From a virus, in IMG/VR virus record IMGVR_UViG_3300020455_000012, positions 1-64,000 of that record: a stretch of DNA of 64,000 bases; one strand, written 5' to 3'. This document shows positions 1 through 64,000 of this stretch, in pieces. The notes below the pieces were generated by a model. The model searched no databases and was not told the origin of the DNA. It worked only from the letters and a program-made list of their open reading frames with translations. The first letter of the stretch is position 1; each line of letters opens with the position of its first letter. The position numbers were made by a program, and so were the translations under genes.

Positions 1-17
1 CATTAAGATAGAAGCAG

Positions 18-25
18 TATAAATA
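18..25 (+). promoter_or_regulatory. T4-type late promoter motif
   Basis: A perfect TATAAATA lies 31 bases before the first ATG. This is the T4-like late promoter consensus read by the gp55/gp33 system. The same motif or a close variant recurs before most structural genes in this window. Confidence 0.7.
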
Positions 26-56
26 ATAAAAAATAACGGGGGAGAGTGAACCCAAA

Positions 57-2522
57 ATGGCTGTAAATAAGAATTTTGTAGTAAAGAACGGCCTAGAAGT
101 AGATACCGATCTTATTTTCGCTGATGCATCGACCAATAAGGTTGGTATTGGAAGTACGATTCCGAGTAAACAATTAGATGTTATAGGGGGAATTGGTGCA
201 TCAGAGTTAAATGTAACTGGTGTAGGTACAATTGTTACTCTTAACGGTACAACAGGTATTGTAACCACGGTTGTCGCTCATAATGTTCAAGTAAATAATT
301 TAAATATAACAGGTATAACAACGATACCAAGCCTTGGTGTCTTAAGTGAATTATATGTCACTGGAGTTTCAACAATTGGTACTCTAGATGTAATTGGTAC
401 TGGTAACATGAGGGTTGGTATTATTACCAACGTTCAGGGTACGAATTTAGAATATTCTGGTATAGGTACAATTGTTACTGGTAGTGTAACTCATTTAACT
501 GCTCAGAATTCAAACGTTACTGGTGTAAGTACAGTTACCACTGGTGTTTCCACTCATCTGATTGCAAATAATTTAAATGTTGGTGGAATTACTAGTGTTA
601 GGTCAGGTGTTGTTACTCACTTAGCAGTTAATAATTTAAATGTTGGTGGAATAAGTACGATTGGTAATTTTATAGTTACTAAGAGTTCAGGAGGTATTGG
701 TGCAACGGTAGGAGCTAATGTTGGTGTTATAACTTATTATGGTGATGGTTCAAATCTAACTAGTGTAGCAGGTCAAGGAGTTGGTATTGGATCTACTCTT
801 GGTGTGGTTGGTTATGGATTTACATTCCTAAATTTTGTTGGAACAGGAAGCACATTTAAGGTTAGTGGAAATACAATAGATATTGGAGTAGGTGGTGGTG
901 GAGGAGGAAGTGGTAATGTAAGTATCGGTAGTGAAGCTCCAGGTAACCCTAGTAATGGTGATTTATGGTACAGTACAGAATATGGTAGAACATTTATATG
1001 GTTTGATGAAGATGAGTTAGGAATAGGAAATACGGCGGTATGGGTTGACTCTGCTCCATTTAATATGGGCGGTAAATTTATAGGTAAGTATGGAGGTAAT
1101 GCTTTTGGTGCAATTGGATACACTGGTGGTACAACCTCTCAAGCAAGTATTTACTACACAGGTGATCCAAACACTGGTATCTACTTCCCATCTACGGATC
1201 ATTTAGGTGTTGTTGCTGGTGGAACAGCATCATTAGTAGTTAATCCTAATGGTATATCAGTAACTGGTATTATTACTGGAGATGGTTCAGGACTAACTGG
1301 TGTTGCATCTACAGATAATATCATCACAACCACTGAAGCTAAGTTACTTGGTGGTGTAAGGATGGAAGGGTTTACCACTTCTGCCACCATGAATGTAACA
1401 GGAGTATCTACCTTAAGGGGAGATATAACACTTACAGGTTCTCAGGCAGGTGTTACATCTGTATTCTGGGATGCTTCTGCTGATACACTACAATTCCAAG
1501 ATCTTTCTTACTTAAAATTTGGAGCTGGATCAGATCTTCAAATATATCATGATTCTAATAATTCATTCATAAAAGATACAGGTACTGGAAGATTAACTAT
1601 AGCTACTAGTCAACTTCGTATTAATAATGCTGCTGACAGTGCAATAATGATAAGTGCTACACAAGATGATGCTGTAGAGCTTTACTGTCATGGTACAAAG
1701 CAATTTGAGACGGCTTTTGGTGGTGTTGTAGTAACGGGTATTCATTCAGTTGGTACGGGTGCAACGATCAGTGGTACAGGTAATGCTGCCTTTGCTGGTG
1801 TGTGTACTGCAAGTTCCTTTGTGGGTGATGGTAGTGCATTGACTGGTATTTCTGCTGGTGGCGGTGGATCAGGAGACTTTAATACTGGTATTAGTAGTGC
1901 GAAACAATATGATGTTACCAACTCAATGGCAACAGCATATACGGCAAGTTCAAGTTCAGATTATCGAACCATCGTTCATTCTATTCATATTTGTAATATA
2001 AGTGGTAGTGAAGTTACTATTAGTGGTGAGATGCAAACTGATTTCTCCTTTGCTCATACTATTCCTGTTCCTGCAGGTTCAGCAGTTGAACTTCTCAAGC
2101 AACCTAAGGTTCTTGGGCCGAGTGAGACAATAGAATTGCAAGCAAGTTCTGGTTCATCATTAGAAGCAACTATTATTACTGAACTCAAAGAAGATACTGC
2201 TTATTGGGATGCTCAAATTGCTCTTTCTTCTGCTGACACAATGACGGATCTTTATACTTCTACTTCTAATCCTTCTGTGGTTCAGAGTATTCTTCTTTGT
2301 AATAATGATGGTACTAATGACGTGAAGGCAAAAGTGGTATGGACAGATGAAGGTGATAATATTCAATCTTATTTGGTATTTGATATGATTATTCCTGCTG
2401 ATTCAACAGTGGAAATATGTGAGACACCTAAGTATCTTAATACGGGATATAAGTTACGAGCTAGTGCTAATCAAGCAAATAGGTTAGAAATTACTGCTTC
2501 TGGTAAGCAAATTACATCTTAG
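57..2522 (+). CDS. Long tail-fibre / structural protein
   Basis: An 821-residue protein whose first 700 residues are a repetitive, Gly/Thr/Val/Ile-rich shaft with units such as NVTGVSTI, NNLNVGGI and GDGSGLTGV. Such shafts are typical of trimeric beta-rich fibres in marine T4-like phages. A poly-Gly hinge lies near residues 280-287 and another near 600. The last 200 residues lose the repeat and look like a globular C-terminal domain, possibly a cap or attachment domain. The shaft vocabulary reappears in the three long RCC1 proteins at 21.8-27.7 kb, so these proteins probably belong to the same fibre apparatus. The start follows a purine-rich stretch and a late promoter. No enzymatic motif is visible. 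Confidence 0.75.
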   Translation: MAVNKNFVVKNGLEVDTDLIFADASTNKVGIGSTIPSKQLDVIGGIGASELNVTGVGTIVTLNGTTGIVTTVVAHNVQVNNLNITGITTIPSLGVLSELYVTGVSTIGTLDVIGTGNMRVGIITNVQGTNLEYSGIGTIVTGSVTHLTAQNSNVTGVSTVTTGVSTHLIANNLNVGGITSVRSGVVTHLAVNNLNVGGISTIGNFIVTKSSGGIGATVGANVGVITYYGDGSNLTSVAGQGVGIGSTLGVVGYGFTFLNFVGTGSTFKVSGNTIDIGVGGGGGGSGNVSIGSEAPGNPSNGDLWYSTEYGRTFIWFDEDELGIGNTAVWVDSAPFNMGGKFIGKYGGNAFGAIGYTGGTTSQASIYYTGDPNTGIYFPSTDHLGVVAGGTASLVVNPNGISVTGIITGDGSGLTGVASTDNIITTTEAKLLGGVRMEGFTTSATMNVTGVSTLRGDITLTGSQAGVTSVFWDASADTLQFQDLSYLKFGAGSDLQIYHDSNNSFIKDTGTGRLTIATSQLRINNAADSAIMISATQDDAVELYCHGTKQFETAFGGVVVTGIHSVGTGATISGTGNAAFAGVCTASSFVGDGSALTGISAGGGGSGDFNTGISSAKQYDVTNSMATAYTASSSSDYRTIVHSIHICNISGSEVTISGEMQTDFSFAHTIPVPAGSAVELLKQPKVLGPSETIELQASSGSSLEATIITELKEDTAYWDAQIALSSADTMTDLYTSTSNPSVVQSILLCNNDGTNDVKAKVVWTDEGDNIQSYLVFDMIIPADSTVEICETPKYLNTGYKLRASANQANRLEITASGKQITS

Positions 2523-2534
2523 GAGGATTGAATT

Positions 2535-3815
2535 ATGACTAGAAGAGGTGTATGGGACATTCAGGATGTAAGGGATAAACTGCTTGCAGGAGATCCTTGG
2601 GAGCGATATAATAATGTTTTTACTGGTGGACAATCTTATTTTGGAACCTCAGGTCAAAATATAGAAAGTGGTCCTTTTCCAATTGCCGAAGTAACAAAAA
2701 TACCTACTACTGCTGATACTCGTGACTTTACTTCAGTAAGGTCACTCCAAAAAAACAAATTTGCCATCACGAGTAATAATGAATTATTTTCATGGGGATA
2801 TAATGTACAAGGACAATTAGGACAAAACACAGGTTATCCACCTAGTTATGGTGGGTATAAGGATAAATCCGTACCTGTTCAAATTCCTGGTACTACTTGG
2901 GATTCTGTTGCGGGTGGTCCTGGAAGATATGGTTGGTTTGCAACTAAAACTGATGGAACTCTGTGGTTTACGGGAGGAAATAATCAACTTCAACAAGGTA
3001 CTTACCCATCACAAGTAGTGCATCGCTCATCTCCGATTCAAGTTTCTGGTACATCATGGGCAAAAAATGATGGTCAGGCAGGACAATGGAAAATATGCAC
3101 CGACGAGCAAGCTGCTTTTGCCATTAAAACTACTGGAGCACTCTATGGATGGGGAAGGAATGATATTGGAAATTTGGGACAAAACCAAGGTGGGCCCACA
3201 CAATACAAAATTAATCCTGATCAAATAGGAACTGAAACAACATGGCAATATGTTGCAGCGTCGGGATATGATACTAAAAGTAGTACTTGGGCAATTAAAA
3301 CTGATGGAACATTATGGGCATGGGGATGTAATGATCTTGTAGGACCATTAGGATTAAATAATACAACATCAGTTTCATCACCCACTCAAGTAGGGACTGA
3401 TACTACTTGGTCTAGTATTAGCGGTGGTATAGGAGCTCCTTGGGGTAATATGGCGATGGCAATGAAAACTGATGGAAGTGTATGGGCATGGGGAAGAAGT
3501 GATTATGGAGCAAGTGGCACTAATCAGTACTCTTTCGCTTATTCATCACCAAAACAAGTTCCTGGTACTTGGGATATGGCGGTAACATCTGGCACTGTCT
3601 CTCTTCTACACAAACCTGATGGAACTGGATGGATAGTTGGGGATCTTAACGCTGCAAATATGTCGAATCCTGTAGGAGGAAACTTGATGTCATCACCTGT
3701 TTTACTTCCTTCTGCTGTTGATTGGGACAAGGATAAGATGGATATATCTTCTCAGTTCGGTTCTTCTGTCTCCCTTGCTACTATTAGTCCTAACTTGACA
3801 CCCACTCAAGTATAA
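2535..3815 (+). CDS. RCC1-repeat fibre protein 1 (short form)
   Basis: A 426-residue protein made of RCC1-like blades. I count seven repeat cores: NVFTGGQSYFG, LFSWGYNVQGQLG, LWFTGGNNQ, LYGWGRNDIGNLG, LWAWGCND, VWAWGRSDYG and GWIVGDLNAAN. Between cores come SSPTQVGTDTTW-like strands and KTDGTLW turns. Seven matches the blade number of eukaryotic RCC1. The N-terminus starts with GVWDIQDVRDKLLAGD, which resembles the start of the second RCC1 protein and may be a docking peptide. A perfect Shine-Dalgarno (AGGAGG) precedes the ATG. It follows the fibre gene by 12 bases. Inference: a surface-exposed adhesin or receptor-binding protein. A chromatin role is not expected in a phage. Confidence 0.8.
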   Translation: MTRRGVWDIQDVRDKLLAGDPWERYNNVFTGGQSYFGTSGQNIESGPFPIAEVTKIPTTADTRDFTSVRSLQKNKFAITSNNELFSWGYNVQGQLGQNTGYPPSYGGYKDKSVPVQIPGTTWDSVAGGPGRYGWFATKTDGTLWFTGGNNQLQQGTYPSQVVHRSSPIQVSGTSWAKNDGQAGQWKICTDEQAAFAIKTTGALYGWGRNDIGNLGQNQGGPTQYKINPDQIGTETTWQYVAASGYDTKSSTWAIKTDGTLWAWGCNDLVGPLGLNNTTSVSSPTQVGTDTTWSSISGGIGAPWGNMAMAMKTDGSVWAWGRSDYGASGTNQYSFAYSSPKQVPGTWDMAVTSGTVSLLHKPDGTGWIVGDLNAANMSNPVGGNLMSSPVLLPSAVDWDKDKMDISSQFGSSVSLATISPNLTPTQV

Positions 3816-3818
3816 ATA
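3811..3818 (+). promoter_or_regulatory. T4-type late promoter motif
   Basis: A perfect TATAAATA overlaps the stop codon of the preceding RCC1 gene and lies 31 bases before the next ATG, the same spacing as at 18-25. Confidence 0.6.
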
Positions 3819-3849
3819 TAAACAAAGAAAGGATCAAATTTAATCAATT

Positions 3850-4554
3850 ATGGCTAAGAATATTAAGTGGATTCAAGTTGATGTAGATACTCAAGTATCC
3901 ATAGCTATTAGTTCTCCTAAAGCAGGTGCTGCTAATCCTACTCTAACAGATTTGGTTGAGCAGTTTGATTGGGGACAATATAGGTATGGAACTGTTGCTG
4001 ATAGCGTAACTGTAGATAATTCTAATTTTATATTTGAAATAAATGACGGAGAATATATTGCTGATATCTTAGGAAAAATTAATGAATATGTTGACGCATG
4101 GAAAGCACAGGCATATGATTATGAAATAGATCTTCGTAAAAAAGAATTAGGAACCTATGCTGATAGTGTTTATGCATCAGCATCTGGTTATAAGTATGAT
4201 GCAGCAGTTGCATTTATCAGTAGTGCAACACCAAATGCAGGACTAACTACAGAAGCATTTTATCGTGGAACCACTGTAGGCACTCTTGCTGCTAAGATTA
4301 AGACTAATCATGAGGCATATATTACTAATGATGCTAAGATTTCAGGATTGCGTGGGATGTTAATAGATAGAATAGATGGGATCAATGCAGGACTTGATAC
4401 TTCAACTGTGATTAAGGCATTAGAATCATATGCTGGTATTCATACTTCAGAAAAAGTGGGAGAAAGAACTACAGGAGTTGGTACGACGGAAGATATAATG
4501 GTAGGAGTTTATAACCCTAGTGGATTATCAGAGCGTTTTGATGCTACTATGTAA
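3850..4554 (+). CDS. Unknown protein in the fibre cluster
   Basis: A 234-residue protein I do not recognise. It begins MAKNIKWIQVDVDTQ and contains an Ala/Tyr/Asp-rich, probably helical middle (about residues 70-190) with repeated tyrosines. There is no signal peptide, membrane segment or catalytic motif. It lies between two RCC1 genes, has its own late promoter, and ends three bases before the next ATG, so it is co-expressed with virion proteins. It could be a fibre accessory, chaperone or connector. That is inference from position only. Confidence 0.6.
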   Translation: MAKNIKWIQVDVDTQVSIAISSPKAGAANPTLTDLVEQFDWGQYRYGTVADSVTVDNSNFIFEINDGEYIADILGKINEYVDAWKAQAYDYEIDLRKKELGTYADSVYASASGYKYDAAVAFISSATPNAGLTTEAFYRGTTVGTLAAKIKTNHEAYITNDAKISGLRGMLIDRIDGINAGLDTSTVIKALESYAGIHTSEKVGERTTGVGTTEDIMVGVYNPSGLSERFDATM

Positions 4555-4557
4555 ATT

Positions 4558-5778
4558 ATGGCTATAACAGATAAAGAACAAGGAGTCTGGGATATTGACC
4601 AGGTTTATGATAAACAGATGCAGGGTGGCATTTGGAAATATAATGGTGCAGCAGGGGAACCTGGTGGTCTTTGGCAGACGGGCCCATCTGTATACGGAAG
4701 ATTAGGACAAAATGAGGGTGGAGCTCCAACAGGAGATAGTTTCTATTCATCACCTGTGATGGCTCCTGGAACATACGAATATGGTGATACTAGTAGCTAT
4801 GGAGCTAAATCAGTAGGTGCTGATGGAACATTATGGTCATGGGGTCTTAATACTAATGGACAATTAGGACACAATGATACAGTAAATCGTTCCATACCTG
4901 TTCAAATAGGAACTGAGACTAATTGGTCTTCAGCAATGACTACCAAGGCTCAAGTCAATACTGATGGAAAAATGTATATGGCTGGTCCTAATTGGAATGG
5001 AAGATTAGGACTTAATGATACAGTAAATCGTTCATCACCAACTCAAATAGGAACTGATACAACTTGGGCAACAGCAATAAATTCCCATACATTCATTCAT
5101 AGTCTTAAGACAGATGGAACCATATGGTCATGGGGATATGCTAATTATGGACAATTGGGATTAAATCAAGCAAACGCAGCTTATTCATCACCAGTTCAAA
5201 TACCTGGATATACTTTTGCTTCCTTAGGAAATTCAAGTGTACCTCATAATAGTGGATTTGCTGCTGGAATTACTCCCACTGGGTCTTTGTATATGTGGGG
5301 GAATAATCGTTATGGACAATTAGGACTTAATCAAGGCCCTAGTAAGTATCCTTGGCAACCTTATTTTACTAGAAATCATCATGATAAGTCTGGTCCTAAT
5401 AATGTTTCGGGTACTACATGGAAATTAGTACAGAATGGGGGTGAAACCACAATAGCAACTAAAACAGATGGAACATTATGGTCATGGGGAGGAAATAATA
5501 TGGGGCAATTAGGACTTAATACACCTGGTCCACAAGGTTTTTCATCACCAGTTCAAGTAGGGACTGATACTACATGGACAGGAGCAATTAGTTATTCTAC
5601 TCAGTATGGACAATTGTCTTCAGCTATTAAAACTGATGGAACGACATGGGCATGGGGACGGGCTGGTCTACTCTTGAATCAACCAAATACAAAAAACTAT
5701 TCATCTCCTATTCAAATACCTGGTACTTATACTACTCTTGGAAATGGTGCAGCTATTAATCTCATTAAACCTGGATAA
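4558..5778 (+). CDS. RCC1-repeat fibre protein 2 (short form)
   Basis: A 406-residue RCC1-like propeller protein. The seven repeat cores are LWQTGPSVYGRLGQN, LWSWGLNTNGQLGHN, MYMAGPNWNGRLGLN, IWSWGYANYGQLGLN, LYMWGNNRYGQLGLN, LWSWGGNNMGQLGLN and TWAWGRAGLLLN. The N-terminal peptide EQGVWDIDQVYDKQM matches that of the first RCC1 protein (GVWDIQDVRDK), which suggests a shared attachment site on the virion. It is followed after 24 bases by the first oxygenase gene, so propeller and modifying enzymes sit in consecutive transcription units. Start chosen at the first ATG, three bases after the upstream stop. No Shine-Dalgarno is evident. Confidence 0.82.
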   Translation: MAITDKEQGVWDIDQVYDKQMQGGIWKYNGAAGEPGGLWQTGPSVYGRLGQNEGGAPTGDSFYSSPVMAPGTYEYGDTSSYGAKSVGADGTLWSWGLNTNGQLGHNDTVNRSIPVQIGTETNWSSAMTTKAQVNTDGKMYMAGPNWNGRLGLNDTVNRSSPTQIGTDTTWATAINSHTFIHSLKTDGTIWSWGYANYGQLGLNQANAAYSSPVQIPGYTFASLGNSSVPHNSGFAAGITPTGSLYMWGNNRYGQLGLNQGPSKYPWQPYFTRNHHDKSGPNNVSGTTWKLVQNGGETTIATKTDGTLWSWGGNNMGQLGLNTPGPQGFSSPVQVGTDTTWTGAISYSTQYGQLSSAIKTDGTTWAWGRAGLLLNQPNTKNYSSPIQIPGTYTTLGNGAAINLIKPG

Positions 5779-5782
5779 ATAA
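5774..5782 (+). promoter_or_regulatory. Late promoter-like GATAAATAA
   Basis: A one-base variant of TATAAATA that overlaps the RCC1 stop codon and lies 20 bases before the ATG at 5803. It is followed by a T-rich run. Confidence 0.45.
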
Positions 5783-5802
5783 GTAAAATTGCTTTTTTTA
5801 TT

Positions 5803-6444
5803 ATGCAACATAATCCATATGACTTGATTATAATTAAAGAAGATGTAATTCCTCAAGGACATATAGAGGAATTGATGCTTTTGACTAATACTAAGGATAC
5901 ACAGCAAGCAACGGTTTTTAAGGAACCAACTAAACCAGATGAAGAAATAGATAAAACAAAAGATGGGGGAAAGGAAGATTTAAGAGTTAGAGATACTTTG
6001 TGGTATCCTATAAATGAGGAACAGTTAGTTAAATTAGAACAGGGTATTGCTCAAGCATATGCTTTACATGTTCGACCAAGGTATAATTGTGAGTTCAAGA
6101 GTTATGAACCTGCACAATTTCTTGGTTATCCAGTAGGAGGACATTATCTGCAGCATATTGATGGAGAACAAATCAATCGTGAAACTGGAGAATGGGAAGA
6201 AGCTTTACCTAGAGATATTTCATTTTTATTTTATTTGAATAGTGAGTTTGGTGGAGGAGAAATTGAGTTTCCTACTTTAGGGTTGACTATTAAACCTAAA
6301 AAAGGTATGATGATAGCATTCCCTTCTTATAAAGAATTTCCTCATAAGGTACATCCTGTTACATGGGGACATAGATATACAATAGTAAGTTGGGTAGGGA
6401 CAAAGGAAAAACTTTATGACACCATTTCAAAAACAAGGGTTTGA
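5803..6444 (+). CDS. 2OG-Fe(II) oxygenase, prolyl 4-hydroxylase-like
   Basis: A 213-residue protein with the double-stranded beta-helix signature of 2-oxoglutarate/Fe(II) dioxygenases. The metal ligands appear as H118-x-D120 (LQHIDGE) and a distal His in EFPHKVHPV (H181). R191 in GHRYTIVSW is the likely 2OG-binding residue. FLFYLNSEFGGGEIEF is the strand expected between them, as in prolyl 4-hydroxylases. Known chemistry of the family is hydroxylation of Pro, Lys or Asp/Asn side chains with 2OG and O2. The substrate is unknown. The location directly after an RCC1 adhesin suggests fibre proteins. It overlaps the next gene by 29 bases. Confidence 0.82.
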   Translation: MQHNPYDLIIIKEDVIPQGHIEELMLLTNTKDTQQATVFKEPTKPDEEIDKTKDGGKEDLRVRDTLWYPINEEQLVKLEQGIAQAYALHVRPRYNCEFKSYEPAQFLGYPVGGHYLQHIDGEQINRETGEWEEALPRDISFLFYLNSEFGGGEIEFPTLGLTIKPKKGMMIAFPSYKEFPHKVHPVTWGHRYTIVSWVGTKEKLYDTISKTRV

Positions 6445-6976
6445 GGTTAGAAAGAAGTATCTACCCTCTTTCTTTTCAACTTATCTTAGAAATTATTTTA
6501 CTTTAAGAGCACAAACTGATCCGAGTTTGAAAGGTGATCCTCAAGCTCCCAAGTCTCATTGTGTATATGGAGATCCTGCATTTGAAACGGTAATGGCTAT
6601 GTCAACTCCTGATATAGGAGAGATGGTGGGTAAGAATTTGATACCACAATATACTTATGCCAGAATATATCTTAATGGTTCTGTGTTGGAAAGGCATAGT
6701 GACCGTCCAGAGTGTCAATACTCTGTAACTTTATCGTTAGGTGGAGAATATAAGCAGCAGTGGCCTATATGGATAAAGGATTATGCTGGTAATGATCATT
6801 GTGTTCCACTTGATGAGGGAGATATGGTGGTCTATCATGGGACAGAGTTAGAACATTGGAGAGATAAATTTGAAGGTACTACACAGTTTCAACTCTTTAT
6901 GCATTATGTTGACGCAGATGGTGAATTTAAGGATAGAGTATTTGATGGCAGACCTAATCTTGGAATACAAAAATGA
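6416..6976 (+). CDS. 2OG-Fe(II) oxygenase-like protein
   Basis: A 186-residue protein. The probable metal triad is H94-S-D96 (LERHSDRPE) and H147 in LEHWRD, with R149 nearby. YSVTLSLGGEY and EGDMVVYHG are the core strands of the fold. It differs from the preceding oxygenase in sequence, so it is not a recent tandem duplicate. It starts inside the preceding gene and overlaps the following one by four bases (ATGA), indicating translational coupling. Specific substrate unknown. Confidence 0.7.
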   Translation: MTPFQKQGFEVRKKYLPSFFSTYLRNYFTLRAQTDPSLKGDPQAPKSHCVYGDPAFETVMAMSTPDIGEMVGKNLIPQYTYARIYLNGSVLERHSDRPECQYSVTLSLGGEYKQQWPIWIKDYAGNDHCVPLDEGDMVVYHGTELEHWRDKFEGTTQFQLFMHYVDADGEFKDRVFDGRPNLGIQK

Positions 6977-8283
6977 AGATGATACCTCAGTTGATTAGAG
7001 AACTTTTTCATGCAGGGGAATATCCTGCTGCAAGAGAATTATCTATCTCATATTTAAGACAAAAGGAAGATGAGGATATAAGATTTCTTCTTGCAGGAAT
7101 CTTTCATGAGGAAAAGAAATATAAGGAAGCATTGGAATGTATAGAGAAAGTTCCTCTCAGTGACATAGTTCTTATTCATAAGGCAAAAATTCTTTATTAC
7201 CTACAAAGAGCCCCAGAAGCAGAGGCAATTCTTAGATCTCTTCCTAAAAAATGGAAAAAGGATGAAGGGTATATTGTAGATTTAGGACTCTACATGACAT
7301 CTCAGGGTAAATTAAATCAGACTAGAAAATTAATAGCTCCGATTGCTGATACTAATAATAGAGCATCATTTAATTATGGATGGCATTTATTAGCAGAAGA
7401 TAAGTTTCAGGAAGGTTATAAGTATATCCGTGCAGGTGCGATAGATGAATTAAGAGTATGGGGTCATGAGTGGATATTGAGAAAGGAATATAATATAGGT
7501 GAACAATATCGTTGGAAACTTGGTGATGAGGTAGATACTATTGCTTTTTATCTGGAAGGAGGTATGGGTGATGGAATGATATTTGTTCGTTATGTAGAAC
7601 ATTTTAAAAAATATTGTAAGACAGTAAAGATATTTACTCCAAAGCAATTGATGCCTTTATTAGGTGCATGTGGGTTTGAAAATCTATATGAACCAGAACA
7701 AATAGTGAAGACTAAGTGGGACAAATATGTTCCTGCAATGTCAGCTCCTTATTTCTTAGGACTCGATGATCCTATGGAGGGTGTGACTTTCCCATATTTT
7801 AAAAAGAGAGCAAATCCTGTTCCAGAAATGAATAGAGTGGCAAATGGTAAGAAGAAGATTTGTATTCGTTGGAAGGGAAGTTCTCAGTTTGAACATGAGC
7901 AGTTCAGGAGTATTCCAATAGAAAAGATGTTGGGACTGGAAAAGTTTGGGCAGTTATTTTCTGTTCAATTGGAAGATAGTGATATACCAAAGAATGCCAA
8001 TGTATGGGATCTTGCTCCAAGTATTAAGACATGGAATGATACCTATGACATATTTGAAGAGTCTGATTTAATTATTACATCTTGCACTTCTACTGCTCAT
8101 TTAGCTGGTGCAATGGGAGCAAGAGTAATTGTTCTTCCTCCTTTATTGGGATATGTCACATGGGAAACAAAGGATATAAGATGGTATCCTGATAATGTTG
8201 TGGTATTGCAGCAAATGGAGTATAATAGTTGGGATAAGACTATAGATAAACTATACGAAATGATGGAGAACTGGGAATGGTAG
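6973..8283 (+). CDS. TPR protein with GT9-like heptosyltransferase domain
   Basis: A 436-residue two-part protein. Residues 1-170 are helical and TPR-like, with paired helices such as GEYPAARELSISYLR and KYKEALECIEKV. Residues 190-436 resemble the GT9 (ADP-heptose transferase) GT-B fold: EGGMGDGMIFVRYV is the Gly-rich N-terminal loop, KICIRWKGSSQFEHEQ resembles the GIRWxG strand, and SCTSTAHLAGAMGARV is the conserved nucleotide-sugar region. Some TPR-fused members of this clan modify proteins. With a phage ADP-heptose pathway 11 kb downstream, a heptosyltransferase acting on protein is a reasonable but unproven guess. It is coupled to both neighbours by overlaps. Confidence 0.72.
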   Translation: MKMIPQLIRELFHAGEYPAARELSISYLRQKEDEDIRFLLAGIFHEEKKYKEALECIEKVPLSDIVLIHKAKILYYLQRAPEAEAILRSLPKKWKKDEGYIVDLGLYMTSQGKLNQTRKLIAPIADTNNRASFNYGWHLLAEDKFQEGYKYIRAGAIDELRVWGHEWILRKEYNIGEQYRWKLGDEVDTIAFYLEGGMGDGMIFVRYVEHFKKYCKTVKIFTPKQLMPLLGACGFENLYEPEQIVKTKWDKYVPAMSAPYFLGLDDPMEGVTFPYFKKRANPVPEMNRVANGKKKICIRWKGSSQFEHEQFRSIPIEKMLGLEKFGQLFSVQLEDSDIPKNANVWDLAPSIKTWNDTYDIFEESDLIITSCTSTAHLAGAMGARVIVLPPLLGYVTWETKDIRWYPDNVVVLQQMEYNSWDKTIDKLYEMMENWEW

Positions 8284-8909
8284 ATCCACGCACCGAAACT
8301 ATAAAATATGACTTATTCCCTACTCATATAATAAGGAGTAAGTGTCCATCCATCACACCAGAGGACAAGCAAGAGATGATGGCTTGTACTGATTGGATGA
8401 TAGAGAATAAGATGTATACTGATAACGACTTAACTCCTAAGTATCAAACCCATACAATATTATTCCGAGATGATGCACCTGCTATTTGGTTGAAATTAAA
8501 AGAAGAATTTTATAGTGCATGTAGAAACTATCTTAAAGCGGTTCCTGAGTTTGTTAGTAACCAACATGCCTTGCAATTTACTGGGTCAAGTGGATGGGCA
8601 TATAAAGGATGGAAAGAATTAAATAAACAAGAAAGTAATCCTTGGCACGAACATATTCCTACATTTTTAACTGGTGTTTATTATTTGCATGATCCTGGTG
8701 ATGGAACCACTGGAGGTACAGAGTTTCATGATCCCCGCAAGGCCGAGGGACAAGCAACTAGAATGCAGGAGATCTTACCAATAGAGAATACGTGGATTAT
8801 ATTTCCTGGTTGGTTGGCTCATCGGAGTATTCAACTTCCATTAGATGAACCAAGATATGTGATTTCAGGTAATATGTTTGTAAAAATAGGTGATGGGTTA
8901 TCTAAATGA
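8277..8909 (+). CDS. 2OG-Fe(II) oxygenase (phage Oxy_5 type)
   Basis: A 210-residue protein of the small phage 2OG oxygenase type. WHEHIPTF supplies H124 and H126, FPGWLAHRS supplies the distal H182, and R193 in EPRYVISGN is the probable 2OG contact. LTGVYYLHDPGDG is the usual strand after the first ligand, and FHDPR is typical of the group. It overlaps the GT9-like gene by seven bases and the next gene by four, so it belongs to the same translational block. Substrate unknown. Confidence 0.78.
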   Translation: MVDPRTETIKYDLFPTHIIRSKCPSITPEDKQEMMACTDWMIENKMYTDNDLTPKYQTHTILFRDDAPAIWLKLKEEFYSACRNYLKAVPEFVSNQHALQFTGSSGWAYKGWKELNKQESNPWHEHIPTFLTGVYYLHDPGDGTTGGTEFHDPRKAEGQATRMQEILPIENTWIIFPGWLAHRSIQLPLDEPRYVISGNMFVKIGDGLSK

Positions 8910-9598
8910 AAAGAGCAATATTTACATTCTATAATCTATCTCTTGATACTGATATTGTAAAACTTCAGGCACAGGTAGTTAATAAACTTAATACAACAGC
9001 AGATTTTCTTCCGTTATGTTCTCAGACACATGGAGAGGAAGTCATTCATCCTGATGCGGTTGATTATGGGTTTACTCAATTATTTGTAGAGCAGAAGTAT
9101 GATACTGTTCTTTTATTAGATGTTGATTGTATTCCTTTGAATGCTTATGCACTTGAATATACGTTTGAGCAAGCAGAGAAAGGAAAGTTAATTGGTAATG
9201 TGCAGAGAGGAATGCATATGGATAATGATGAGCATAATTATGTTGCACCATCAGCATTTTGTTTGACACGTCAGATGTATGAAGATTTTGGAAGAATGAC
9301 AGTGAAACCTGATCATAGGAAGGCTGATACTTGTGGATATTATACCTATGCAGCACAAGAAAGAGGAATAGATGTTGAGATGTACCAACCAACTCACTTC
9401 CAACGTAGACCAAAGGAAGGAGTCTGGGATCTTGGGAAAGGTCGTGGAGAATGGGGTATAGGTACTACATATTCAAATCATCTAGGAGTAGAAATGTTTT
9501 ATCATTTATTCTCTGCTCGTGAAAAAATATATAATGTTTACTTTTATGATAAATGTGAGAAGATTGTAGGAATAAATAGGTTGAAAGGATCCTCTTAG
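8906..9598 (+). CDS. GT-A-like glycosyltransferase
   Basis: A 230-residue protein. VLLLDVDCIPL places a DxD-type metal and nucleotide-sugar motif at D72-V-D74, at the end of a hydrophobic strand as in GT-A enzymes. YVAPSAFCLTRQMYEDFG resembles the acceptor-side region of such enzymes. The family cannot be named more exactly from sequence alone. It is the last gene of the first modification block and ends six bases before an RCC1 gene. Sugar donor and acceptor are unknown. Confidence 0.6.
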   Translation: MKRAIFTFYNLSLDTDIVKLQAQVVNKLNTTADFLPLCSQTHGEEVIHPDAVDYGFTQLFVEQKYDTVLLLDVDCIPLNAYALEYTFEQAEKGKLIGNVQRGMHMDNDEHNYVAPSAFCLTRQMYEDFGRMTVKPDHRKADTCGYYTYAAQERGIDVEMYQPTHFQRRPKEGVWDLGKGRGEWGIGTTYSNHLGVEMFYHLFSAREKIYNVYFYDKCEKIVGINRLKGSS

Positions 9599-9603
9599 GT
9601 ATA

Positions 9604-10854
9604 ATGGCAGAACTTAGACAAAATACTTGGTCATTAAATGCTTGGTATGATCAGGATGTGGCGGGAGATGCGAAATATGAGGCCGCAGGAAAATTATGGA
9701 TGTGGGGGAATAATTATTATGGTCAATTAGGACAAAATAGCACTCTTCCTAATCCAAGTGGACTTTCATCACCAACTCAAGTAGGAACTGATACTACATG
9801 GACTAGGATAGCAAGTTATAGTGACAATAAGACATATGCAATGAAACAGGATGGAAGTTTGTGGACATGGGGATATAATGAAAAAGGACAATTAGGACTT
9901 AATGATGTAGTAGCACGTTCATCACCAACTCAACTACCTGGTACAGGGTGGCAGCTGACTCGTGACTCTTTCTTTGGTAGTGCTATAGTGACTCAGGCAA
10001 TTAAAACAGATGGATCAATGTGGATATGGGGATGGAATGATAGTGGGGAATTAGGTCTTCCAAGAGTTGCACCTTATTGGTATAATATGATAGATAGATC
10101 ATCACCCACTCAACTGCCTGGTACTTGGACTAAGGCTCAAGTTTCCAGTGGTCTGAAGAATGATGGAAGTCTATGGATGTGGGGAGATAATTTTTATGGA
10201 ACATTGGGACAAAACACATCAGCATATGGTTCTCCAGTAGCACTGGGGGCTGCTTCATCTCCAGTTCAAATACCTGGTGACTGGAAGGATTTTTCTAGAT
10301 CTGCTATACCACAGGGTTTCTGTAGTGGAATTAAAACGGATGGAACATTATGGACATGGGGAAAAAATGATGCTGGCCAAGCAGGTAATGGTACTCCTGG
10401 ACAACCTGATTATCATCAACATTGGAGATTATCATCACCAGTTCAAGTAGGATCTGATGCTGATTGGGAGAGGTGTGCTTCTTACACATATAATAAGAAT
10501 GTTTGGCAGAAAACTGATGGATCCATATGGTTTAGTGGTCCAGGACCAACAACTCAGAATTATGGGCTTGGTGGTAGATCTTCACCAACACAAATTCCTG
10601 GTACAATAATACCAGGAATAGATTATATTCTTGCTGGAAACGCTACGTTCTCTTTGGATAGTGCTACTAGTAAGGTATATTTTAACGGTCCTAATTCTTA
10701 TGGAATAATGGGAACAAACCAACCTGCCCCTAGTTCTAGTTCTACTATGACTTATCTTCCTGATGTGTGGGATAAGTTTAAAAATACTGGAATAACCAAA
10801 AACCAACTAGGAATGCAATTTAGTGGATCAGTCGGTGCTATCGAAAAAACTTAA
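9604..10854 (+). CDS. RCC1-repeat fibre protein 3 (short form)
   Basis: A 416-residue RCC1-like protein with seven repeat cores: LWMWGNNYYGQLGQN, LWTWGYNEKGQLGLN, MWIWGWNDSGELGLP, LWMWGDNFYGTLGQN, LWTWGKNDAGQAGNG, IWFSGPGPTTQ and VYFNGPNSYGIMG. The N-terminus reads NTWSLNAWYDQDVAGD, a variant of the W-x-x-x-x-x-Y-D peptide seen in RCC1 proteins 1 and 2. It is sandwiched between the first modification block (six bases upstream) and the sulfotransferase (24 bases downstream). This placement is the strongest positional link between propellers and modifying enzymes. Confidence 0.82.
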   Translation: MAELRQNTWSLNAWYDQDVAGDAKYEAAGKLWMWGNNYYGQLGQNSTLPNPSGLSSPTQVGTDTTWTRIASYSDNKTYAMKQDGSLWTWGYNEKGQLGLNDVVARSSPTQLPGTGWQLTRDSFFGSAIVTQAIKTDGSMWIWGWNDSGELGLPRVAPYWYNMIDRSSPTQLPGTWTKAQVSSGLKNDGSLWMWGDNFYGTLGQNTSAYGSPVALGAASSPVQIPGDWKDFSRSAIPQGFCSGIKTDGTLWTWGKNDAGQAGNGTPGQPDYHQHWRLSSPVQVGSDADWERCASYTYNKNVWQKTDGSIWFSGPGPTTQNYGLGGRSSPTQIPGTIIPGIDYILAGNATFSLDSATSKVYFNGPNSYGIMGTNQPAPSSSSTMTYLPDVWDKFKNTGITKNQLGMQFSGSVGAIEKT

Positions 10855-10861
10855 CTAAATA
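10855..10861 (+). promoter_or_regulatory. Late promoter-like CTAAATA
   Basis: CTAAATA directly follows the RCC1 stop codon and lies 17 bases before the sulfotransferase ATG. It is a variant of the T4-type late motif and may drive the 10.9-21 kb operon. Confidence 0.4.
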
Positions 10862-10878
10862 GTCAAAATTATTTTATT

Positions 10879-11712
10879 ATGCAACAACTTCATTATTGTC
10901 TAGGTCTTCCTAGAACGTGCTCATCAGTCATCATGAACATACTGAATGAGAATCCAAATATATTTACAACAGGCACATGTCCGATGCCTTATTTTATTGA
11001 TGCGTGTATGAATAGATCTAATGACGTATCAGAGTTTATAGCACTAGATAAAGACGTATTAAATAAATCATATATCAACTTTCTACGTCAGGGAATGAAA
11101 GGATGGTTTGAGGCAATGACTGATAAACCCATTGTCTTCTCCAAGTCAAGATTATGGTCAGAGTGGCTTCCTCATACTTTTACATTTGACCCCAACTCTA
11201 AGTATCTGGTAATACTGAGAGACCTAAGAGATATCATCTGTTCATTTGATTCTCTTCTATGGAAGTATCCCCAAGTAGGTTATGGATCCAGAGATAACCC
11301 ATTCTATCAAGAATCATTTGAGCATAGGATGGAGACTTATTGTACAGACACACAATCTCTTTTAGGTAGACCATTGCAAGTCCTTCCACATGTATTAGAA
11401 GTAGCACAGAGAAATCCAGGTAGTTTTTTCATATGTAAACATGAGTATTTTAATGAGCAACCCAGAGAAACATTACAACAGATATATCAATGGTTAGGAG
11501 AACCAAACTTTGAGCATGATCTTGACAATATTCCTGAACCCGATTATAAAGAGAATGATACAACTTATAGATCTCTTGTTTACCATAAGACAGGAACTAA
11601 ATTAAAGAAGTTAGAACCACGGTGGCCAAAGATTATGACAGAGGAGCAATCTAAGGAAGTGATTGCAAACAACCAGTGGTATTATAAAACTTTTTATCCT
11701 GAAGCATTATGA
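10879..11712 (+). CDS. Sulfotransferase
   Basis: A 277-residue protein of the PAPS-dependent sulfotransferase fold. GLPRTCSSV at residues 9-17 is the 5'-phosphosulfate loop. YLVILRDLRDIICSF around residues 109-123 is the 3'-phosphate-binding strand and helix, with R114 in the usual place. The family transfers sulfate from PAPS to hydroxyls of sugars, proteins or small molecules. It heads the large modification operon directly after an RCC1 gene and overlaps the next glycosyltransferase by four bases, so sulfation of a glycan on a fibre protein or host surface is plausible. The substrate cannot be read from the sequence. Confidence 0.75.
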   Translation: MQQLHYCLGLPRTCSSVIMNILNENPNIFTTGTCPMPYFIDACMNRSNDVSEFIALDKDVLNKSYINFLRQGMKGWFEAMTDKPIVFSKSRLWSEWLPHTFTFDPNSKYLVILRDLRDIICSFDSLLWKYPQVGYGSRDNPFYQESFEHRMETYCTDTQSLLGRPLQVLPHVLEVAQRNPGSFFICKHEYFNEQPRETLQQIYQWLGEPNFEHDLDNIPEPDYKENDTTYRSLVYHKTGTKLKKLEPRWPKIMTEEQSKEVIANNQWYYKTFYPEAL

Positions 11713-12437
11713 ATTATTTTAATCATTATAGGGTTGATATAGAGGGAACCTATATTATTACTATTAGAGGTAATGAACTTTCTGAGAAACTAACACACCA
11801 ATGTATTGATTCTTGTGAAAAGGTAGGACAACCTAATGTTCGTCTATTTCCTGCATTTGATGCTACTAATTCTCCAATTGAACAACAAGATTATGATTTG
11901 GGTCAACCTATAGGTGAATTGGGAAGCATTAAGGTTCCTGAAATGCTTAAGGGTCAATCATTTCTTAATTTTTTAAGATTACGTAGATCGGATCTTTTAA
12001 TGACTCAGATTGCGTGTTTTCTTTCTCATTATTCATTATGGTGTAGGTGTTTAGAACTTGATAAACCTATTGTAATCTTAGAACATGATGCGGTTATGCT
12101 AAAACCTTATCTAAAGCATCAATATTATAATAATATAGTATACTTAGGTGGTATAGAACAAGTAGAAGGGAATTTTCATTCTAATACTCCTATTCCTCCT
12201 CATGCATCGGATCAGAAAGGATTGGATAGGTTTATTTGTAGGGCTCATGCTTATGCTATTGATCCTGCGATTGCTAAGAATTTGGTAGCCTATTCTATAC
12301 ATCATGGTATCATAACCACTGCAGATGCAATTATGAGGTGTGACATGTTTGGAATTGTTCAAGATGGGCTATATGCTTATGATAAGAATTATGGGTTATC
12401 TACCATCACAGAAGATGGAAAGGCAGCGGTAGCATAA
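11709..12437 (+). CDS. Glycosyltransferase family 25-like
   Basis: A 242-residue protein. It starts with a GT25-like strand (GTYIITIRGNELSEKL), followed by FPAFDATNSP, an IACFLSHYSLW helix and IVILEHDAV, where E125-H-D127 stands in the position of the GT25 ExD motif. The pattern of a conserved ACxLSH helix followed by an ED-type motif is characteristic of LPS galactosyltransferases and collagen galactosyltransferases (GLT25D). The latter act on hydroxylysine, which is notable next to several hydroxylases. Actual donor and acceptor are unknown. It is coupled to both neighbours by one- to four-base overlaps. Confidence 0.72.
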   Translation: MNYFNHYRVDIEGTYIITIRGNELSEKLTHQCIDSCEKVGQPNVRLFPAFDATNSPIEQQDYDLGQPIGELGSIKVPEMLKGQSFLNFLRLRRSDLLMTQIACFLSHYSLWCRCLELDKPIVILEHDAVMLKPYLKHQYYNNIVYLGGIEQVEGNFHSNTPIPPHASDQKGLDRFICRAHAYAIDPAIAKNLVAYSIHHGIITTADAIMRCDMFGIVQDGLYAYDKNYGLSTITEDGKAAVA

Positions 12438-13036
12438 TGGCTAGTATATTTGAAACTCAATTTGTATCTAAACCAATACCTGTTTTCTCTACTATCATTG
12501 AGGATCATGTAGACTTAAATAAGTATCTAAAGCAGGTTATATTAGAACACAGACAGAACAATCCAGAGACAACCAAGAGTAATGTCAAGGCATGGCACAG
12601 TTCATGGACGACTCATGTAGATAATCCGAAGTTTCAACCTGTAGCAGAGACTTTTCTTGCTGCGGTCAACTTTATTTCGGAAGGGTATTTTAATTGTGAT
12701 CGACTTTTAACTAAATATGAAGTTGCCAATTTTTGGTGCATGATGTATGAAGATACGGAGTGGACAAAAAGACATAACCATTATCCTTCTGATTTTGCTG
12801 TTTGTTATTATGTTGATGTAGATCCTGGTTGTGCTCCTATTATTTTTGAAAGTGTAGTAGATGATGAAGTGAATCGTAATAATAAACCATTGACGATTCA
12901 ACCACAAAATGGTATGCTTTTAGTATGGCCAGCAGAACTCCAGCATGAAGTTCCACCTACAAAAGGAAAGAGAATGTGTATTTCTATGAATGTTACTAAA
13001 GGTGATGCTATGAAGACAGTTATGGAGGGATTATAG
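12437..13036 (+). CDS. 2OG-Fe(II) oxygenase (phage Oxy_5 type)
   Basis: A 199-residue protein. KRHNHYPSDF gives H113 and H115, WPAELQHEVPP gives the distal H170, and R179 in GKRMCISMN is the expected 2OG contact. FAVCYYVDVDPG is the strand after the first ligand. It starts on the last base of the GT25-like stop codon (TAATG) and ends one base before the next ATG, so it is in the same operon as the sulfotransferase. Substrate unknown. Confidence 0.78.
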   Translation: MASIFETQFVSKPIPVFSTIIEDHVDLNKYLKQVILEHRQNNPETTKSNVKAWHSSWTTHVDNPKFQPVAETFLAAVNFISEGYFNCDRLLTKYEVANFWCMMYEDTEWTKRHNHYPSDFAVCYYVDVDPGCAPIIFESVVDDEVNRNNKPLTIQPQNGMLLVWPAELQHEVPPTKGKRMCISMNVTKGDAMKTVMEGL

Positions 13037-13037
13037 T

Positions 13038-13655
13038 ATGACGTTTGATCATGTACAACTACCAAATCCTGGTCTGACTAAAGGAGTGATACCTCAAGAG
13101 ATATATCAAGCTCTTAACAAAGAGATAGTAGATATTCATAGTGATGATAGTAATACTATGAGGATGAATAAATCTCTTGCAGGTCAAATTACAAAAGAAT
13201 ATCAAATTACAAAGAGTAGACAACTTCTTGATCCGTACTTAGAAGATATGGCTAAAGCATATCAACAACAGTGGAATTATTATCCGAAAGAGAATCCAAA
13301 TGATAATAAGTTAAGAGTAGAATCAGTATGGGTTAATATGCAAAAGAAACTAGAAGTAAATCCTCTTCATAATCATGATGGCACATTGAGTTTTGTTGCA
13401 TGGTTGCACATTCCATTTAAATTAGAAGATGAAAGAAAGGTGGAAAATATAAAAAATTCAAGAACAGTAGAATTAGCATCTACTTTTCAGTTTGTTTATA
13501 GTCAGGTATTGGGTAATGTTGTAAATTATCCACTGTTTGTTGATAATGGATGGGAGGCAAGAATTGTAATGTTCCCTGCTAAACTTTTACATATGGTATA
13601 TCCCTTTCAGACTAGTGATGATTATCGAATTTCTATTGCGGGGAATTTATACTGA
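13038..13655 (+). CDS. 2OG-Fe(II) oxygenase (phage Oxy_5 type)
   Basis: A 205-residue protein. NPLHNHDGTLSFVAWLHI carries H111 and H113, MFPAKLLHMVYPF gives the distal H185, and R197 in DDYRISIAGN is the probable 2OG contact. It is followed by an overlapping glycosyltransferase start (the last base of TGA is the first of ATG). It is distinct from the preceding oxygenase except at the ligands, so the two probably have different substrates. Confidence 0.75.
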   Translation: MTFDHVQLPNPGLTKGVIPQEIYQALNKEIVDIHSDDSNTMRMNKSLAGQITKEYQITKSRQLLDPYLEDMAKAYQQQWNYYPKENPNDNKLRVESVWVNMQKKLEVNPLHNHDGTLSFVAWLHIPFKLEDERKVENIKNSRTVELASTFQFVYSQVLGNVVNYPLFVDNGWEARIVMFPAKLLHMVYPFQTSDDYRISIAGNLY

Positions 13656-14611
13656 TGCTTCATATTATTACCAGAACATGTGATAAGGCTTCCATCCAAT
13701 CAAAAAGGATTGTTAATAAAACGGAGTGTGCTCTTCGGTGTGTAAATTCTGTTCTTAAGAATATGGAGAATCTTGAGGATGTTCATTATCATATTATTGA
13801 TGATCGATCCAGTGAATATTTTAGAGATAGTCTTAAAAAAATATGTGAAGAGTCAAAACAGAGAGTTACATTTGATTTTTTAGAAGATAGAGATACAGAA
13901 GGTCAAAATGCTCATATTCAATCAAGATTTTCTGTAAAGGTGGCTTATGATTACATTTATAATTTACCTGATGAAGATTTTGTATATATTGTAGATGATG
14001 ATCATCTTCACTATCCTGATGCACTCAAGAAGATGCTGATATCATGGGAATATCTAGATCACTTAATAAATTTTATTATCCCTCGCAATGAATATAGAAA
14101 GAAATTATGGGCAAAAGGAGTGAGTGATAAGGATACGGACTGGGAAGTAATCAATTTTAATGACAGAACTGATAGGGATGTGGGTATCTTTCCTCAGTGT
14201 TTTGTTCAGATGTTTCCTTATGATCAAAATCCAACTCTTGACTTTTATGTAAGACCTTGTGTAGTAATTCCTACACCCACAGGTTATTATAGAACAACAT
14301 GGTATACTCATGAGACATTTATGCTTAAGGCAAAAGTATTTAAAAAACATAAAGAAATTTTTGATCGATTACAAGTAACAGGAACTCCTGCAGCTGGATG
14401 GGAAGGTGATACAATTAGTGAGTTGTGGAGTGAACATGTTGAAATGTTTATGCCTTTAAATCCATCGGTGATGCATATGTCAGTTTCAAGAGATCTTCCC
14501 TTTACCTGGCAACCTGCAGATCTTATGGTGTTATGGGACGATAACGTAACCCCATATTCATTACCTAAAAATTCAATTATTAAATTAAATGATATGGAGA
14601 TTACTTTATAA
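13655..14611 (+). CDS. GT2-like glycosyltransferase
   Basis: A 318-residue protein with a GT-A fold pattern. The N-terminal strand MLHIITRTC is followed by VHYHIIDDRSS, a GT2-like nucleotide-binding strand, and by FVYIVDDDHLHYPDAL, whose D114-D116 cluster fits the DxD motif. TGTPAAGWEGDTISELW near residues 242-258 may contain the catalytic acid region. Donor and acceptor are unknown. Coupled by overlap with both neighbours. Confidence 0.68.
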   Translation: MLHIITRTCDKASIQSKRIVNKTECALRCVNSVLKNMENLEDVHYHIIDDRSSEYFRDSLKKICEESKQRVTFDFLEDRDTEGQNAHIQSRFSVKVAYDYIYNLPDEDFVYIVDDDHLHYPDALKKMLISWEYLDHLINFIIPRNEYRKKLWAKGVSDKDTDWEVINFNDRTDRDVGIFPQCFVQMFPYDQNPTLDFYVRPCVVIPTPTGYYRTTWYTHETFMLKAKVFKKHKEIFDRLQVTGTPAAGWEGDTISELWSEHVEMFMPLNPSVMHMSVSRDLPFTWQPADLMVLWDDNVTPYSLPKNSIIKLNDMEITL

Positions 14612-15291
14612 TGAGAAAACTTATTCATGTGGTTAATATTAATAATTTCTTTCCAGAATTATTTGCATTAACATATCCTACGATCAGAGCTTATGCAGAA
14701 AAGTATGGTTATATGATTAATATGATAACAGAGAGAAAGTTTCCTGATTATCCCCTTCATTATGAGAAGTTTCAGGTGTATGAGGATGGTAAAGAAGCAG
14801 AGGTGAATATTTTATGCGATGCAGATATGCTAATACATCCAGAATTTCCTGATGTAGTTACTAGATTAAGAAGAGATTCGATTGCCTTTAATGATAACTA
14901 TAATATTAGTTGGAAGTATCAGGTTGAGAAAATACCATGCTTTATGCGTGATGGTAGAGATGTGGGTATAGCAACTAATTTTGTTGTAACATCTGATTGG
15001 ACACATGATGCATGGAAACCTATTCCATTAAGTGCAAAAGAGATTGAAGATCTTGCAAAAAAAGAAGTGACTGAGAATGGTGATGGTTATGAAGGAAGAG
15101 GATGGGGACACTATGCGGATGAGTTTGCAATATCTTATAACCTAGCGAAGTATGGACTTAAATATACTGGAGTTACGTGGGAAGATTGGATGAGACCTTG
15201 GCTTGTACATACAGGTACAGGTGACAAAAATGAAGCACTTGAGATTGCAAGGAGAACATTAGCACAATGGGCAACTTTAGAGAACTCTTAG
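14611..15291 (+). CDS. Putative GT-A glycosyltransferase
   Basis: A 226-residue protein. VNILCDADMLIHPEFPD contains a D70-A-D72 motif after a hydrophobic strand, as in GT8/GT-A enzymes. HYEKFQVYEDGKEAEVN resembles the helix that precedes this motif in family members. GRGWGHYADEFAISY near residue 163 could be the acceptor loop. It starts on the last base of the previous stop and overlaps the next gene by 25 bases. Specificity unknown. Confidence 0.58.
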   Translation: MRKLIHVVNINNFFPELFALTYPTIRAYAEKYGYMINMITERKFPDYPLHYEKFQVYEDGKEAEVNILCDADMLIHPEFPDVVTRLRRDSIAFNDNYNISWKYQVEKIPCFMRDGRDVGIATNFVVTSDWTHDAWKPIPLSAKEIEDLAKKEVTENGDGYEGRGWGHYADEFAISYNLAKYGLKYTGVTWEDWMRPWLVHTGTGDKNEALEIARRTLAQWATLENS

Positions 15292-16163
15292 TTAAAATGC
15301 ATGGAGAGAGGACAACTCCTCCTCAGTGGGGTGCATATAGTAGGAAGCATCAAAAATCTATTTGGAATGGAGTACCTGAAGTAGGAAAGACTATATTAAT
15401 CGATGGGGAAGCTGGGATAGGTGATGAACTATTTGGTGCAAAGTTTGCTCATAATTTTGTTGAAAAGGGAATGAAAGTTGTTTTTGCAACTAATTATTGG
15501 TCATCCTATAATGTCATTGCAAGGATAAAAAGTATTAATAAGGTAATTCATATGACTGAGGTAGAAGATTTTGATGATTATGATTACTGGGTTCCTGTGG
15601 GTGAGGTTCCTGTTGCATTGAATCTAACTCAGGATCAAGTTCCTATTCATCAGTATTTTGAACCTACTGAGGAATATCTTACTAAATGGAAAAGGATTAT
15701 ACCTCCAAGTAATAAGTTTAAGATTGGAGTGAGGTGGACGGGAAATCCTCATATTGAAAGAAATGGTGGCATAATTCCTGCTCAGTATTTTGAAGAGTTG
15801 GGTTCTCTTCCGAACGTTGAGTTATATTCTTTACATAAGGATGATGGAATTGATGATATACCCTCTAATGTGATTCCTCTTCATGAACATGGAAACTCAT
15901 GGTTTGATACATGGGATGATACATTTGCTGCAATTTCTCAATTAGATTTAACCATTAGTTGTTCTACTAATATTCCCATTGTATGTGCAGGATTAAATAA
16001 ACCTATATGGACAGTGGCTCCTATTGGACCTAGCAATCCTTATTACTTGTGGTTGCAAGACTTTTGGTTTGGTGATAAAATGAGAATATATACACAGTCA
16101 GTACAAGGGGATTGGAATCAACCCTTTGAAGATGTTAAAAATGATTTATTAAAGATACTATGA
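15267..16163 (+). CDS. GT9-like (heptosyltransferase-type) glycosyltransferase
   Basis: A 298-residue protein with the C-terminal architecture of the 6973-8283 protein but without its TPR domain. TILIDGEAGIGDELFGAKF is the Gly-rich loop, FKIGVRWTGNPHIER is the GxRWxGNP strand, and LDLTISCSTNIPIVCAGLNK is the conserved nucleotide-sugar segment. GT9 enzymes use ADP-heptose (LPS heptosyltransferases) and some relatives heptosylate autotransporter adhesins. A nearby ADP-heptose pathway makes this donor attractive, but the acceptor is unknown. Overlaps both neighbours. Confidence 0.7.
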   Translation: MGNFRELLVKMHGERTTPPQWGAYSRKHQKSIWNGVPEVGKTILIDGEAGIGDELFGAKFAHNFVEKGMKVVFATNYWSSYNVIARIKSINKVIHMTEVEDFDDYDYWVPVGEVPVALNLTQDQVPIHQYFEPTEEYLTKWKRIIPPSNKFKIGVRWTGNPHIERNGGIIPAQYFEELGSLPNVELYSLHKDDGIDDIPSNVIPLHEHGNSWFDTWDDTFAAISQLDLTISCSTNIPIVCAGLNKPIWTVAPIGPSNPYYLWLQDFWFGDKMRIYTQSVQGDWNQPFEDVKNDLLKIL

Positions 16164-16768
16164 ACCGTAGAAATTTAATTATTGTTGATGATTTCTTAAA
16201 GAATCCTGATGCTGTTCGATCCTATGCATTAAAACAGAACTTTGAGTTATTTGGAGGAAAAAATTGGCCTGGTAGAGATAGTAGTGATACTCATGGTCAG
16301 GAAGAAATGACTCAAGCATGTTCTGAAGTAGTAGGACAACAACTTGCCATTAAACCAGAGAACAAGTGCTCTTATTTTAGACATACTAAAATAGGACAGC
16401 ATGGTTCTCAGCATATTCATTTTGATCCTAATCCAGGATTAATATGGGCAGGTGTTCTTTATCTTACTCCTATTTTTCATCCAACAGCAGGTACAAAGTT
16501 TTGGAAGCATAAAGAAACAGGATGGGATACATCTCCTACTATGGAAGAAGCTTCTAAGTATGGTATAAATTCTCATAAAGATATGTGCCAGTTTTTCAAT
16601 ACAGAAGGAAATGATAAGTCTAAATGGATAGAGACTGATAATGTTGGTTTTAAATATAATCGTTTGGTTATGTTTAATCCTGCTCTTTGGCATTCTAATG
16701 GTGATTGGTTTGGAACCACTGAAGATGATTCCAGATTAGTTCAACTCTTTTTCTTTCATGGACCCTAG
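16160..16768 (+). CDS. Probable 2OG-Fe(II) oxygenase-fold protein
   Basis: A 202-residue protein. QHIHFDPNPGLIWAGVLYL gives H87-x-D89, NPALWHSNG gives a distal H178, and R192 precedes the last strand LVQLFFF. The beginning, LIIVDDFLKNPDAVRSYAL, is typical of a phage family that starts with a short strand and helix before the jelly-roll core. Spacing between ligands is longer than in the Oxy_5-type proteins nearby. Overlaps the next gene by 11 bases. Confidence 0.65.
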   Translation: MNRRNLIIVDDFLKNPDAVRSYALKQNFELFGGKNWPGRDSSDTHGQEEMTQACSEVVGQQLAIKPENKCSYFRHTKIGQHGSQHIHFDPNPGLIWAGVLYLTPIFHPTAGTKFWKHKETGWDTSPTMEEASKYGINSHKDMCQFFNTEGNDKSKWIETDNVGFKYNRLVMFNPALWHSNGDWFGTTEDDSRLVQLFFFHGP

Positions 16769-17186
16769 AGAATGTGGTGAGTGTGATTTATGTTGTAGAT
16801 GGTTATCTCATGATGTCTATGGGCAACAGATAACCCTAGACAGTCCGTGTAGGTTTATAAAGAATGGGTGTTCTATCCATAAAAACAGACCTGCACATTG
16901 TAAGAGATATGAATGTATGTGGTCACAAGGAGTTCTACCTGAATGGATGTTTCCTAAAGATATTAGAATCATCGTGAGTGTAAAGGATTGGCCACATGGA
17001 AGAGGAAAATGGTTAGAGTTGATTGATCCAGAGAATAAAATGAATGATGAGATATTTGAAGAACTGCAAAAACTAGAAGTACCGATTCGATATAATAATA
17101 AATTATTTGGTCCACCTGAATTTACTGAATTTATAGAAAATTATGACAGAAAAAATAGCCATATTTTACCACCTGTATCAGACTGA
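16758..17186 (+). CDS. YkgJ-like cysteine-cluster protein
   Basis: A 142-residue protein whose N-terminal half holds eight cysteines (C6, C9, C12, C13, C31, C38, C48, C53) in the arrangement CGECDLCC...CRF..GCSIHKNRPAHCKRY..C. This matches the Zn/Fe-chelating YkgJ family (CxxCCxxC...RPxxCRxYxC). The exact function of the family is unknown. In an operon with many Fe(II) enzymes it might handle iron, but that is speculation. It overlaps both neighbours. Confidence 0.7.
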   Translation: MDPRECGECDLCCRWLSHDVYGQQITLDSPCRFIKNGCSIHKNRPAHCKRYECMWSQGVLPEWMFPKDIRIIVSVKDWPHGRGKWLELIDPENKMNDEIFEELQKLEVPIRYNNKLFGPPEFTEFIENYDRKNSHILPPVSD

Positions 17187-17775
17187 AATATCAGGTTTAA
17201 TATATCAACAACAGATGCATAGGTTAAGAACATCTGGATTGATGGATGCATGTGAGTTTGTTCATATTGGAACCGTAGGAGAAAATGAACTTTTTTCATT
17301 ACCTGAGAAAGCAAAAGTTCATAAGAATGAAAGACTTACTAAGGATGAGGGTGAGACAGTAGAGTCAATGTATAAGTTCTCGAAGGATAATCCAGATTAT
17401 AAAATATTATTCTTTCATGCAAAGGGAGCAAGCAGACAATTTGTTCCTCAACTTCATGCATGGAGATTATTCTTAGAGTATTATGTAATTGATAAATGGC
17501 AAGAGTGTATCAGTTATCTTGATGAATATAATACAGTGGGAGCCAAGTTAAGAATGAAACCTTACCCTCATTTTAGCGGTAATTTTTGGTGGGGAAATTC
17601 AGATTATCTGGCTACATTAGATGAGAACTTTTTGTATACTCAAGGAGAACATGGTAAAATTGATAGGGAGTTGATGATTGGAACTGGACCTAAGTTTGAT
17701 CCTTATAATATTCATCATGTTCACATAGACACCAACATGTATGATACAATATTTACAGAAGACAATTATATATGA
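17143..17775 (+). CDS. Putative glycosyltransferase-like protein
   Basis: A 210-residue protein with alpha/beta features. It starts KIAIFYHLYQTEISG, then ILFFHAKGASRQFVPQLHAWR and PHFSGNFWWGNSDYLATL. The HFSGNFWW segment recalls bacterial and phage proteins found in polysaccharide clusters. I see no clear DxD motif, so the call rests on context and this local resemblance. It overlaps the previous gene by 44 bases and the next by four. Confidence 0.45.
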   Translation: MTEKIAIFYHLYQTEISGLIYQQQMHRLRTSGLMDACEFVHIGTVGENELFSLPEKAKVHKNERLTKDEGETVESMYKFSKDNPDYKILFFHAKGASRQFVPQLHAWRLFLEYYVIDKWQECISYLDEYNTVGAKLRMKPYPHFSGNFWWGNSDYLATLDENFLYTQGEHGKIDRELMIGTGPKFDPYNIHHVHIDTNMYDTIFTEDNYI

Positions 17776-18533
17776 TCAATAGACTTGAAGTTTCTAAATT
17801 AAAAGCGGAGTTTATTAAGGGACAACCATTTCATCATGTAGTAATAGATAATTTTTTTGATGATGAAACTGCTATGTCATTGAGTCGGGAGTTTCCTGAT
17901 TATAATTCTGAGGTGTGGTATGTATATAATAATCCCTTAGAGAATAAGAAGGCTTGTAATGCATGGAACCTCTTCCCAAGGAACTTATATTCTACATTTT
18001 GTTATCTAAATTCCCCTTCCTTTATATCTAAACTACAGAAGATTACTGGCATCAAGAAACTATATCCTGATGTAGGACTGCATGGTGGAGGGTTGCACAT
18101 GCATGGTAAAGGTGGTAAACTGAACGTGCATTTAGATTATTCTATTCATCCTAAACTGAAACTTCAAAGGAAATTAAATCTTATTGTTTATCTTGCAGAG
18201 AACTGGAATCCTGATTGGAAAGGCCAATTAGAGTTCTGGTCAGCAGATAGAAAACAATGCATAACTTCCACTGATACACTCTTTAATCGTGCAGTAATTT
18301 TTGATACGACACAAAACTCATATCATGGACTACCAACGCCTCTGGAGTGTCCTGAGGGGTGTTACAGGAAGAGTATAGCAGTTTATTATCTTACTGATCC
18401 AGTGGAGAATTGTCCTGTTAATTCAAAGGCAATATACATTCCAACTGAGGATCAGAAAGATGATCCTGAAGTGAATAGAATCATCAACAAGAGGGCAAGT
18501 ATGGTAACTGTAGACGAGGTTTATCGTGTTTGA
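17772..18533 (+). CDS. 2OG-Fe(II) oxygenase (Oxy_3 type)
   Basis: A 253-residue protein. GKLNVHLDYSIHPKL supplies H120-x-D122, QNSYHGLPTPL supplies the distal H185, and R199 in GCYRKSIAVYYL is the likely 2OG contact. RKLNLIVYLAENWNPDW is the core strand. The N-terminus (FHHVVIDNFFDDETA) has the common start of the family. C-terminal 40 residues extend past the fold. It is similar to hydroxylases found in bacterial polysaccharide and phage clusters. Substrate unknown. Confidence 0.8.
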   Translation: MINRLEVSKLKAEFIKGQPFHHVVIDNFFDDETAMSLSREFPDYNSEVWYVYNNPLENKKACNAWNLFPRNLYSTFCYLNSPSFISKLQKITGIKKLYPDVGLHGGGLHMHGKGGKLNVHLDYSIHPKLKLQRKLNLIVYLAENWNPDWKGQLEFWSADRKQCITSTDTLFNRAVIFDTTQNSYHGLPTPLECPEGCYRKSIAVYYLTDPVENCPVNSKAIYIPTEDQKDDPEVNRIINKRASMVTVDEVYRV

Positions 18534-19149
18534 ATTTAAAGCAACACTAAATCAATTATTTCCTAGTTTAGTTTATCACACTCCTTTTTTAACTAGAGAT
18601 GAGTGTGAAAGGTATATTAAAGAGTTGGATGATGTAGAAAAATATTCTCCTAATATGCAGGGCAATCCTTATCACACTGAAGATAAATTGCATCTGTTAA
18701 ATGATTCTTGGAAAAAATTGAGTGATAGAGTTATAGAGGTGATAAATTCTGTTGCTGATCATCAGAAGATAAAAAGAGATTCTTTTTACACTACTTGTAT
18801 GTGGGCTAATATTTCTCAAGTAAAAGAATATTTTCATAAAAAACATGTTCATCCTAATTCTTTTTTTAGTTCAATAATTTATCTCCGTGGTAATCAATCT
18901 TCTTCGACTATTTTTTATGACCCAAGATCTCAATCAAAGGTAATCCAACCTGACTATTCAGAAATTAATGATTTTAATTCAACGGCTTATCATCTTCCTT
19001 TTATAGAAGGTTCGATGGCGATCTTTCCTTCTTGGTTACCCCATAGTGTATCTGGTAATGACAATGATAATCATCATAGAATTACGATTAGTTCTAATTC
19101 CATGATGCATTCTGAAATTACCAGACACACTTCATACTTAAAAATCTGA
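18526..19149 (+). CDS. 2OG-Fe(II) oxygenase (phage Oxy_5 type)
   Basis: A 207-residue protein. FHKKHVHPNSFFSSIIYL gives H107 and H109, FPSWLPHSVSG gives H173, and R185 in HHRITISSN is the expected 2OG contact. The N-terminal segment LNQLFPSLVYHTPF (phage targeting-type start) is also seen in other proteins of this class. It ends eight bases before the nucleotidyltransferase, with a GAGGA Shine-Dalgarno in the gap. Confidence 0.78.
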   Translation: MFEFKATLNQLFPSLVYHTPFLTRDECERYIKELDDVEKYSPNMQGNPYHTEDKLHLLNDSWKKLSDRVIEVINSVADHQKIKRDSFYTTCMWANISQVKEYFHKKHVHPNSFFSSIIYLRGNQSSSTIFYDPRSQSKVIQPDYSEINDFNSTAYHLPFIEGSMAIFPSWLPHSVSGNDNDNHHRITISSNSMMHSEITRHTSYLKI

Positions 19150-19157
19150 GGACTATT

Positions 19158-19556
19158 ATGAGTATAGTATGGACTAATGGAACATTTGACATCCTGCACC
19201 CTGGCCATATACAACTGTTTAAAGTTGCTAGGTCATTGGGTGATAAGGTTATAGTTGCTACTGATAGTGATGAGAAGATAAAGAAAGATAAGGGTGATCA
19301 TAAACCAGTGAATGATTTAAAGTATAGAGTTGCTATGTTAGAGTCAATTAAATATATTGATGTAGTATTGACATTTGGTGACAGACCAGAACTTGAAGGG
19401 TTGATTCAATTGTACAGTCCTGATATACTATTACTTGGTGATGACTGGAGGTATGGGGATGTGGTGGGTAGAGAATATGCGAAGGAAGTTAGATTCCTTC
19501 CAAGAGTGGGAGGTTATGCAAGTAGTAACACAATTAAAAAGATTCACAATCTATGA
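19158..19556 (+). CDS. rfaE2: RfaE2-like nucleotidyltransferase (heptose-1-P adenylyltransferase)
   Basis: A 132-residue member of the HxGH nucleotidyltransferase family. TNGTFDILHPGHIQLFKVA contains H14-P-G-H17, ILLLGDDWRYGD is the second nucleotide contact region, and SSNTIKKI is the C-terminal loop. The length and the adjacent RfaE1-like kinase point to the adenylyltransferase half of HldE, split into a separate gene. It would make ADP-D-glycero-beta-D-manno-heptose from the 1-phosphate. A glycerol-3-phosphate cytidylyltransferase is the main alternative, judged less likely because of the neighbours. Confidence 0.75.
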   Translation: MSIVWTNGTFDILHPGHIQLFKVARSLGDKVIVATDSDEKIKKDKGDHKPVNDLKYRVAMLESIKYIDVVLTFGDRPELEGLIQLYSPDILLLGDDWRYGDVVGREYAKEVRFLPRVGGYASSNTIKKIHNL

Positions 19557-20332
19557 GAGTATTACTGATCGGAGATAGTTGCACTGATGTGTATGTTTAT
19601 GGTGATGTCAAAAGACTGAACCCTGAAGCACCTGTTCCTATATTAGAACCTAAGAGGGAAGATAGTACTAAGGGTATGGCTTGGAATGTTTTTGATAACT
19701 TAAAAGCATTTGGATTGTCTGTTTTTATGTTGACCAATGAAGAAAAGATAATTAAGACGAGATATATTCATGAGAAATCTAATCAACAGATACTCAGAGT
19801 AGATAATGAACCAGAGATAAAACCATTACCTTATGAACCACCATTTATTGAGGATAGGTCTGCATATCACAAACCACCTCATGTAGTACCACCTAAAGAT
19901 TGGTATGATGTGATGGTTATCTCTGATTACAATAAGGGATATGTAACACAAGAGAAGTTATTTGAATTAGTTGAGTGGTTTGAAGGCCCTGTGTTTGTAG
20001 ATAGTAAGAAAACAAATTTACCTGTTAGTTGTTATGTTAAGGTCAATGATATTGAATATGAAAGATTGCAAACTAAGAATGATAATGTTATTATAACTAA
20101 GGGTGGTGAAGGCACTGAGTATCAAGGTAAATTATATCCCGCAGAGAAAGTAAATGTGTTTGATGTGGTTGGTGCAGGTGATACGTTCCTTGCTGCCCTT
20201 ACCTATGGATACTTAAAGTATGGTACAATAGAGGAAGCAATACCTCTTGCAAACAAGGCAGCAGCAATGGCTGTATCACATAGAGGAACTTATGTATTAA
20301 CGGAGGAAGATGTCAAAAAGATACTGCATTGA
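19553..20332 (+). CDS. rfaE1: RfaE1-like heptose-7-phosphate kinase (PfkB family)
   Basis: A 259-residue PfkB-type kinase close to the HldE kinase domain. YGDVKRLNPEAPVPIL near residues 16-31 matches the HldE substrate-loop signature. KTRYIHEKSNQQILRVD (69-85) and VISDYNKGYV (122-131) are further HldE landmarks, and FDVVGAGDTFLAAL carries the GAGD catalytic motif with D210. It would phosphorylate D-glycero-D-manno-heptose 7-phosphate at C1. The usual GGAxNVA motif is altered (GMAWNVFDN). It overlaps the adenylyltransferase by four bases and the HAD gene by 23. Shorter than the HldE kinase domain (about 310 residues), with a trimmed mid-section. Confidence 0.78.
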   Translation: MRVLLIGDSCTDVYVYGDVKRLNPEAPVPILEPKREDSTKGMAWNVFDNLKAFGLSVFMLTNEEKIIKTRYIHEKSNQQILRVDNEPEIKPLPYEPPFIEDRSAYHKPPHVVPPKDWYDVMVISDYNKGYVTQEKLFELVEWFEGPVFVDSKKTNLPVSCYVKVNDIEYERLQTKNDNVIITKGGEGTEYQGKLYPAEKVNVFDVVGAGDTFLAALTYGYLKYGTIEEAIPLANKAAAMAVSHRGTYVLTEEDVKKILH

Positions 20333-20660
20333 TATTGATGGTACGATTTGTACACCAACTGTGGGTAGGGATTACCATAAATCAAAACCTTGGCAAGATA
20401 GAATCAAGGTACTAAATAAACTCTATGATGAGGGTAATCATATTATCTACTTTACTGCACGAGCAATGGGTAGGTTTTCTGATCAACCCCATTCTATTGC
20501 TGCATCAAAAGCAAAAGAAGTTTTATTTGAACTCACTGAAAAACAATTGGATGATTGGGGTGTTAAGTATCACGAATTGATTATGGGCAAACCACATGCA
20601 GATTACTTTATAGATGATAAGGCATGGCCTGATAAGGTATTCTTTGATGATAAACGATGA
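20310..20660 (+). CDS. Small HAD phosphatase, candidate heptose-bisphosphate phosphatase
   Basis: A 116-residue HAD-superfamily protein. YCIDIDGTICT is motif I (DxD with D8 and D10), IIYFTARAMGRF is motif II, and DYFIDDKAW is motif IV. It is similar to the small HAD proteins of capsule and phage sugar clusters. In the ADP-heptose route a phosphatase (GmhB) removes the C7 phosphate between the kinase and the adenylyltransferase steps, and this gene sits directly after those two. The role is inferred from position. Other sugar-phosphate substrates are possible. Confidence 0.65.
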   Translation: MSKRYCIDIDGTICTPTVGRDYHKSKPWQDRIKVLNKLYDEGNHIIYFTARAMGRFSDQPHSIAASKAKEVLFELTEKQLDDWGVKYHELIMGKPHADYFIDDKAWPDKVFFDDKR

Positions 20661-21019
20661 AAGAGACTAAACCAAAATTTGTACCTAAAGGATGGGGTTG
20701 GGAGAAATGGATTGCCAACTCACATGAGTACTGTGGTAAGTTGTTGTTTATCAAAAAGAATCATAGATGTTCATGGCACTATCACATATTGAAAGATGAA
20801 ACCTTCTACCTACAGTCAGGTAAGATTCATCTCTTTTATGGTAAGACTGATAACTTAGAGGACGCAAAGACTATGATATTAGAACCAGGTGATAGTTTTC
20901 ATTGTTGTAGATACACCCGACATCAAATGGTTGCTATTGAAGATGCAGAATTGTTTGAATTTTCTACACAACACTTTGATAAAGATTCTTACAGGGTGAT
21001 AGCTGGAGATACTCTTTAA
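20657..21019 (+). CDS. Cupin-fold protein of the sugar cluster
   Basis: A 120-residue single cupin. CSWHYHILKDETFYLQSGKI is cupin motif 1 (HxH...E...G) and LEPGDSFHCCRYTRHQM is motif 2. The start PKGWGWEKWIANS resembles mannose-6-phosphate isomerase-type cupins. It could be a sugar isomerase or epimerase. Its 3' end overlaps the convergent epimerase gene by 56 bases, an unusual arrangement. Confidence 0.68.
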   Translation: MKETKPKFVPKGWGWEKWIANSHEYCGKLLFIKKNHRCSWHYHILKDETFYLQSGKIHLFYGKTDNLEDAKTMILEPGDSFHCCRYTRHQMVAIEDAELFEFSTQHFDKDSYRVIAGDTL

Positions 21020-21788
21020 CACTAATAAACTTATGATCCCATTCTTTCTTAGCACGAGTGTGGGTTTGATACTTACCTTTTAAGTGCTCTGGGAATGGGA
21101 TATATTCTATTGTACCGTTATATTTTTCTGCTACTAGTTCTCCTACTGTTTGGAAACTTATTGGATCACTCGTTCCTAAATCATAGATACCTGATGGTTT
21201 ATCATTATTAAGAACAGTCTCTACTATATCCCCTACCCACACAAAATCCCTCCAGTAGTTTCCAGATCCTTCAAATAGTTTGAGTGCTCCTGTTTCTTGA
21301 AGTTGTTTGGTAAACTTATGAACAGGGCTTGCTTGATCTCCTTTATGATCTTCTCCATCTCCATACACATTAAAGTATCTAAAACTCTGGATAGATGAGA
21401 ACTCAGTCATGTGGTCTTGAATATAATAATCCATCTGCAACTTGGTGATTGCATAGTAGTTGAGTGGATTAATTATACCTTGTTGTTTACCATAGACTGA
21501 TGCAGAGGAGGCAAACTTGACTGGTATTTGATGTTGTATTGCTTTCTCAAATAATTCTATACTATACCATACATTCATACGGTGAAGTTTATCTAAATCA
21601 GTCTCTGTTGTATCTGAGATTGCACCTTGATGTAGAATGAGGGATACCTTATCCCAATCCTTGAAGAGAGATATCCAATCCCATGCATCTTTCTCATTGA
21701 CAGTTATTATTTCTTCTTGTGAATGTTCAATGAGATATTTGAGGAAATTTTGACCTATGAAACCCTTTGAACCTGTAATTATTATCAT
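20964..21788 (-). CDS. hldD: ADP-glyceromanno-heptose 6-epimerase (HldD-like)
   Basis: A 274-residue SDR epimerase, the only convincing minus-strand gene in the window. IITGSKGFIGQNF is the NAD(P)-binding Gly-rich motif. SSASVYGKQ and NYYAITKLQMD carry the catalytic Ser and the YxxxK pair. FRYFNVYGDGEDHKGDQASP and LFEGSGNYWRDFVWVGDIV match the HldD signature, as does IEYIPFPEHLKGKYQ near the C-terminus. HldD converts ADP-D-glycero- to ADP-L-glycero-manno-heptose. It is transcribed against the operon that holds the rest of the pathway and has its own sigma70-like promoter, so it may be expressed at a different time. It is slightly shorter than bacterial HldD (about 310). Confidence 0.85.
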   Translation of the reverse strand: MIIITGSKGFIGQNFLKYLIEHSQEEIITVNEKDAWDWISLFKDWDKVSLILHQGAISDTTETDLDKLHRMNVWYSIELFEKAIQHQIPVKFASSASVYGKQQGIINPLNYYAITKLQMDYYIQDHMTEFSSIQSFRYFNVYGDGEDHKGDQASPVHKFTKQLQETGALKLFEGSGNYWRDFVWVGDIVETVLNNDKPSGIYDLGTSDPISFQTVGELVAEKYNGTIEYIPFPEHLKGKYQTHTRAKKEWDHKFISVKEYLQLSPCKNLYQSVV

Positions 21789-21802
21789 ATCTTTTTCATT
21801 AG

Positions 21803-21831
21803 ATTATAACAGAGATAAATAAGAAAAGCAA
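21803..21831 (-). promoter_or_regulatory. Sigma70-like promoter for hldD
   Basis: On the minus strand TTGCTT, 17 bases and TATAAT end 14 bases before the epimerase ATG. It overlaps the plus-strand late motif at 21814, so the two directions may compete. Confidence 0.55.
21814..21822 (+). promoter_or_regulatory. Late promoter-like GATAAATAA
   Basis: Variant of the late motif 31 bases before the RCC1 ATG at 21854, overlapping the spacer of the opposite-strand hldD promoter. Confidence 0.5.
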
Positions 21832-21853
21832 GTAGTATTATGGTTGTCGTAAT

Positions 21854-23668
21854 ATGCCATCACGAAAAGCCCAATTAGTTTCACCCTTATCTGGAGAGTA
21901 TCTTAGTGTTCCAGGAATAAGTGTAACAGGAGTTATCACTGCCACAGGTGGAATAACTGGAGTAGTAGGGGTTGCTCAATCAATTGCTGATGGAGCTGAT
22001 TTGGATCTGGGAACGGTTACTGGAACTACTTTTGTTGGAGATTCTATTGGTACATATAGAGCAGCAGGACTCACTAATACAGGTGCAGGTACATCTAATT
22101 TAAATGTAGGAGTGGTTACTGCTACAAGTATTTCAGGAGTGGTTACAGGAAATATTACAGGTACAGCAAGTAGTATAATCAGTGGAGCAAATTTAACAGT
22201 TGGTGTTGCTACTGCTGTAACATGGTTAGGGGATGGATCAGGACTTACAGGTGCTGGTTCAAGTGCATTTATAGGACAGGCAGTTACTGCTCAAGCAGGT
22301 ACTACTACAATTGATTTAAGTAGTGGTAATATAATTAATTTTACTCATAGTAATAATACAACAGTTGCTTTTGCAAATACTAGCACGGCAAGTAGAATTA
22401 CTTTTATAAGAAATGCAACAGCAAATACTATTACTTGGCCTGATAGGATTAAATGGAATAATGGATCCACACCTACGTTATTTGAAAAAAACGGTGGATA
22501 TCAAGTTTTTCGTTTAACGACTGTAGATGCGGGAACCACCTATCAGGCATGGGAGGAGTCTGCATCTCCAGATGGATATGGGATGTTTGTGTATGGATAT
22601 AGTAATAGTGGTAGGTTAGGACTTAATGATAATGTCTATCGTTCATCACCAACTCAAGTAGGAACTAGTTTTGATTTCACAGGTTTGTGGCAGGTTACTT
22701 TTGGTGGTAATTCGAGTACCTTTCAAAAAAATACCAATGATCTTTTTGTGGCAGGATATAATGGTACTGGACAATTAGGACAAAATGATAGAACGAGTTA
22801 TTCATCACCAAGACAAATACCTGGTGTATGGACTCAAGCGACACTTGGGGAAAATAGCATGAGGGGACACAAAGGTGGAAGTACATATGTATGGGGATCT
22901 AATAATTATGGACAATTAGGACTTAATGATAGAAATAATCGTTCATCACCAGTTCTAATACCTGGAAGTTGGGATTCATCTGCAGGTAAAGATTGTATAG
23001 GAAATAGCACTACTTTTGCAATTAAAACTAATGGAACATTATGGTCATGGGGAAGAAATTTTCTTGGAATTTTAGGACAAAATCAAGGAACTCCATCTCC
23101 TGGTTCTCCTGGATCAAAGTCATCACCAACTCAAGTAGGAACTGATACTACATGGCTTCAAATGCTTCATGCGGATACCACTGCAACAGCAGCGATCAAA
23201 AACAATGGAACACTATGGGCATGGGGATATGCTAATCCTGGAATGTTAGGACAAAATAATGTAATAGATCGTTCATCACCAACTCAAGTAGGAACTGATA
23301 CTAATTGGAGTAGATCATTTATGTTGAATAATTGCTGTGTAGCAAGCAAAACAAATGGAACATTATGGGCATGGGGAAATAATGGATCTGGAAGATTGGG
23401 ACAAAATAATCTAACAAATTATTCATCACCAACTCAAATAGGAACTGATACTACATGGACTCATGGGAGTTTGGAAGGTAGTTGGAATGGTGGTGGTTTT
23501 TGTAAGAAAACTGATGGAACATTATGGTGTTGGGGATTGAATAGTTCTGGACAATTAGGACTTAATAGTACAGTAAATTACTCATCACCAGTTCAAGTAA
23601 CTGCATATAGCGATGCTTGGCTGAAATATGGAAGAATGGGTGGTTCTGCTAATGCCATTATTAAGTAA
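21854..23668 (+). CDS. RCC1-repeat fibre protein 4 (shaft plus propeller)
   Basis: A 604-residue two-part protein. Residues 1-135 form a fibre shaft with units such as SVTGVITATG, GNITGTASSI and GDGSGLTGAG. Residues 136-235 are a beta-rich adaptor also present in the next two proteins (TTIDLSSGNIINF, ITFIRNATANTITWP). From about 238 come seven RCC1 cores: MFVYGYSNSGRLGLN, LFVAGYNGTGQLGQN, TYVWGSNNYGQLGLN, LWSWGRNFLGILGQN, LWAWGYANPGMLGQN, LWAWGNNGSGRLGQN and LWCWGLNSSGQLGLN. It begins with the KAQLVSPL start shared by the next two. Inference: a receptor-binding tip on a shaft. Confidence 0.83.
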   Translation: MPSRKAQLVSPLSGEYLSVPGISVTGVITATGGITGVVGVAQSIADGADLDLGTVTGTTFVGDSIGTYRAAGLTNTGAGTSNLNVGVVTATSISGVVTGNITGTASSIISGANLTVGVATAVTWLGDGSGLTGAGSSAFIGQAVTAQAGTTTIDLSSGNIINFTHSNNTTVAFANTSTASRITFIRNATANTITWPDRIKWNNGSTPTLFEKNGGYQVFRLTTVDAGTTYQAWEESASPDGYGMFVYGYSNSGRLGLNDNVYRSSPTQVGTSFDFTGLWQVTFGGNSSTFQKNTNDLFVAGYNGTGQLGQNDRTSYSSPRQIPGVWTQATLGENSMRGHKGGSTYVWGSNNYGQLGLNDRNNRSSPVLIPGSWDSSAGKDCIGNSTTFAIKTNGTLWSWGRNFLGILGQNQGTPSPGSPGSKSSPTQVGTDTTWLQMLHADTTATAAIKNNGTLWAWGYANPGMLGQNNVIDRSSPTQVGTDTNWSRSFMLNNCCVASKTNGTLWAWGNNGSGRLGQNNLTNYSSPTQIGTDTTWTHGSLEGSWNGGGFCKKTDGTLWCWGLNSSGQLGLNSTVNYSSPVQVTAYSDAWLKYGRMGGSANAIIK

Positions 23669-23672
23669 ATAC

Positions 23673-23680
23673 CTAAATAA
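23673..23680 (+). promoter_or_regulatory. Late promoter-like CTAAATAA
   Basis: Variant late motif 12 bases before the ATG at 23693, in the short gap between two RCC1 genes. Confidence 0.4.
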
Positions 23681-23692
23681 CTAAAAAAAGAT

Positions 23693-25846
23693 ATGAGTCA
23701 GACTAAGGCACAATTAGTAGCACCGATTGGAGTAGTAACCGCACCTGGACTTACTGTTACAGGAGTTACTACGGCGACTTCTTTTGTGGGTAGTGTGACG
23801 GGTACAGCTAGTAGTATTGTTGCAGGAAGTGATATAATTGTAGGAGTAATGAGTGCAACAGGGTTTGCAGGTGATTTTACAGGAACAGCAACAGGAATTA
23901 AAACATCTTCAAATTTGAATGTTGGTGTAGTTACTGCCTTAAGTTTTGTTGGTAATGTAACGGGAAATCTAACAGGCTCAGCAGGTGGATTGTCTGGTGG
24001 TGGGGATATTCATGTAGGAGTAGTTACTTCTGTTGCGATGTCAGGGGATGGTAGTAATTTAACAGGAATAGCAGCATCTGCTTTTACTTCTCAAACTGTT
24101 CCTACAACATCATTTTCAATAAATGTTACCTCTCCTGCTGGTGGAAACTATACACTATCTGGTACTGATAGAAATGGTGTAGTCAGTGGGAGTAGCGATC
24201 CCGCAGTTACTGTTGAGATAGGTGATACACTTAATTTTGTTGTGGATGCTTCAGGACATCCATTTTATATTAGAGTATCAGATGGTGGTGCAAATGTAAG
24301 CACTCCTGCAGCGACCAATCAAGGTGCTCAAAGTGGTACTGTTTCTTGGACACCTAACACTGCTGGTACTTATTATTATCAGTGTGGAAATCATCCTGGT
24401 ATGCTTGGAACCATCACTGTAACTGCTACCACCACAATAGATTTAAGTAAGGGTAATAATATACTTTTTAATCAAACTGCAAATACAACTATTTCCTTTG
24501 CAAATACATCAACTACTGAAGCTATTAGTATCCTTAGAAAAGATGGAACAGGGACTATAACATGGCCCTCTAGTATTAAATGGAATGGTAGTTCTCCTCC
24601 TATACTGGCTTCATCAGATCAATCTAATGATTGGAATTTGATTAAATTATTAACTCGTGATTCAGGTCTAACATGGAGAGGATGGGAGGAAGCAAAGAAT
24701 GAAGGAACTTTTAATGCATTCGTTTGGGGAGGAAATTATTATGGAGGATTAGGACTTAATGAAGCATTACCAGGTGCTTATAAATCATCACCAACTCAAC
24801 TTCCTGGTGTTACTTGGGCAAAAGGTATGGCAGGTGGAAGCGGCGGTTTCTTTTATGGAAGTGGTGCAATTAAAACTGATGGAACATTATGGGCGATGGG
24901 ATTTAATTATCAAGGAGGATTGGGATTAAATGATACAACAGAATATTCATCACCAACTCAAGTGGGAACGGATACTACTTGGGATCAAGTTATAACCACT
25001 TGGAAGGCTAAGGCAGCAATTAAAACTGATGGAACAATGTGGGCATGGGGATCTGATGTATATGGAGCATTAGCACAAAATAATAATGTAAAATATTCAT
25101 CACCAGTTCAAATACCTGGCACATGGAGTGAGAGGGTTGATGGTTTTAGCACCTATGGAATTAAAACTAATGGAACATTATGGTCATGGGGAGGTCAGTA
25201 TAAAGGATCATTTGGTCGGAATACAGGTAATATTACGTATGTTTCATCACCAGCCCAAATCGGAGCTGATACCACATGGGCTACTGTAACAGCACTGGTC
25301 TATGGTGGTGCTGCAGTCAAAACTGATGGAACATTATGGACATGGGGATCTGGTAGTGATACTAATTTTAGAGGAGCATTAGGACAGAATAATCTATCAA
25401 ATTATTCATCACCAACTCAAGTAGGAACCGATACCACATGGGGAAAGACAAATGCTACTCATTCTAGCATTATTAATTATGCTATGTTTAATATTAAAAC
25501 TAATGGAACATTATGGTCATGGGGAGAGAATATGAATGGAGTCTTAGGGCATAATGAGCATCCATCAAGTAGTGTTGGTGGTACTGACTATTCATCACCA
25601 ACTCAAGTAGGAACTAGTAGCGATTGGAGTAAACTAGCTGGTTCAGGTTATCACATGAATGTACTTAAAACTGATGGAACACTGTGGGTACTAGGGGGAT
25701 GGCGAGGTGGAGGAGAATTAGGACTGAATACTATAAGTCCAAATAGAATTTCATCCCCAACTCAACTACCTGGCATATGGGATGTAATGGATAATAATGT
25801 TATAATGGGGGGAAGTGGAACCATGATGAGAAAACTAACGAATTGA
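23693..25846 (+). CDS. RCC1-repeat fibre protein 5 with an inserted cupredoxin-like domain
   Basis: A 717-residue protein: shaft (residues 1-130), a plastocyanin/azurin-like insert (about 140-245), the shared beta adaptor (246-345) and seven RCC1 cores (AFVWGGNYYGGLGLN, LWAMGFNYQGGLGLN, MWAWGSDVYGALAQN, LWSWGGQYKGSFGRN, LWTWGSGSDTN, LWSWGENMNGVLGHN, LWVLGGWRGGGELGLN). The insert contains GDTLNFVVDASGHPFYI and YYYQCGNHPGMLGTI. H189, C231, H234 and M237 occupy the four positions of type 1 copper ligands. The two flanking RCC1 proteins lack this insert. Its role is unknown: copper binding, electron transfer, or only the fold as a binding module. Confidence 0.83.
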   Translation: MSQTKAQLVAPIGVVTAPGLTVTGVTTATSFVGSVTGTASSIVAGSDIIVGVMSATGFAGDFTGTATGIKTSSNLNVGVVTALSFVGNVTGNLTGSAGGLSGGGDIHVGVVTSVAMSGDGSNLTGIAASAFTSQTVPTTSFSINVTSPAGGNYTLSGTDRNGVVSGSSDPAVTVEIGDTLNFVVDASGHPFYIRVSDGGANVSTPAATNQGAQSGTVSWTPNTAGTYYYQCGNHPGMLGTITVTATTTIDLSKGNNILFNQTANTTISFANTSTTEAISILRKDGTGTITWPSSIKWNGSSPPILASSDQSNDWNLIKLLTRDSGLTWRGWEEAKNEGTFNAFVWGGNYYGGLGLNEALPGAYKSSPTQLPGVTWAKGMAGGSGGFFYGSGAIKTDGTLWAMGFNYQGGLGLNDTTEYSSPTQVGTDTTWDQVITTWKAKAAIKTDGTMWAWGSDVYGALAQNNNVKYSSPVQIPGTWSERVDGFSTYGIKTNGTLWSWGGQYKGSFGRNTGNITYVSSPAQIGADTTWATVTALVYGGAAVKTDGTLWTWGSGSDTNFRGALGQNNLSNYSSPTQVGTDTTWGKTNATHSSIINYAMFNIKTNGTLWSWGENMNGVLGHNEHPSSSVGGTDYSSPTQVGTSSDWSKLAGSGYHMNVLKTDGTLWVLGGWRGGGELGLNTISPNRISSPTQLPGIWDVMDNNVIMGGSGTMMRKLTN

Positions 25847-25861
25847 ATCTTAAGTGATTTA

Positions 25862-25869
25862 TATAAATA
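25862..25869 (+). promoter_or_regulatory. T4-type late promoter motif
   Basis: Perfect TATAAATA, 14 bases before the ATG at 25884. Confidence 0.6.
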
Positions 25870-25883
25870 ACTAAAAAAGTAAT

Positions 25884-27722
25884 ATGAGTCAGGAAAAAGC
25901 CCAATTAATTGCTCCTATTGAAAACATTACAGTTACGGGAGTAGTAGCAACAGGAGTTATTACTGCGACTTCTTTTGAGGGGAATGTGACTGGAAGTGCA
26001 AGTAGTATTATTCAAGGAGCAAATATAGTTGCAGGAATAGTAACAGCAGGTCTTAATACCACTACTGCTTTCTCTGGTAATTTGACAGGTAATGCAGGTG
26101 GTCTTTCTGGTGATCCTGATATACATGTAGGAGTATTGAGTGCTACCAGTTTTGTAGGAAATGTAACAGGTATTGTCACGGGTAGAGCAACAGGATTATC
26201 TAATACAGGTGCAGGTACATCTAATTTAAATATAGGAACTTTTACTGCAACTACTTTTCATGGGGATGGATCAGGTTTAACTGGTGTTGCAGGTGCAGCA
26301 TTCTCACAACAATCTATTGGTATCACATCGGCAACTACAGCAATAGATTTAAGTAATGGTAATGTAATACATGCTAATCAAAGTGCTGATACTACAGTTT
26401 CTTTTGCTAATACTGCTGGTAGTAATGAAATATATTTCATAAGAGAGAAGGATGCCACAACCACTGCCAGAACCATTACATGGCCTACTACTATTGAATG
26501 GGATGGTGGATTTGAACCTACTCTAACAACAATTAATCATTCTGGGGAGGCTCAAATATTTAAATTATGTACTACTACAAATGGTGAAACGTGGTACGGG
26601 AAGGAGGTTTATAAAAATCAGGGTGGATTCAAATTTTTTAGATGGGGACAGAGTGATTATGGGCAATTAGGTCTTAATGATAGAACAAGTCTTTCATCAC
26701 CAGTTCAGGTAGGGGATTCTAGTGCATGGAGCAGTGTGACTGGGAATGGAACTCAGCAACTGGCAACTAAAGTTGATGGAACATTATGGACATGGGGAGC
26801 TAGTTCGGTAGGAGGATTAGGACTTAATGATCAAGTACATCGTTCATCACCCACTCAAGTAGGAACTGATACTACATGGAATAGAACATTCCCTAATGGA
26901 TCATATTCTGGTGCTGCTACTAAAACGGATGGAACATTATGGGTATGGGGAAATAATTTGTATGGAGTATTGGGACAAAATGGAGGACAACCAACTTCTC
27001 AATCCTCACCAGTTCAACTACCTGGTACTTGGTCTGCATTGAGTAATAGTGGAGGTGGTATAGCTACAATGGGACTTAAAACTAATGGAACATTATGGTC
27101 ATGGGGGTATAATACTTATGGAGGATTAGGACTTAATGATAGAACAAGTCGTTCATCACCAACTCAAGTAGGAACTGATACTACATGGAAAGAGGGAATA
27201 GGTACAGGTTTTGGTTTCTTTGCTGCTGTTAAGACTAATGGAACCCTATGGACTTCTGGATATAATACAACTGGACAATTAGGACTAAATCAAAGTTATG
27301 TTCCTAGTAATGCTAATACTAGGTCATCACCAACTCAAGTAGGGACTGATACTACTTGGAATAAAGTAGATTCGTCAGGTTCTAGTTCTATTGCAACCAA
27401 AACTGATGGAACATTATGGTCATGGGGATATAATGCTAGTAGTGGACAATTAGGACTTAATGATATTGTAAGTCGTTCATCACCAACTCAAGTAGGAACT
27501 CAGACTACATGGGAATCTCTACTACACGTAAATTCTGGTTATATTGCAACCAAAACTGATGGATCATTATGGTCATGGGGAATTAATTCTCATGGACAAT
27601 TGGGACATAATCAACCACATAATACAAAGATTTCATCACCAACTCAAATTACTGGTACTTGGGACATTTCTACAATAAATGCGATGTATAGTAATTATGG
27701 TGGAAATGCTTTTCAGTCTTAA
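25884..27722 (+). CDS. RCC1-repeat fibre protein 6 (shaft plus propeller)
   Basis: A 612-residue protein with the same plan as the two before it. The start MSQEKAQLIAPIENI parallels MSQTKAQLVAPIGVV of protein 5. Shaft units (GVITATSFEGNVTGSASSI, GDGSGLTGVAG) run to about residue 145, then the adaptor to about 245. Seven cores follow: FFRWGQSDYGQLGLN, LWTWGASSVGGLGLN, LWVWGNNLYGVLGQN, LWSWGYNTYGGLGLN, LWTSGYNTTGQLGLN, LWSWGYNASSGQLGLN and LWSWGINSHGQLGHN. Its repeats are among the most regular of the seven proteins, and the DNA of the blades is also near-identical. Confidence 0.83.
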   Translation: MSQEKAQLIAPIENITVTGVVATGVITATSFEGNVTGSASSIIQGANIVAGIVTAGLNTTTAFSGNLTGNAGGLSGDPDIHVGVLSATSFVGNVTGIVTGRATGLSNTGAGTSNLNIGTFTATTFHGDGSGLTGVAGAAFSQQSIGITSATTAIDLSNGNVIHANQSADTTVSFANTAGSNEIYFIREKDATTTARTITWPTTIEWDGGFEPTLTTINHSGEAQIFKLCTTTNGETWYGKEVYKNQGGFKFFRWGQSDYGQLGLNDRTSLSSPVQVGDSSAWSSVTGNGTQQLATKVDGTLWTWGASSVGGLGLNDQVHRSSPTQVGTDTTWNRTFPNGSYSGAATKTDGTLWVWGNNLYGVLGQNGGQPTSQSSPVQLPGTWSALSNSGGGIATMGLKTNGTLWSWGYNTYGGLGLNDRTSRSSPTQVGTDTTWKEGIGTGFGFFAAVKTNGTLWTSGYNTTGQLGLNQSYVPSNANTRSSPTQVGTDTTWNKVDSSGSSSIATKTDGTLWSWGYNASSGQLGLNDIVSRSSPTQVGTQTTWESLLHVNSGYIATKTDGSLWSWGINSHGQLGHNQPHNTKISSPTQITGTWDISTINAMYSNYGGNAFQS

Positions 27723-27732
27723 TCTGATCTGA

Positions 27733-27740
27733 TATAAATA
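27733..27740 (+). promoter_or_regulatory. T4-type late promoter motif
   Basis: Perfect TATAAATA, 26 bases before the ATG at 27767. Confidence 0.65.
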
Positions 27741-27766
27741 CATAAAAAGTAGTGTAGTAGTGAAGA

Positions 27767-29569
27767 ATGGCAACACTTAATTTTCCAGATAATCCCACGA
27801 CAGGTGACGTTTATACGGATAGTAACTCTGGCTTTACTTATGAGTGGAATGGAACAGTATGGATAAGCACAGATCCTTCTACTGCATCTAATATTAGAGA
27901 GATTGATGATATTTCAAGTGATTTTGATGGTTCAGATACAACCTTTACGTTAAAAGTAGCAGGTGTCAACGTAGAACCTGCAAATGTTCAACAACTCATC
28001 ATCAGTGTTGGTGGTGTGATGCAAAATGCTGGAGATGACTTTACTCTCTCTGGTTCAACACTTACATTCACTACTGCTCCTCAATCGGGATTATCATTCT
28101 TTGGTACTCTTTTAGGAACTGCTTTATCACTTAATACTATTCCTGATGGAAGTGTAGGTTCTGCATCTCTTAAGACAGAAGACTTTACAATTGGTGGTTC
28201 AGGTAATACAGTCACAATTCCTGGTAACCTCACAGTTCAGGGAACTGAAACTATTATTAATACTGAACGACTTGATATTCAGGACAAGACTGTTGGTATT
28301 GCCTCTACGAATGCTCCAACATCTACATCTCAAGATGATGCTGGTATTATCATCTATGGACAAACTCATGTAAATATTCTTTATGATAGAGATAAAGCAG
28401 CAGTAGGTATCAATACTGCTTTGAGTGTTAGTGGTGTTGTAACTGCTACAAGAGCTCAGATTGGTACAGGAGTAACGATTAATAATACTGGTATAGATGC
28501 AGGAAATGCGGGTATTGTAACTGCAGGAACGATTACCGCACCTGCTGATTTAATTATTTCTGCTCCTAATGCTGCAATTAGACCTCGCACAGATCAGTTT
28601 ACTGTTAAAAATGCGGCTAATAGTGAAACATTGTTTTATGCTGATGCTAATAGTGCATTTGCTGCTTTTTATGATAATACCAAACGGTTTGAAACGGCCA
28701 GTGATGATGGAGGTGGTGGTGTTATAGTTACAGGTAAGATTGTTGGTACTGCTGTTACTGCTAATGATTCAACTAAACCATCTCTTGCTTTACATACAGG
28801 GACAACACTACGTGCTGATTTAAGTGCCAACTCTGGTATATGCAGTATTAGAAGTTATGCTAACAATCCATTTGCCATAAACGTTGGTGGTTCTGGAGAA
28901 ACTGAAGCACTTCGCATCGATTCAAGTGGTCGCTTGATGGTAGGAACAACTATTGAAGGAAATGATGATGCTGATGAATTAACACTTAACGGTACAAGAA
29001 CTGGTCTTACGATTCGTTCAGCAAGTAATGATTATGGAAATATATTTTTCTCTGATGCAACTTCTGGCACTAGTGAATATGCAGGAGCAGTTCAATATTA
29101 TCATAATGATGACTCGTTGATATTTAAAACCAGTTCAACAAATAGATTTACCATCACATCAAATGGTGGATTCTCCTTTGATAATGCTCAGTTAGTAGAG
29201 AGAGTAGAGATAACTGCTGGTAAGTTAAGTAATAATACTGATATTGATCTTGCAGATGGTATGGTTCATTACTTTTCTACTACTGAGACTGGTACATCCA
29301 CCCCAAACATCAGAATTGATGGTAGTAATACCTTAAACAATGCAATGGATACTGGTGATGTCATCTCTGTTACTCTTATAACTACTGCAGCCGCTGCTGC
29401 TTATAGTGCTGCATTAAATATTGATGGTAGTAGTGCAACAGTAGAGTGGAGTGGGGCAGCGGCTCCAAGTGCTGGTGGAGCAAGTGGTCTCGATGTTTAT
29501 GCGTATACGATTATAAAAACAGGTAGTGGAGCATATAAGGTATTAGGAAACTACACCAACTTTGATTAA
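27767..29569 (+). CDS. Tail-fibre / virion structural protein
   Basis: A 600-residue protein of a type common in marine T4-like phages. The start LNFPDNPTTGDVYTDSNSG followed by YEWNGTVWI is a small beta domain. Residues 45-120 (FDGSDTTFTLKVAGVNV ... FTLSGSTLTFTTAP) form a second domain that recurs near residue 3745 of the 4247-residue protein. The middle (IPGNLTVQGTETIINT, then QDKTVGIAST) is the usual shaft entry of cyanophage fibres. The C-terminal part contains RIDSSGRLMVGTT, a common shaft motif of phage and adhesin fibres. No RCC1 repeat. Followed by an RCC1 gene after 13 bases with a strong Shine-Dalgarno. Confidence 0.78.
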   Translation: MATLNFPDNPTTGDVYTDSNSGFTYEWNGTVWISTDPSTASNIREIDDISSDFDGSDTTFTLKVAGVNVEPANVQQLIISVGGVMQNAGDDFTLSGSTLTFTTAPQSGLSFFGTLLGTALSLNTIPDGSVGSASLKTEDFTIGGSGNTVTIPGNLTVQGTETIINTERLDIQDKTVGIASTNAPTSTSQDDAGIIIYGQTHVNILYDRDKAAVGINTALSVSGVVTATRAQIGTGVTINNTGIDAGNAGIVTAGTITAPADLIISAPNAAIRPRTDQFTVKNAANSETLFYADANSAFAAFYDNTKRFETASDDGGGGVIVTGKIVGTAVTANDSTKPSLALHTGTTLRADLSANSGICSIRSYANNPFAINVGGSGETEALRIDSSGRLMVGTTIEGNDDADELTLNGTRTGLTIRSASNDYGNIFFSDATSGTSEYAGAVQYYHNDDSLIFKTSSTNRFTITSNGGFSFDNAQLVERVEITAGKLSNNTDIDLADGMVHYFSTTETGTSTPNIRIDGSNTLNNAMDTGDVISVTLITTAAAAAYSAALNIDGSSATVEWSGAAAPSAGGASGLDVYAYTIIKTGSGAYKVLGNYTNFD

Positions 29570-29582
29570 GGAGGACTAAACA

Positions 29583-30968
29583 ATGAGTAACATATGGCAT
29601 ACAAAAGAAGAGCCCTTCTTAGGATTGCAAGGAATGGGAGGAGGTGCGAGTTCTCTCATGTGGACAAGTAGTGGAACGACAAAATATAATCTATTTACAT
29701 GGGGATCTAATGCTTATGGAGAATTAGGTTTAAATCAGGGATGGAGACCAGCAGACAATCCACTACCTTCTCAACCATCTAAATCCTCACCAACTCAAAT
29801 TCCTGGTGATTGGTTTGCCGTATATGGAGGGAATGGTTATGAGAAAAGGTGGCAAATGGGAGCAAAAGATGAGGAAGATACGTTATGGACATGGGGCAAT
29901 AATGGTAATGGAGTATTAGGACACAATGAAATGGATGATCAACCTCATAACGCAAATAAATCATCACCTACCCAAATTCCAGGAAGTTGGAAATTTGCGG
30001 GGGCGGGTAACGAGTCTGCTCTAGGACTTAAAGATGATGGACACTTATATGGATGGGGTGCTGGTTCCTATGGAATATATGGCGGTGGTCATCCTCAACC
30101 TACCGTATACAATGTAAGTTCTCCTTGTCAACTTGGTAGTCATTTTGATCAGTCTGGAAGAAATTGGGTAGCAGATACAAAAAAATGGAGTATTAACCGT
30201 ACCGCTTACTTTTTGATTAATGATTTAGATGAATTATGGTGTTGGGGAAGTAATAGTAAAGGAGCATTAGGGCAAAATGAGTCATTCAATCAAATGTATT
30301 CATCACCAGTTCAAATACCTGGAAGTTGGTATTCAGTTGATTGTCACTCACGAGGTAATAGTGTTTCTGCAATTAAAACTGATGGAAACTTATATTATTG
30401 GGGTTCTAGTGCTGAGTATATTCCATGGCCCACCTCAGCTCAGGATCGTTCATCACCAACATTAATGCCTGGTGGACCTTATATTCGTTCTTCGATGAGA
30501 AGTGGTAAGAATGGTAATATGATTGTAAGAAATCCTACTGCAGGAGTAGCAGGGAGTCCAACCAGTACTATGTGGTATATGGGTCAGGCAGAATATGGTC
30601 TTAAAGGAAATAATGATACAGCAGGTTCAGCACCCAATGGTTATGGTACTATATCATCACCTATTCAAATAGGTGGCCCAACGAGTACGGGTTGGAGTAG
30701 GTATGTTGAAGTAAACCATTTTAATGCTGCATGTGCTATTAAATATGATGGGACAATGTGGACATGGGGAAGCAATAATTATGGACAATTAGGACATTCT
30801 CAATCAGGATCTCCCACCCAACCTTGGTTTCCAGGTCCAATGAGACTGGGTGTGTCTAGATCATCACCAACTCAAATACCAGGTACATGGGGTAATGTGG
30901 CCGCAGATGATACCAAAGAGTATATTCTCAAAAGGAGGATGGGTTTCAGTGCGTTACAAAAACAATAG
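29583..30968 (+). CDS. RCC1-repeat fibre protein 7
   Basis: A 461-residue RCC1-like protein without a shaft. The seven cores are LFTWGSNAYGELGLN, LWTWGNNGNGVLGHN, LYGWGAGSYGIYG, LWCWGSNSKGALGQN, LYYWGSSAEYIPWP, MWYMGQAEYGLKGNN and MWTWGSNNYGQLGHS. Its N-terminus (MSNIWHTKEEPFLGLQGMGG) differs from the other short forms, so it may attach elsewhere, perhaps to the fibre protein encoded just upstream. AGGAGG precedes the start. Its inter-blade loops are longer than in the others. It is the last gene of the fibre region and is followed by a strong terminator. Confidence 0.82.
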   Translation: MSNIWHTKEEPFLGLQGMGGGASSLMWTSSGTTKYNLFTWGSNAYGELGLNQGWRPADNPLPSQPSKSSPTQIPGDWFAVYGGNGYEKRWQMGAKDEEDTLWTWGNNGNGVLGHNEMDDQPHNANKSSPTQIPGSWKFAGAGNESALGLKDDGHLYGWGAGSYGIYGGGHPQPTVYNVSSPCQLGSHFDQSGRNWVADTKKWSINRTAYFLINDLDELWCWGSNSKGALGQNESFNQMYSSPVQIPGSWYSVDCHSRGNSVSAIKTDGNLYYWGSSAEYIPWPTSAQDRSSPTLMPGGPYIRSSMRSGKNGNMIVRNPTAGVAGSPTSTMWYMGQAEYGLKGNNDTAGSAPNGYGTISSPIQIGGPTSTGWSRYVEVNHFNAACAIKYDGTMWTWGSNNYGQLGHSQSGSPTQPWFPGPMRLGVSRSSPTQIPGTWGNVAADDTKEYILKRRMGFSALQKQ

Positions 30969-30994
30969 ATTGACCAATTGAACAACTGTCACAC

Positions 30995-31024
30995 AGCCCC
31001 TTGCCAGAAATGGTGAGGGGTTTT
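30995..31024 (+). terminator. Rho-independent terminator
   Basis: CCCCTTGCCA pairs with TGGTGAGGGG (two wobble pairs) around a GAAA loop, followed by TTTTAT. It closes the fibre region. TGTCACA lies just before it at 30987-30993. Confidence 0.8.
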
Positions 31025-31029
31025 ATAAT
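31001..31029 (+). promoter_or_regulatory. Sigma70-like promoter inside the terminator
   Basis: TTGCCA, 17 bases, TATAAT. The -35 lies in the 5' arm of the terminator hairpin and the -10 overlaps its T tract. It would start transcription of the 31-33 kb genes. Confidence 0.6.
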
Positions 31030-31043
31030 ACCTGTATTCGTGA

Positions 31044-31157
31044 ATGATTATGCAACTCACTGGTTCTGAAAAATTGATTTTCATCACATCCTTTATGTTT
31101 CTTATGAACTGGGGTGTGCGTGTATCTCAACTGGTGATTAACAATGCTCTTTCTTAG
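31044..31157 (+). CDS. Small membrane protein
   Basis: A 37-residue ORF starting MIMQLTGSEKLIFITSF, with one hydrophobic segment (about residues 11-28). It overlaps the next start by 14 bases. The second ATG at 31050 is an alternative start. No function recognised. Confidence 0.45.
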   Translation: MIMQLTGSEKLIFITSFMFLMNWGVRVSQLVINNALS

Positions 31158-31563
31158 TCACTCAGGTTACAAGTATTCCAAGAACAGGTGTGAGAGCATC
31201 GTGACTTGGTTCGTGGATAAGTATCTCCCACGCCATAAGATCTTCGTGAATGTAGACCATAAGGGCCTACTCAGGGAAGGTGTATTTGGTTGGCAGTGGT
31301 CTACTGATTCTGATTGCAGACCTCGTGAATTTGAGATCGAGATCCATAATCGCTTGTCAGTGGAAGAATACACCAAAACCCTTTTACATGAACTCTGGCA
31401 CATATTACAGCATGTGCGTGGTGATTTAAGGGATAAGCGTAATCAACGCCTCTGGAAGGGCATAGACCACTCTCAGACGGACTATAGTGACCAGCCATGG
31501 GAACTAGAGGCACAACACATGGAAAACGTATTATATGAAGAATATACAAAGGCACAGATATAA
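31144..31563 (+). CDS. SprT-like zinc metalloprotease-family protein
   Basis: A 139-residue protein. TLLHELWHILQH carries HExxH (H82, E83, H86), and IEIHNRLSVEEYTKTL before it is the usual strand and helix of the family. WELEAQHMENVLYEEY downstream may supply the third ligand (E or H). SprT-like proteins are common in T4-like marine phages, with unknown targets. Overlaps the next gene by 29 bases. Confidence 0.7.
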   Translation: MLFLSHSGYKYSKNRCESIVTWFVDKYLPRHKIFVNVDHKGLLREGVFGWQWSTDSDCRPREFEIEIHNRLSVEEYTKTLLHELWHILQHVRGDLRDKRNQRLWKGIDHSQTDYSDQPWELEAQHMENVLYEEYTKAQI

Positions 31564-32020
31564 AGATAAAAAGATATTTGAGACAAGAACATTATCTTTT
31601 GATCCTTATTCTTATTCTGAAATAGATTTGGTGATAGGATTGATTCAAGACAATCTTACACCAGATTTACTTAAAGGAAGGAAATCGTTAATGTATCCTA
31701 GTGATGTATTAACTAACAAATATTATGGTCATTGTTATCATTCATCACAGGCCTTGCATTATCTGATGGACTGTGATATACTTACTCCCATGAGTGGAGA
31801 AGACTATCGAGGTGAAAAGCACTGGTGGTTACAGGATGGTCAAAAGATCTATGACTGTACCGCAAAGCAATACCTTGACAAAGGAAAACTTCCACCCTAT
31901 AATACAGGAAAGAAATCAGTTTGGTATGGTTGGAAACAACGACCACAACAAGTATCACTAAACTTGACAGTTCGAGTATTAGGTGATAGATTACTTTCAG
32001 ATGAAACAACTTGCTTTTAG
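31535..32020 (+). CDS. Unknown conserved-type phage protein with Cys/His/Asp pattern
   Basis: A 161-residue protein. KYYGHCYHSSQALHYL followed by EKHWWLQDGQKIYDCT gives a Cys at the start of a helix, then a His and an Asp on following strands. That order is found in papain/transglutaminase-like folds, so a peptidase- or amidase-like fold is possible but not shown. It follows the SprT-like gene by overlap. Alternatives cannot be excluded. Confidence 0.55.
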   Translation: MKNIQRHRYKDKKIFETRTLSFDPYSYSEIDLVIGLIQDNLTPDLLKGRKSLMYPSDVLTNKYYGHCYHSSQALHYLMDCDILTPMSGEDYRGEKHWWLQDGQKIYDCTAKQYLDKGKLPPYNTGKKSVWYGWKQRPQQVSLNLTVRVLGDRLLSDETTCF

Positions 32021-32068
32021 CAGACCGTTTCATAGTCCCAATTTATGCTAACCAGCAAGGAGAAACAA

Positions 32069-33169
32069 ATGTCTATTAGAAGACGTAAAGGATTTGGCCC
32101 AGATCAAGTTATTGATCTTGACAAATATGAAAATCGTTGGACTGAAGAGGAGAAACAATCTCATGTCAAACGTGGAAAATTTATTACATTTAAGTTTTTA
32201 GATCTAACAAAATATGGTGGAGATTCTTATCACCCAGATTTATTAAACATTGCTATAAGATATGATGGCAACAGGGATAATGCAGATGAAGGGATATGTA
32301 AGTCTTATAAAAAGAAAGGATGGCAGTATGGCCCATTCCCCCCTATCGTAGATATATCAGATGTACCTAAAGATGGACGTACAAGGATAAGAGCTGCAAT
32401 TAAGGCAGGAGAATCATTCATTGTTGTTGCAGTGTTTGATTATCCTGAAGAAGAGGATGAAGAAAAAGCCTATGTTCAATCTTTATCTGAAGGATTAATA
32501 GGTAATGATGATCTTATCAGTCGTCCTACTAAATACAAAGATATTTTTGAAGCAGGTCTATCTGCTGTCAAACATGGAGGTATACCTGAAGATGATAAAA
32601 CTGCAATCGCCAAACTTGTAATAGAGGAATTTGAAGCGGAAAGGTTTTTAGATTCTAATGAAATACCTTTATTAGTAGATGATATTTGTGAAGCAGTTGC
32701 AGCTGGTCAAGATGCAATTTGGTTGCCAACTAGGGCAGAAGTGATAAACTATCTTAGTAAATCTCCTGATGTTCCTAGTGATGCGTGTTTAGAAGGGGAT
32801 GTATGTATCAATGGTAAAAAAGTATTCGTGTATGCAGCACCCAGTAACACTAATCAAGGTCGTTTATGGGGTAAACTTGCAGAAGAAATACCAGAAGAAT
32901 CTTATGTAGTTCTTTATACAACTAAGAGGATTCCATCAAAGATTAAAAAGGGATATGAGGATTTTGTGGAGTCTGTTGATAAGAGGTACGAGGAGTGTTT
33001 TGAAATTGTAAATAGGACATGCGATCAACATGGTGGAATGATTAAGTTTCAGGCTCCTACAAAGAGGCCTTGGGAAATTCTTGGAGTTATTCCTCAATTA
33101 AATAACGATGAAACTCACGATTCACTAAAGAAAATGAATCGTTTGATTAAACTAGAGGACTATTGTTAG
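32069..33169 (+). CDS. ParB/Srx-like protein of unknown function
   Basis: A 366-residue protein. ATG at 32069 is preferred over 32045 because AAGGAG lies ten bases upstream. Residues 85-125 (FPPIVDISDVPKDGRTRIRA followed by AIKAGESFIVVAVFDY) resemble the ParB/sulfiredoxin nuclease fold, where a DGRTR-type motif is central. The rest (about 125-366) is helical and then alpha/beta, without further motifs I recognise. It ends ahead of a terminator, so it closes a three- or four-gene unit. Confidence 0.6.
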   Translation: MSIRRRKGFGPDQVIDLDKYENRWTEEEKQSHVKRGKFITFKFLDLTKYGGDSYHPDLLNIAIRYDGNRDNADEGICKSYKKKGWQYGPFPPIVDISDVPKDGRTRIRAAIKAGESFIVVAVFDYPEEEDEEKAYVQSLSEGLIGNDDLISRPTKYKDIFEAGLSAVKHGGIPEDDKTAIAKLVIEEFEAERFLDSNEIPLLVDDICEAVAAGQDAIWLPTRAEVINYLSKSPDVPSDACLEGDVCINGKKVFVYAAPSNTNQGRLWGKLAEEIPEESYVVLYTTKRIPSKIKKGYEDFVESVDKRYEECFEIVNRTCDQHGGMIKFQAPTKRPWEILGVIPQLNNDETHDSLKKMNRLIKLEDYC

Positions 33170-33177
33170 ATTGTCAC

Positions 33178-33205
33178 AAGGGGGATTTACTTCCCCCTTT
33201 TTTTA
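33178..33205 (+). terminator. Rho-independent terminator
   Basis: AAGGGGGA, loop TTTAC, TTCCCCCTT and a run of seven T. TGTCACA lies immediately before it at 33172-33178. Confidence 0.85.
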
Positions 33206-33214
33206 TGTTATACT
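33186..33214 (+). promoter_or_regulatory. Sigma70-like promoter within the terminator
   Basis: TTTACT, 17 bases, TATACT. The -35 is the terminator loop. The -10 lies just after the T run and 21 bases before the ATG at 33236. Confidence 0.5.
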
Positions 33215-33235
33215 ATCGTTAATTCAAATCTTTCA

Positions 33236-33430
33236 ATGAAATCTGAATTTCTCTACGTCAAACCTAAATCCAAAGAGGCTAATTCTCGCTTCGTAAATAG
33301 GATGGATAGGTTACATTCATGTAGAATAGATAAACGTGAGGATGGTAGAGTATTTCTATCATCTATCTCTGGTCGTTATCTATTTTCGATCATGGAGAGT
33401 GATGACAAAGATTGGGAGATTATTAAATGA
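33236..33430 (+). CDS. Small unknown protein
   Basis: A 64-residue basic protein (MKSEFLYVKPKSKEANSRF). RMDRLHSCRIDKREDGRVFL and FSIMESDDKDWEIIK have a beta-strand pattern. Overlaps the next start by four bases (ATGA). Confidence 0.6.
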   Translation: MKSEFLYVKPKSKEANSRFVNRMDRLHSCRIDKREDGRVFLSSISGRYLFSIMESDDKDWEIIK

Positions 33431-33642
33431 AAGACCAAAAAACATTAGATCAAAAGTTAACTCCTTATGAGAGATGGGATGCTGCTCATGCCATCTTTAT
33501 TGAGTCGTTAATGAAACCTGACAATCATCTTCGTAGTTGTGCATATAATCAACAATGTTATGATGACTTGATGCAAATTCGAGACTATGTTATTGAGATG
33601 ACTCAAAATATGCACAACCCTAGAAAATTTATTGAGGATTAG
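33427..33642 (+). CDS. Small unknown protein
   Basis: A 71-residue helical, acidic protein (LTPYERWDAAHAIFIESLM). It is coupled to the previous gene by ATGA. No motif recognised. Confidence 0.6.
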   Translation: MKDQKTLDQKLTPYERWDAAHAIFIESLMKPDNHLRSCAYNQQCYDDLMQIRDYVIEMTQNMHNPRKFIED

Positions 33643-33644
33643 TT

Positions 33645-33839
33645 ATGATTAGTAAAGAGAAAGTGAGGAATCAAGTGAAGTCCAGATTTTATTATCTCTT
33701 CTGGGGCATTGCAACATTCTCTGTGGTAGCAGGCCAATTATATGTTGGATCAGGTTACAGAATGTTTGCTCAATCATTAAATAGAATTTTTGATACCATT
33801 GAAGTTCAAGTTAGTGATGATTATGAGAGATATTATTAA
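33645..33839 (+). CDS. Small single-span membrane protein
   Basis: A 64-residue protein with one likely transmembrane helix (FYYLFWGIATFSVVAGQLYV, about residues 14-33) after a basic N-terminus. It ends in a short acidic tail. Function unknown. Confidence 0.6.
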   Translation: MISKEKVRNQVKSRFYYLFWGIATFSVVAGQLYVGSGYRMFAQSLNRIFDTIEVQVSDDYERYY

Positions 33840-33929
33840 ATAGTGTGACCTGACTCTAAAGAGATTATTAAAGTCATAGATATATTACATATATTATGTT
33901 ATAATATCCTCACATACCACCATAAAACT

Positions 33930-34148
33930 ATGATTAACCTAGACGAGCGTTACCATTCTTACCTAGACGGCAGTAAAAAGATGAGAATAGATGGCGTTGA
34001 AGAAAGGGTTAAGGCATATGGCTGGCACTGTGATGGTAATGACATTAAAGGGCATTACGTCATAACAGAGAATTTTCAGTTGTTTTATAATATGGAAGGA
34101 TTATTTACAAAGATGGTGGCACTTCGGGAACTGTCCACTGTTGCTTGA
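33930..34148 (+). CDS. Small unknown protein
   Basis: A 72-residue protein (MINLDERYHSYLDGSKKMR). RMDGVEERVKAYGW-like and WHCDGNDIKGHYVI segments suggest a small alpha/beta fold. A TATAAT-like sequence lies 30 bases upstream. The stop overlaps the -35 of the next promoter. Confidence 0.6.
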   Translation: MINLDERYHSYLDGSKKMRIDGVEERVKAYGWHCDGNDIKGHYVITENFQLFYNMEGLFTKMVALRELSTVA

Positions 34149-34173
34149 CTTTCCCTCGTGAATGTAATATTAT
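34145..34173 (+). promoter_or_regulatory. Strong sigma70-like promoter
   Basis: TTGACT, 17 bases, TATTAT. The predicted start falls near 34180, on the first base of the stem of the structured RNA described next. Confidence 0.7.
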
Positions 34174-34179
34174 ATAAAT

Positions 34180-34378
34180 GTTGAGAGGGATACTACAGGG
34201 TAACGTCCAACAGACTTCGCACGTGCTGTGACCCACTTCTCAACTGCTGCAACCCCCTTTGGTAGTTTCAGGGTTGGAGGCGATAGGAAACTACTAACAC
34301 ACAACACACAGAAACGAGGAGATGGATGTGCCTCTGGGATCGCAACCCAAGAAAGAACTAACATCCGCTAGCCTTTTT
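34180..34378 (+). ncRNA. Candidate structured RNA
   Basis: A stretch without a convincing gene, starting where the upstream promoter should initiate. GTTGAGA (34180-34186) pairs with TCTCAAC (34238-34244) and encloses GGGT/ACCC and ACAG/CTGT stems. A second hairpin pairs GTAGTTTC (34262-34269) with GAAACTAC (34287-34294). A third candidate pairs GGATGT (34324-34329) with ACATCC near 34362, followed by CCTTTTTATT. The T run could end a transcript of about 200 bases. It may instead be a leader of the next gene. An 11-codon ORF with a GAGGAG site starts at 34326. No known family recognised. Confidence 0.4.
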
Positions 34379-34390
34379 ATTACTTTATCA

Positions 34391-34567
34391 ATGGCATACC
34401 ATCACGAATGGAGTCAATCTTACATCAAAGGGTTGACGTTTGAAGAGCATCACGTTAACAATGAGTGGTTCAATAATATGCTCACTATGTTAAAAGATGA
34501 TGGCGAACTTTATGTGCCAATTTTAGACAAATCATTCAATAAATCAGGTGAGGAGGTATCTTCGTGA
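34391..34567 (+). CDS. Small unknown protein
   Basis: A 58-residue protein starting MAYHHEWSQSYIKGL. The frame stays open back to an ATG at 34322, but that start abuts GAGGAG with no spacing and lies in the hairpin region, so 34391 is preferred. No motif recognised. Overlaps the next gene by four bases. Confidence 0.5.
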   Translation: MAYHHEWSQSYIKGLTFEEHHVNNEWFNNMLTMLKDDGELYVPILDKSFNKSGEEVSS

Positions 34568-34686
34568 ATAAAGATCATTTAAACCAAACCGATGAAATGA
34601 TTGAAAAGTTTATTGGTGAATGTGAAAAGGAAGCAGCTGCGTTAGAAATCACTGTTGATTACTACATTGCTGAGTTTCTTATTTGA
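34564..34686 (+). CDS. Small acidic protein, GTG start
   Basis: A 40-residue protein with a GTG start in the GTGA overlap and GAGGAGG eight bases upstream. It is helical and acidic (MIEKFIGECEKEAAALEIT). Function unknown. Confidence 0.5.
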   Translation: MNKDHLNQTDEMIEKFIGECEKEAAALEITVDYYIAEFLI

Positions 34687-34711
34687 CATTTAGTACCCTA
34701 TCGGTTATACT
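34683..34711 (+). promoter_or_regulatory. Sigma70-like promoter overlapping a terminator
   Basis: TTGACA, 17 bases, TATACT. The -10 lies in the loop of the hairpin at 34694-34720. Confidence 0.65.
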
Positions 34712-34726
34712 GATAGGGTATTTTAA
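34694..34726 (+). terminator. Terminator-like hairpin
   Basis: TACCCTATC (34694-34702) pairs perfectly with GATAGGGTA (34712-34720), followed by TTTTAAT. The promoter listed just before overlaps it. Confidence 0.65.
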
Positions 34727-34757
34727 TATATACAATTAGTTTGGAGTTTATTATCTA

Positions 34758-34955
34758 ATGACTGAAAGATTGTGGAAGATTCAAGAAAATTCAACAAATG
34801 GTTGGACAAGTATTGATCCTAAAACTGATAACCTAACTAAATCTCAATGTGATGAGTGGTTAGAGCAATATATTGATCAGGGAACACCACCTGATAGATT
34901 AAGAGCAGTTCCAGCTGGCACTCCTGATGACGGACTCGCATCATTAGACCAATAA
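34758..34955 (+). CDS. Small unknown protein
   Basis: A 65-residue protein (MTERLWKIQENSTNGWTSID) with Trp-rich N-terminus and LTKSQCDEWLEQYIDQG helix. The layout of a W-containing strand followed by this helix is common in small phage proteins. Its stop shares a base with the next ATG. Confidence 0.65.
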   Translation: MTERLWKIQENSTNGWTSIDPKTDNLTKSQCDEWLEQYIDQGTPPDRLRAVPAGTPDDGLASLDQ

Positions 34956-35293
34956 TGTATGAACCTCAAGTAGATGATTACGTCATTTGGAATAGACCAA
35001 ATGGAGACATTGAAGAGGGTTGGGTATATTTTAAGGGTGACCCAGTTGATAATGAAAAACGCATAAAACAAGGATGGAATACTATTTCAAGGTATATTAC
35101 TATTGAAACTAATGTTAAACCAAAACCAAATTGCGTGTATACAAGTGGTAAACCAATGAGACATAGAATGATTCATACATTATTACTATGCGTGGAAAAT
35201 TGTTGGCATGAGTTAGAATATGTAAAGAATAGAAGAGAACAAGCAAGTGTTGATATGTACAAATCACAAGATGGTAGGCCCTCTGATTATTGA
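34955..35293 (+). CDS. Unknown protein upstream of the methyltransferase
   Basis: A 112-residue protein (MYEPQVDDYVIWNRPNGDIE). The first half has an SH3-like small beta pattern (DYVIWN ... EEGWVYFKG). The second half is helical with LLLCVENCWHELEYVKN. Overlaps the methyltransferase start by four bases. Function unknown. Confidence 0.65.
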   Translation: MYEPQVDDYVIWNRPNGDIEEGWVYFKGDPVDNEKRIKQGWNTISRYITIETNVKPKPNCVYTSGKPMRHRMIHTLLLCVENCWHELEYVKNRREQASVDMYKSQDGRPSDY

Positions 35294-36249
35294 TGAAAGA
35301 TACTATTTTATTTGGTGATTGTCGTGAAACACTATCACAAATTGATGAAAAGGTGAGGATGTGCGTAACATCTCCACCTTATTATGGTTTGAGAAATTAT
35401 GGTGATGAAAGTAATCAAATAGGTCAGGAAGATACACCAGAAGAGTATATTCAAAACCTCGTGGATATATTCCGCAGTGTTAGAAACTGTTTGAGTGATG
35501 ATGGTACATTATGGGTGAATATTGGTGACAGTTACTATAACTATCGTCCTGGAAAAGGTCAATCATATCCTAAACAGTCAGTATCTAAAACTAAGCAAGA
35601 TTTGCCTGATAAATGTAGCAAACGTGGCAACAAATTAGAGGGACTAAAAGAGAAAGATCTCATTGGTATTCCGTGGATGTTAGCATTTGCATTAAGAGCA
35701 GATGGATGGTACTTAAGACAAGATATTATATGGCATAAACCTAATCCAATGCCAGAAAGTGTGCGTGATAGATGTACTAAATCCCATGAGTATTTGTTCC
35801 TCTTAAGTAAGAACAAGAAGTATTATTACGACAATGAAAGTATCAAGGAACCAGCCAAAGATTGGGGTACTCGTGATAGAACTAAAGGAAAATATCACAA
35901 TAAAGGTACAGGATTACAACCCCATTCTGGACTCACTAAATCATATCCAACAAAGAATAAAAGGTCTGTTTGGAGTATAACAAATAAACCATATAAGGGT
36001 AGTCATTTTGCAGTATTTCCACCAGATTTGATTGAACCATGTATATTAGCAGGCTCAGAGAAAAATGATATTATTCTTGACCCATTTATGGGATCGGGAA
36101 CAACAGCAATGGTAGCTAAATCTCTAGGAAGATATTACTTAGGGTGCGAATTGCATGAGGATTATGGTAACTTAATACAAGAACGAATGGGTGTGACAGT
36201 TGACAAAGTGGTACATAATGGATTGACTAATGCCTTCAATGACTTATAA
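35290..36249 (+). CDS. Beta-class DNA methyltransferase
   Basis: A 319-residue SAM-dependent DNA methyltransferase. CVTSPPYYGLRNYG near residues 25-38 is catalytic motif IV of the SPPY type. LDPFMGSGTTAMVAKSLGR at 263-281 is the SAM-binding motif I. Motif IV before motif I is the beta-class order. SPPY is most often seen in N4-cytosine enzymes, but N6-adenine cannot be excluded. No restriction partner lies nearby, so it is probably an orphan that protects or marks phage DNA. Confidence 0.85.
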   Translation: MMKDTILFGDCRETLSQIDEKVRMCVTSPPYYGLRNYGDESNQIGQEDTPEEYIQNLVDIFRSVRNCLSDDGTLWVNIGDSYYNYRPGKGQSYPKQSVSKTKQDLPDKCSKRGNKLEGLKEKDLIGIPWMLAFALRADGWYLRQDIIWHKPNPMPESVRDRCTKSHEYLFLLSKNKKYYYDNESIKEPAKDWGTRDRTKGKYHNKGTGLQPHSGLTKSYPTKNKRSVWSITNKPYKGSHFAVFPPDLIEPCILAGSEKNDIILDPFMGSGTTAMVAKSLGRYYLGCELHEDYGNLIQERMGVTVDKVVHNGLTNAFNDL

Positions 36250-36276
36250 TGAAGGAGTCCAAACAAATAAACCAAT

Positions 36277-36558
36277 TTGACAGCAGCAACTTCTACACGC
36301 AAGACACGTACACGCAAGGCAACCACACCTCGCAAGAAAGTATCAACAACTGCTAGAAAGTCTGCTTCTAAAATAAATACTTCACCTGCACAAATTCAAG
36401 TGGATGATGTAACGGAACAGACCAAAGTTGAAGCTAAAAGTGTTAAGTCCTTGCTAAATGATTATCCTCGTGATGGTTTATCTTTAATCTTGCTCCCTAT
36501 TTTATACTTAGAAGCAGGAGTTAAAGAACTCTTAAAACTGGTACAACCAGTTAAGTAA
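36277..36558 (+). CDS. Basic histone H1-like protein, TTG start
   Basis: A 93-residue protein. Residues 2-35 are Lys/Arg/Thr/Ala-rich (TRKTRTRKATTPRKK) like the tail of histone H1. The C-terminal half has a hydrophobic stretch (GLSLILLPILYLEAG). The frame has a stop codon three codons upstream (36268), so TTG is the only plausible start. The nearest AGGAG is 19 bases away, further than usual. A 35-codon ORF in another frame begins with ATG at 36249 and overlaps it. Likely DNA binding. Followed by a clear terminator. Confidence 0.55.
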   Translation: MTAATSTRKTRTRKATTPRKKVSTTARKSASKINTSPAQIQVDDVTEQTKVEAKSVKSLLNDYPRDGLSLILLPILYLEAGVKELLKLVQPVK

Positions 36559-36566
36559 CTGTCACA

Positions 36567-36591
36567 AGCACCCACACAGGGTGCTTTTTTT
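36567..36591 (+). terminator. Rho-independent terminator
   Basis: AGCACCC, loop ACACA, GGGTGCT and seven T. TGTCACA precedes it at 36560-36566. A longer version of the next ORF would start inside this hairpin, which favours the ATG at 36608. Confidence 0.85.
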
Positions 36592-36607
36592 ATGCTATCA
36601 TAGCTAT

Positions 36608-37510
36608 ATGAAAAACACTCACATCGAACACCCCGAAGATTCAATTCTTACAGGTGATTTATCCGTTCTGGATTGGTTTGTCGTTGAGAGTAACATTTCA
36701 GCGAAGATTGACGGAGCTCCAGCAATAGTTTGGGGTACTAATCCTGCCAATGGAAGATTCTTTGTAGGCACTAAATCTGTCTTCAATAAAGTTAAAATTA
36801 AGATCAATCATTCACATGAAGAGATTGATACTAACCATCAAGGTAATGTAGCCACTATCTTACACAAATGCTTTGACAATCTACCATTTTTGCCAGGCAT
36901 TTATCAAGGTGATTTCATTGGTTTCGGTGGTAACGATCACTACACACCTAATACAATAACTTATTACTTTGATGAGGTTATTGATGCAGAAATTATCATT
37001 GCACCTCACACATATTATGAGGCAAAAGATGATTTAAGAAATGCAGTTGTTAAACCTTATCAGTTTGATTTAAGGGATACAGAATATACTAAATGGGTCA
37101 AACCTCATGTAATACTTAGTGATGATAGGGAAACTATCATTAATTCATGCAACTTTGCTAGACAAATTGCTACTTTATGCGATTTTGTTGATGTTAAGAA
37201 AGCAACTAGGATTAAGAAGCAGTTGAATAAATGTATTCGCAATGAAATTGAACTTGATGATTTACTATTAGATGCACTCGCAGATGATAACAACTGCGAC
37301 ATAAATGTTCTACGTTTATGGAAGTTAGTAGAGTCAATCAAGTTACAAATGTTTGATTATATCGATAGGTATGATGATGTTGATTGTTACATAGGGGAGA
37401 GTATGTGTGATCACGAGGGCTATGTAATCTCTAATGAGTTTGGTACATATAAGGTTGTTAATCGTGAGGTATTCTCTTTCTTTAACTTCACAATGGAAAA
37501 AGCATGGTAG
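36608..37510 (+). CDS. Nucleotidyltransferase / ligase-like protein (KxDG)
   Basis: A 300-residue protein. SAKIDGAPAIVWG (K33-x-D-G36) fits motif I of the covalent nucleotidyltransferases (DNA and RNA ligases, capping enzymes). RFFVGTKSVFNK follows as in motif II. Near the C-terminus CDHEGYVIS and YKVVNREVFS fit motif IV and motif V (EGhV and K..N). Spacing is wider than in T4 Rnl1, with a helical insertion between residues 150 and 250. RNA or DNA ligase activity is suggested, not shown. Expressed after a strong terminator. Confidence 0.6.
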   Translation: MKNTHIEHPEDSILTGDLSVLDWFVVESNISAKIDGAPAIVWGTNPANGRFFVGTKSVFNKVKIKINHSHEEIDTNHQGNVATILHKCFDNLPFLPGIYQGDFIGFGGNDHYTPNTITYYFDEVIDAEIIIAPHTYYEAKDDLRNAVVKPYQFDLRDTEYTKWVKPHVILSDDRETIINSCNFARQIATLCDFVDVKKATRIKKQLNKCIRNEIELDDLLLDALADDNNCDINVLRLWKLVESIKLQMFDYIDRYDDVDCYIGESMCDHEGYVISNEFGTYKVVNREVFSFFNFTMEKAW

Positions 37511-37511
37511 T

Positions 37512-37715
37512 GTGACAGTCAGCAAGCTGTCTACATTTACCCCACAATACCCTAAAATCGGTTATTATATAGAAGTGGAGGGGAGAAGGATCTTAAATGA
37601 CCTTGTATTGAACGAGGTGATCGCACTACCTCCACACTTTAAACAAAATGAGGTTTTATGTCCACATTATCTGAAAGAGTTCTGGACTGGACACAAACCT
37701 ATTGTGATTCATTAA
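37512..37715 (+). CDS. Possible small protein
   Basis: A 67-residue ORF from a GTG next to the preceding stop codon. It begins VTVSKLSTFTPQYPKIG. It overlaps the next gene by 58 bases in another frame, which lowers confidence. No function recognised. Confidence 0.35.
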   Translation: MTVSKLSTFTPQYPKIGYYIEVEGRRILNDLVLNEVIALPPHFKQNEVLCPHYLKEFWTGHKPIVIH

Positions 37716-38077
37716 CAGAAAACTATAAGCAACATTCAATAAGAATGTATGCAGGTTCTGATTCTGACTACTCTAAAAAGCAGTTAGAAAATGTAAAGAA
37801 TGGTACTGCTAATCTTACCACCTTCGTTATCAAGAATGGTCGTAAGTATTACAAGATCATGCAACGTGAGTTTGACACATTCCAAGATCGTAATGAATGG
37901 AAAGAAGGATGTGTTCATGCTTTTGTTGATAAGAATACAGGTGAAGTTTACAAACCTGCTTCTTACAATTCTCCCGCTAAGTATGTAAGATTTGATATGA
38001 GAATTATCAATCAACGTGAGCAATTACACAACCCATTCTTTACAGGATGGGCTGGTGGTTACTTATACTTAAGATAG
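37658..38077 (+). CDS. Unknown phage protein
   Basis: A 139-residue basic protein. YYKIMQREFDTFQDRNEW and VHAFVDKNTGEVYKPASYN form a strand-rich core that occurs as an alpha/beta module in small marine phage proteins. GAGG lies six bases before the ATG. Followed after nine bases by another small gene. Confidence 0.7.
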   Translation: MSTLSERVLDWTQTYCDSLTENYKQHSIRMYAGSDSDYSKKQLENVKNGTANLTTFVIKNGRKYYKIMQREFDTFQDRNEWKEGCVHAFVDKNTGEVYKPASYNSPAKYVRFDMRIINQREQLHNPFFTGWAGGYLYLR

Positions 38078-38086
38078 GAGATTATC

Positions 38087-38314
38087 ATGTTTAAATCACA
38101 ATCATTCGGAAGAATCTTTTGGGTTGATGATAACGATGACTTCAAATCATGCCCACAAAATGTAGATGGAACTGGTGACTTTGACGCTGCTGATTATGTA
38201 TCAGAGTGGTCAGATTGGGAGGGAGTTAATATGGAAACTCTCCTTAATATTCACCAGTCATGTGTAATTAACAAGCAAATTCATTCAAACTCATTAATCT
38301 TGGAGGGTATTTAA
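38087..38314 (+). CDS. Small unknown protein
   Basis: A 75-residue acidic protein (MFKSQSFGRIFWVDDNDDFK). AGGAG lies nine bases upstream. No motif recognised. Confidence 0.6.
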   Translation: MFKSQSFGRIFWVDDNDDFKSCPQNVDGTGDFDAADYVSEWSDWEGVNMETLLNIHQSCVINKQIHSNSLILEGI

Positions 38315-38316
38315 TT

Positions 38317-38526
38317 ATGTCAGAACTATTAAACAGTTACACATTTGAAGCAAAGAAAATTGTTTACTATTCAGTAACAGTTGGTGCAGAAAATAAAACT
38401 GAAGCAAAGAGAATTGCAAAAGATTTTGAACATTGCAAACATTATGAAGAGGTTGAGTATTGTGATGGATATGAATATAAGGTAGGTAAACTATTAGAAA
38501 CAACTGATGAAAAGTGGTTAACATGA
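38317..38526 (+). CDS. Small unknown protein
   Basis: A 69-residue protein with a beta-alpha-beta pattern (IVYYSVTVGAENKTEAKRIA ... CDGYEYKVGKLL). It overlaps the HicA-like gene by four bases and could be its partner. It lacks an obvious HicB signature. Confidence 0.6.
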   Translation: MSELLNSYTFEAKKIVYYSVTVGAENKTEAKRIAKDFEHCKHYEEVEYCDGYEYKVGKLLETTDEKWLT

Positions 38527-38705
38527 ACAAAGATCTAAACAAATTGATGAGAAGTTATCAATTTAAGTTGGTAAGAACTACCAAACATTATAAATGGGAG
38601 GGGCCAAATCGTTCTGTTGTTTTTACATCAAAGACTGCATCTGATAGAAGGTCACTCAAGAATATTAAGTCAAACATTATTAAACAATTAAACCATGTTA
38701 GTTGA
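38523..38705 (+). CDS. HicA-like small protein
   Basis: A 60-residue protein from the ATG in the ATGA overlap. LNKLMRSYQFKLVRTTKHYK, then WEGPNRSVVFTSK and LKNIKSNIIKQL follow the helix, strand with His, strand and helix order of HicA mRNA interferases (dsRBD-like fold), with H22 at the place of the HicA catalytic His. It is a remote resemblance read by eye. Phage HicA-like proteins often lack a HicB partner. Confidence 0.5.
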   Translation: MNKDLNKLMRSYQFKLVRTTKHYKWEGPNRSVVFTSKTASDRRSLKNIKSNIIKQLNHVS

Positions 38706-38859
38706 CTTAAATAAAGATGAGATTAAGTACATCGTGAATATACTTAGTCTCAATAATGCGGAGTTAATGAATAAAGAGGAGACAGATTTCTCTTCTAATC
38801 TTTATCTTAAGCTGCGTAATCTATCCACTGTTTGTACATGTAAGGAGGACAATCAATGA
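38695..38859 (+). CDS. Small unknown protein
   Basis: A 54-residue protein (MLVDLNKDEIKYIVNILSLN), mostly helical. It overlaps the preceding gene by 11 bases. Too short for function assignment. Confidence 0.5.
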   Translation: MLVDLNKDEIKYIVNILSLNNAELMNKEETDFSSNLYLKLRNLSTVCTCKEDNQ

Positions 38860-38999
38860 AATGGGATGTTAAACTATTCGTTGCTGGTAGTATGTTTACA
38901 GAGCAAGTTCATGCCACTAATATGCAAGATGCTCGCAAAACTGCACTAGCACGTAACCCTACTGCACGTATAGTTTCTGTTACAGTATCATTTAAGTGA
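38856..38999 (+). CDS. Small unknown protein
   Basis: A 47-residue protein starting in an ATGA overlap, with AAGGAGG ten bases before. MKWDVKLFVAGSMFTEQVHA, then ARKTALARNP suggests a beta-beta-alpha unit similar to other phage-encoded mini-proteins. Confidence 0.55.
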   Translation: MKWDVKLFVAGSMFTEQVHATNMQDARKTALARNPTARIVSVTVSFK

Positions 39000-39018
39000 C
39001 CACATTCTGAAGTGTCAC

Positions 39019-39055
39019 AAACCCTATTGACTTAAGTGTTGATAGGGTTTATTAT
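39019..39055 (+). terminator. Terminator with an internal promoter
   Basis: AAACCCTAT (39019-39027) pairs with ATAGGGTTT (39042-39050) over a 14-base loop. Inside lie TTGACT (39027-39032) and, 17 bases later, TATTAT (39050-39055), a promoter for the helicase. TGTCACA stands just before it at 39013-39019. Confidence 0.65.
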
Positions 39056-39076
39056 ATTATTAAGTCGCAAAATGCC

Positions 39077-40297
39077 ATGACAAAGTTACGTCCTCATCAG
39101 GAAAGAGTTGTTAACAGTTTACGGGACAATTCCAGAGGGCAAGTTATAGTTCCCACTGGTGGTGGTAAGACTCTATGTATGATCAAGGACGCACAATCGC
39201 AGTTTAATAGTTGTGATTGGGATGTAATCCTTAAAGATCCTGATAGAAAGACCATCGTAATTGTAGCTCCACGTATACTATTAGCACAGCAACTTTCCGA
39301 AGATTTCATACAATTTCTAGACGTACATCCAATGCTTCAGTATAAAGTATTGCACGTACATAGTGGTGAAACACATCACTTTTCAAGCACTAATCCTGAC
39401 ACTATATGTGATTGGGCAACCTTTAATTACAGGTACAATAAGTTAATCTTTACCACGTATCATTCTCTTCATAAGATACAGGATTCAAAGATTAACATTG
39501 ATACTTTATACTTTGATGAAGCACATAATAGTGTTCAGAAGAACTTTCAGCCCCCTGCTAAGTATTACTCAACCAAGACAAATAGCAGGTGCTTCTTTTT
39601 TACTGCCACTCCTAAACATTGCTTGTCTGATGATAAGATAGGCATGGAAACTGAAGAGGTTTATGGTAAAGTATTATGTGATATTCCTGCTCCTGAGTTA
39701 GTACAACAGGGACACATATTACCACCTAAAGTTGTTATCAAGAAGATACAAAGGGAAGACGATAGTAGACTCAAATGTGAGCATGATTGCGAGAACTTGT
39801 TATCAACAATCGATGAGCAATCTATGGACAAGATATTAATTTGTGCAAGATCTACTGCACAAATAGTATCACTCACATCACAGACTAGGTTCTGTTCAGA
39901 GTTAGAAATGAGAGGCTATTCTTGGATGTATATAACATCTAAGACTGGTGCAATCGTTGATGGTAAGAAGATCAACAGGGAAGAATTTTTCACTACATTA
40001 AACAAATGGGGCAAAGATTCAACCAAGAAGTTTGTAGTTATGCACCACAGTATTCTCTCTGAAGGTATCAACGTAGCAGGATTAGAAGCTGCATTGTTCT
40101 TACGCAACATGGATTATATCACTATTAGTCAAACAATAGGGAGGGTAATCCGTAAGGGTAATGTAAACAAACAGTTCGGCCTCGTAGTGATACCAGCATG
40201 GGATAGAGTTGGTATCAGCACCTCAAAGCGAGTAGAGGCCGTTGTTGATACTATATTCAACAAGGGACAGGCAGCAGTATCAGTGGTCAGATCATGA
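39077..40297 (+). CDS. uvsW: UvsW-like superfamily 2 DNA helicase
   Basis: A 406-residue helicase. VIVPTGGGKTL (K31) is the Walker A motif, YFDEAHNS around residue 147 is Walker B (DEAH), FFFTATPKH is motif III, and ITISQTIGRVIRKG is motif VI. The length is shorter than T4 UvsW (about 500), with a compact C-terminus. T4 UvsW unwinds and anneals branched DNA during recombination-dependent replication and shuts off origin R-loops. It is the only DNA-replication protein in the window. Confidence 0.8.
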   Translation: MTKLRPHQERVVNSLRDNSRGQVIVPTGGGKTLCMIKDAQSQFNSCDWDVILKDPDRKTIVIVAPRILLAQQLSEDFIQFLDVHPMLQYKVLHVHSGETHHFSSTNPDTICDWATFNYRYNKLIFTTYHSLHKIQDSKINIDTLYFDEAHNSVQKNFQPPAKYYSTKTNSRCFFFTATPKHCLSDDKIGMETEEVYGKVLCDIPAPELVQQGHILPPKVVIKKIQREDDSRLKCEHDCENLLSTIDEQSMDKILICARSTAQIVSLTSQTRFCSELEMRGYSWMYITSKTGAIVDGKKINREEFFTTLNKWGKDSTKKFVVMHHSILSEGINVAGLEAALFLRNMDYITISQTIGRVIRKGNVNKQFGLVVIPAWDRVGISTSKRVEAVVDTIFNKGQAAVSVVRS

Positions 40298-40299
40298 AC

Positions 40300-40318
40300 T
40301 GTCCACTATTCTCCCTAT
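40300..40318 (+). repeat. Copy 1 of a 19-base repeat
   Basis: TGTCCACTATTCTCCCTAT, identical to 41559-41577. Here the right arm of the hairpin is degenerate (ATTGTCC), so it is a weaker terminator than copy 2. Confidence 0.75.
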
Positions 40319-40367
40319 TGTCCTCAAAATGATGTATTATAATAGAGTAGTCAAGCAAAGGTATTTC

Positions 40368-40607
40368 ATGGAAATTACTTCAAAAGATGGAAATATGGTT
40401 GTTGACTTCTATCCTGTAAAGAATTGGGATGGTACATTGATCAGCAATCGTATGCTAAAAGTATTATCTTTCAGAGGTGATATGCAAAAGAAAATGATAA
40501 TAACTCGTGATGAGTTTGGTAGTCAAATAAAAGAGTATATTCACCACTATAAGTATAAAGTTACATCTAAGTATTCACCAGCACAATTTGTTACTTTGGA
40601 GGGTTAA
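40368..40607 (+). CDS. Small protein, paralogue of 42333-42584
   Basis: A 79-residue protein starting MEITSKDGNMVVDFYPVKN. The start was chosen by alignment to its paralogue, which begins MQITSQSGAVVIDYYPTK. An ATG 39 bases upstream is an alternative. Both end with FVTLEG or FITLKEVN. A small beta-rich fold of unknown function. Confidence 0.65.
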   Translation: MEITSKDGNMVVDFYPVKNWDGTLISNRMLKVLSFRGDMQKKMIITRDEFGSQIKEYIHHYKYKVTSKYSPAQFVTLEG

Positions 40608-40609
40608 TC

Positions 40610-40771
40610 ATGCGTTATTCTGTACACTGTCCTTCTGCATCTTTTGAAAATAGTTCTTTCATTAACCTCGAAGATTGTTGGGGTTTATGTTTAGAATTAT
40701 CGGAACAATATGGATATGCAGAAGTTAGACATGGTAATTGTTTACTTGGTTCTTATACAAATGGAGGCTAA
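40610..40771 (+). CDS. Small unknown protein
   Basis: A 53-residue ORF (MRYSVHCPSASFENSSFINL), with GGAGG ten bases before the start. It has four Cys but no clear metal site. Confidence 0.5.
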   Translation: MRYSVHCPSASFENSSFINLEDCWGLCLELSEQYGYAEVRHGNCLLGSYTNGG

Positions 40772-40777
40772 TTGATC

Positions 40778-40906
40778 ATGTCATGTATAAACAACGAAGC
40801 ACTACTTGAAACTTTGTTTGAAGAAGTTTGTGCAGAATATCCTCAATTTGATGAGGAACAATGCGAGTCTATTGCTAAAGCAAGGTTTGAAGATTACTCA
40901 AACTAA
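40778..40906 (+). CDS. Small unknown protein
   Basis: A 42-residue acidic, helical ORF (MSCINNEALLETLFEEV). Six bases after the previous stop. No function recognised. Confidence 0.5.
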   Translation: MSCINNEALLETLFEEVCAEYPQFDEEQCESIAKARFEDYSN

Positions 40907-40972
40907 TTGATAACAATGTGGAATGACTATGCCACTAAAAAGACAGTCACTTGTCGTAATTTACTTTTTATT

Positions 40973-41098
40973 ATGTCATTAGACAGCACACAGTTTGTAT
41001 CATTCAACTTCGCAGAATTCCTGCTAGATAATGCAAACAATGGGAATGAAATCCTTGCTGTATTAGATGATATTGTAGAGGTGCAAACAGCCCTCTAA
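40973..41098 (+). CDS. Small unknown protein
   Basis: A 41-residue ORF (MSLDSTQFVSFNFAEFLL). The ATG follows TTTTATT, a context seen before other starts here (5803, 10879). The frame is open to 40907, with an ATG at 40916 as an alternative. Confidence 0.45.
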   Translation: MSLDSTQFVSFNFAEFLLDNANNGNEILAVLDDIVEVQTAL

Positions 41099-41114
41099 AG
41101 TATCATCAACCAAC

Positions 41115-41179
41115 GGGGCAACGGACATATTGAGAGTTTGAATCTCTCATCTATATGTACACCCTCTTGCCCCATTTTT
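41115..41179 (+). ncRNA. Long hairpin with a T-arm-like tip
   Basis: Three stems nest without conflict: GGGGCAA (41115-41121) with TTGCCCC (41167-41173), ACATAT with ATATGT, and GAGAG with CTCTC around the loop TTTGAAT. ATTTTT follows, so it may be a terminator. The tip is like a tRNA T-arm, but no tRNA cloverleaf can be drawn. Confidence 0.45.
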
Positions 41180-41197
41180 CCTTCATTAACTATCATT

Positions 41198-41320
41198 ATG
41201 TCAGAAGACATTCTTGAACAACTTAATAAACAAGAAGCACAAATCTTTGATCTTCCAGAGATGCAAGATAACAAAGATTTCGACCTTAATTCTTACTTAA
41301 ACTCTGATATTGATTACTAA
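41198..41320 (+). CDS. Small acidic protein
   Basis: A 40-residue acidic protein (MSEDILEQLNKQEAQIFDLP). The frame continues upstream through the hairpin, but the ATG after ATCATT is a better start. The stop shares a base with the next ATG. Confidence 0.55.
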   Translation: MSEDILEQLNKQEAQIFDLPEMQDNKDFDLNSYLNSDIDY

Positions 41321-41457
41321 TGAACACAACTATTCGTTACTGGTACAATGATACTCAGCAGTGCAAATATGCAAGGTTTCCTACATATCAACAAGCACTA
41401 GATTTCATTGAGTTACTATCAACAATCAACGTAAGATCAGAGGTTAAGTTATACTAA
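41320..41457 (+). CDS. Small unknown protein
   Basis: A 45-residue protein (MNTTIRYWYNDTQQCKYARF) with a strand-helix-strand pattern. Starts and ends with one-base overlaps to both neighbours. Confidence 0.5.
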   Translation: MNTTIRYWYNDTQQCKYARFPTYQQALDFIELLSTINVRSEVKLY

Positions 41458-41540
41458 TGGTTTACGTAATTGGCCTCCTATTTGTTATTTTAGTGTGTGC
41501 CTTTGTATATTACCTTAAATTATACAATCCGCACCCATAA
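41457..41540 (+). CDS. Very small membrane protein
   Basis: A 27-residue ORF (MVYVIGLLFVILVCAFVYYL) that is almost entirely one hydrophobic helix, in a TAATG overlap. Real or not is uncertain because of its length. Confidence 0.4.
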   Translation: MVYVIGLLFVILVCAFVYYLKLYNPHP

Positions 41541-41561
41541 CCCGACCAGTTCATAAAGTGT

Positions 41562-41591
41562 CCACTATTCTCCCTATAGTGGGCATTTTTT
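41562..41591 (+). terminator. Rho-independent terminator (contains repeat copy 2)
   Basis: CCACTAT, loop TCTCCCT, ATAGTGG, then GCATTTTTT. The left arm and loop are part of the 19-base repeat at 41559-41577, identical to 40300-40318. Confidence 0.75.
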
Positions 41592-41648
41592 GCTATTATA
41601 TAAAGGTGGGAGAGACACCACGCAACATTCACTCTAATTCTTCATCAC

Positions 41649-41996
41649 ATGCGTAAAATCGAAAGAGCCATGAACTTCGCTATCTCTAATAAGGGTAACT
41701 GGAGCTCATCTAATACTCAGGTTACTTTCAACGAGTCAACCAACTGCTCAAACGTTTTTCTACATGGTCACAACATCGCAACAGTAGACCACTCTACAAA
41801 TGCTGTAAAGGTTTCAAGTTGCGGATGGCAGACTGTCACTACTAAGTCAAGATTAAATGCTATACTTAGTGAGGTAAAATACGGTTGTTCAGTATTTCAA
41901 AAGCAGTGGAATTGGTACGTTTCATTCCGTGGTCAGACACAAGATTTCATGGATGGAATGATACTTTTAGATACACAATCACTAGAGGTGGCATAA
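41649..41996 (+). CDS. Conserved-type small phage protein
   Basis: A 115-residue protein. The strand-rich core (NVFLHGHNIATVDHSTNAVK followed by VSSCGWQTVTTKSRLNA) is a pattern I know from small proteins of many T4-like marine phages and other tailed phages, without known function. A TATTAT-type -10 lies near 41595. Confidence 0.65.
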   Translation: MRKIERAMNFAISNKGNWSSSNTQVTFNESTNCSNVFLHGHNIATVDHSTNAVKVSSCGWQTVTTKSRLNAILSEVKYGCSVFQKQWNWYVSFRGQTQDFMDGMILLDTQSLEVA

Positions 41997-42037
41997 ACAT
42001 TGCCCCTCTTTTTTCTGTCCTTTATTATTACAAACTC

Positions 42038-42190
42038 ATGCAGCCACTAACTACAACTGAATACAACGAAGTTTGCAAGAGTTATGAAAACTTTGGTAGC
42101 AAACTATTTGATGAAATGTTTATAGGTTATGATGACGATTCTGTCTCATATCTTTATAATCAAGACTACTATTTTGGGGGTGCTAAGTAA
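42038..42190 (+). CDS. Small acidic protein
   Basis: A 50-residue ORF (MQPLTTTEYNEVCKSYENFG). The frame is open upstream into the preceding gene, but ATG at 42038 is the reasonable start. The stop shares a base with the next ATG. Confidence 0.5.
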   Translation: MQPLTTTEYNEVCKSYENFGSKLFDEMFIGYDDDSVSYLYNQDYYFGGAK

Positions 42191-42333
42191 TGTTTATCGT
42201 ATTTACTTCACCTAATCAGTTCGTTAAAAGTTATAATGAAGCATGTAATATTGCAGATGCTCATTATCAATCAACTGGTGAAATCGTAGCAGTCGAGAGA
42301 TCAGAACATCACCCAATCGGAGGTACTAACTAA
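42190..42333 (+). CDS. Small unknown protein
   Basis: A 47-residue ORF (MFIVFTSPNQFVKSYNEACN). TAATG overlaps join it to both neighbours. No motif recognised. Confidence 0.5.
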   Translation: MFIVFTSPNQFVKSYNEACNIADAHYQSTGEIVAVERSEHHPIGGTN

Positions 42334-42584
42334 TGCAAATCACATCACAATCAGGAGCAGTAGTTATTGATTACTATCCTACAAAAACACGTGCTAATGT
42401 TAAACTGTATGATCATGTTCTACAGATACTAACATTAAATGGTAAGACTTTCCTTAAGAAAGTAATATCAACCGAGAACTATATCAATGATGTATATAAT
42501 CGGATACATAATTTTAAGTTCATTGATAATAACGTAGACCACTCTAATTTACATCAGTTCATCACACTTAAGGAGGTAAACTAA
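42333..42584 (+). CDS. Small protein, paralogue of 40368-40607
   Basis: An 83-residue protein. MQITSQSGAVVIDYYPTK, VLQILTLNGKTFLKKVIST and FITLKEVN match MEITSKDGNMVVDFYPVK, MLKVLSFRGDMQKKMIIT and FVTLEG of the paralogue. The pair has diverged but keeps strand positions. Function unknown. Confidence 0.65.
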   Translation: MQITSQSGAVVIDYYPTKTRANVKLYDHVLQILTLNGKTFLKKVISTENYINDVYNRIHNFKFIDNNVDHSNLHQFITLKEVN

Positions 42585-42586
42585 CA

Positions 42587-42922
42587 ATGACATTTGAAGA
42601 TTCAATGCACAAAGTAACATTATCTGGTAGTGAAATCTCCACAATTCTTTTCATATTGGAGGGATATAATTCACTTGATAGTAATGGTTATGACCCTGAA
42701 TGTAGAGAGGATGTTGATAATATCCTTGAGAGATTAGAGGAAGTTGCTGATAACTGGGAAGGACAATTTGCAGAACCAAAAGTAACAATAACTCCCCAAC
42801 AATTAGAGGGTGATATAAGTACAGTTACAGATGATGATTATGCAGATAAAGTTGATACATTAGTAGGTAATATGGTGGCTTCAGATGATAACGTATATAC
42901 CCATGATTCGGAGGGTTGTTAA
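42587..42922 (+). CDS. Unknown acidic protein
   Basis: A 111-residue protein, strongly acidic. LSGSEISTILFILEGYNSL and EDVDNILERLEEVADNWEG form a helical N-terminal half. The C-terminal half is Asp-rich and probably disordered. The next protein (42925) has a comparable helix (LSYDELHQMSRLYETLLE). Confidence 0.6.
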   Translation: MTFEDSMHKVTLSGSEISTILFILEGYNSLDSNGYDPECREDVDNILERLEEVADNWEGQFAEPKVTITPQQLEGDISTVTDDDYADKVDTLVGNMVASDDNVYTHDSEGC

Positions 42923-42924
42923 CA

Positions 42925-43089
42925 ATGAATGATCTTAATCCTATTGAAGTTAGTAACAATGTTTCACTCACACTTTCATACGATGAGTTACATCAAATGA
43001 GTAGATTGTATGAAACATTATTAGAAACCGACCATGAATTTCATCCCTTAGTTGATGACGTATTCATTAAAATCTTGGAGGCAAAATAA
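42925..43089 (+). CDS. Small acidic protein
   Basis: A 54-residue ORF (MNDLNPIEVSNNVSLTLSYD) with GGAGGG ten bases upstream. VSLTLSYDELHQMSRLYETL parallels the helix of the preceding gene (KVTLSGSEISTILFILEG), so the two may be distant duplicates. Confidence 0.5.
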   Translation: MNDLNPIEVSNNVSLTLSYDELHQMSRLYETLLETDHEFHPLVDDVFIKILEAK

Positions 43090-43091
43090 CA

Positions 43092-43223
43092 ATGAAGACA
43101 ATGACTAAGTATGAATGGAACGAGCAATTTTACAAAGAGTTAGTAATAGATTATAATTACAGATTCCCCAAGTTTATGGAAATTAGTTACCCTAATCACA
43201 AGGAGGAAAGTATTAATGAATAA
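43092..43223 (+). CDS. Small unknown protein
   Basis: A 43-residue ORF (MKTMTKYEWNEQFYKELVID), rich in aromatic residues. It overlaps the zinc-ribbon gene by eight bases. Confidence 0.45.
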   Translation: MKTMTKYEWNEQFYKELVIDYNYRFPKFMEISYPNHKEESINE

Positions 43224-43533
43224 CTCAAATTCCCTCCCAAGACGAGATGCGAACGCCGCCGATTTTAAGACTCAAACTATCAACAACTGTAATGTCACTA
43301 GGTATACACGAGGGGGCAAGAATGGGAAGCAATTAGTATGCCCAGAATGTGATAATATTATAAGGATATATCACTTTAACTTCAGCGGATTAACATGTCC
43401 TCAGTGTAAACAATCAGTAGCCAAATACGATTGGAAAGTAAGAACAATTCAAGATCAATTAGGGTCTGATAGTAATACTGAGGAGGAGCAATCTTATGTT
43501 GATTCTTTACTCACAGCAGGTACAAATACATGA
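43216..43533 (+). CDS. Zinc-ribbon protein
   Basis: A 105-residue protein with two CxxC pairs: C42/C45 in LVCPECDNIIR and C61/C64 in LTCPQCKQSV, spaced 15 residues apart as in a zinc ribbon. AGGAGG lies six bases before the ATG. The N-terminal 40 residues are polar and basic. Role unknown, perhaps DNA, RNA or transcription-related. Confidence 0.65.
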   Translation: MNNSNSLPRRDANAADFKTQTINNCNVTRYTRGGKNGKQLVCPECDNIIRIYHFNFSGLTCPQCKQSVAKYDWKVRTIQDQLGSDSNTEEEQSYVDSLLTAGTNT

Positions 43534-43694
43534 CTCAAAACTATACACGACATGGTAGAAGTCCTGTAAGTAAACAACATTTAGAGAGTCTAGATTGTCT
43601 TGATAAAGCATACAATCAAGAGGGTATATCAGAGGGGGATAAAAGATTTTATTGGGCGAAGATTCAGCAGTTAACTAACAGTCTTACAGAGTAG
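43530..43694 (+). CDS. Small unknown protein
   Basis: A 54-residue basic ORF (MTQNYTRHGRSPVSKQHLES) that overlaps the zinc-ribbon gene by four bases. It is the last small gene before a long non-coding stretch. Confidence 0.5.
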   Translation: MTQNYTRHGRSPVSKQHLESLDCLDKAYNQEGISEGDKRFYWAKIQQLTNSLTE

Positions 43695-44064
43695 TATAGC
43701 CACTAAGTATTAATGAGGTTTTCCACAGTTTCTAACACTTTCTGTGGAAAACTTTCTATTTTAATGTTATTTTGGTCTAATAAATAGCAAATTAAATATA
43801 GTTATGCTTTCTAATCGTTTTCCACAAGTTATCAACAATGGGGAGTTAATCTGTGGAAAAGGTATCAAATAGTGTGGAAATAGTGTTGATAAAGTGTCAT
43901 TCTTATAGTGATCTTAGCGAGTCGATTATAACACGAACTCGCTTAAATTACAAGACCCTCGATGTAATTTTGTGGATATAATAACAAACCAGTTCAGTAT
44001 AAACTTAAACCGATAGTTTTAGTTCGTTTGTATTAAGTTTTCCACATAAATATCATATACTTAG
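43695..44064. other. Non-coding stretch with DnaA-box-like repeats
   Basis: No gene is seen in 43695-44124. It contains at least eight copies of TTTTCCACA or TTATCAACA-like sequence in both orientations, near 43719, 43743, 43818, 43829, 43852, 43873, 43884 and 44038, plus TGTGGATAT at 43971. The first two form an 11-base perfect inverted repeat (GTTTTCCACAG / CTGTGGAAAAC, 43718-43728 and 43742-43752). This could be a replication origin, a protein-binding array, or a termination element. Confidence 0.5.
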
Positions 44065-44093
44065 TTGACAGTAACTCTCCGTTATGTTAGACT
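44065..44093 (+). promoter_or_regulatory. Sigma70-like promoter
   Basis: TTGACA, 17 bases, TAGACT. It lies 31 bases before the small ORF at 44125. Confidence 0.55.
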
Positions 44094-44124
44094 AACTCAG
44101 TAACACTTACACAAGGCTAATTCC

Positions 44125-44298
44125 ATGTCAGTTCTTTACAGTCAAGCGTCAAAGAGTAAGTATAGAATAACGTTGGAATTAGAGACACTAAGTGACTTTA
44201 ACCCCCATGATATTAGCTGGGAGAAAGTATTTGAATTACAAGACAATGAGTGCTGCAAAAGTGTTATCGAAGACATGAGTAATCCTGTCAGTTGGTAG
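44125..44298 (+). CDS. Small unknown protein
   Basis: A 57-residue ORF (MSVLYSQASKSKYRITLELE) preceded by a promoter and ending in a Cys-containing tail (DNECCKSVIEDMSNP). Function unknown. Confidence 0.5.
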   Translation: MSVLYSQASKSKYRITLELETLSDFNPHDISWEKVFELQDNECCKSVIEDMSNPVSW

Positions 44299-44354
44299 AT
44301 ACTTAAGACCGACAGTTTGCTCAGAGTTATTGTTACAAACTGTGTGGGTGCTAT

Positions 44355-44384
44355 TTGACAGTTAAGGCACGAATATGCTATAAT
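44355..44384 (+). promoter_or_regulatory. Strong sigma70-like promoter in a non-coding stretch
   Basis: TTGACA, 18 bases, TATAAT. The region 44299-44603 has no convincing gene. Downstream are a 23-codon ORF (44409-44480, MRCSLMPCRGALLKK), a locally GC-rich patch near 44425-44445, and a further TGTGGATAT at 44565. The transcript could be a small RNA or a leader of the gene at 44604. Confidence 0.6.
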
Positions 44385-44603
44385 TGTTATATGCGTATTG
44401 ACAGTATTATGCGTTGTTCGTTGATGCCGTGCCGTGGGGCGTTGCTAAAAAAAGATAGAGACCCTAACCTACAGAGGTGACAATTCGAGATGTATATATA
44501 AAAATCGCCAAAATTTTTCCGAGGTAAAACCCCCCTTCACTACCTTTTTACCTACTTGCAATTATGTGGATATTGATATATAATAAGTGAAGGACGATAA
44601 CAC

Positions 44604-44840
44604 ATGATGTACGACGAAACTACCTATCACATCTATGCACAAGATAGATGTCTTTATGCCAATCTTCCTGAAGACGAATTTGAAGAGACATGGGAGATGT
44701 TAAAGGTGATGGTAGGGTTGTTAAAGACAGACTATACTGAGAGAGACTTATCATATATTAAACTAGGGCCTAAGTGCGGCGTTGGAGGACCAGGCAGAGT
44801 TACTTTAAACAAACCAGAGTGGGAAGAGGATTCATATTAA
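44604..44840 (+). CDS. Small acidic protein
   Basis: A 78-residue protein. YHIYAQDRCLYANLPEDEF followed by EETWEMLKVMVGLLKTDY has a strand and helix plan found in small conserved proteins of marine T4-like phages. It shares its last base with the next start (TAATG). Confidence 0.65.
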   Translation: MMYDETTYHIYAQDRCLYANLPEDEFEETWEMLKVMVGLLKTDYTERDLSYIKLGPKCGVGGPGRVTLNKPEWEEDSY

Positions 44841-45460
44841 TGGAAAGAGGTGTAAATCCAATATTCCCTTTACCTCTCTTTTTAGATGAAGCACAGGATG
44901 ATGAATATACAGAGGTACAGAAAGAACTTACTTGTGCTAAGAATGAATTAAAGTTTAATGATATGGGAAGTTATATGATATTGAATGAAGATCCATTTAG
45001 TACCAATTTCTTAGTTACTCATAAGTGTAATAAAACTATTAATCTTATAAACAAAACAGTTGATAAATTTCTTAAGTCTCTATATGGTGAGTATAATACG
45101 GATGGTACTGTTAAATGGGTTATAGCAGAATCATGGATGACAAAGACGAATAAAGGTAGATGTGCAAGAGTACATTCTCATGGTCCTGCAGATATATCTG
45201 GAGTTTATTACTTAGATACAAATGGTAATGATGGTAATTTAATACTCTGTAATATGCATAATCAACTGCAGGGTAATATGTTATTGTGTCAAATAATTGA
45301 AAAAGGAGATATAAAAATGCCATTAGAAAATGGAATGATCTTCTTATGGCCTGGCCAGTTAAAACATTATACTTTAGAAAATCAAACTGATCATGAAAGA
45401 GTAAGTGTAAGTTTTAATATTAATTTAAGTAGAAAGGGATTTGATACGTTATATTCTTAG
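44840..45460 (+). CDS. 2OG-Fe(II) oxygenase (phage Oxy_5 type)
   Basis: A 206-residue protein. ATG at 44840 in a TAATG overlap is preferred, and the 22 residues before it are only an open extension. RVHSHGPADISGVYYL gives H112 and H114, WPGQLKHYTLE gives H176, and R187 in HERVSVSFN is the 2OG contact. PIFPLPLFLDE is the family start. This copy lies 25 kb away from the fibre island, near the baseplate genes. Confidence 0.75.
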   Translation: MERGVNPIFPLPLFLDEAQDDEYTEVQKELTCAKNELKFNDMGSYMILNEDPFSTNFLVTHKCNKTINLINKTVDKFLKSLYGEYNTDGTVKWVIAESWMTKTNKGRCARVHSHGPADISGVYYLDTNGNDGNLILCNMHNQLQGNMLLCQIIEKGDIKMPLENGMIFLWPGQLKHYTLENQTDHERVSVSFNINLSRKGFDTLYS

Positions 45461-45489
45461 TTCGGTAATTACATCATTTCAATTAATTA

Positions 45490-45518
45490 TTGACATTATA
45501 CATATAATCAAGTATAAT
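45490..45518 (+). promoter_or_regulatory. Consensus sigma70-like promoter
   Basis: TTGACA, 17 bases, TATAAT, a perfect match at both boxes, 22 bases before the ATG at 45541. Confidence 0.75.
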
Positions 45519-45540
45519 TGAATTGTAATTACAAAACGTT

Positions 45541-46326
45541 ATGGCAAAAGGATTTACTGTTAAGACAGTCCCTCCCAAGAAGGCTAAAGAACCTGAATGG
45601 GATTATGATGCAATCAAAGCAAGAATGAAAGGTAAGAAGATTGTATTCTGTTTACCAGGTAGAGGATGTTCATTTATATTTTTAAAGAATTTTGTACAGA
45701 TGTGTTTCGACATGGTACAAAATGGTATGAGTATTCAGATCTCACAAGACTACTCATCAATGGTTAACTTCGCAAGATGTAAGTGTCTAGGTGCGAATGT
45801 ACTTCGTGGTCCTGATCAGTTACCTTGGGATGGTAAACTAGAGTATGATTACCAACTTTGGATTGACTCGGATATTGTCTTTACTTCAGAGAAGTTCTGG
45901 CAACTGTGCGATCTTGCACTACCTGCCGAAGACTCAGAGAGAGAAGAGGCTGAGATATGCGGTGGTTGGTATGCAACAGAAGACGGCATGACTACCTCAG
46001 TTGCTCACTGGTTAGAGGAAGATGATTTCCGCAAGAACGGTGGAGTCATGAATCATGAAACCGTTGAGTCAATCTCCAAGCGTAAGAAGCCTTTCACCGT
46101 AGACTACACAGGTTTCGGTTGGGTCATGATTAAGAACGGAGTCTTCGAGGATAAGAAAATGACCTATCCTTGGTTTGCTCCGAAGATGCAACAGTTTGAG
46201 TCTGGAGCAGTTCAGGACATGTGTGGAGAGGACGTATCGTTCTGTCTAGATGCGATTGATGCAGACTATAAGATCTGGTGCGATCCTCGGATACGTGTTG
46301 GTCACGAAAAAACTCGTGTTATTTAA
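45541..46326 (+). CDS. Conserved GT-A-like phage glycosyltransferase
   Basis: A 261-residue protein of a kind common near the baseplate genes of cyanomyoviruses. KKIVFCLPGRGCSFIFLKNF starts the Rossmann-like half, LWIDSDIVF carries D109-S-D111 (DxD), FTVDYTGFGWVMIKNGVF and CGEDVSFCLDA match the acceptor side of GT2-like enzymes, and RVGHEK is at the C-terminus. It has a perfect sigma70-like promoter, unlike the late genes around it. Codon use is somewhat richer in GC than its neighbours. Function unproven. Confidence 0.65.
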   Translation: MAKGFTVKTVPPKKAKEPEWDYDAIKARMKGKKIVFCLPGRGCSFIFLKNFVQMCFDMVQNGMSIQISQDYSSMVNFARCKCLGANVLRGPDQLPWDGKLEYDYQLWIDSDIVFTSEKFWQLCDLALPAEDSEREEAEICGGWYATEDGMTTSVAHWLEEDDFRKNGGVMNHETVESISKRKKPFTVDYTGFGWVMIKNGVFEDKKMTYPWFAPKMQQFESGAVQDMCGEDVSFCLDAIDADYKIWCDPRIRVGHEKTRVI

Positions 46327-46361
46327 CCGTCGTGTCTCGTTTAACTATGGAGGATAACTAA

Positions 46362-46502
46362 ATGGCAATGCGAAGTCCACTCGGTGGCGAACTCATCGAA
46401 GCAACGCCGAAAAAATCTCGTCAGGGAAGAGGCAAGCATAGTAAGTATGCGGCAACCTCTCGTAATAAGGCTAAAAAACGCTACCGTGGTCAAGGTAGAT
46501 AA
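46362..46502 (+). CDS. Small basic conserved-type protein
   Basis: A 46-residue Lys/Arg/Gly-rich protein (MAMRSPLGGELIEATPKKSR) with GGAGG seven bases upstream. The pattern, with KYAATSRNKAKKRYRGQGR at the end, is one I recall from cyanomyoviruses. It may bind nucleic acid. Followed by a terminator. Confidence 0.7.
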   Translation: MAMRSPLGGELIEATPKKSRQGRGKHSKYAATSRNKAKKRYRGQGR

Positions 46503-46510
46503 AAAAAGGG

Positions 46511-46533
46511 GGACTCTTTATGAGTCCTTTTTT
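46511..46533 (+). terminator. Rho-independent terminator
   Basis: GGACTC, loop TTTAT, GAGTCC, then six T. A-rich left flank extends the stem. Confidence 0.8.
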
Positions 46534-46551
46534 AATTACTAAAAACTTAAC

Positions 46552-47139
46552 ATGGACAATGTAGAAATAATGTTTTCCATTCCTCTTATTCACTATAAGA
46601 TTGAGAATTGGGAATATAATAAAAAAAGAATTTTAGATCTTCTTCCTCCTGAAGACGGAGATAAAGGTAAAAAGCATCCTAGTTATAATCAAGATAAATT
46701 AACAACAGATTGGGCCACATGGGAAAGTGATACTGATGTGTTACCACCTTATGCTCCTGTTTTAATTGATATTATTAAGCCATATCTTAAAAAGTTTGTA
46801 GGTGATATACCAATAAGTTTTACTGACATGTGGTATCAGAAATATTATAATGGTTCATCTCATAATACTCATAATCATGGAGCACTTGGATGGTCTTCTG
46901 TGGTTTATGTCGAGTTTGATCCAGAAGTACATTTAGCAACTCGTCTTCTTTCTCCCTTTGGTAATCATATTGATGGCACTGTAATGGAATATTTTCCCAA
47001 AATAGAAGAAGGAGATATGATTATTTTTCCATCTTCTATTTTCCATGAATCAGGTGTCCAGAGAACAGATAAAAGACGTACTATTATTTCTTATAATATG
47101 GAAGGTCTAGAAAGAAAATCCCGATTTATACTAAAATAA
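46552..47139 (+). CDS. 2OG-Fe(II) oxygenase (phage Oxy_5 type)
   Basis: A 195-residue protein. SHNTHNHGALGWSSVVYV gives H107 and H109, IFPSSIFHESG gives H165, and R176 in KRRTIISYN is the 2OG contact. Start IMFSIPLIHYKI is typical of the group. It follows a terminator and precedes the baseplate operon, so it is expressed with or near late genes. Substrate unknown. Confidence 0.78.
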   Translation: MDNVEIMFSIPLIHYKIENWEYNKKRILDLLPPEDGDKGKKHPSYNQDKLTTDWATWESDTDVLPPYAPVLIDIIKPYLKKFVGDIPISFTDMWYQKYYNGSSHNTHNHGALGWSSVVYVEFDPEVHLATRLLSPFGNHIDGTVMEYFPKIEEGDMIIFPSSIFHESGVQRTDKRRTIISYNMEGLERKSRFILK

Positions 47140-47147
47140 ATAAATAA
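47134..47147 (+). promoter_or_regulatory. Late promoter-like ATAAATAAATAA
   Basis: Two overlapping ATAAATAA units across the oxygenase stop codon, about 20 bases before the ATG at 47164. Confidence 0.4.
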
Positions 47148-47163
47148 GACTCGAAATATAGAA

Positions 47164-47331
47164 ATGCACGATTTTTTAGACAGCCTACCTAATCAACAAT
47201 ATCAGAAAATGCTTCGAGAGATAGCAAATGACTCGATTGTACCTAAAAAGGGGGATAAAAAAGTAACAAATGACCTCTATGAAAAGAAAGAAGATGATGA
47301 TTTTCATGAGTTGTTAAATTCTTTAGAATAA
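47164..47331 (+). CDS. Small protein upstream of gp25
   Basis: A 55-residue ORF (MHDFLDSLPNQQYQKMLRE) that is charged and probably helical. It lies between the late motifs and gp25. No function recognised. Confidence 0.55.
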   Translation: MHDFLDSLPNQQYQKMLREIANDSIVPKKGDKKVTNDLYEKKEDDDFHELLNSLE

Positions 47332-47336
47332 TACTG

Positions 47337-47343
47337 CTAAATA
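47337..47343 (+). promoter_or_regulatory. Late promoter-like CTAAATA
   Basis: CTAAATA, 22 bases before the GTG start of gp25. It probably drives the baseplate operon. Confidence 0.45.
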
Positions 47344-47365
47344 AAGATATATTTGCCCGTTTATA

Positions 47366-47767
47366 GTGCCTGTTCAACGCATAAGTAAATCATTTAAGGA
47401 TATTAGCATGTCCTTTCAGGTTAATCCGTTAACTGAAGACCTTATTGCGATTAAAAATCAGACTGCTATTGCTCGTTCTCTTCGTAATTTAGTGCTTACG
47501 GCACCAGGAGAACGATTTTTTAATAATAATTTGGGTTCAAGAGTTAATGAATTACTCTTTGAGAATATGGATGATATTACTGCATCCTCAATAAAGGGTG
47601 AAATTGAGAATACTATTAAAAATTATGAGCCTAGAGTTAAATTGTTATCTACAAAGGTATCTGCCAATCCTGATTCATATGAATTCGATGTTATCATCAC
47701 TTATGAAATAGTTGGAATAGATGCACAAGCACAACAGTTATCATTCGCATTACAACCAGCAAGATAA
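47366..47767 (+). CDS. 25: Baseplate wedge protein gp25
   Basis: A 133-residue member of the gp25/lysozyme-like baseplate family. It starts at GTG. AIARSLRNLVLTAPGERFFN is the core signature (ARSLRNLxxTxPGERxF), followed by LGSRVNELLFE. In T4, gp25 sits at the inner wedge next to gp6 and the sheath initiator gp48/54. It ends on the first base of the gp6 ATG, and both length and position agree with T4-like phages. Confidence 0.9.
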   Translation: MPVQRISKSFKDISMSFQVNPLTEDLIAIKNQTAIARSLRNLVLTAPGERFFNNNLGSRVNELLFENMDDITASSIKGEIENTIKNYEPRVKLLSTKVSANPDSYEFDVIITYEIVGIDAQAQQLSFALQPAR

Positions 47768-49821
47768 TGCCCCTAGTTAATTTCGCAAATCTGGACTTTG
47801 ACCAGATAAAAACATCAATTAAAGATTATCTTCGATCTAATTCCAATTTTACGGATTATGATTTTGAAGGATCTAACCTGTCAACTATAATTGATGTCCT
47901 TGCATACAACACTTATATCACCTCATACAATGCCAATATGGTATCCAATGAGGTTTTTATCGATAGTGCAACATTAAGAGAAAATGTTGTATCTCTTGCA
48001 CGAAATATTGGATATGTTCCTCGGTCTAAAAAGTGCTCTCAAGCTAATATTTCCTTTTTTATAGATACATCGGACTATGCATCTGTACCTCAAACCATAA
48101 CTTTAAATAAAGGGATAGTTGCATCATCATCTGATTTCAATAATGAGAGTTATACCTTTGCAATTTTAGATGATATAACAGTTCCTGTCTCAAATGATGA
48201 GGCTGTATTCAATGATATTCCAATTCAGGAAGGAGTTTACATTACTTCGACCTTTACTGTAAATTCATTTGACCCCGATCAACGGTTTATTCTGGAAAAT
48301 GCGGGTATTGACATCTCTACAATGAGAGTAATTGTAAAACCATCCGAATCTTCTACTGTTACACGAAAATATAGTCAATCTGAGAGTCTATTTGATATAA
48401 ATTCTGATTCTCCTGTTTATTTTATTCAAGAAATAGAAGGTGAAAGGTATGAATTGATCTTTGGTGACGGAATTTTTGGTAAAAAGTTAGAAGCACCTAG
48501 TTTTATTGAAGTTTCTTATCTTGTAACTAATGGATCGCTTGCAAATGGCATCTCAAATCTGAATTTTAGCGGAAAATTAACATCTTCAAGAGATAATACT
48601 GCTGTAAATTCTGGAATTTCCGAAATTACTACTCTTAAAGATGCTTCTAACGGTGAAAGTATTGAAAATATTGAATCAATTAAGAAATATTCTACTAGAA
48701 TTTACTCTTCTCAAAAAAGAGCAGTAACAACTGATGATTATGAAGCAATTATTCCCTCATTATATCCTCAAACCGACGCTGTATCAGCATTTGGAGGGGA
48801 AACATTAAATCCTCCTCAATATGGAAAGGTTTTTGTGAGTATAAAACCTTCAAATGGACTTTATTTGTCCAATATGATCAAAGATAATATTAAAAGAGAC
48901 ATTAAAAAATATACTGTAGCAGGAATAGAAGTAGAAATCACGGATTTGAAGTTTTTATCAGTAGAATTGGGTATAAAAATATATTATAACTCTAATTTAG
49001 CAACATCTGGTAACAATCTCATTACTCAAGTATTATCTAATGTGTTGAAATATGCAAATTCTGCGGAAATGAATAAATTTGGTGCGAGATTTAAGTATAG
49101 TAAACTCTTAGCTGTGATTGATAATACTAGTGATGCAATTACTTCTAATATTACTACCGTTACCATGAAAAGGGATTTGAGAGTATCGTTAAATAGTTTT
49201 GCGGAATACGAAATTTGTTTTGGAAATTGTATTTCAGTTAAAAGTTGTGATGGTTACAATATTAAATCATCGGGATTTAATGTAGATGGAATTGCAGGTA
49301 CAGTTTATCTTACCGATCACCCAGATCCACATTCTACTTCTACAGGTACTATTTCTTTAATACAATTGACATCCTCTACTCAGGCTAAAACAATTAAAAA
49401 ATCTATTGGTATAGTTGATTATAAAAGAGGGGAAATTAAACTTTCTCCTATCAACATAACTAATACTCTTGTTAATAAAGGGTTCCCAGTTATTGAAATT
49501 TCAGCATCTCCTTGTTCTAATGATATTTTAGGTCTTCATGATTTGTATTTGCAATTGGATACTGACAATATAGATATTAGTGCTATTTCAGATATTGGTG
49601 ATACTCTGGAAGACACTACTCCAACCTTAGTTCGTGGAAAATTAAATATTCCAGGTTCTACAAGTTGTGATACACCAGATAATACTGTAGTTAGTGCCAC
49701 TAGTCCTACTACAACCACCTCCAGTGCCTCTACAACAGCAGCAACCACTACTTCAACTACATCTAGTGGTGGAGGCGGTTCATCATCTAGTGGTGGTGGC
49801 GGTTCATCATATTCTTACTAA
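47767..49821 (+). CDS. 6: Baseplate wedge protein gp6
   Basis: A 684-residue gp6-like protein (T4 gp6 is 660). The N-terminal helix (NFANLDFDQIKTSIKDYLRS) and IIDVLAYNTYITSYNANMV are typical, as is SQKRAVTTDDYEAIIPSLYP in the middle (baseplate_J region). The last 45 residues are Ser/Thr/Gly-only low complexity (TTTSSASTTAATT, GGGGSSSS), which T4 gp6 does not have. gp6 forms the ring that joins wedges around the hub. It is preceded by gp25 with a one-base overlap. Confidence 0.88.
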   Translation: MPLVNFANLDFDQIKTSIKDYLRSNSNFTDYDFEGSNLSTIIDVLAYNTYITSYNANMVSNEVFIDSATLRENVVSLARNIGYVPRSKKCSQANISFFIDTSDYASVPQTITLNKGIVASSSDFNNESYTFAILDDITVPVSNDEAVFNDIPIQEGVYITSTFTVNSFDPDQRFILENAGIDISTMRVIVKPSESSTVTRKYSQSESLFDINSDSPVYFIQEIEGERYELIFGDGIFGKKLEAPSFIEVSYLVTNGSLANGISNLNFSGKLTSSRDNTAVNSGISEITTLKDASNGESIENIESIKKYSTRIYSSQKRAVTTDDYEAIIPSLYPQTDAVSAFGGETLNPPQYGKVFVSIKPSNGLYLSNMIKDNIKRDIKKYTVAGIEVEITDLKFLSVELGIKIYYNSNLATSGNNLITQVLSNVLKYANSAEMNKFGARFKYSKLLAVIDNTSDAITSNITTVTMKRDLRVSLNSFAEYEICFGNCISVKSCDGYNIKSSGFNVDGIAGTVYLTDHPDPHSTSTGTISLIQLTSSTQAKTIKKSIGIVDYKRGEIKLSPINITNTLVNKGFPVIEISASPCSNDILGLHDLYLQLDTDNIDISAISDIGDTLEDTTPTLVRGKLNIPGSTSCDTPDNTVVSATSPTTTTSSASTTAATTTSTTSSGGGGSSSSGGGGSSYSY

Positions 49822-49839
49822 GATCAAAGTATACAACAA

Positions 49840-52800
49840 ATGATATCAACAGATCTCCAAAGAGTACAGATTCAAAATATAGTTGAGAATCAACTCCCTT
49901 CTTTTGTGCAAGAAGATTTCCCTTTACTGGGAGAGTTTCTTAAAGAATACTATGTTTCTCAAGAGTATCCTGGAGCTTCTGCTGATTTAATTCAAAATAT
50001 AGATGAATATTTAAAATTAGAATCATTAACTAATAATTCCAATCAAACTCAACTAGGAAGTGATGTAGGATATCAAGATACTACTATTACAGTAACTTTT
50101 GATCTTAATAAAGGTATTTTTGGTACATACCAATTTCCTGATAGGTATGGATTAATACAAATTGATAATGAAATCATTTTATATACGGAAAAAACAAATA
50201 CAACTTTTAAGGGGTGTGTAAGAGGGTTCAGTGGTGTAACATCTTATAAGGCTTTAGATGCTATTGACAAGTTACAGTTTTCTCAATCGGATATTAATCC
50301 TCATGGAGCAGGAAGTACTGTTATTAACTTAAGTGCTTTACTTTTAAATGAGTTTTTGATAAAAGTTAAAAAACAAGTTTCTCCAGGTTTTGAAGATAGA
50401 GTTTTAGACTCTGATTTAAACGAAAGATTGTTTATTTCTAGATCTAAAGATTTTTATGAAACTAAGGGTACTGATGAATCCTTTAAAATTCTTTTTGGTG
50501 CATTGTATGGAGAAAAAGTAGATGTTATTAAACCAAGAGAATTTCTATTTAAACCATCTGATGCCCAATATAGAATAACTAAGGATTTAGTAGTACAATC
50601 TATTCAAGGAGATCCTCTGGATTTGCTTAACAGCACTTTATATCAAAATGCTGCTCATTTTGGAGATCATTATTGTGTTGAGGAAGCTTATGCACCTATT
50701 AGTGATGTGGCAAAAATAGCTATTGGAAATTCTGATTATTATAAGTTAAGTCTTGATTATGGTTATGCTAGAGATGTACCTTTAAAAGGAAGTGTTTTTG
50801 GGGAATTTATAATTCATCCAAATACTCAAATAATAACAGAGGTGGCAGTTGGATCAAGCGTGGTGGACGTAGATTCTACTATAGGATTTCCAGAAGCAGG
50901 TGAATTGTATGCTGTCTATGGAACAGGGGTTACAGGAATATTAACTTATAGATCTAAGTCTGTCAATCAGTTTTTTGGAGTTGGTTTAGCTAATACTACA
51001 ACTGTTGGTGTTACAACTGCTATCAATTCAAAAGAAAATATTAGATTAAATATTGATGCTTATGGATATGTTGGATTAGGAACTACTACTAAAATTTCGG
51101 TAAGAATTGGTGGTGTTTTAGCAGATCCTATAATTCCTGAAAATACTTATTATTTTGATAAAGATGATACTATTTCAATTAGGTCTTTAGGAATAACTAC
51201 TAGTAGTGCAAAGGTAGATAATTGGTTTTATAATGTTGCTACAAAATATGATATAGAATCAATAACATTAGTTGATTCTTCTGATTTTACTTACACACTT
51301 GTTACTCAAGCTAAGAATAATTTTAGATTAGGAGATAAAGTTACTATTACTGATAGTTTGGGTAGCACTAAAGATTCTACAGTGACGGAAGTTATAAGTG
51401 CTTATAGTTTTTCTATTAAGGGACAAGGAGTTATTGCTACTGCTAAGTATACTGTTCAAAGACAAATTTTAAGAGGAAAGGTAAAAACTTCATTATCGGA
51501 TTATTCTTATATTGATAATTATTTTGCAAATATTCAAAATACCTACGTAAAATTTAATCAAGATCTTGTAGTTGCTTCTTCTTCTATTCCCAACTACTAT
51601 AATGCTCCTTTAGATTTTTATGATAGAAAAATTACGTTAAACGGTGAATATAGTGGATCTGAATTTACTATTCTAGATGTAGAAGATCATGGTTATTATA
51701 CAGGAGATGCGGTATATTATAATTCTTATGATATAGAAACAAAAGATTTTCTTGGAAATACTACTAAAGTTATTAGTAAGTTCCCTGAGATGGATCCTGG
51801 TATTTTCTTTGTAAACCGATTAAACAAAAACCAATTTCAACTTGCTACTAGTCCTGCCAATATTTCTAATAACTCATTTGTTTCTGTATCGGGAATTGTA
51901 ACATCTAATACATTAGAGTATATTAATTTTCATAATAAAGATGTTGAGCATCAGTTATTATTAAAGGAGATAAAAGCACCTGTTAATGATGATGGAAATT
52001 ATGATACTGAACCAGGAACAAGAACTGGTATACTTGTTAATGGAGTTGAAATATTAAACTACAAGTCTAACGAATCTGTTTATTATGGTTCTATTAAAGA
52101 ATTTGATGTTGCATCGAAAGGAACTGGTTATGATGTTATAAATCCTCCAATTTTACATGTTTCTGATAATGTTGGTTCAGGTGCAACAGGAATTTGTGCT
52201 ATTAAAGGATCTTTAATAGATGTTAATATTACTGATCCTGGTTTTGATTATGTTTCTACTCCTACTGTCACTATAAGTGGGGGTAATGGTACTGGAGCAA
52301 GTGCAAGTGCTAGTTTAAAATCTATAGATCATTCTGTTTCTTTTAATGCTACTGCAGATTCAGCTCGTGTTGATTTAACTGATAGCACGATTGGGTTTTC
52401 TACCTTCCATAAGTTTAGAAATGGTGAAAAAGTAATTTATAAAACAAATGGACAGACTGCAGTTGGTGGAATTTCAACGGATGCAATTTATTATGTTCAT
52501 ACTGTAGGTGTATCTACTATTAAACTTTATAAGAGTGAAACGGATGCTATAAAGGCTGGGATTAATACAATTTCATTGTCTAGTTTTGGAGTAGGCGTTC
52601 AGGAGTTCCATTCTTTTGATAAGAAACAAATTTTATCTAATATTATCATTGATAATCCAGGATCTGGATATGAAAACAAAAAAAGGACAATAGTTTCTTC
52701 AGTTGGGATTAATACTTCTTTAAATCAAATTAACATTAATGATCATGGATACAAATCTAAAGAGATTATTCAGTATTCGTATAATGTTGATCAAATTAGT

Positions 52801-55800
52801 GGAATAAATTCAAATACAAATTATATTGTTACTGAAGTTGATAATAATAATTTTAAACTCTCTAGTGTTGGTGTAGGAACAACAACTAAGTTCTTATATT
52901 ATGATACTGAGCAGTATATTGATTTGACTATTTCTGGTTTAGGGACTGGAACGCATACATTTAATTATGAACCTATTACAGTGTCTCTTACAGGCGAAAT
53001 AGGAGTCATTACGGCTACGGGTCAAGACTTTAGAGCCAAACTTCAACCATTGTTTAAAGGGTCACTTGAGTCTGTTCAAGTAACGTCTGAAGGTTCTCAA
53101 TACGGATCATCAGATATCATAAATTATGATCGTCAACCTTTAATGACTCTTAATAGTGGATCAGGTGCTGAAATCACCGCTATTATTAATAATGGTAGAA
53201 TAGTTGAGGCGGTAGTAGATAATCAAGGTCAAGGATACAACGCACCTCCAAATTTAGTTGTTTCAGGCAGAGGATATAATTGCAAATTAGTTCCTATCAT
53301 TGAAGATGGAAAAATCACAAGGGTAAGAATTCATAATCCAGGAATTGGATATACAGGTTCTGTTGGAGTGGGGGTAACGGTTGATGATTCTAATGCAAAG
53401 TTAAGAGCAAAAATTCAAACATGGTCTGTTAATTTATTCCAAAAATATTTAAATATTATTTCTGATGATGATGGAATTTTAGCAGAATCCGAAAATTCAG
53501 AATTAGGTATAGAATATACTCATTTATATGCTCCTCGTAAATTAAGAGAATCTTTATATGTTAGAGATCAGGATAATAATGTAAAATATGGGTTATTAGA
53601 TTTACAAAAAGTTGATGAAGAGGAAGTATCTGCTTCTTTCCATTCTCCTATCATTGGATGGGCTTATGATGGAAATCCAATTTATGGTCCTTATGGATAT
53701 ACTGAAAGAACAGGTGGATTTATTAAAGCCATGGAATCTGGTTATAAACCAGTAACTGGTACTAATCGTCCTTCTTTATCAATTTTCCCACAAGGATTTT
53801 TTGTTGAAGATTTTGAATTTGATAATTCTGGAGATCTGGATGAGCACAATGGTCGTTTTTGTATTACACCAGATTATCCAGAAGGTGTTTATGCATATTT
53901 TGCAACTATTAATCCTACAGTAATTGAAAATTCTGGACCTTTTAATAGATATAGAATGCCAGAGTTTCCTTATTTGATTGGAAATTCATTTAAGTCTCAA
54001 CCTAATAGTTTTAATTATGATAATTCTATTGATCAACAGTCATATGATTTTAATAATACTACATGGTTTAGGAATACAACACCATATTCTTTGACAGAGC
54101 AAAATGCATATTATGATTTTTTACAGCAACCTAATAAAGAAAAAACTCAATTAATAGATATAAATTTAGTTTCTCATGGAAGTATTGATAAAGTAGGAAT
54201 TCTTACTGGTGGAAATAATTATAAAGTAAATGATGATATACATTTTCAAAAAATAAATGAAAAGCAACAAGCTAAAGCGAAGGTTTCTAAGGTTGGTGGA
54301 AAAGTAGTTAATACTATTAGCGTTGCTTCAAGCACTATTTCCGATTTAGAGATATCTCCATTTGATAGTAATGGGGGTTATATAGCTTTCTCTACTTCTC
54401 CTCATAACTTTACTAATTTAAATTTAGTTTCTCTATCTGGATTTAATACTTCTACGGATTATCTACAAGGAAGTTTTAATATTGGGGTAAAGACTGAAAG
54501 TGTTTTACTCGCAGGAGCTGCAGCAACTATTGGAGCAACTGGAATAGTAACTTATTTTGGTATATCAGGATCACTTTCAAATGATCTTTTATCAATTAGA
54601 GAAAATGATATTTTAGGAATTGGAACAGAAACAATAAAAGTTCTTCAAGTTGATAGAGTAAATTCTAGATTAAGAGTTCTTAGAGCTCAAGAGAGCACGA
54701 TGGGAAGTGCTCATACTGCTGGATCTGCAATAACTGAAGATTCTAGAAAATTTACCTTCAAGTCATCTCCAGAAAATGAGGTAACCTTTGAATTAAATAA
54801 AGAGATTTATTTTGAACCAAAAGAAACATTAGGTATTGGAACTCTTGCTGGTGTGGGTATTGGAACTACTATTTCATTCTCAAATCCTGGTGCAGGTATA
54901 ACTCAAGTTTATATTCAAACTGAGGCACTTTATCTTCCTAATCATGGATTAAAGAGTGGGGATGTTGTTAATTACAAAACCAATACTGGAGATGCCATAG
55001 GTGTTTCAACGGATGGTATTACTCTTTATAATCTTCCAACTGATGCTCCTTTGTATATTGGAAAAATATCTAATGATTTAGTTGGAATTCAAACATTCCA
55101 AGTTGGTATTGGAAGCACTGGTACATTTGTAGGTATTGCAAGCACCACAGTCAATAGAGGATTATTGAGATTAACTGGAATTGGTACAGGAGTATACCAT
55201 AGTTTTAAAACAGTTAAAAATAATGTAGTTAATGCCGAAGGTCATAGAAATACAGTTACTGTGGCCACTGCTTCCACACATGGATTGCAATTTAATGATA
55301 ATGTTACTATTAATGCTCAACCAGGAATTGGCACTACTGTTACAGTCAAATATAATGACTTTAATAGAAGAATAGTATTTGATCCAAAATCATTTGTGGC
55401 AGGTAATGTTGATACGACTGATAATACAATTGAAATTAGTAATCATGGTTTTAGTAGTGGAGAAAAAGTAATTCATACTGCAACATCTTCTTCAGGTGGG
55501 TTAGAAGATAATAAAATGTATTATATCTTCAAATACTCTACTAGTAAAGTTAAATTATGTTTAAGTAAATATCAATCGGAGCAATTTGAACCTGAATTTG
55601 TAAATATAACTTCTGCATCTGCAGGAACTTTATCAGCGATTAATCCTACTCTTAATTCGTATAAGAATCATAAAGTAAGATTTGATTTATCTGATTCATC
55701 TCTAGCTGGGTTTGTTGGTATATCTTCTTACTCTGCTTTTGATTTTAATCTTTATACTGATAGTGATTTTAAAAATCGTTTCTATTCAAGTTCTACAACT

Positions 55801-58800
55801 AATGTTTTTGAAGTATCTAAATCGGGAGAAGTTGGAATTAGTACAGATGCAGGATTAACTTTATCTGTAAGTAATAAATTGCCTGATATATTATATTATA
55901 AATTTACTCCAATTAATAAAAGTTTAGTTAGTGAGAGTAAATCAGGAATTGTTATTGATAAAGAAATTACTGGATTTAACCAAATTGAAATCAAAGATAG
56001 TTTATATTCGGGAACATATGCTGTAACTGGTATTGGAACTACTAATACATTTACTTACAACTTAGTAACTCGTCCTGAAAAACCATCTTATAGTGAATCA
56101 GAAAGTCTTCTAGAATATTCTACAGATTCCACTACTGCATATGGGGCAATAGCCGATATTGAATTAAAATATAAAGGAAGTGGGTATTCCGAAATAGTGG
56201 GAATATCTTCTATTAATACTGGTGTTGGAACTAAAGCAATTTTAGAACCTTCTAGTGAAAGTATAGGTAAAATAGTTTCTACTGAAATTGAAAATATTGG
56301 ATTTGATTATTCTGCTGATAATACTATAAGACCTGTTGCTAATTTCCCTGAAATATTGCAAATTGAATCTTTAACTTCTTTTCAAAAAATTGGAATTAGT
56401 TCTGCAGGTAAAAATTATTCGATAGCTCCTAATTTAATTGTTATTGATGGATATACTGGAAAGCAAGTTACAGATGTAGATTTAAAGTATGAAATTGGTG
56501 ATCAGCAAGTAACTATTTTAAAAAATACGAAAGGAATCTATAATACCCCTCCTACTCTTATTCCTACTGGCAATGTAAATGGTATTGGTATTAATACTAT
56601 ATCATATGATTCTACAACCCAAAATGTTACTGTTGGACTCGATACAGCATTTAGTGATTCTTCACCATTTAGTGTTGGCGATAAAGTTTTAATTGAAAAT
56701 GTAAGTGTAGGAGTTGGTACAAGTGGTTATGGATATAATTCATCCAAGTATGAGTATACTTTATTTACTTTAACCGATGTCAACATTCCTCTTGGAGGAA
56801 GTGTAGGATTTGTTACTTATAGTTTGGCTGGACTATTACCTGCAAACGCACTTCCAGGAAATCAAGATGTTTTAAACTCAGCTGGAGTAATTATACCTCA
56901 AAAATATTTCCCTCAATTTGACATTAAATTACAGAAAAATAATTTTATAACTGGTGAACAAGTTTCCTCTGGTAATAAAATTGGAAAAGTTGAAAGTTGG
57001 AATAATAATAGTGAAACATTAAAAATATCTTCTTCTGACGAATTTGATGTTGGAGATTTGATTATAGGTAATACTTCTGAAACCCAAGGAACTATTGATT
57101 CTAAAATTAATTTTGAATCTGATATTGAAATAAATGCAGGTTCTATAGTTAAAAAAGGATGGCAGAGAGAAACAGGATTCCTTAATAATAATCTTCAAAG
57201 GTTACCTGACAATGTTTATTATCAAAATTTTTCATATTCATTGAAATCTAAAGTTTCTATGCATAAATGGGATGATGCTGTAAATAAATTAAGTCATCCT
57301 ACTGGATTTTTAAAATTTAGTGACTTAGTAGTAGAATCTAATTCTGATTCAACCGACATTATTGCAAATGATAGTGATTTATTCATTTTTATAGATTCAA
57401 TTGGAGTTGTAGATATAAATGCATATTCAAGTTTTGATTTAGTTACTGAAAATTCTCTATCTATTAGTGATACTAAAACTTTATCAAATCAAGTTTATTT
57501 TAATTCTAGGGTTTTAACGGATTACTATGAATCAGTGGGTAATAGAGTTTTGACCATTGATGACTTTAGTACATCCTTTAACAGTGATCCGAGATCTACA
57601 AGATTCTCTGTTGCCGATGAATTTCCAGTTAATCAACGATCTAAAAAATTCCTTACTTTAGTTAAAGATAAAACTTTTACTGGCGAACGTCAGGTAATGA
57701 TTGTATCTCTTTTACAAAATGGAGTAAAAGGTTATATTAATCAATATGGAAGAATAGAGTCAGCTGTTGATTTAGGAAGTTTTGATTTCACTGTAAGTGG
57801 TACGAGTGGTCAACTTCTTTTCTATCCAACTAAGTATTCTGTTAATAATTATAGCATCAGTTCTGTAAGTTTAGATTTAGTTGGTCTTAATACTACTGGT
57901 ATAGGATCCACAACTCTTGGTAATTTTGTTAATATTAATTCTACACAAACCTCCGTTCCTACAGGAACCGCTACTACAATTGTTGGAATTGCTTCAACAT
58001 ATAGAAGTTCAAAAGTTCTTGTCCAGATCAATGCTGATAATGGAAGAATGGAATATGATGAACTTAATATTCTTCATGATGGAACAACAGTTGATCTTCT
58101 TGAATATGGGCAAATAACCACTGATGATAGTATTGTTGGTGGTGGTGCTGGTTTAGGTACATATACTGCATCAATGTCCACAGGTGATATTATAGTACAG
58201 TTTGTTCCTCATGCAGGTATTGCAGCATCAGTAGATACAATAAGAGTTTCTATAGCAGATACTGCTTCAGGAAGCACTGGAATTGGAACTCAATTCCTTG
58301 GTAATGGACAGGAAGATATAGCTTTCATCGATTCTTCTTATACTGTTATTAATGCTTCGGGATCTCCTACAGAAAATTTAATTGCACAGTATGATATTAA
58401 TAATACTGTAGAAACTAATGATCATAATGCTGCATATTATCTTCTTAGTGTGGAAGATGTTACAAATAATCGATATGAAATGTCAGAGGTTATTGTTCTG
58501 AATGATAGTTCAGAAACTTATATGACTGAATATGGAAACATCACCAGTGTTGCAGGATTAGGAACAGTTGGTTCTGCAGTTTCCTCTAACTATGTGAATC
58601 TTTATTATACTCCTAATGCAAGCACTCATGTTCAGGTTCGTGTTTTCCAGATGAGTTTGCAGATTGCTGCAGAAAACTCTGCTATTACTTCAGTAGATGA
58701 GATTGATCTTAATAATGCATCCATTAATTGTGGATTTGGAAATTATGAAGGAACAGAAGTTGATGTTCTTAGGGCCTTTAATTTAACTCATGATGGAAGA

Positions 58801-61800
58801 AATATATTTGCAAGAGAATTTGATGGAAGTGATTCCTCTGTAGTTAATTTAACAAAAAATAGTGTTACTATTCCAGAGCACTTCTTCGTAAGTGGTGAGG
58901 AAGTTACTTATGCTGCTACTGGTGATAGTAGTCCTATTGGAATTGCAACTACAACTATTACTGGCATTGGAACTACTAGTCTTCTTCCTTCTACACTTTA
59001 TGCAATTAAGATTGATGAAACCACTCTTAAATTTGCTAAGACTGCCGAAGATGCATTAAAGACTGTTCCAAATGAAATACATTTGACATCTGTAGGAGTA
59101 GGAGCAGCTCATACAATAACTTCACGGAATCAAAATACTAAGTGTTTAATTGGATTGGATAATGCAATCCAACAACCAATTGTTTCTACTGCTGTCACCA
59201 CTGGAATAACAACTCAAATAGGAATTGCTGATGTTGTTGTACAAGTCTCTGGAATTACTTCTTTCTTTGGGGGAGATTTAATTCAGATCAATGAAGAGAT
59301 TATGAAGGTTAATACAGTAGGATATGGTACTACCAATCACCTATTAGTTGATCGTCAATGGATGGGAACAGCATTAGGAATTCATACTCAAAATTCTATA
59401 GTTACTAAAGTTGAAGGTGATTATAATATTGTGGATAATACTATTAACTTTATTACTGCACCTAAAGGGCCTGATCCAATAAGTTCCACAACTAATGAAC
59501 CTGATAGTAGAGATTGGGTAGGAATTACTACATTCTCAACTTTCCAAGGAAGAACCTTCATGAGAGGGGCAGCTGCAAATAGTAGTAATAGACCTTATGC
59601 TACTAACCAAGTTTTTGATGATATTTCAGAAGGATTTACAGGTGTTGGAAAAACATTTACTTTAAAATCTGATGGATCAAATGCAGTAGGATTCTCTACT
59701 AATAATGGAGTTATTCTTATAAATGGAGTATTCCAAGGACCGACTGGTGGATTATCCACATATCAAGATTATATTTTATCTGAAGGTTCTGGAATTACTA
59801 CTATAACATTTACAGGAACCGCAACTTCACTTGCTAGTGATCCTAATAATTCTAATATTCCTGTTGGTGGTGTGGTTGCTTCTGTTGGTTCTACTGGTGG
59901 TTTAGGATATCAACCACTTGTAGCTGCTGGTGGAACCGCAATTGTTTCTGCTGCTGGAACCGTATCTTCTATTAGTATTGGAAATAGTGGATCAGGATAT
60001 AGAGTAGGAGTTCAAACAGTTGTTAACGTTGCTATTCAAACAGGAACTAATGTTCAAACTGAATTAATAGGTATTGGTACTGCTGCAATTACTGCTGGTC
60101 ATATCACAGGAATAGCAATTACCAACAGTCAAGTCATTTATATACCGAGAGCAATCTATGATGTGGGATATACATCAACGACTGGTATCACAACCATCAC
60201 TACAACGACAGCCCACGGTCTTCTAATAGGGCAAGAAGTCAAGTTAGCAGGAATTGCATTCACGTGCGATTACCTCCCTGCTGTGGGCGTTCAGAGTGCT
60301 GTATATGATAATACTACAGGTATCATGACAGTCACTACATCTAGTGCTCATGGATTGTCTGTAACGGGTAAGGCAAGTGATGTAGTGCTTACTGGATTAG
60401 CATTTACTTGTTCATTAGATGATGGAGCAGCTACTCATTCATATCCAAGAACTAGTGATCCTGCTTATGGAGGAACACCTGTTACTGGAGTGGCAAGTGT
60501 TACTCAATTTACGATAAATGTAGGGGTTTCCACTGTTCCTACTTTCTATGCATCTGGTGGTACAATACAACCTGCGTTGATTGCACCTAGAGATATAAAC
60601 AATTCTGATAGTGGTACTGATCCTGCTGCTAGTGGATCTTCAGTATTGACTGTTGGTAATACTACTTCCTTTACTATTAATAGTGGAATTTCTACACGAA
60701 CACATTTCTATTCAAGAGGTGGAACTGTTAATAGACAAATGGATGTAATAATTGATGAACCACTAGGATATACAAATATTCCTCTAGTTTATAGTTCTGA
60801 TTCTACCGCAGGAATTGGAACACAAGCTACTGTTGATATTGTAGTAGGTCAAGGATCAAGTGTTTCTCAGTTTGAAATAAAAAATACTGGATATGGATAT
60901 CAGGATAATCAAATTCTAACCGTTCCTAAAATGGGAACAACGGGTATTCCTACAGATCCATCAAAATCTTTTGCAGAATTCCAGATTACTATACAGGATG
61001 TTTCTACAGATTCATTTGCTGGTTGGACTTTTGGACAACTGGAAGTATTGGATAAAATTCAAAGTCAATTTGATGGAGTTAAGAGAACATTTACTCTTCA
61101 GAAAGATGGAGCTCCAATTACTATTAGAGCGAGAGAAGGATCAAACATTGATGTTCAATCAACTATTCTTGTTTTCATTAATGATGTATTACAAGTTCCT
61201 GGAGATGGGTATACTCTTGCTAATGGAAGTATATTGACATTTGCTTCAGCTCCTAAAGGACGTGAAACAGATGGTTCATTTGATGGAGATACTTGTAAGA
61301 TTTTATTCTATAAAGGAAGTGGAGATGTTGATGTTACTTTTAGAGATGTTTTAGAAACTGTTAAGAAAGGAGATATTCTTACTATTCAAGGAGATGCCGA
61401 TCTTTGTGCTAATTCTCTAAAACAAGGTGATAGATTAGTAAATGAAATTGCTGCTTCTGATGTAGTTAATACAAATGCTTATACGGGTGTAGGTATTAAT
61501 GGTGATCCTGATTGTAAGAGAACAGTTACATGGACTAAACAGGGAGTTGATAAGATTATTAATGGTCAAGTAATTAGTAAGAGTCGTGAAGAATTAGAAG
61601 CATTGGTTAATCCTACTACATTTATTATTCAATCAGTGGGTGTAGGTTCAACTGTGATATTTGTAGAAAGTGTAAGAACATTCTTTGATGCAAGTAATGA
61701 AGATCAAACAACTGCCAAGACTCAAAAGATTTCTCTAACTTCTCAGGATAATATTGTAGGGGCTTCTGCAACTGCTGTTGTATCTGCTGCTGGCACAATA

Positions 61801-62583
61801 TCTTCTGTTGTGGTTAGTTTAGGGGGTACAGGATATACTGCTGCACCTAATGTGATCATTGGTACTCCTGTTGGTTTAGGAACTACAACTAGAGCATCTG
61901 TTACATCCACTCTTACTGGAGATGCAGTTTCTGCTATCACAGTTACTTCTCCTGGCACAGGATATACCAATACTTCTGCACCTGAAGTTCTTATTGAAGT
62001 TCCTAATGTAACAAGAGAAATAAATGATTCCTCTACTTATGAAGGTGACTTCGGAGAAATCGTAGGAGTTGGTACAACCTGTGTAGGTGTCGCATCTACA
62101 GGCATTGTATTTGATATGTACATTCCTACCAATTCTTATTTAAGGGACACTTCTATAGTTGGAACTGCTGTTACAATAAGTGGCATTCAAACTGGATATT
62201 ACTTTACAGTTTCTAATAGTAATATTGGAAATGGTGTAACATCGATCTATCAGAATAGATCAGTCTTAGGAATAGGAACTACCTTCCTAGATAATGTATA
62301 TGAAGTCGCTGCAGTTTCTGTTGCACAAACTTCAGTACCTGGTATTGCTAATACATATGTGGCTAGAGTAACAACTAGTGTTTCTAGTTTCAATTCCCTA
62401 TCAGGTGTGGGTGTGAGTGAGTTGTTTGGAAGTTTCTCATGGGGAAGAATAACACTAGGATCAAGACCTAGTGCTGCTGTTACATCCTTTACTGCCTATA
62501 CGCAAAACGGATTTACTGGCATCTCTACATCAGCAGTGGTGAGTAGAGTTTCTCCTTTAAAATCTCAAGATTATTCTAGTTAA
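49840..62583 (+). CDS. 7: Giant baseplate wedge protein in the gp7 position, with YHYH-like domain
   Basis: A 4247-residue protein, one of the longest for this position (T4 gp7 is 1032). The first 250 residues (QNIVENQLPSFVQEDFPLL, IQNIDEYLKL) are the gp7-type start of cyanomyoviruses. A YHYH-like domain lies near 1265-1400 (GWAYDGNPIYGPYGYTE). Much of the rest is repeated beta modules containing GSGY..PPxLxVSG, FGVGVQEFHSF-like and NHGFSSGEKV-like units. Residues 3740-3830 resemble a domain of the 27767-29569 fibre protein. No frameshift is seen over 12.7 kb. It probably covers the wedge with extra surface domains. Confidence 0.8.
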   Translation: MISTDLQRVQIQNIVENQLPSFVQEDFPLLGEFLKEYYVSQEYPGASADLIQNIDEYLKLESLTNNSNQTQLGSDVGYQDTTITVTFDLNKGIFGTYQFPDRYGLIQIDNEIILYTEKTNTTFKGCVRGFSGVTSYKALDAIDKLQFSQSDINPHGAGSTVINLSALLLNEFLIKVKKQVSPGFEDRVLDSDLNERLFISRSKDFYETKGTDESFKILFGALYGEKVDVIKPREFLFKPSDAQYRITKDLVVQSIQGDPLDLLNSTLYQNAAHFGDHYCVEEAYAPISDVAKIAIGNSDYYKLSLDYGYARDVPLKGSVFGEFIIHPNTQIITEVAVGSSVVDVDSTIGFPEAGELYAVYGTGVTGILTYRSKSVNQFFGVGLANTTTVGVTTAINSKENIRLNIDAYGYVGLGTTTKISVRIGGVLADPIIPENTYYFDKDDTISIRSLGITTSSAKVDNWFYNVATKYDIESITLVDSSDFTYTLVTQAKNNFRLGDKVTITDSLGSTKDSTVTEVISAYSFSIKGQGVIATAKYTVQRQILRGKVKTSLSDYSYIDNYFANIQNTYVKFNQDLVVASSSIPNYYNAPLDFYDRKITLNGEYSGSEFTILDVEDHGYYTGDAVYYNSYDIETKDFLGNTTKVISKFPEMDPGIFFVNRLNKNQFQLATSPANISNNSFVSVSGIVTSNTLEYINFHNKDVEHQLLLKEIKAPVNDDGNYDTEPGTRTGILVNGVEILNYKSNESVYYGSIKEFDVASKGTGYDVINPPILHVSDNVGSGATGICAIKGSLIDVNITDPGFDYVSTPTVTISGGNGTGASASASLKSIDHSVSFNATADSARVDLTDSTIGFSTFHKFRNGEKVIYKTNGQTAVGGISTDAIYYVHTVGVSTIKLYKSETDAIKAGINTISLSSFGVGVQEFHSFDKKQILSNIIIDNPGSGYENKKRTIVSSVGINTSLNQININDHGYKSKEIIQYSYNVDQISGINSNTNYIVTEVDNNNFKLSSVGVGTTTKFLYYDTEQYIDLTISGLGTGTHTFNYEPITVSLTGEIGVITATGQDFRAKLQPLFKGSLESVQVTSEGSQYGSSDIINYDRQPLMTLNSGSGAEITAIINNGRIVEAVVDNQGQGYNAPPNLVVSGRGYNCKLVPIIEDGKITRVRIHNPGIGYTGSVGVGVTVDDSNAKLRAKIQTWSVNLFQKYLNIISDDDGILAESENSELGIEYTHLYAPRKLRESLYVRDQDNNVKYGLLDLQKVDEEEVSASFHSPIIGWAYDGNPIYGPYGYTERTGGFIKAMESGYKPVTGTNRPSLSIFPQGFFVEDFEFDNSGDLDEHNGRFCITPDYPEGVYAYFATINPTVIENSGPFNRYRMPEFPYLIGNSFKSQPNSFNYDNSIDQQSYDFNNTTWFRNTTPYSLTEQNAYYDFLQQPNKEKTQLIDINLVSHGSIDKVGILTGGNNYKVNDDIHFQKINEKQQAKAKVSKVGGKVVNTISVASSTISDLEISPFDSNGGYIAFSTSPHNFTNLNLVSLSGFNTSTDYLQGSFNIGVKTESVLLAGAAATIGATGIVTYFGISGSLSNDLLSIRENDILGIGTETIKVLQVDRVNSRLRVLRAQESTMGSAHTAGSAITEDSRKFTFKSSPENEVTFELNKEIYFEPKETLGIGTLAGVGIGTTISFSNPGAGITQVYIQTEALYLPNHGLKSGDVVNYKTNTGDAIGVSTDGITLYNLPTDAPLYIGKISNDLVGIQTFQVGIGSTGTFVGIASTTVNRGLLRLTGIGTGVYHSFKTVKNNVVNAEGHRNTVTVATASTHGLQFNDNVTINAQPGIGTTVTVKYNDFNRRIVFDPKSFVAGNVDTTDNTIEISNHGFSSGEKVIHTATSSSGGLEDNKMYYIFKYSTSKVKLCLSKYQSEQFEPEFVNITSASAGTLSAINPTLNSYKNHKVRFDLSDSSLAGFVGISSYSAFDFNLYTDSDFKNRFYSSSTTNVFEVSKSGEVGISTDAGLTLSVSNKLPDILYYKFTPINKSLVSESKSGIVIDKEITGFNQIEIKDSLYSGTYAVTGIGTTNTFTYNLVTRPEKPSYSESESLLEYSTDSTTAYGAIADIELKYKGSGYSEIVGISSINTGVGTKAILEPSSESIGKIVSTEIENIGFDYSADNTIRPVANFPEILQIESLTSFQKIGISSAGKNYSIAPNLIVIDGYTGKQVTDVDLKYEIGDQQVTILKNTKGIYNTPPTLIPTGNVNGIGINTISYDSTTQNVTVGLDTAFSDSSPFSVGDKVLIENVSVGVGTSGYGYNSSKYEYTLFTLTDVNIPLGGSVGFVTYSLAGLLPANALPGNQDVLNSAGVIIPQKYFPQFDIKLQKNNFITGEQVSSGNKIGKVESWNNNSETLKISSSDEFDVGDLIIGNTSETQGTIDSKINFESDIEINAGSIVKKGWQRETGFLNNNLQRLPDNVYYQNFSYSLKSKVSMHKWDDAVNKLSHPTGFLKFSDLVVESNSDSTDIIANDSDLFIFIDSIGVVDINAYSSFDLVTENSLSISDTKTLSNQVYFNSRVLTDYYESVGNRVLTIDDFSTSFNSDPRSTRFSVADEFPVNQRSKKFLTLVKDKTFTGERQVMIVSLLQNGVKGYINQYGRIESAVDLGSFDFTVSGTSGQLLFYPTKYSVNNYSISSVSLDLVGLNTTGIGSTTLGNFVNINSTQTSVPTGTATTIVGIASTYRSSKVLVQINADNGRMEYDELNILHDGTTVDLLEYGQITTDDSIVGGGAGLGTYTASMSTGDIIVQFVPHAGIAASVDTIRVSIADTASGSTGIGTQFLGNGQEDIAFIDSSYTVINASGSPTENLIAQYDINNTVETNDHNAAYYLLSVEDVTNNRYEMSEVIVLNDSSETYMTEYGNITSVAGLGTVGSAVSSNYVNLYYTPNASTHVQVRVFQMSLQIAAENSAITSVDEIDLNNASINCGFGNYEGTEVDVLRAFNLTHDGRNIFAREFDGSDSSVVNLTKNSVTIPEHFFVSGEEVTYAATGDSSPIGIATTTITGIGTTSLLPSTLYAIKIDETTLKFAKTAEDALKTVPNEIHLTSVGVGAAHTITSRNQNTKCLIGLDNAIQQPIVSTAVTTGITTQIGIADVVVQVSGITSFFGGDLIQINEEIMKVNTVGYGTTNHLLVDRQWMGTALGIHTQNSIVTKVEGDYNIVDNTINFITAPKGPDPISSTTNEPDSRDWVGITTFSTFQGRTFMRGAAANSSNRPYATNQVFDDISEGFTGVGKTFTLKSDGSNAVGFSTNNGVILINGVFQGPTGGLSTYQDYILSEGSGITTITFTGTATSLASDPNNSNIPVGGVVASVGSTGGLGYQPLVAAGGTAIVSAAGTVSSISIGNSGSGYRVGVQTVVNVAIQTGTNVQTELIGIGTAAITAGHITGIAITNSQVIYIPRAIYDVGYTSTTGITTITTTTAHGLLIGQEVKLAGIAFTCDYLPAVGVQSAVYDNTTGIMTVTTSSAHGLSVTGKASDVVLTGLAFTCSLDDGAATHSYPRTSDPAYGGTPVTGVASVTQFTINVGVSTVPTFYASGGTIQPALIAPRDINNSDSGTDPAASGSSVLTVGNTTSFTINSGISTRTHFYSRGGTVNRQMDVIIDEPLGYTNIPLVYSSDSTAGIGTQATVDIVVGQGSSVSQFEIKNTGYGYQDNQILTVPKMGTTGIPTDPSKSFAEFQITIQDVSTDSFAGWTFGQLEVLDKIQSQFDGVKRTFTLQKDGAPITIRAREGSNIDVQSTILVFINDVLQVPGDGYTLANGSILTFASAPKGRETDGSFDGDTCKILFYKGSGDVDVTFRDVLETVKKGDILTIQGDADLCANSLKQGDRLVNEIAASDVVNTNAYTGVGINGDPDCKRTVTWTKQGVDKIINGQVISKSREELEALVNPTTFIIQSVGVGSTVIFVESVRTFFDASNEDQTTAKTQKISLTSQDNIVGASATAVVSAAGTISSVVVSLGGTGYTAAPNVIIGTPVGLGTTTRASVTSTLTGDAVSAITVTSPGTGYTNTSAPEVLIEVPNVTREINDSSTYEGDFGEIVGVGTTCVGVASTGIVFDMYIPTNSYLRDTSIVGTAVTISGIQTGYYFTVSNSNIGNGVTSIYQNRSVLGIGTTFLDNVYEVAAVSVAQTSVPGIANTYVARVTTSVSSFNSLSGVGVSELFGSFSWGRITLGSRPSAAVTSFTAYTQNGFTGISTSAVVSRVSPLKSQDYSS

Positions 62584-62591
62584 CAATCTTT

Positions 62592-62599
62592 GATAAATA
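62592..62599 (+). promoter_or_regulatory. Late promoter-like GATAAATA
   Basis: GATAAATA, 20 bases before the gp8 ATG, one base from TATAAATA. Confidence 0.5.
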
Positions 62600-62619
62600 A
62601 GTAAAAAAACTATCGCAAA

Positions 62620-64000
62620 ATGGCTGCAATTATAACTGATCAACTTCGTATATTAAATACTAAAGATTTTGTTGCCAGTGTAGCATCGACAACTAATTCA
62701 TTTTATACGTGGATTGGTTTACCGAATGCTACACAGGTTGATTCTGATTGGAATACGACTCCACCTGATCCACGGGATAGTTTTAATCAAGAGAATGAAT
62801 ATTGGGATACAATGATAGCCTTGAAAAAGGTAGATACTACAGATGTGAAGCAAGTTGTTCAGAAAAATGTATGGGCATCAGGTATTACCTATGACATGTA
62901 TAGAAACGATATTAAAGCAGAAAATCCTTCTAAACCTTCTAATGCCATTACATTATATGATGCAAATTATTTTATTGTAAATTCCGATTATAAAGTTTAT
63001 ATTTGTCTTCAGAATGGAACAGATCCTGATAATCCAGAAGGAAAAGCATCATTAGATGAACCAACTTTTACTGATCTAGAACCTAGAGCAGCGGGTAGTA
63101 GTGGTGATGGATATATTTGGAAATATCTTTATACTATTAAACCAGGTGATATTGTAAAATTTGACTCTACCAACTTTATGCCTGTTCCTGCACATTGGGC
63201 AACTAATACTACTGATGCTGCAGTAAGAGATAATGCATCTACTAGTGGGCAACTTAAGATTGTTACTATCACTAATAGAGGAATTGGATTAGGCACTGCT
63301 AATCAAACTTATACGCAAGTTCCTATTAATGGTGATGGTGCTGGTGCAGAGGCAACTGTTGTAATCAATAGTTCGTCAAAAGTAGAGTCAGTAACCGTTT
63401 CAAAAGGTGGTTCTGGTTATAGTTTTGGAACATTGGATTTAGAAGCAGGTTCAGTTCCCACAGGAACAACTGCGGCTGCATTTAATGTCATTATTCCTCC
63501 TCAGGGTGGACATGGTGCTGACATTTATAGAGAACTAGGAGCCAAGAATGCTCTTGTTTATTCACGCATTGAAAACGATACTGAAAATCCTGATTTCATT
63601 ACAGGACAAGAATTTGCTCGTATTGGTATAGTTCAAAATCCAGAAGCATATGGTTCTACTGAAAATTTAGAACTAGATAAAGCAAGTGCTGTATATGCTT
63701 TAAGATTAACTGGTGCTGGTTCTAGTACTGCTACATTTACTGCAGATGATTTTGTTACTCAAACTATAGGGATTGGATCCACTGCTGTAGGAAGAGTTAT
63801 TTCTTATGATCAAACAACTGCTGTTCTTAAGTACTGGCAGGATAGATCTACTGCTGGTTTTAATACTAACGGTAGTGCAAATACGGATCCTACTTATGGA
63901 TTCCAAATGGACAGATTTACTGCAAACATTAAATCGGGTGGATCATTTACCATTAATGGTGGATCAACTGCATTATCAATTAGCACATCATTTACAGGTG
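62620..64000 (+). CDS. 8: Baseplate wedge protein gp8, 3' truncated by window end
   Basis: The first 460 residues of a gp8-like protein. MAAIITDQLRILNTKDFVAS and SFYTWIGLPNATQVDSDW match the T4-like cyanophage gp8 start. YWDTMIALKKVDTTDVKQVV and GSSGDGYIWKYLYTI are further typical segments. Residues 205-290 (ITNRGIGLGTA, GGSGYSFGTL) carry the same GSGY module as the giant gp7-position protein. It continues past position 64000. Confidence 0.85.
   Translation, partial: MAAIITDQLRILNTKDFVASVASTTNSFYTWIGLPNATQVDSDWNTTPPDPRDSFNQENEYWDTMIALKKVDTTDVKQVVQKNVWASGITYDMYRNDIKAENPSKPSNAITLYDANYFIVNSDYKVYICLQNGTDPDNPEGKASLDEPTFTDLEPRAAGSSGDGYIWKYLYTIKPGDIVKFDSTNFMPVPAHWATNTTDAAVRDNASTSGQLKIVTITNRGIGLGTANQTYTQVPINGDGAGAEATVVINSSSKVESVTVSKGGSGYSFGTLDLEAGSVPTGTTAAAFNVIIPPQGGHGADIYRELGAKNALVYSRIENDTENPDFITGQEFARIGIVQNPEAYGSTENLELDKASAVYALRLTGAGSSTATFTADDFVTQTIGIGSTAVGRVISYDQTTAVLKYWQDRSTAGFNTNGSANTDPTYGFQMDRFTANIKSGGSFTINGGSTALSISTSFTG

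Follow-up and report, generated by a model that had tools for sequence, protein, structure and literature searches.

Seven RCC1 proteins are encoded in the window, that is, in the whole 64.0 kb stretch analysed here out of the 70.8 kb viral record IMGVR_UViG_3300020455_000012. They are quite probably virion adhesins in which a conserved mount carries an exchangeable head folded as a closed seven-bladed ring. A role as phage adhesins, proposed in the original prediction, appears well supported by comparative evidence, and it seems likely because several lines of this evidence are independent: the contrast between mounts and rings, the one-faced variation of the rings, the alternative domains found at the tips and the fusion of RCC1 repeats to T7-type fibres. 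In slots D to F the mount would combine a repeat shaft with a beta domain, and in slots A to C and G it would be a slot-specific peptide of 27 to 37 residues. The heads would be replaced whole, the mount being kept and the ring lying at the identity floor of the family; the alternative way for a head to change would be diversification by substitution. From these comparisons we infer that the proteins sit on the virion of the window phage, where the rings would bind a host molecule and might affect host range.

Genomic context and organization of the RCC1 genes

The window has a G+C content of 36% and encodes T4-type baseplate proteins (gp25-like at 47366, gp6-like at 47767 and a wedge subunit at 62620). 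The closest relatives of the gp6-like product are from Prochlorococcus and Synechococcus phages, with ~58% identity to cyanophages P-TIM68 and S-SM2. The phage is a cyanophage-like T4-type marine myovirus, but this identity is too low to name a host. Another baseplate wedge protein, encoded at 49840-62583, is 4247 aa long and contains a YHYH domain.

The seven RCC1 genes (Table 1) had been predicted to lie in a single fibre region. The genes are real, yet they do not form one array: they fall into two clusters ~11 kb apart with enzyme genes between them. Slots A to C (2.5-10.9 kb) are interleaved with 2OG-oxygenase, sulfotransferase and glycosyltransferase genes, slot C lying within the enzyme stretch, and slots D to G (21.9-31.0 kb) are found among fibres. 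The expected division into three shafted and four short proteins is borne out by their sequences. Slots D and E match PHROG tail-fibre families outside the ring and the shaft of slot F is recognized by its sequence repeats, while slots A, B, C and G have a mount only.

Table 1 RCC1 slots and associated features of the window
Feature	Coordinates	Strand	Remarks
Tail-fibre-like protein upstream of slot A, 821 aa	57..2522	+	Matches to PHROG tail fibre and virion structural families
Slot A, short RCC1 protein, 426 aa	2535..3815	+	27-residue mount RRGVWDIQDVRDKLLAGDPW; ring 2616-3812, seven blades
Slot B, short RCC1 protein, 406 aa	4558..5778	+	37-residue mount GVWDIDQVYDKQMQGGIW; ring 4669-5775; AlphaFold model
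Enzyme genes interleaved with RCC1	5803..21788	.	Six 2OG-Fe(II) oxygenases, sulfotransferase 10879, glycosyltransferases 11709 and 13655, sugar kinase, epimerase 20964(-)
Slot C, short RCC1 protein, 416 aa	9604..10854	+	30-residue mount NTWSLNAWYDQDVAGD; ring 9694-10851
Optional D-G block	21789..31143	+	Missing in L095, L182 and L183
Slot D, shafted RCC1 fibre, 604 aa	21854..23668	+	Repeat shaft aa 1-138, beta domain aa 139-240, ring 22583-23665
Slot E, shafted RCC1 fibre, 717 aa	23693..25846	+	Shaft, cupredoxin-like insert aa 132-246, ring 24716-25843
Slot F, shafted RCC1 fibre, 612 aa	25884..27722	+	Ring 26634-27719
Tail-fibre protein without RCC1, between slots F and G	27767..29569	+	PHROG tail fibre matches
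Slot G, short RCC1 protein, 461 aa	29583..30968	+	36-residue mount PFLGLQGMGGGASSLM; ring 29691-30965

Two further features of the fibres were observed. The insert in the shaft of slot E (24086-24430) resembles cupredoxins (plastocyanin/azurin) and has a C-x2-H-x2-M motif like a copper site, its Pfam match being below the cut-off; the related locus L088 lacks this insert, as an indel of ~108 aa. In the fibre without RCC1 between slots F and G, the middle part (aa 321-480) is 35-50% identical to its L088 counterpart versus 72-100% at the ends, and it is possible that this divergent middle is another variable binding region.

Repeat number and predicted fold

All seven ORFs match the Pfam RCC1 family (PF00415; 63.8-141.3 bits, against a curated cut-off of 21.7) and the RCC1-like-domain model PF25390 (E from 4e-33 to 1e-66), the strict 150-bit cut-off of the latter being passed by three of the seven. 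Reading of the sequences gives seven repeat cores in every protein, spaced by 47-64 residues. The ORF list, the Pfam matches and this reading agree with the predicted seven genes of seven repeats each (49 cores). Only 11 copies of the strict motif WGx(N/D)...GQLG are present, and Pfam detects 38 repeats genome-wide, 32 of them above the cut-off; many blades are thus degenerate, and the figure of 49 counts cores, not perfect motifs. The strict motif scan undercounts blades and was replaced by core reading and a repeat profile; as the cores of the window served to build this profile, the number of seven per protein is circular for the window, though not for other loci.

Among 78 IMG/VR viral loci, a few of which are copies of the window phage, seven repeats are found in 170 of the 186 complete RCC1 ORFs and 14, 21, 20, 17 or 6 in the others, in a sample biased toward seven by a query that itself had seven repeats. 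Such a predominance, together with ORFs of 14 or 21 repeats, indicates that seven is not due to chance, and the 14- and 21-repeat ORFs argue for closed rings despite the bias of the query. The proteins with 20 and 17 detected repeats belong to one phage present in three contigs (L062, 6243-14925), in which degenerate blades may have been missed since these counts are not multiples of seven. Another locus (L086, 1310-9330) has seven complete RCC1 genes in tandem, preceded by a fragment, with short and mostly proline-rich N-termini.

Two of the seven proteins, the short slot B (4558) and the shafted slot D (21854), were modelled with AlphaFold2 from alignments of environmental relatives. The slot B model is a confident ring (mean pLDDT 80, most blades >90); that of slot D has a closed ring mostly above 90 and, as a monomer, a shaft below 50. 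The best Foldseek matches in the PDB are UVR8, HERC2 and RCC1, those of slot B being UVR8 and HERC2. TM-scores to the target reach 0.86, with an rmsd of ~2.5, the value of 0.86 being that of the slot D model against HERC2 RLD2. The slot D model has three C-terminal strands (576-603) and a lone strand (244-248) ahead of the first full set, an order that fits the usual closure of RCC1, in which an N-terminal strand completes the last blade. The closed seven-bladed propellers that had been expected are therefore predicted for both of the proteins modelled. No function can be transferred from such a predicted fold match, be it the Ran nucleotide exchange or the nucleosome binding of eukaryotic RCC1.

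Conservation of the mounts and replacement of the rings

Syntenic relatives of the window were retrieved using the flanking genes as bait, and the slots were defined by these same flanking genes. The median identity to the relatives is 79% for the flanking genes versus 43% for the rings (p=7e-21). Across genomes, the N-terminal mounts are 62.5% identical within a slot and 27% between slots, whereas the rings are 44.0% identical within and 43.1% between slots; a slot can consequently be recognized from its mount but scarcely from its ring. The slightly higher ring identity within slots, to which a few close pairs belong, is significant by permutation, so the heads are not fully shuffled. The contrast can be followed in single proteins: slot A shares 93% of its mount and 38% of its ring with L173, slot D shares 83% of its N-terminal part and 38% of its ring with L088, and the identity profile drops sharply at the mount-ring junction or just before it. 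By sequence comparison, the RCC1 proteins have the organization expected of tail fibres, a conserved virion-attachment N-terminus followed by a divergent C-terminal head. When the adapters alone were compared to isolate phages, slot B matched only AG-345-E08 and slot G gave nothing convincing.

Some relatives carry other domains in place of a ring. The slot G adapter is kept in L018 with a Gly_rich_2 domain, and in L195 an adapter similar to the slot G mount is joined to DUF7483. L198 (1-5910) encodes, at the same genome position, a 1970-aa protein in which a part resembling the fibre at 27767 is joined to 14 stretches of FG-GAP repeats, a propeller family other than RCC1. The whole D-G block is missing in three relatives (Table 1), where the orthologues of 20964(-) and 31144 adjoin. 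An assembly artefact is unlikely to explain these empty sites, as the three contigs come from different samples and have a common junction with its own intergenic sequence.

One could alternatively imagine that the rings coat the tail or capsid and weakly bind common surface polymers, helping retention near cells without conferring host specificity, in which case their variation would track changing glycans or a host immunity-like pressure. The short, shaftless mounts of four of the seven proteins would suit such stickers, as would the number of copies, which is high for specific receptors, and the RCC1 proteins of the W70 virion, which are likewise short and shaftless (PMC11370258). We nevertheless find this explanation unlikely, given that slots D to F are fibres and that the replacement of whole heads is better matched by receptor switching. 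Moreover, in the Pseudomonas phages PollyC and SeaP the ring ends the gp17-position fibre, where the usual receptor-binding fibre is found. As for the set of seven rings, it may serve one host or several. The wider host range suggested in the original prediction is one possibility, and just as possible are multiple binders of a single host, alternatives used singly or general surface stickers.

Variation on one face of the ring

In a repeat profile of 155 proteins, the most variable columns correspond to loops L1 (after LWxWG) and L3 (before AIKTDG), variation being lower in loops L2, ahead of the conserved W, and L4 (TDGT). Consecutive loops of an up-and-down blade lie on alternating sides, which places L1 and L3 on one face. 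Close relatives provide the same picture: the residues of L1 and L3 differ by 41% versus 16% for L2 and L4 in a first pair of genomes (p=3.5e-12), and by 59% versus 27% in a second pair (p=4e-8). Three RCC1 genes of the first pair have dN/dS values of 0.73-0.81, compared to 0.08-0.24 for three flanking genes on the enzyme side; the value of the adjacent fibre gene at 27767 is 0.66. The first 37 residues of slot G do not differ at all between close relatives. Synonymous change is likewise raised in L1 and L3, so that block import or alignment error may contribute to the contrast between the faces. Among the large window ORFs searched, no reverse transcriptase match indicative of a diversity-generating system was found; beyond the window, the final 6.8 kb of the record contain only large ORFs, which continue or come after the baseplate genes.

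According to the strand topology, from which this orientation is derived rather than from coordinates, the chain enters and exits on the L4 side, which would turn the variable face away from the mount. Both chain ends would then be on the side of the conserved loops L2 and L4, and the opposite face (L1 and L3), the most divergent among relatives, would be the likely surface of contact with the host. A variable face could also be that of an enzyme which cuts or modifies surface polysaccharides; some phage tail propellers, such as endosialidases, are enzymes (PMC4901313) and active sites are common in propellers. Yet the family searches gave no enzyme match, the conserved residues of the repeats are structural (W, G, SSPxQ, KTDGT) and no conserved catalytic set was seen on the variable face, all of which makes enzymatic heads very improbable.

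Enzyme genes around slots A to C

The window has eight 2OG-Fe(II) oxygenase genes (5803-19149 and 44774-47139), six of which are interleaved with slots A to C or adjoin them. Slots A to C are absent along with several enzyme genes in L105/L097, which represent one lineage, and similar enzyme genes recur beside RCC1 genes in S-SRM01 and AG-345-E08. The link between the enzymes and the RCC1 proteins is an association, a lead based on gene neighbourhood and on this one lineage of joint absence; the hydroxylase, sulfotransferase and glycosyltransferase may modify the rings or the host surface. Adjoining genes at 19553-21788 encode a pfkB-type kinase, a phosphoheptose-isomerase-like protein and an epimerase, which suggests a putative phage-borne metabolism of heptose or another sugar. 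The idea of a chaperone encoded between slots A and B was abandoned: S-SRM01 has a DUF4376 gene there, and the window gene at 3850 has no Pfam match.

RCC1 rings in other phages and comparison with known systems

RCC1 folds had been described in the original prediction as known mainly from eukaryotes and some bacteria, a view that proved too narrow. Besides the 78 environmental loci surveyed above, a search with a query written from the alignment consensus found RCC1 relatives in 63 isolate phage records; RCC1 is also present in three PHROG families (4219, 7220 and 16766) and in at least 574 encoding stretches of environmental viral contigs, and RCC1 proteins occur in virions (PMC11370258, PMC5259590).

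Synechococcus phage S-SRM01 (NC_070963, gp334-gp349) has part of the window's cassette after its distal tail fibre gene, in the same order: distal tail fibre, RCC1, small gene, RCC1, TPR protein, 2OG oxygenase, RCC1 and sulfotransferase. Unlike the window, it has three RCC1 genes in this stretch, gp335, gp337 and gp344, no shafted RCC1 fibres, and DUF4376 as the small gene; its cassette RCC1 genes are not discussed in the S-SRM01 paper. AG-345-E08, obtained from a plate onto which extracellular particles were sorted (PMC6122165), is syntenic nearly gene by gene to window positions 57-21019, with rings 40-45% identical.

The T7-like Pseudomonas phages PollyC and SeaP1-4 (Ppr_SeaP1-4) have RCC1 repeats at the end of the fibre encoded in the gp17 position, that of the usual receptor-binding fibre of T7-like phages. 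The gene lies between internal virion protein and holin/terminase genes, and its product matches the T7 fibre N-terminal domain slightly below the Pfam cut-off. The terminases of these isolates are 99-100% identical and the N-terminal parts of the fibres 80-100% identical over 360 residues, past which the SeaP1/4 and SeaP2/3 types share mostly 20-47% per 60-residue block. As in the window, the N-terminus of the fibre is conserved and the RCC1 ring is replaced, here between near-identical phages, but there is one gp17-position fibre gene instead of seven. The annotations of these fibres go no further than tail fiber assembly, hypothetical or RCC1 protein, and no experiments on them were found in the open-access literature.

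The RCC1-like-domain proteins of known structure (UVR8, the HERC2 RLDs and human RCC1) have seven repeats, a closed ring and an N-terminal strand closure, as predicted for the window rings. The latter differ from them in their ~20% identity, their position on phage shafts or short adapters and their mostly one-faced variation. The phage proteins named 'regulator of chromosome condensation' in phAPEC6, W70, GAP32 and 121Q belong to the same fold family and are also often multi-copy, as in 121Q and PBECO4 (PMC5259590), but they are more distant in sequence, published as DNA-condensing and not reported to have fibre shafts. A suggested ordering of DNA by the eleven RCC1-like proteins of phAPEC6 (PMC7247149) and a suspected role in DNA encapsulation for the three found by mass spectrometry in the W70 virion (PMC11370258) would imply rings that bind and order the phage DNA in the capsid; GAP32 gp1 was also detected in virions by mass spectrometry, according to PMC5259590. 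The homology to chromatin-binding eukaryotic RCC1 and the mildly basic rings of the relatives (median pI 9.2, median net charge ~+6) would agree with this function. For the window proteins it seems extremely improbable, since RCC1 is found fused to the shafts of tail fibres and to the N-terminus of a T7-type fibre, the net charge of the window rings ranges from -4.1 to +6.7, change is one-faced and rings are replaced next to conserved neighbours, and four RCC1 genes are lost jointly as a fibre block.

If the rings are instead adhesin heads, as we favor, the RCC1 ring could be a general binding scaffold of phages, a rigid seven-bladed disc mounted by a constant face and exposing ~14 loops on a variable one, swapped among long fibres, short mounts and unrelated phages, and most phage genes called 'regulator of chromosome condensation' would encode adhesins; for this generalization the chances appear evenly balanced. 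It offers a testable function for a frequent and, on present evidence, misread annotation. As binding heads, RCC1 genes would mark host recognition in uncultured cyanophages and jumbo coliphages, and would provide a constant-scaffold binder whose variable face is readable from sequence.

Receptor-binding proteins with a propeller have been established for phi11 and PRD1, and phiKZ is suspected to have one (PMC4901313). Like the window proteins, phi11 Gp45, PRD1 P2 and phiKZ gp131C bear a propeller on a receptor-binding or peripheral baseplate protein, although those of phi11 and PRD1 P2 are five-bladed and that of phiKZ, which is seven-bladed, is not described as RCC1; a multi-copy slot system is not described for any of them in PMC4901313. 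In the open-access literature searched, where virion RCC1 proteins are interpreted as DNA-condensing, no paper was found to present RCC1 rings as the heads of phage fibres. Phage RCC1 proteins are already known, as are receptor-binding proteins with propellers, and the new element would be the proposed use of RCC1 rings as modular fibre heads.
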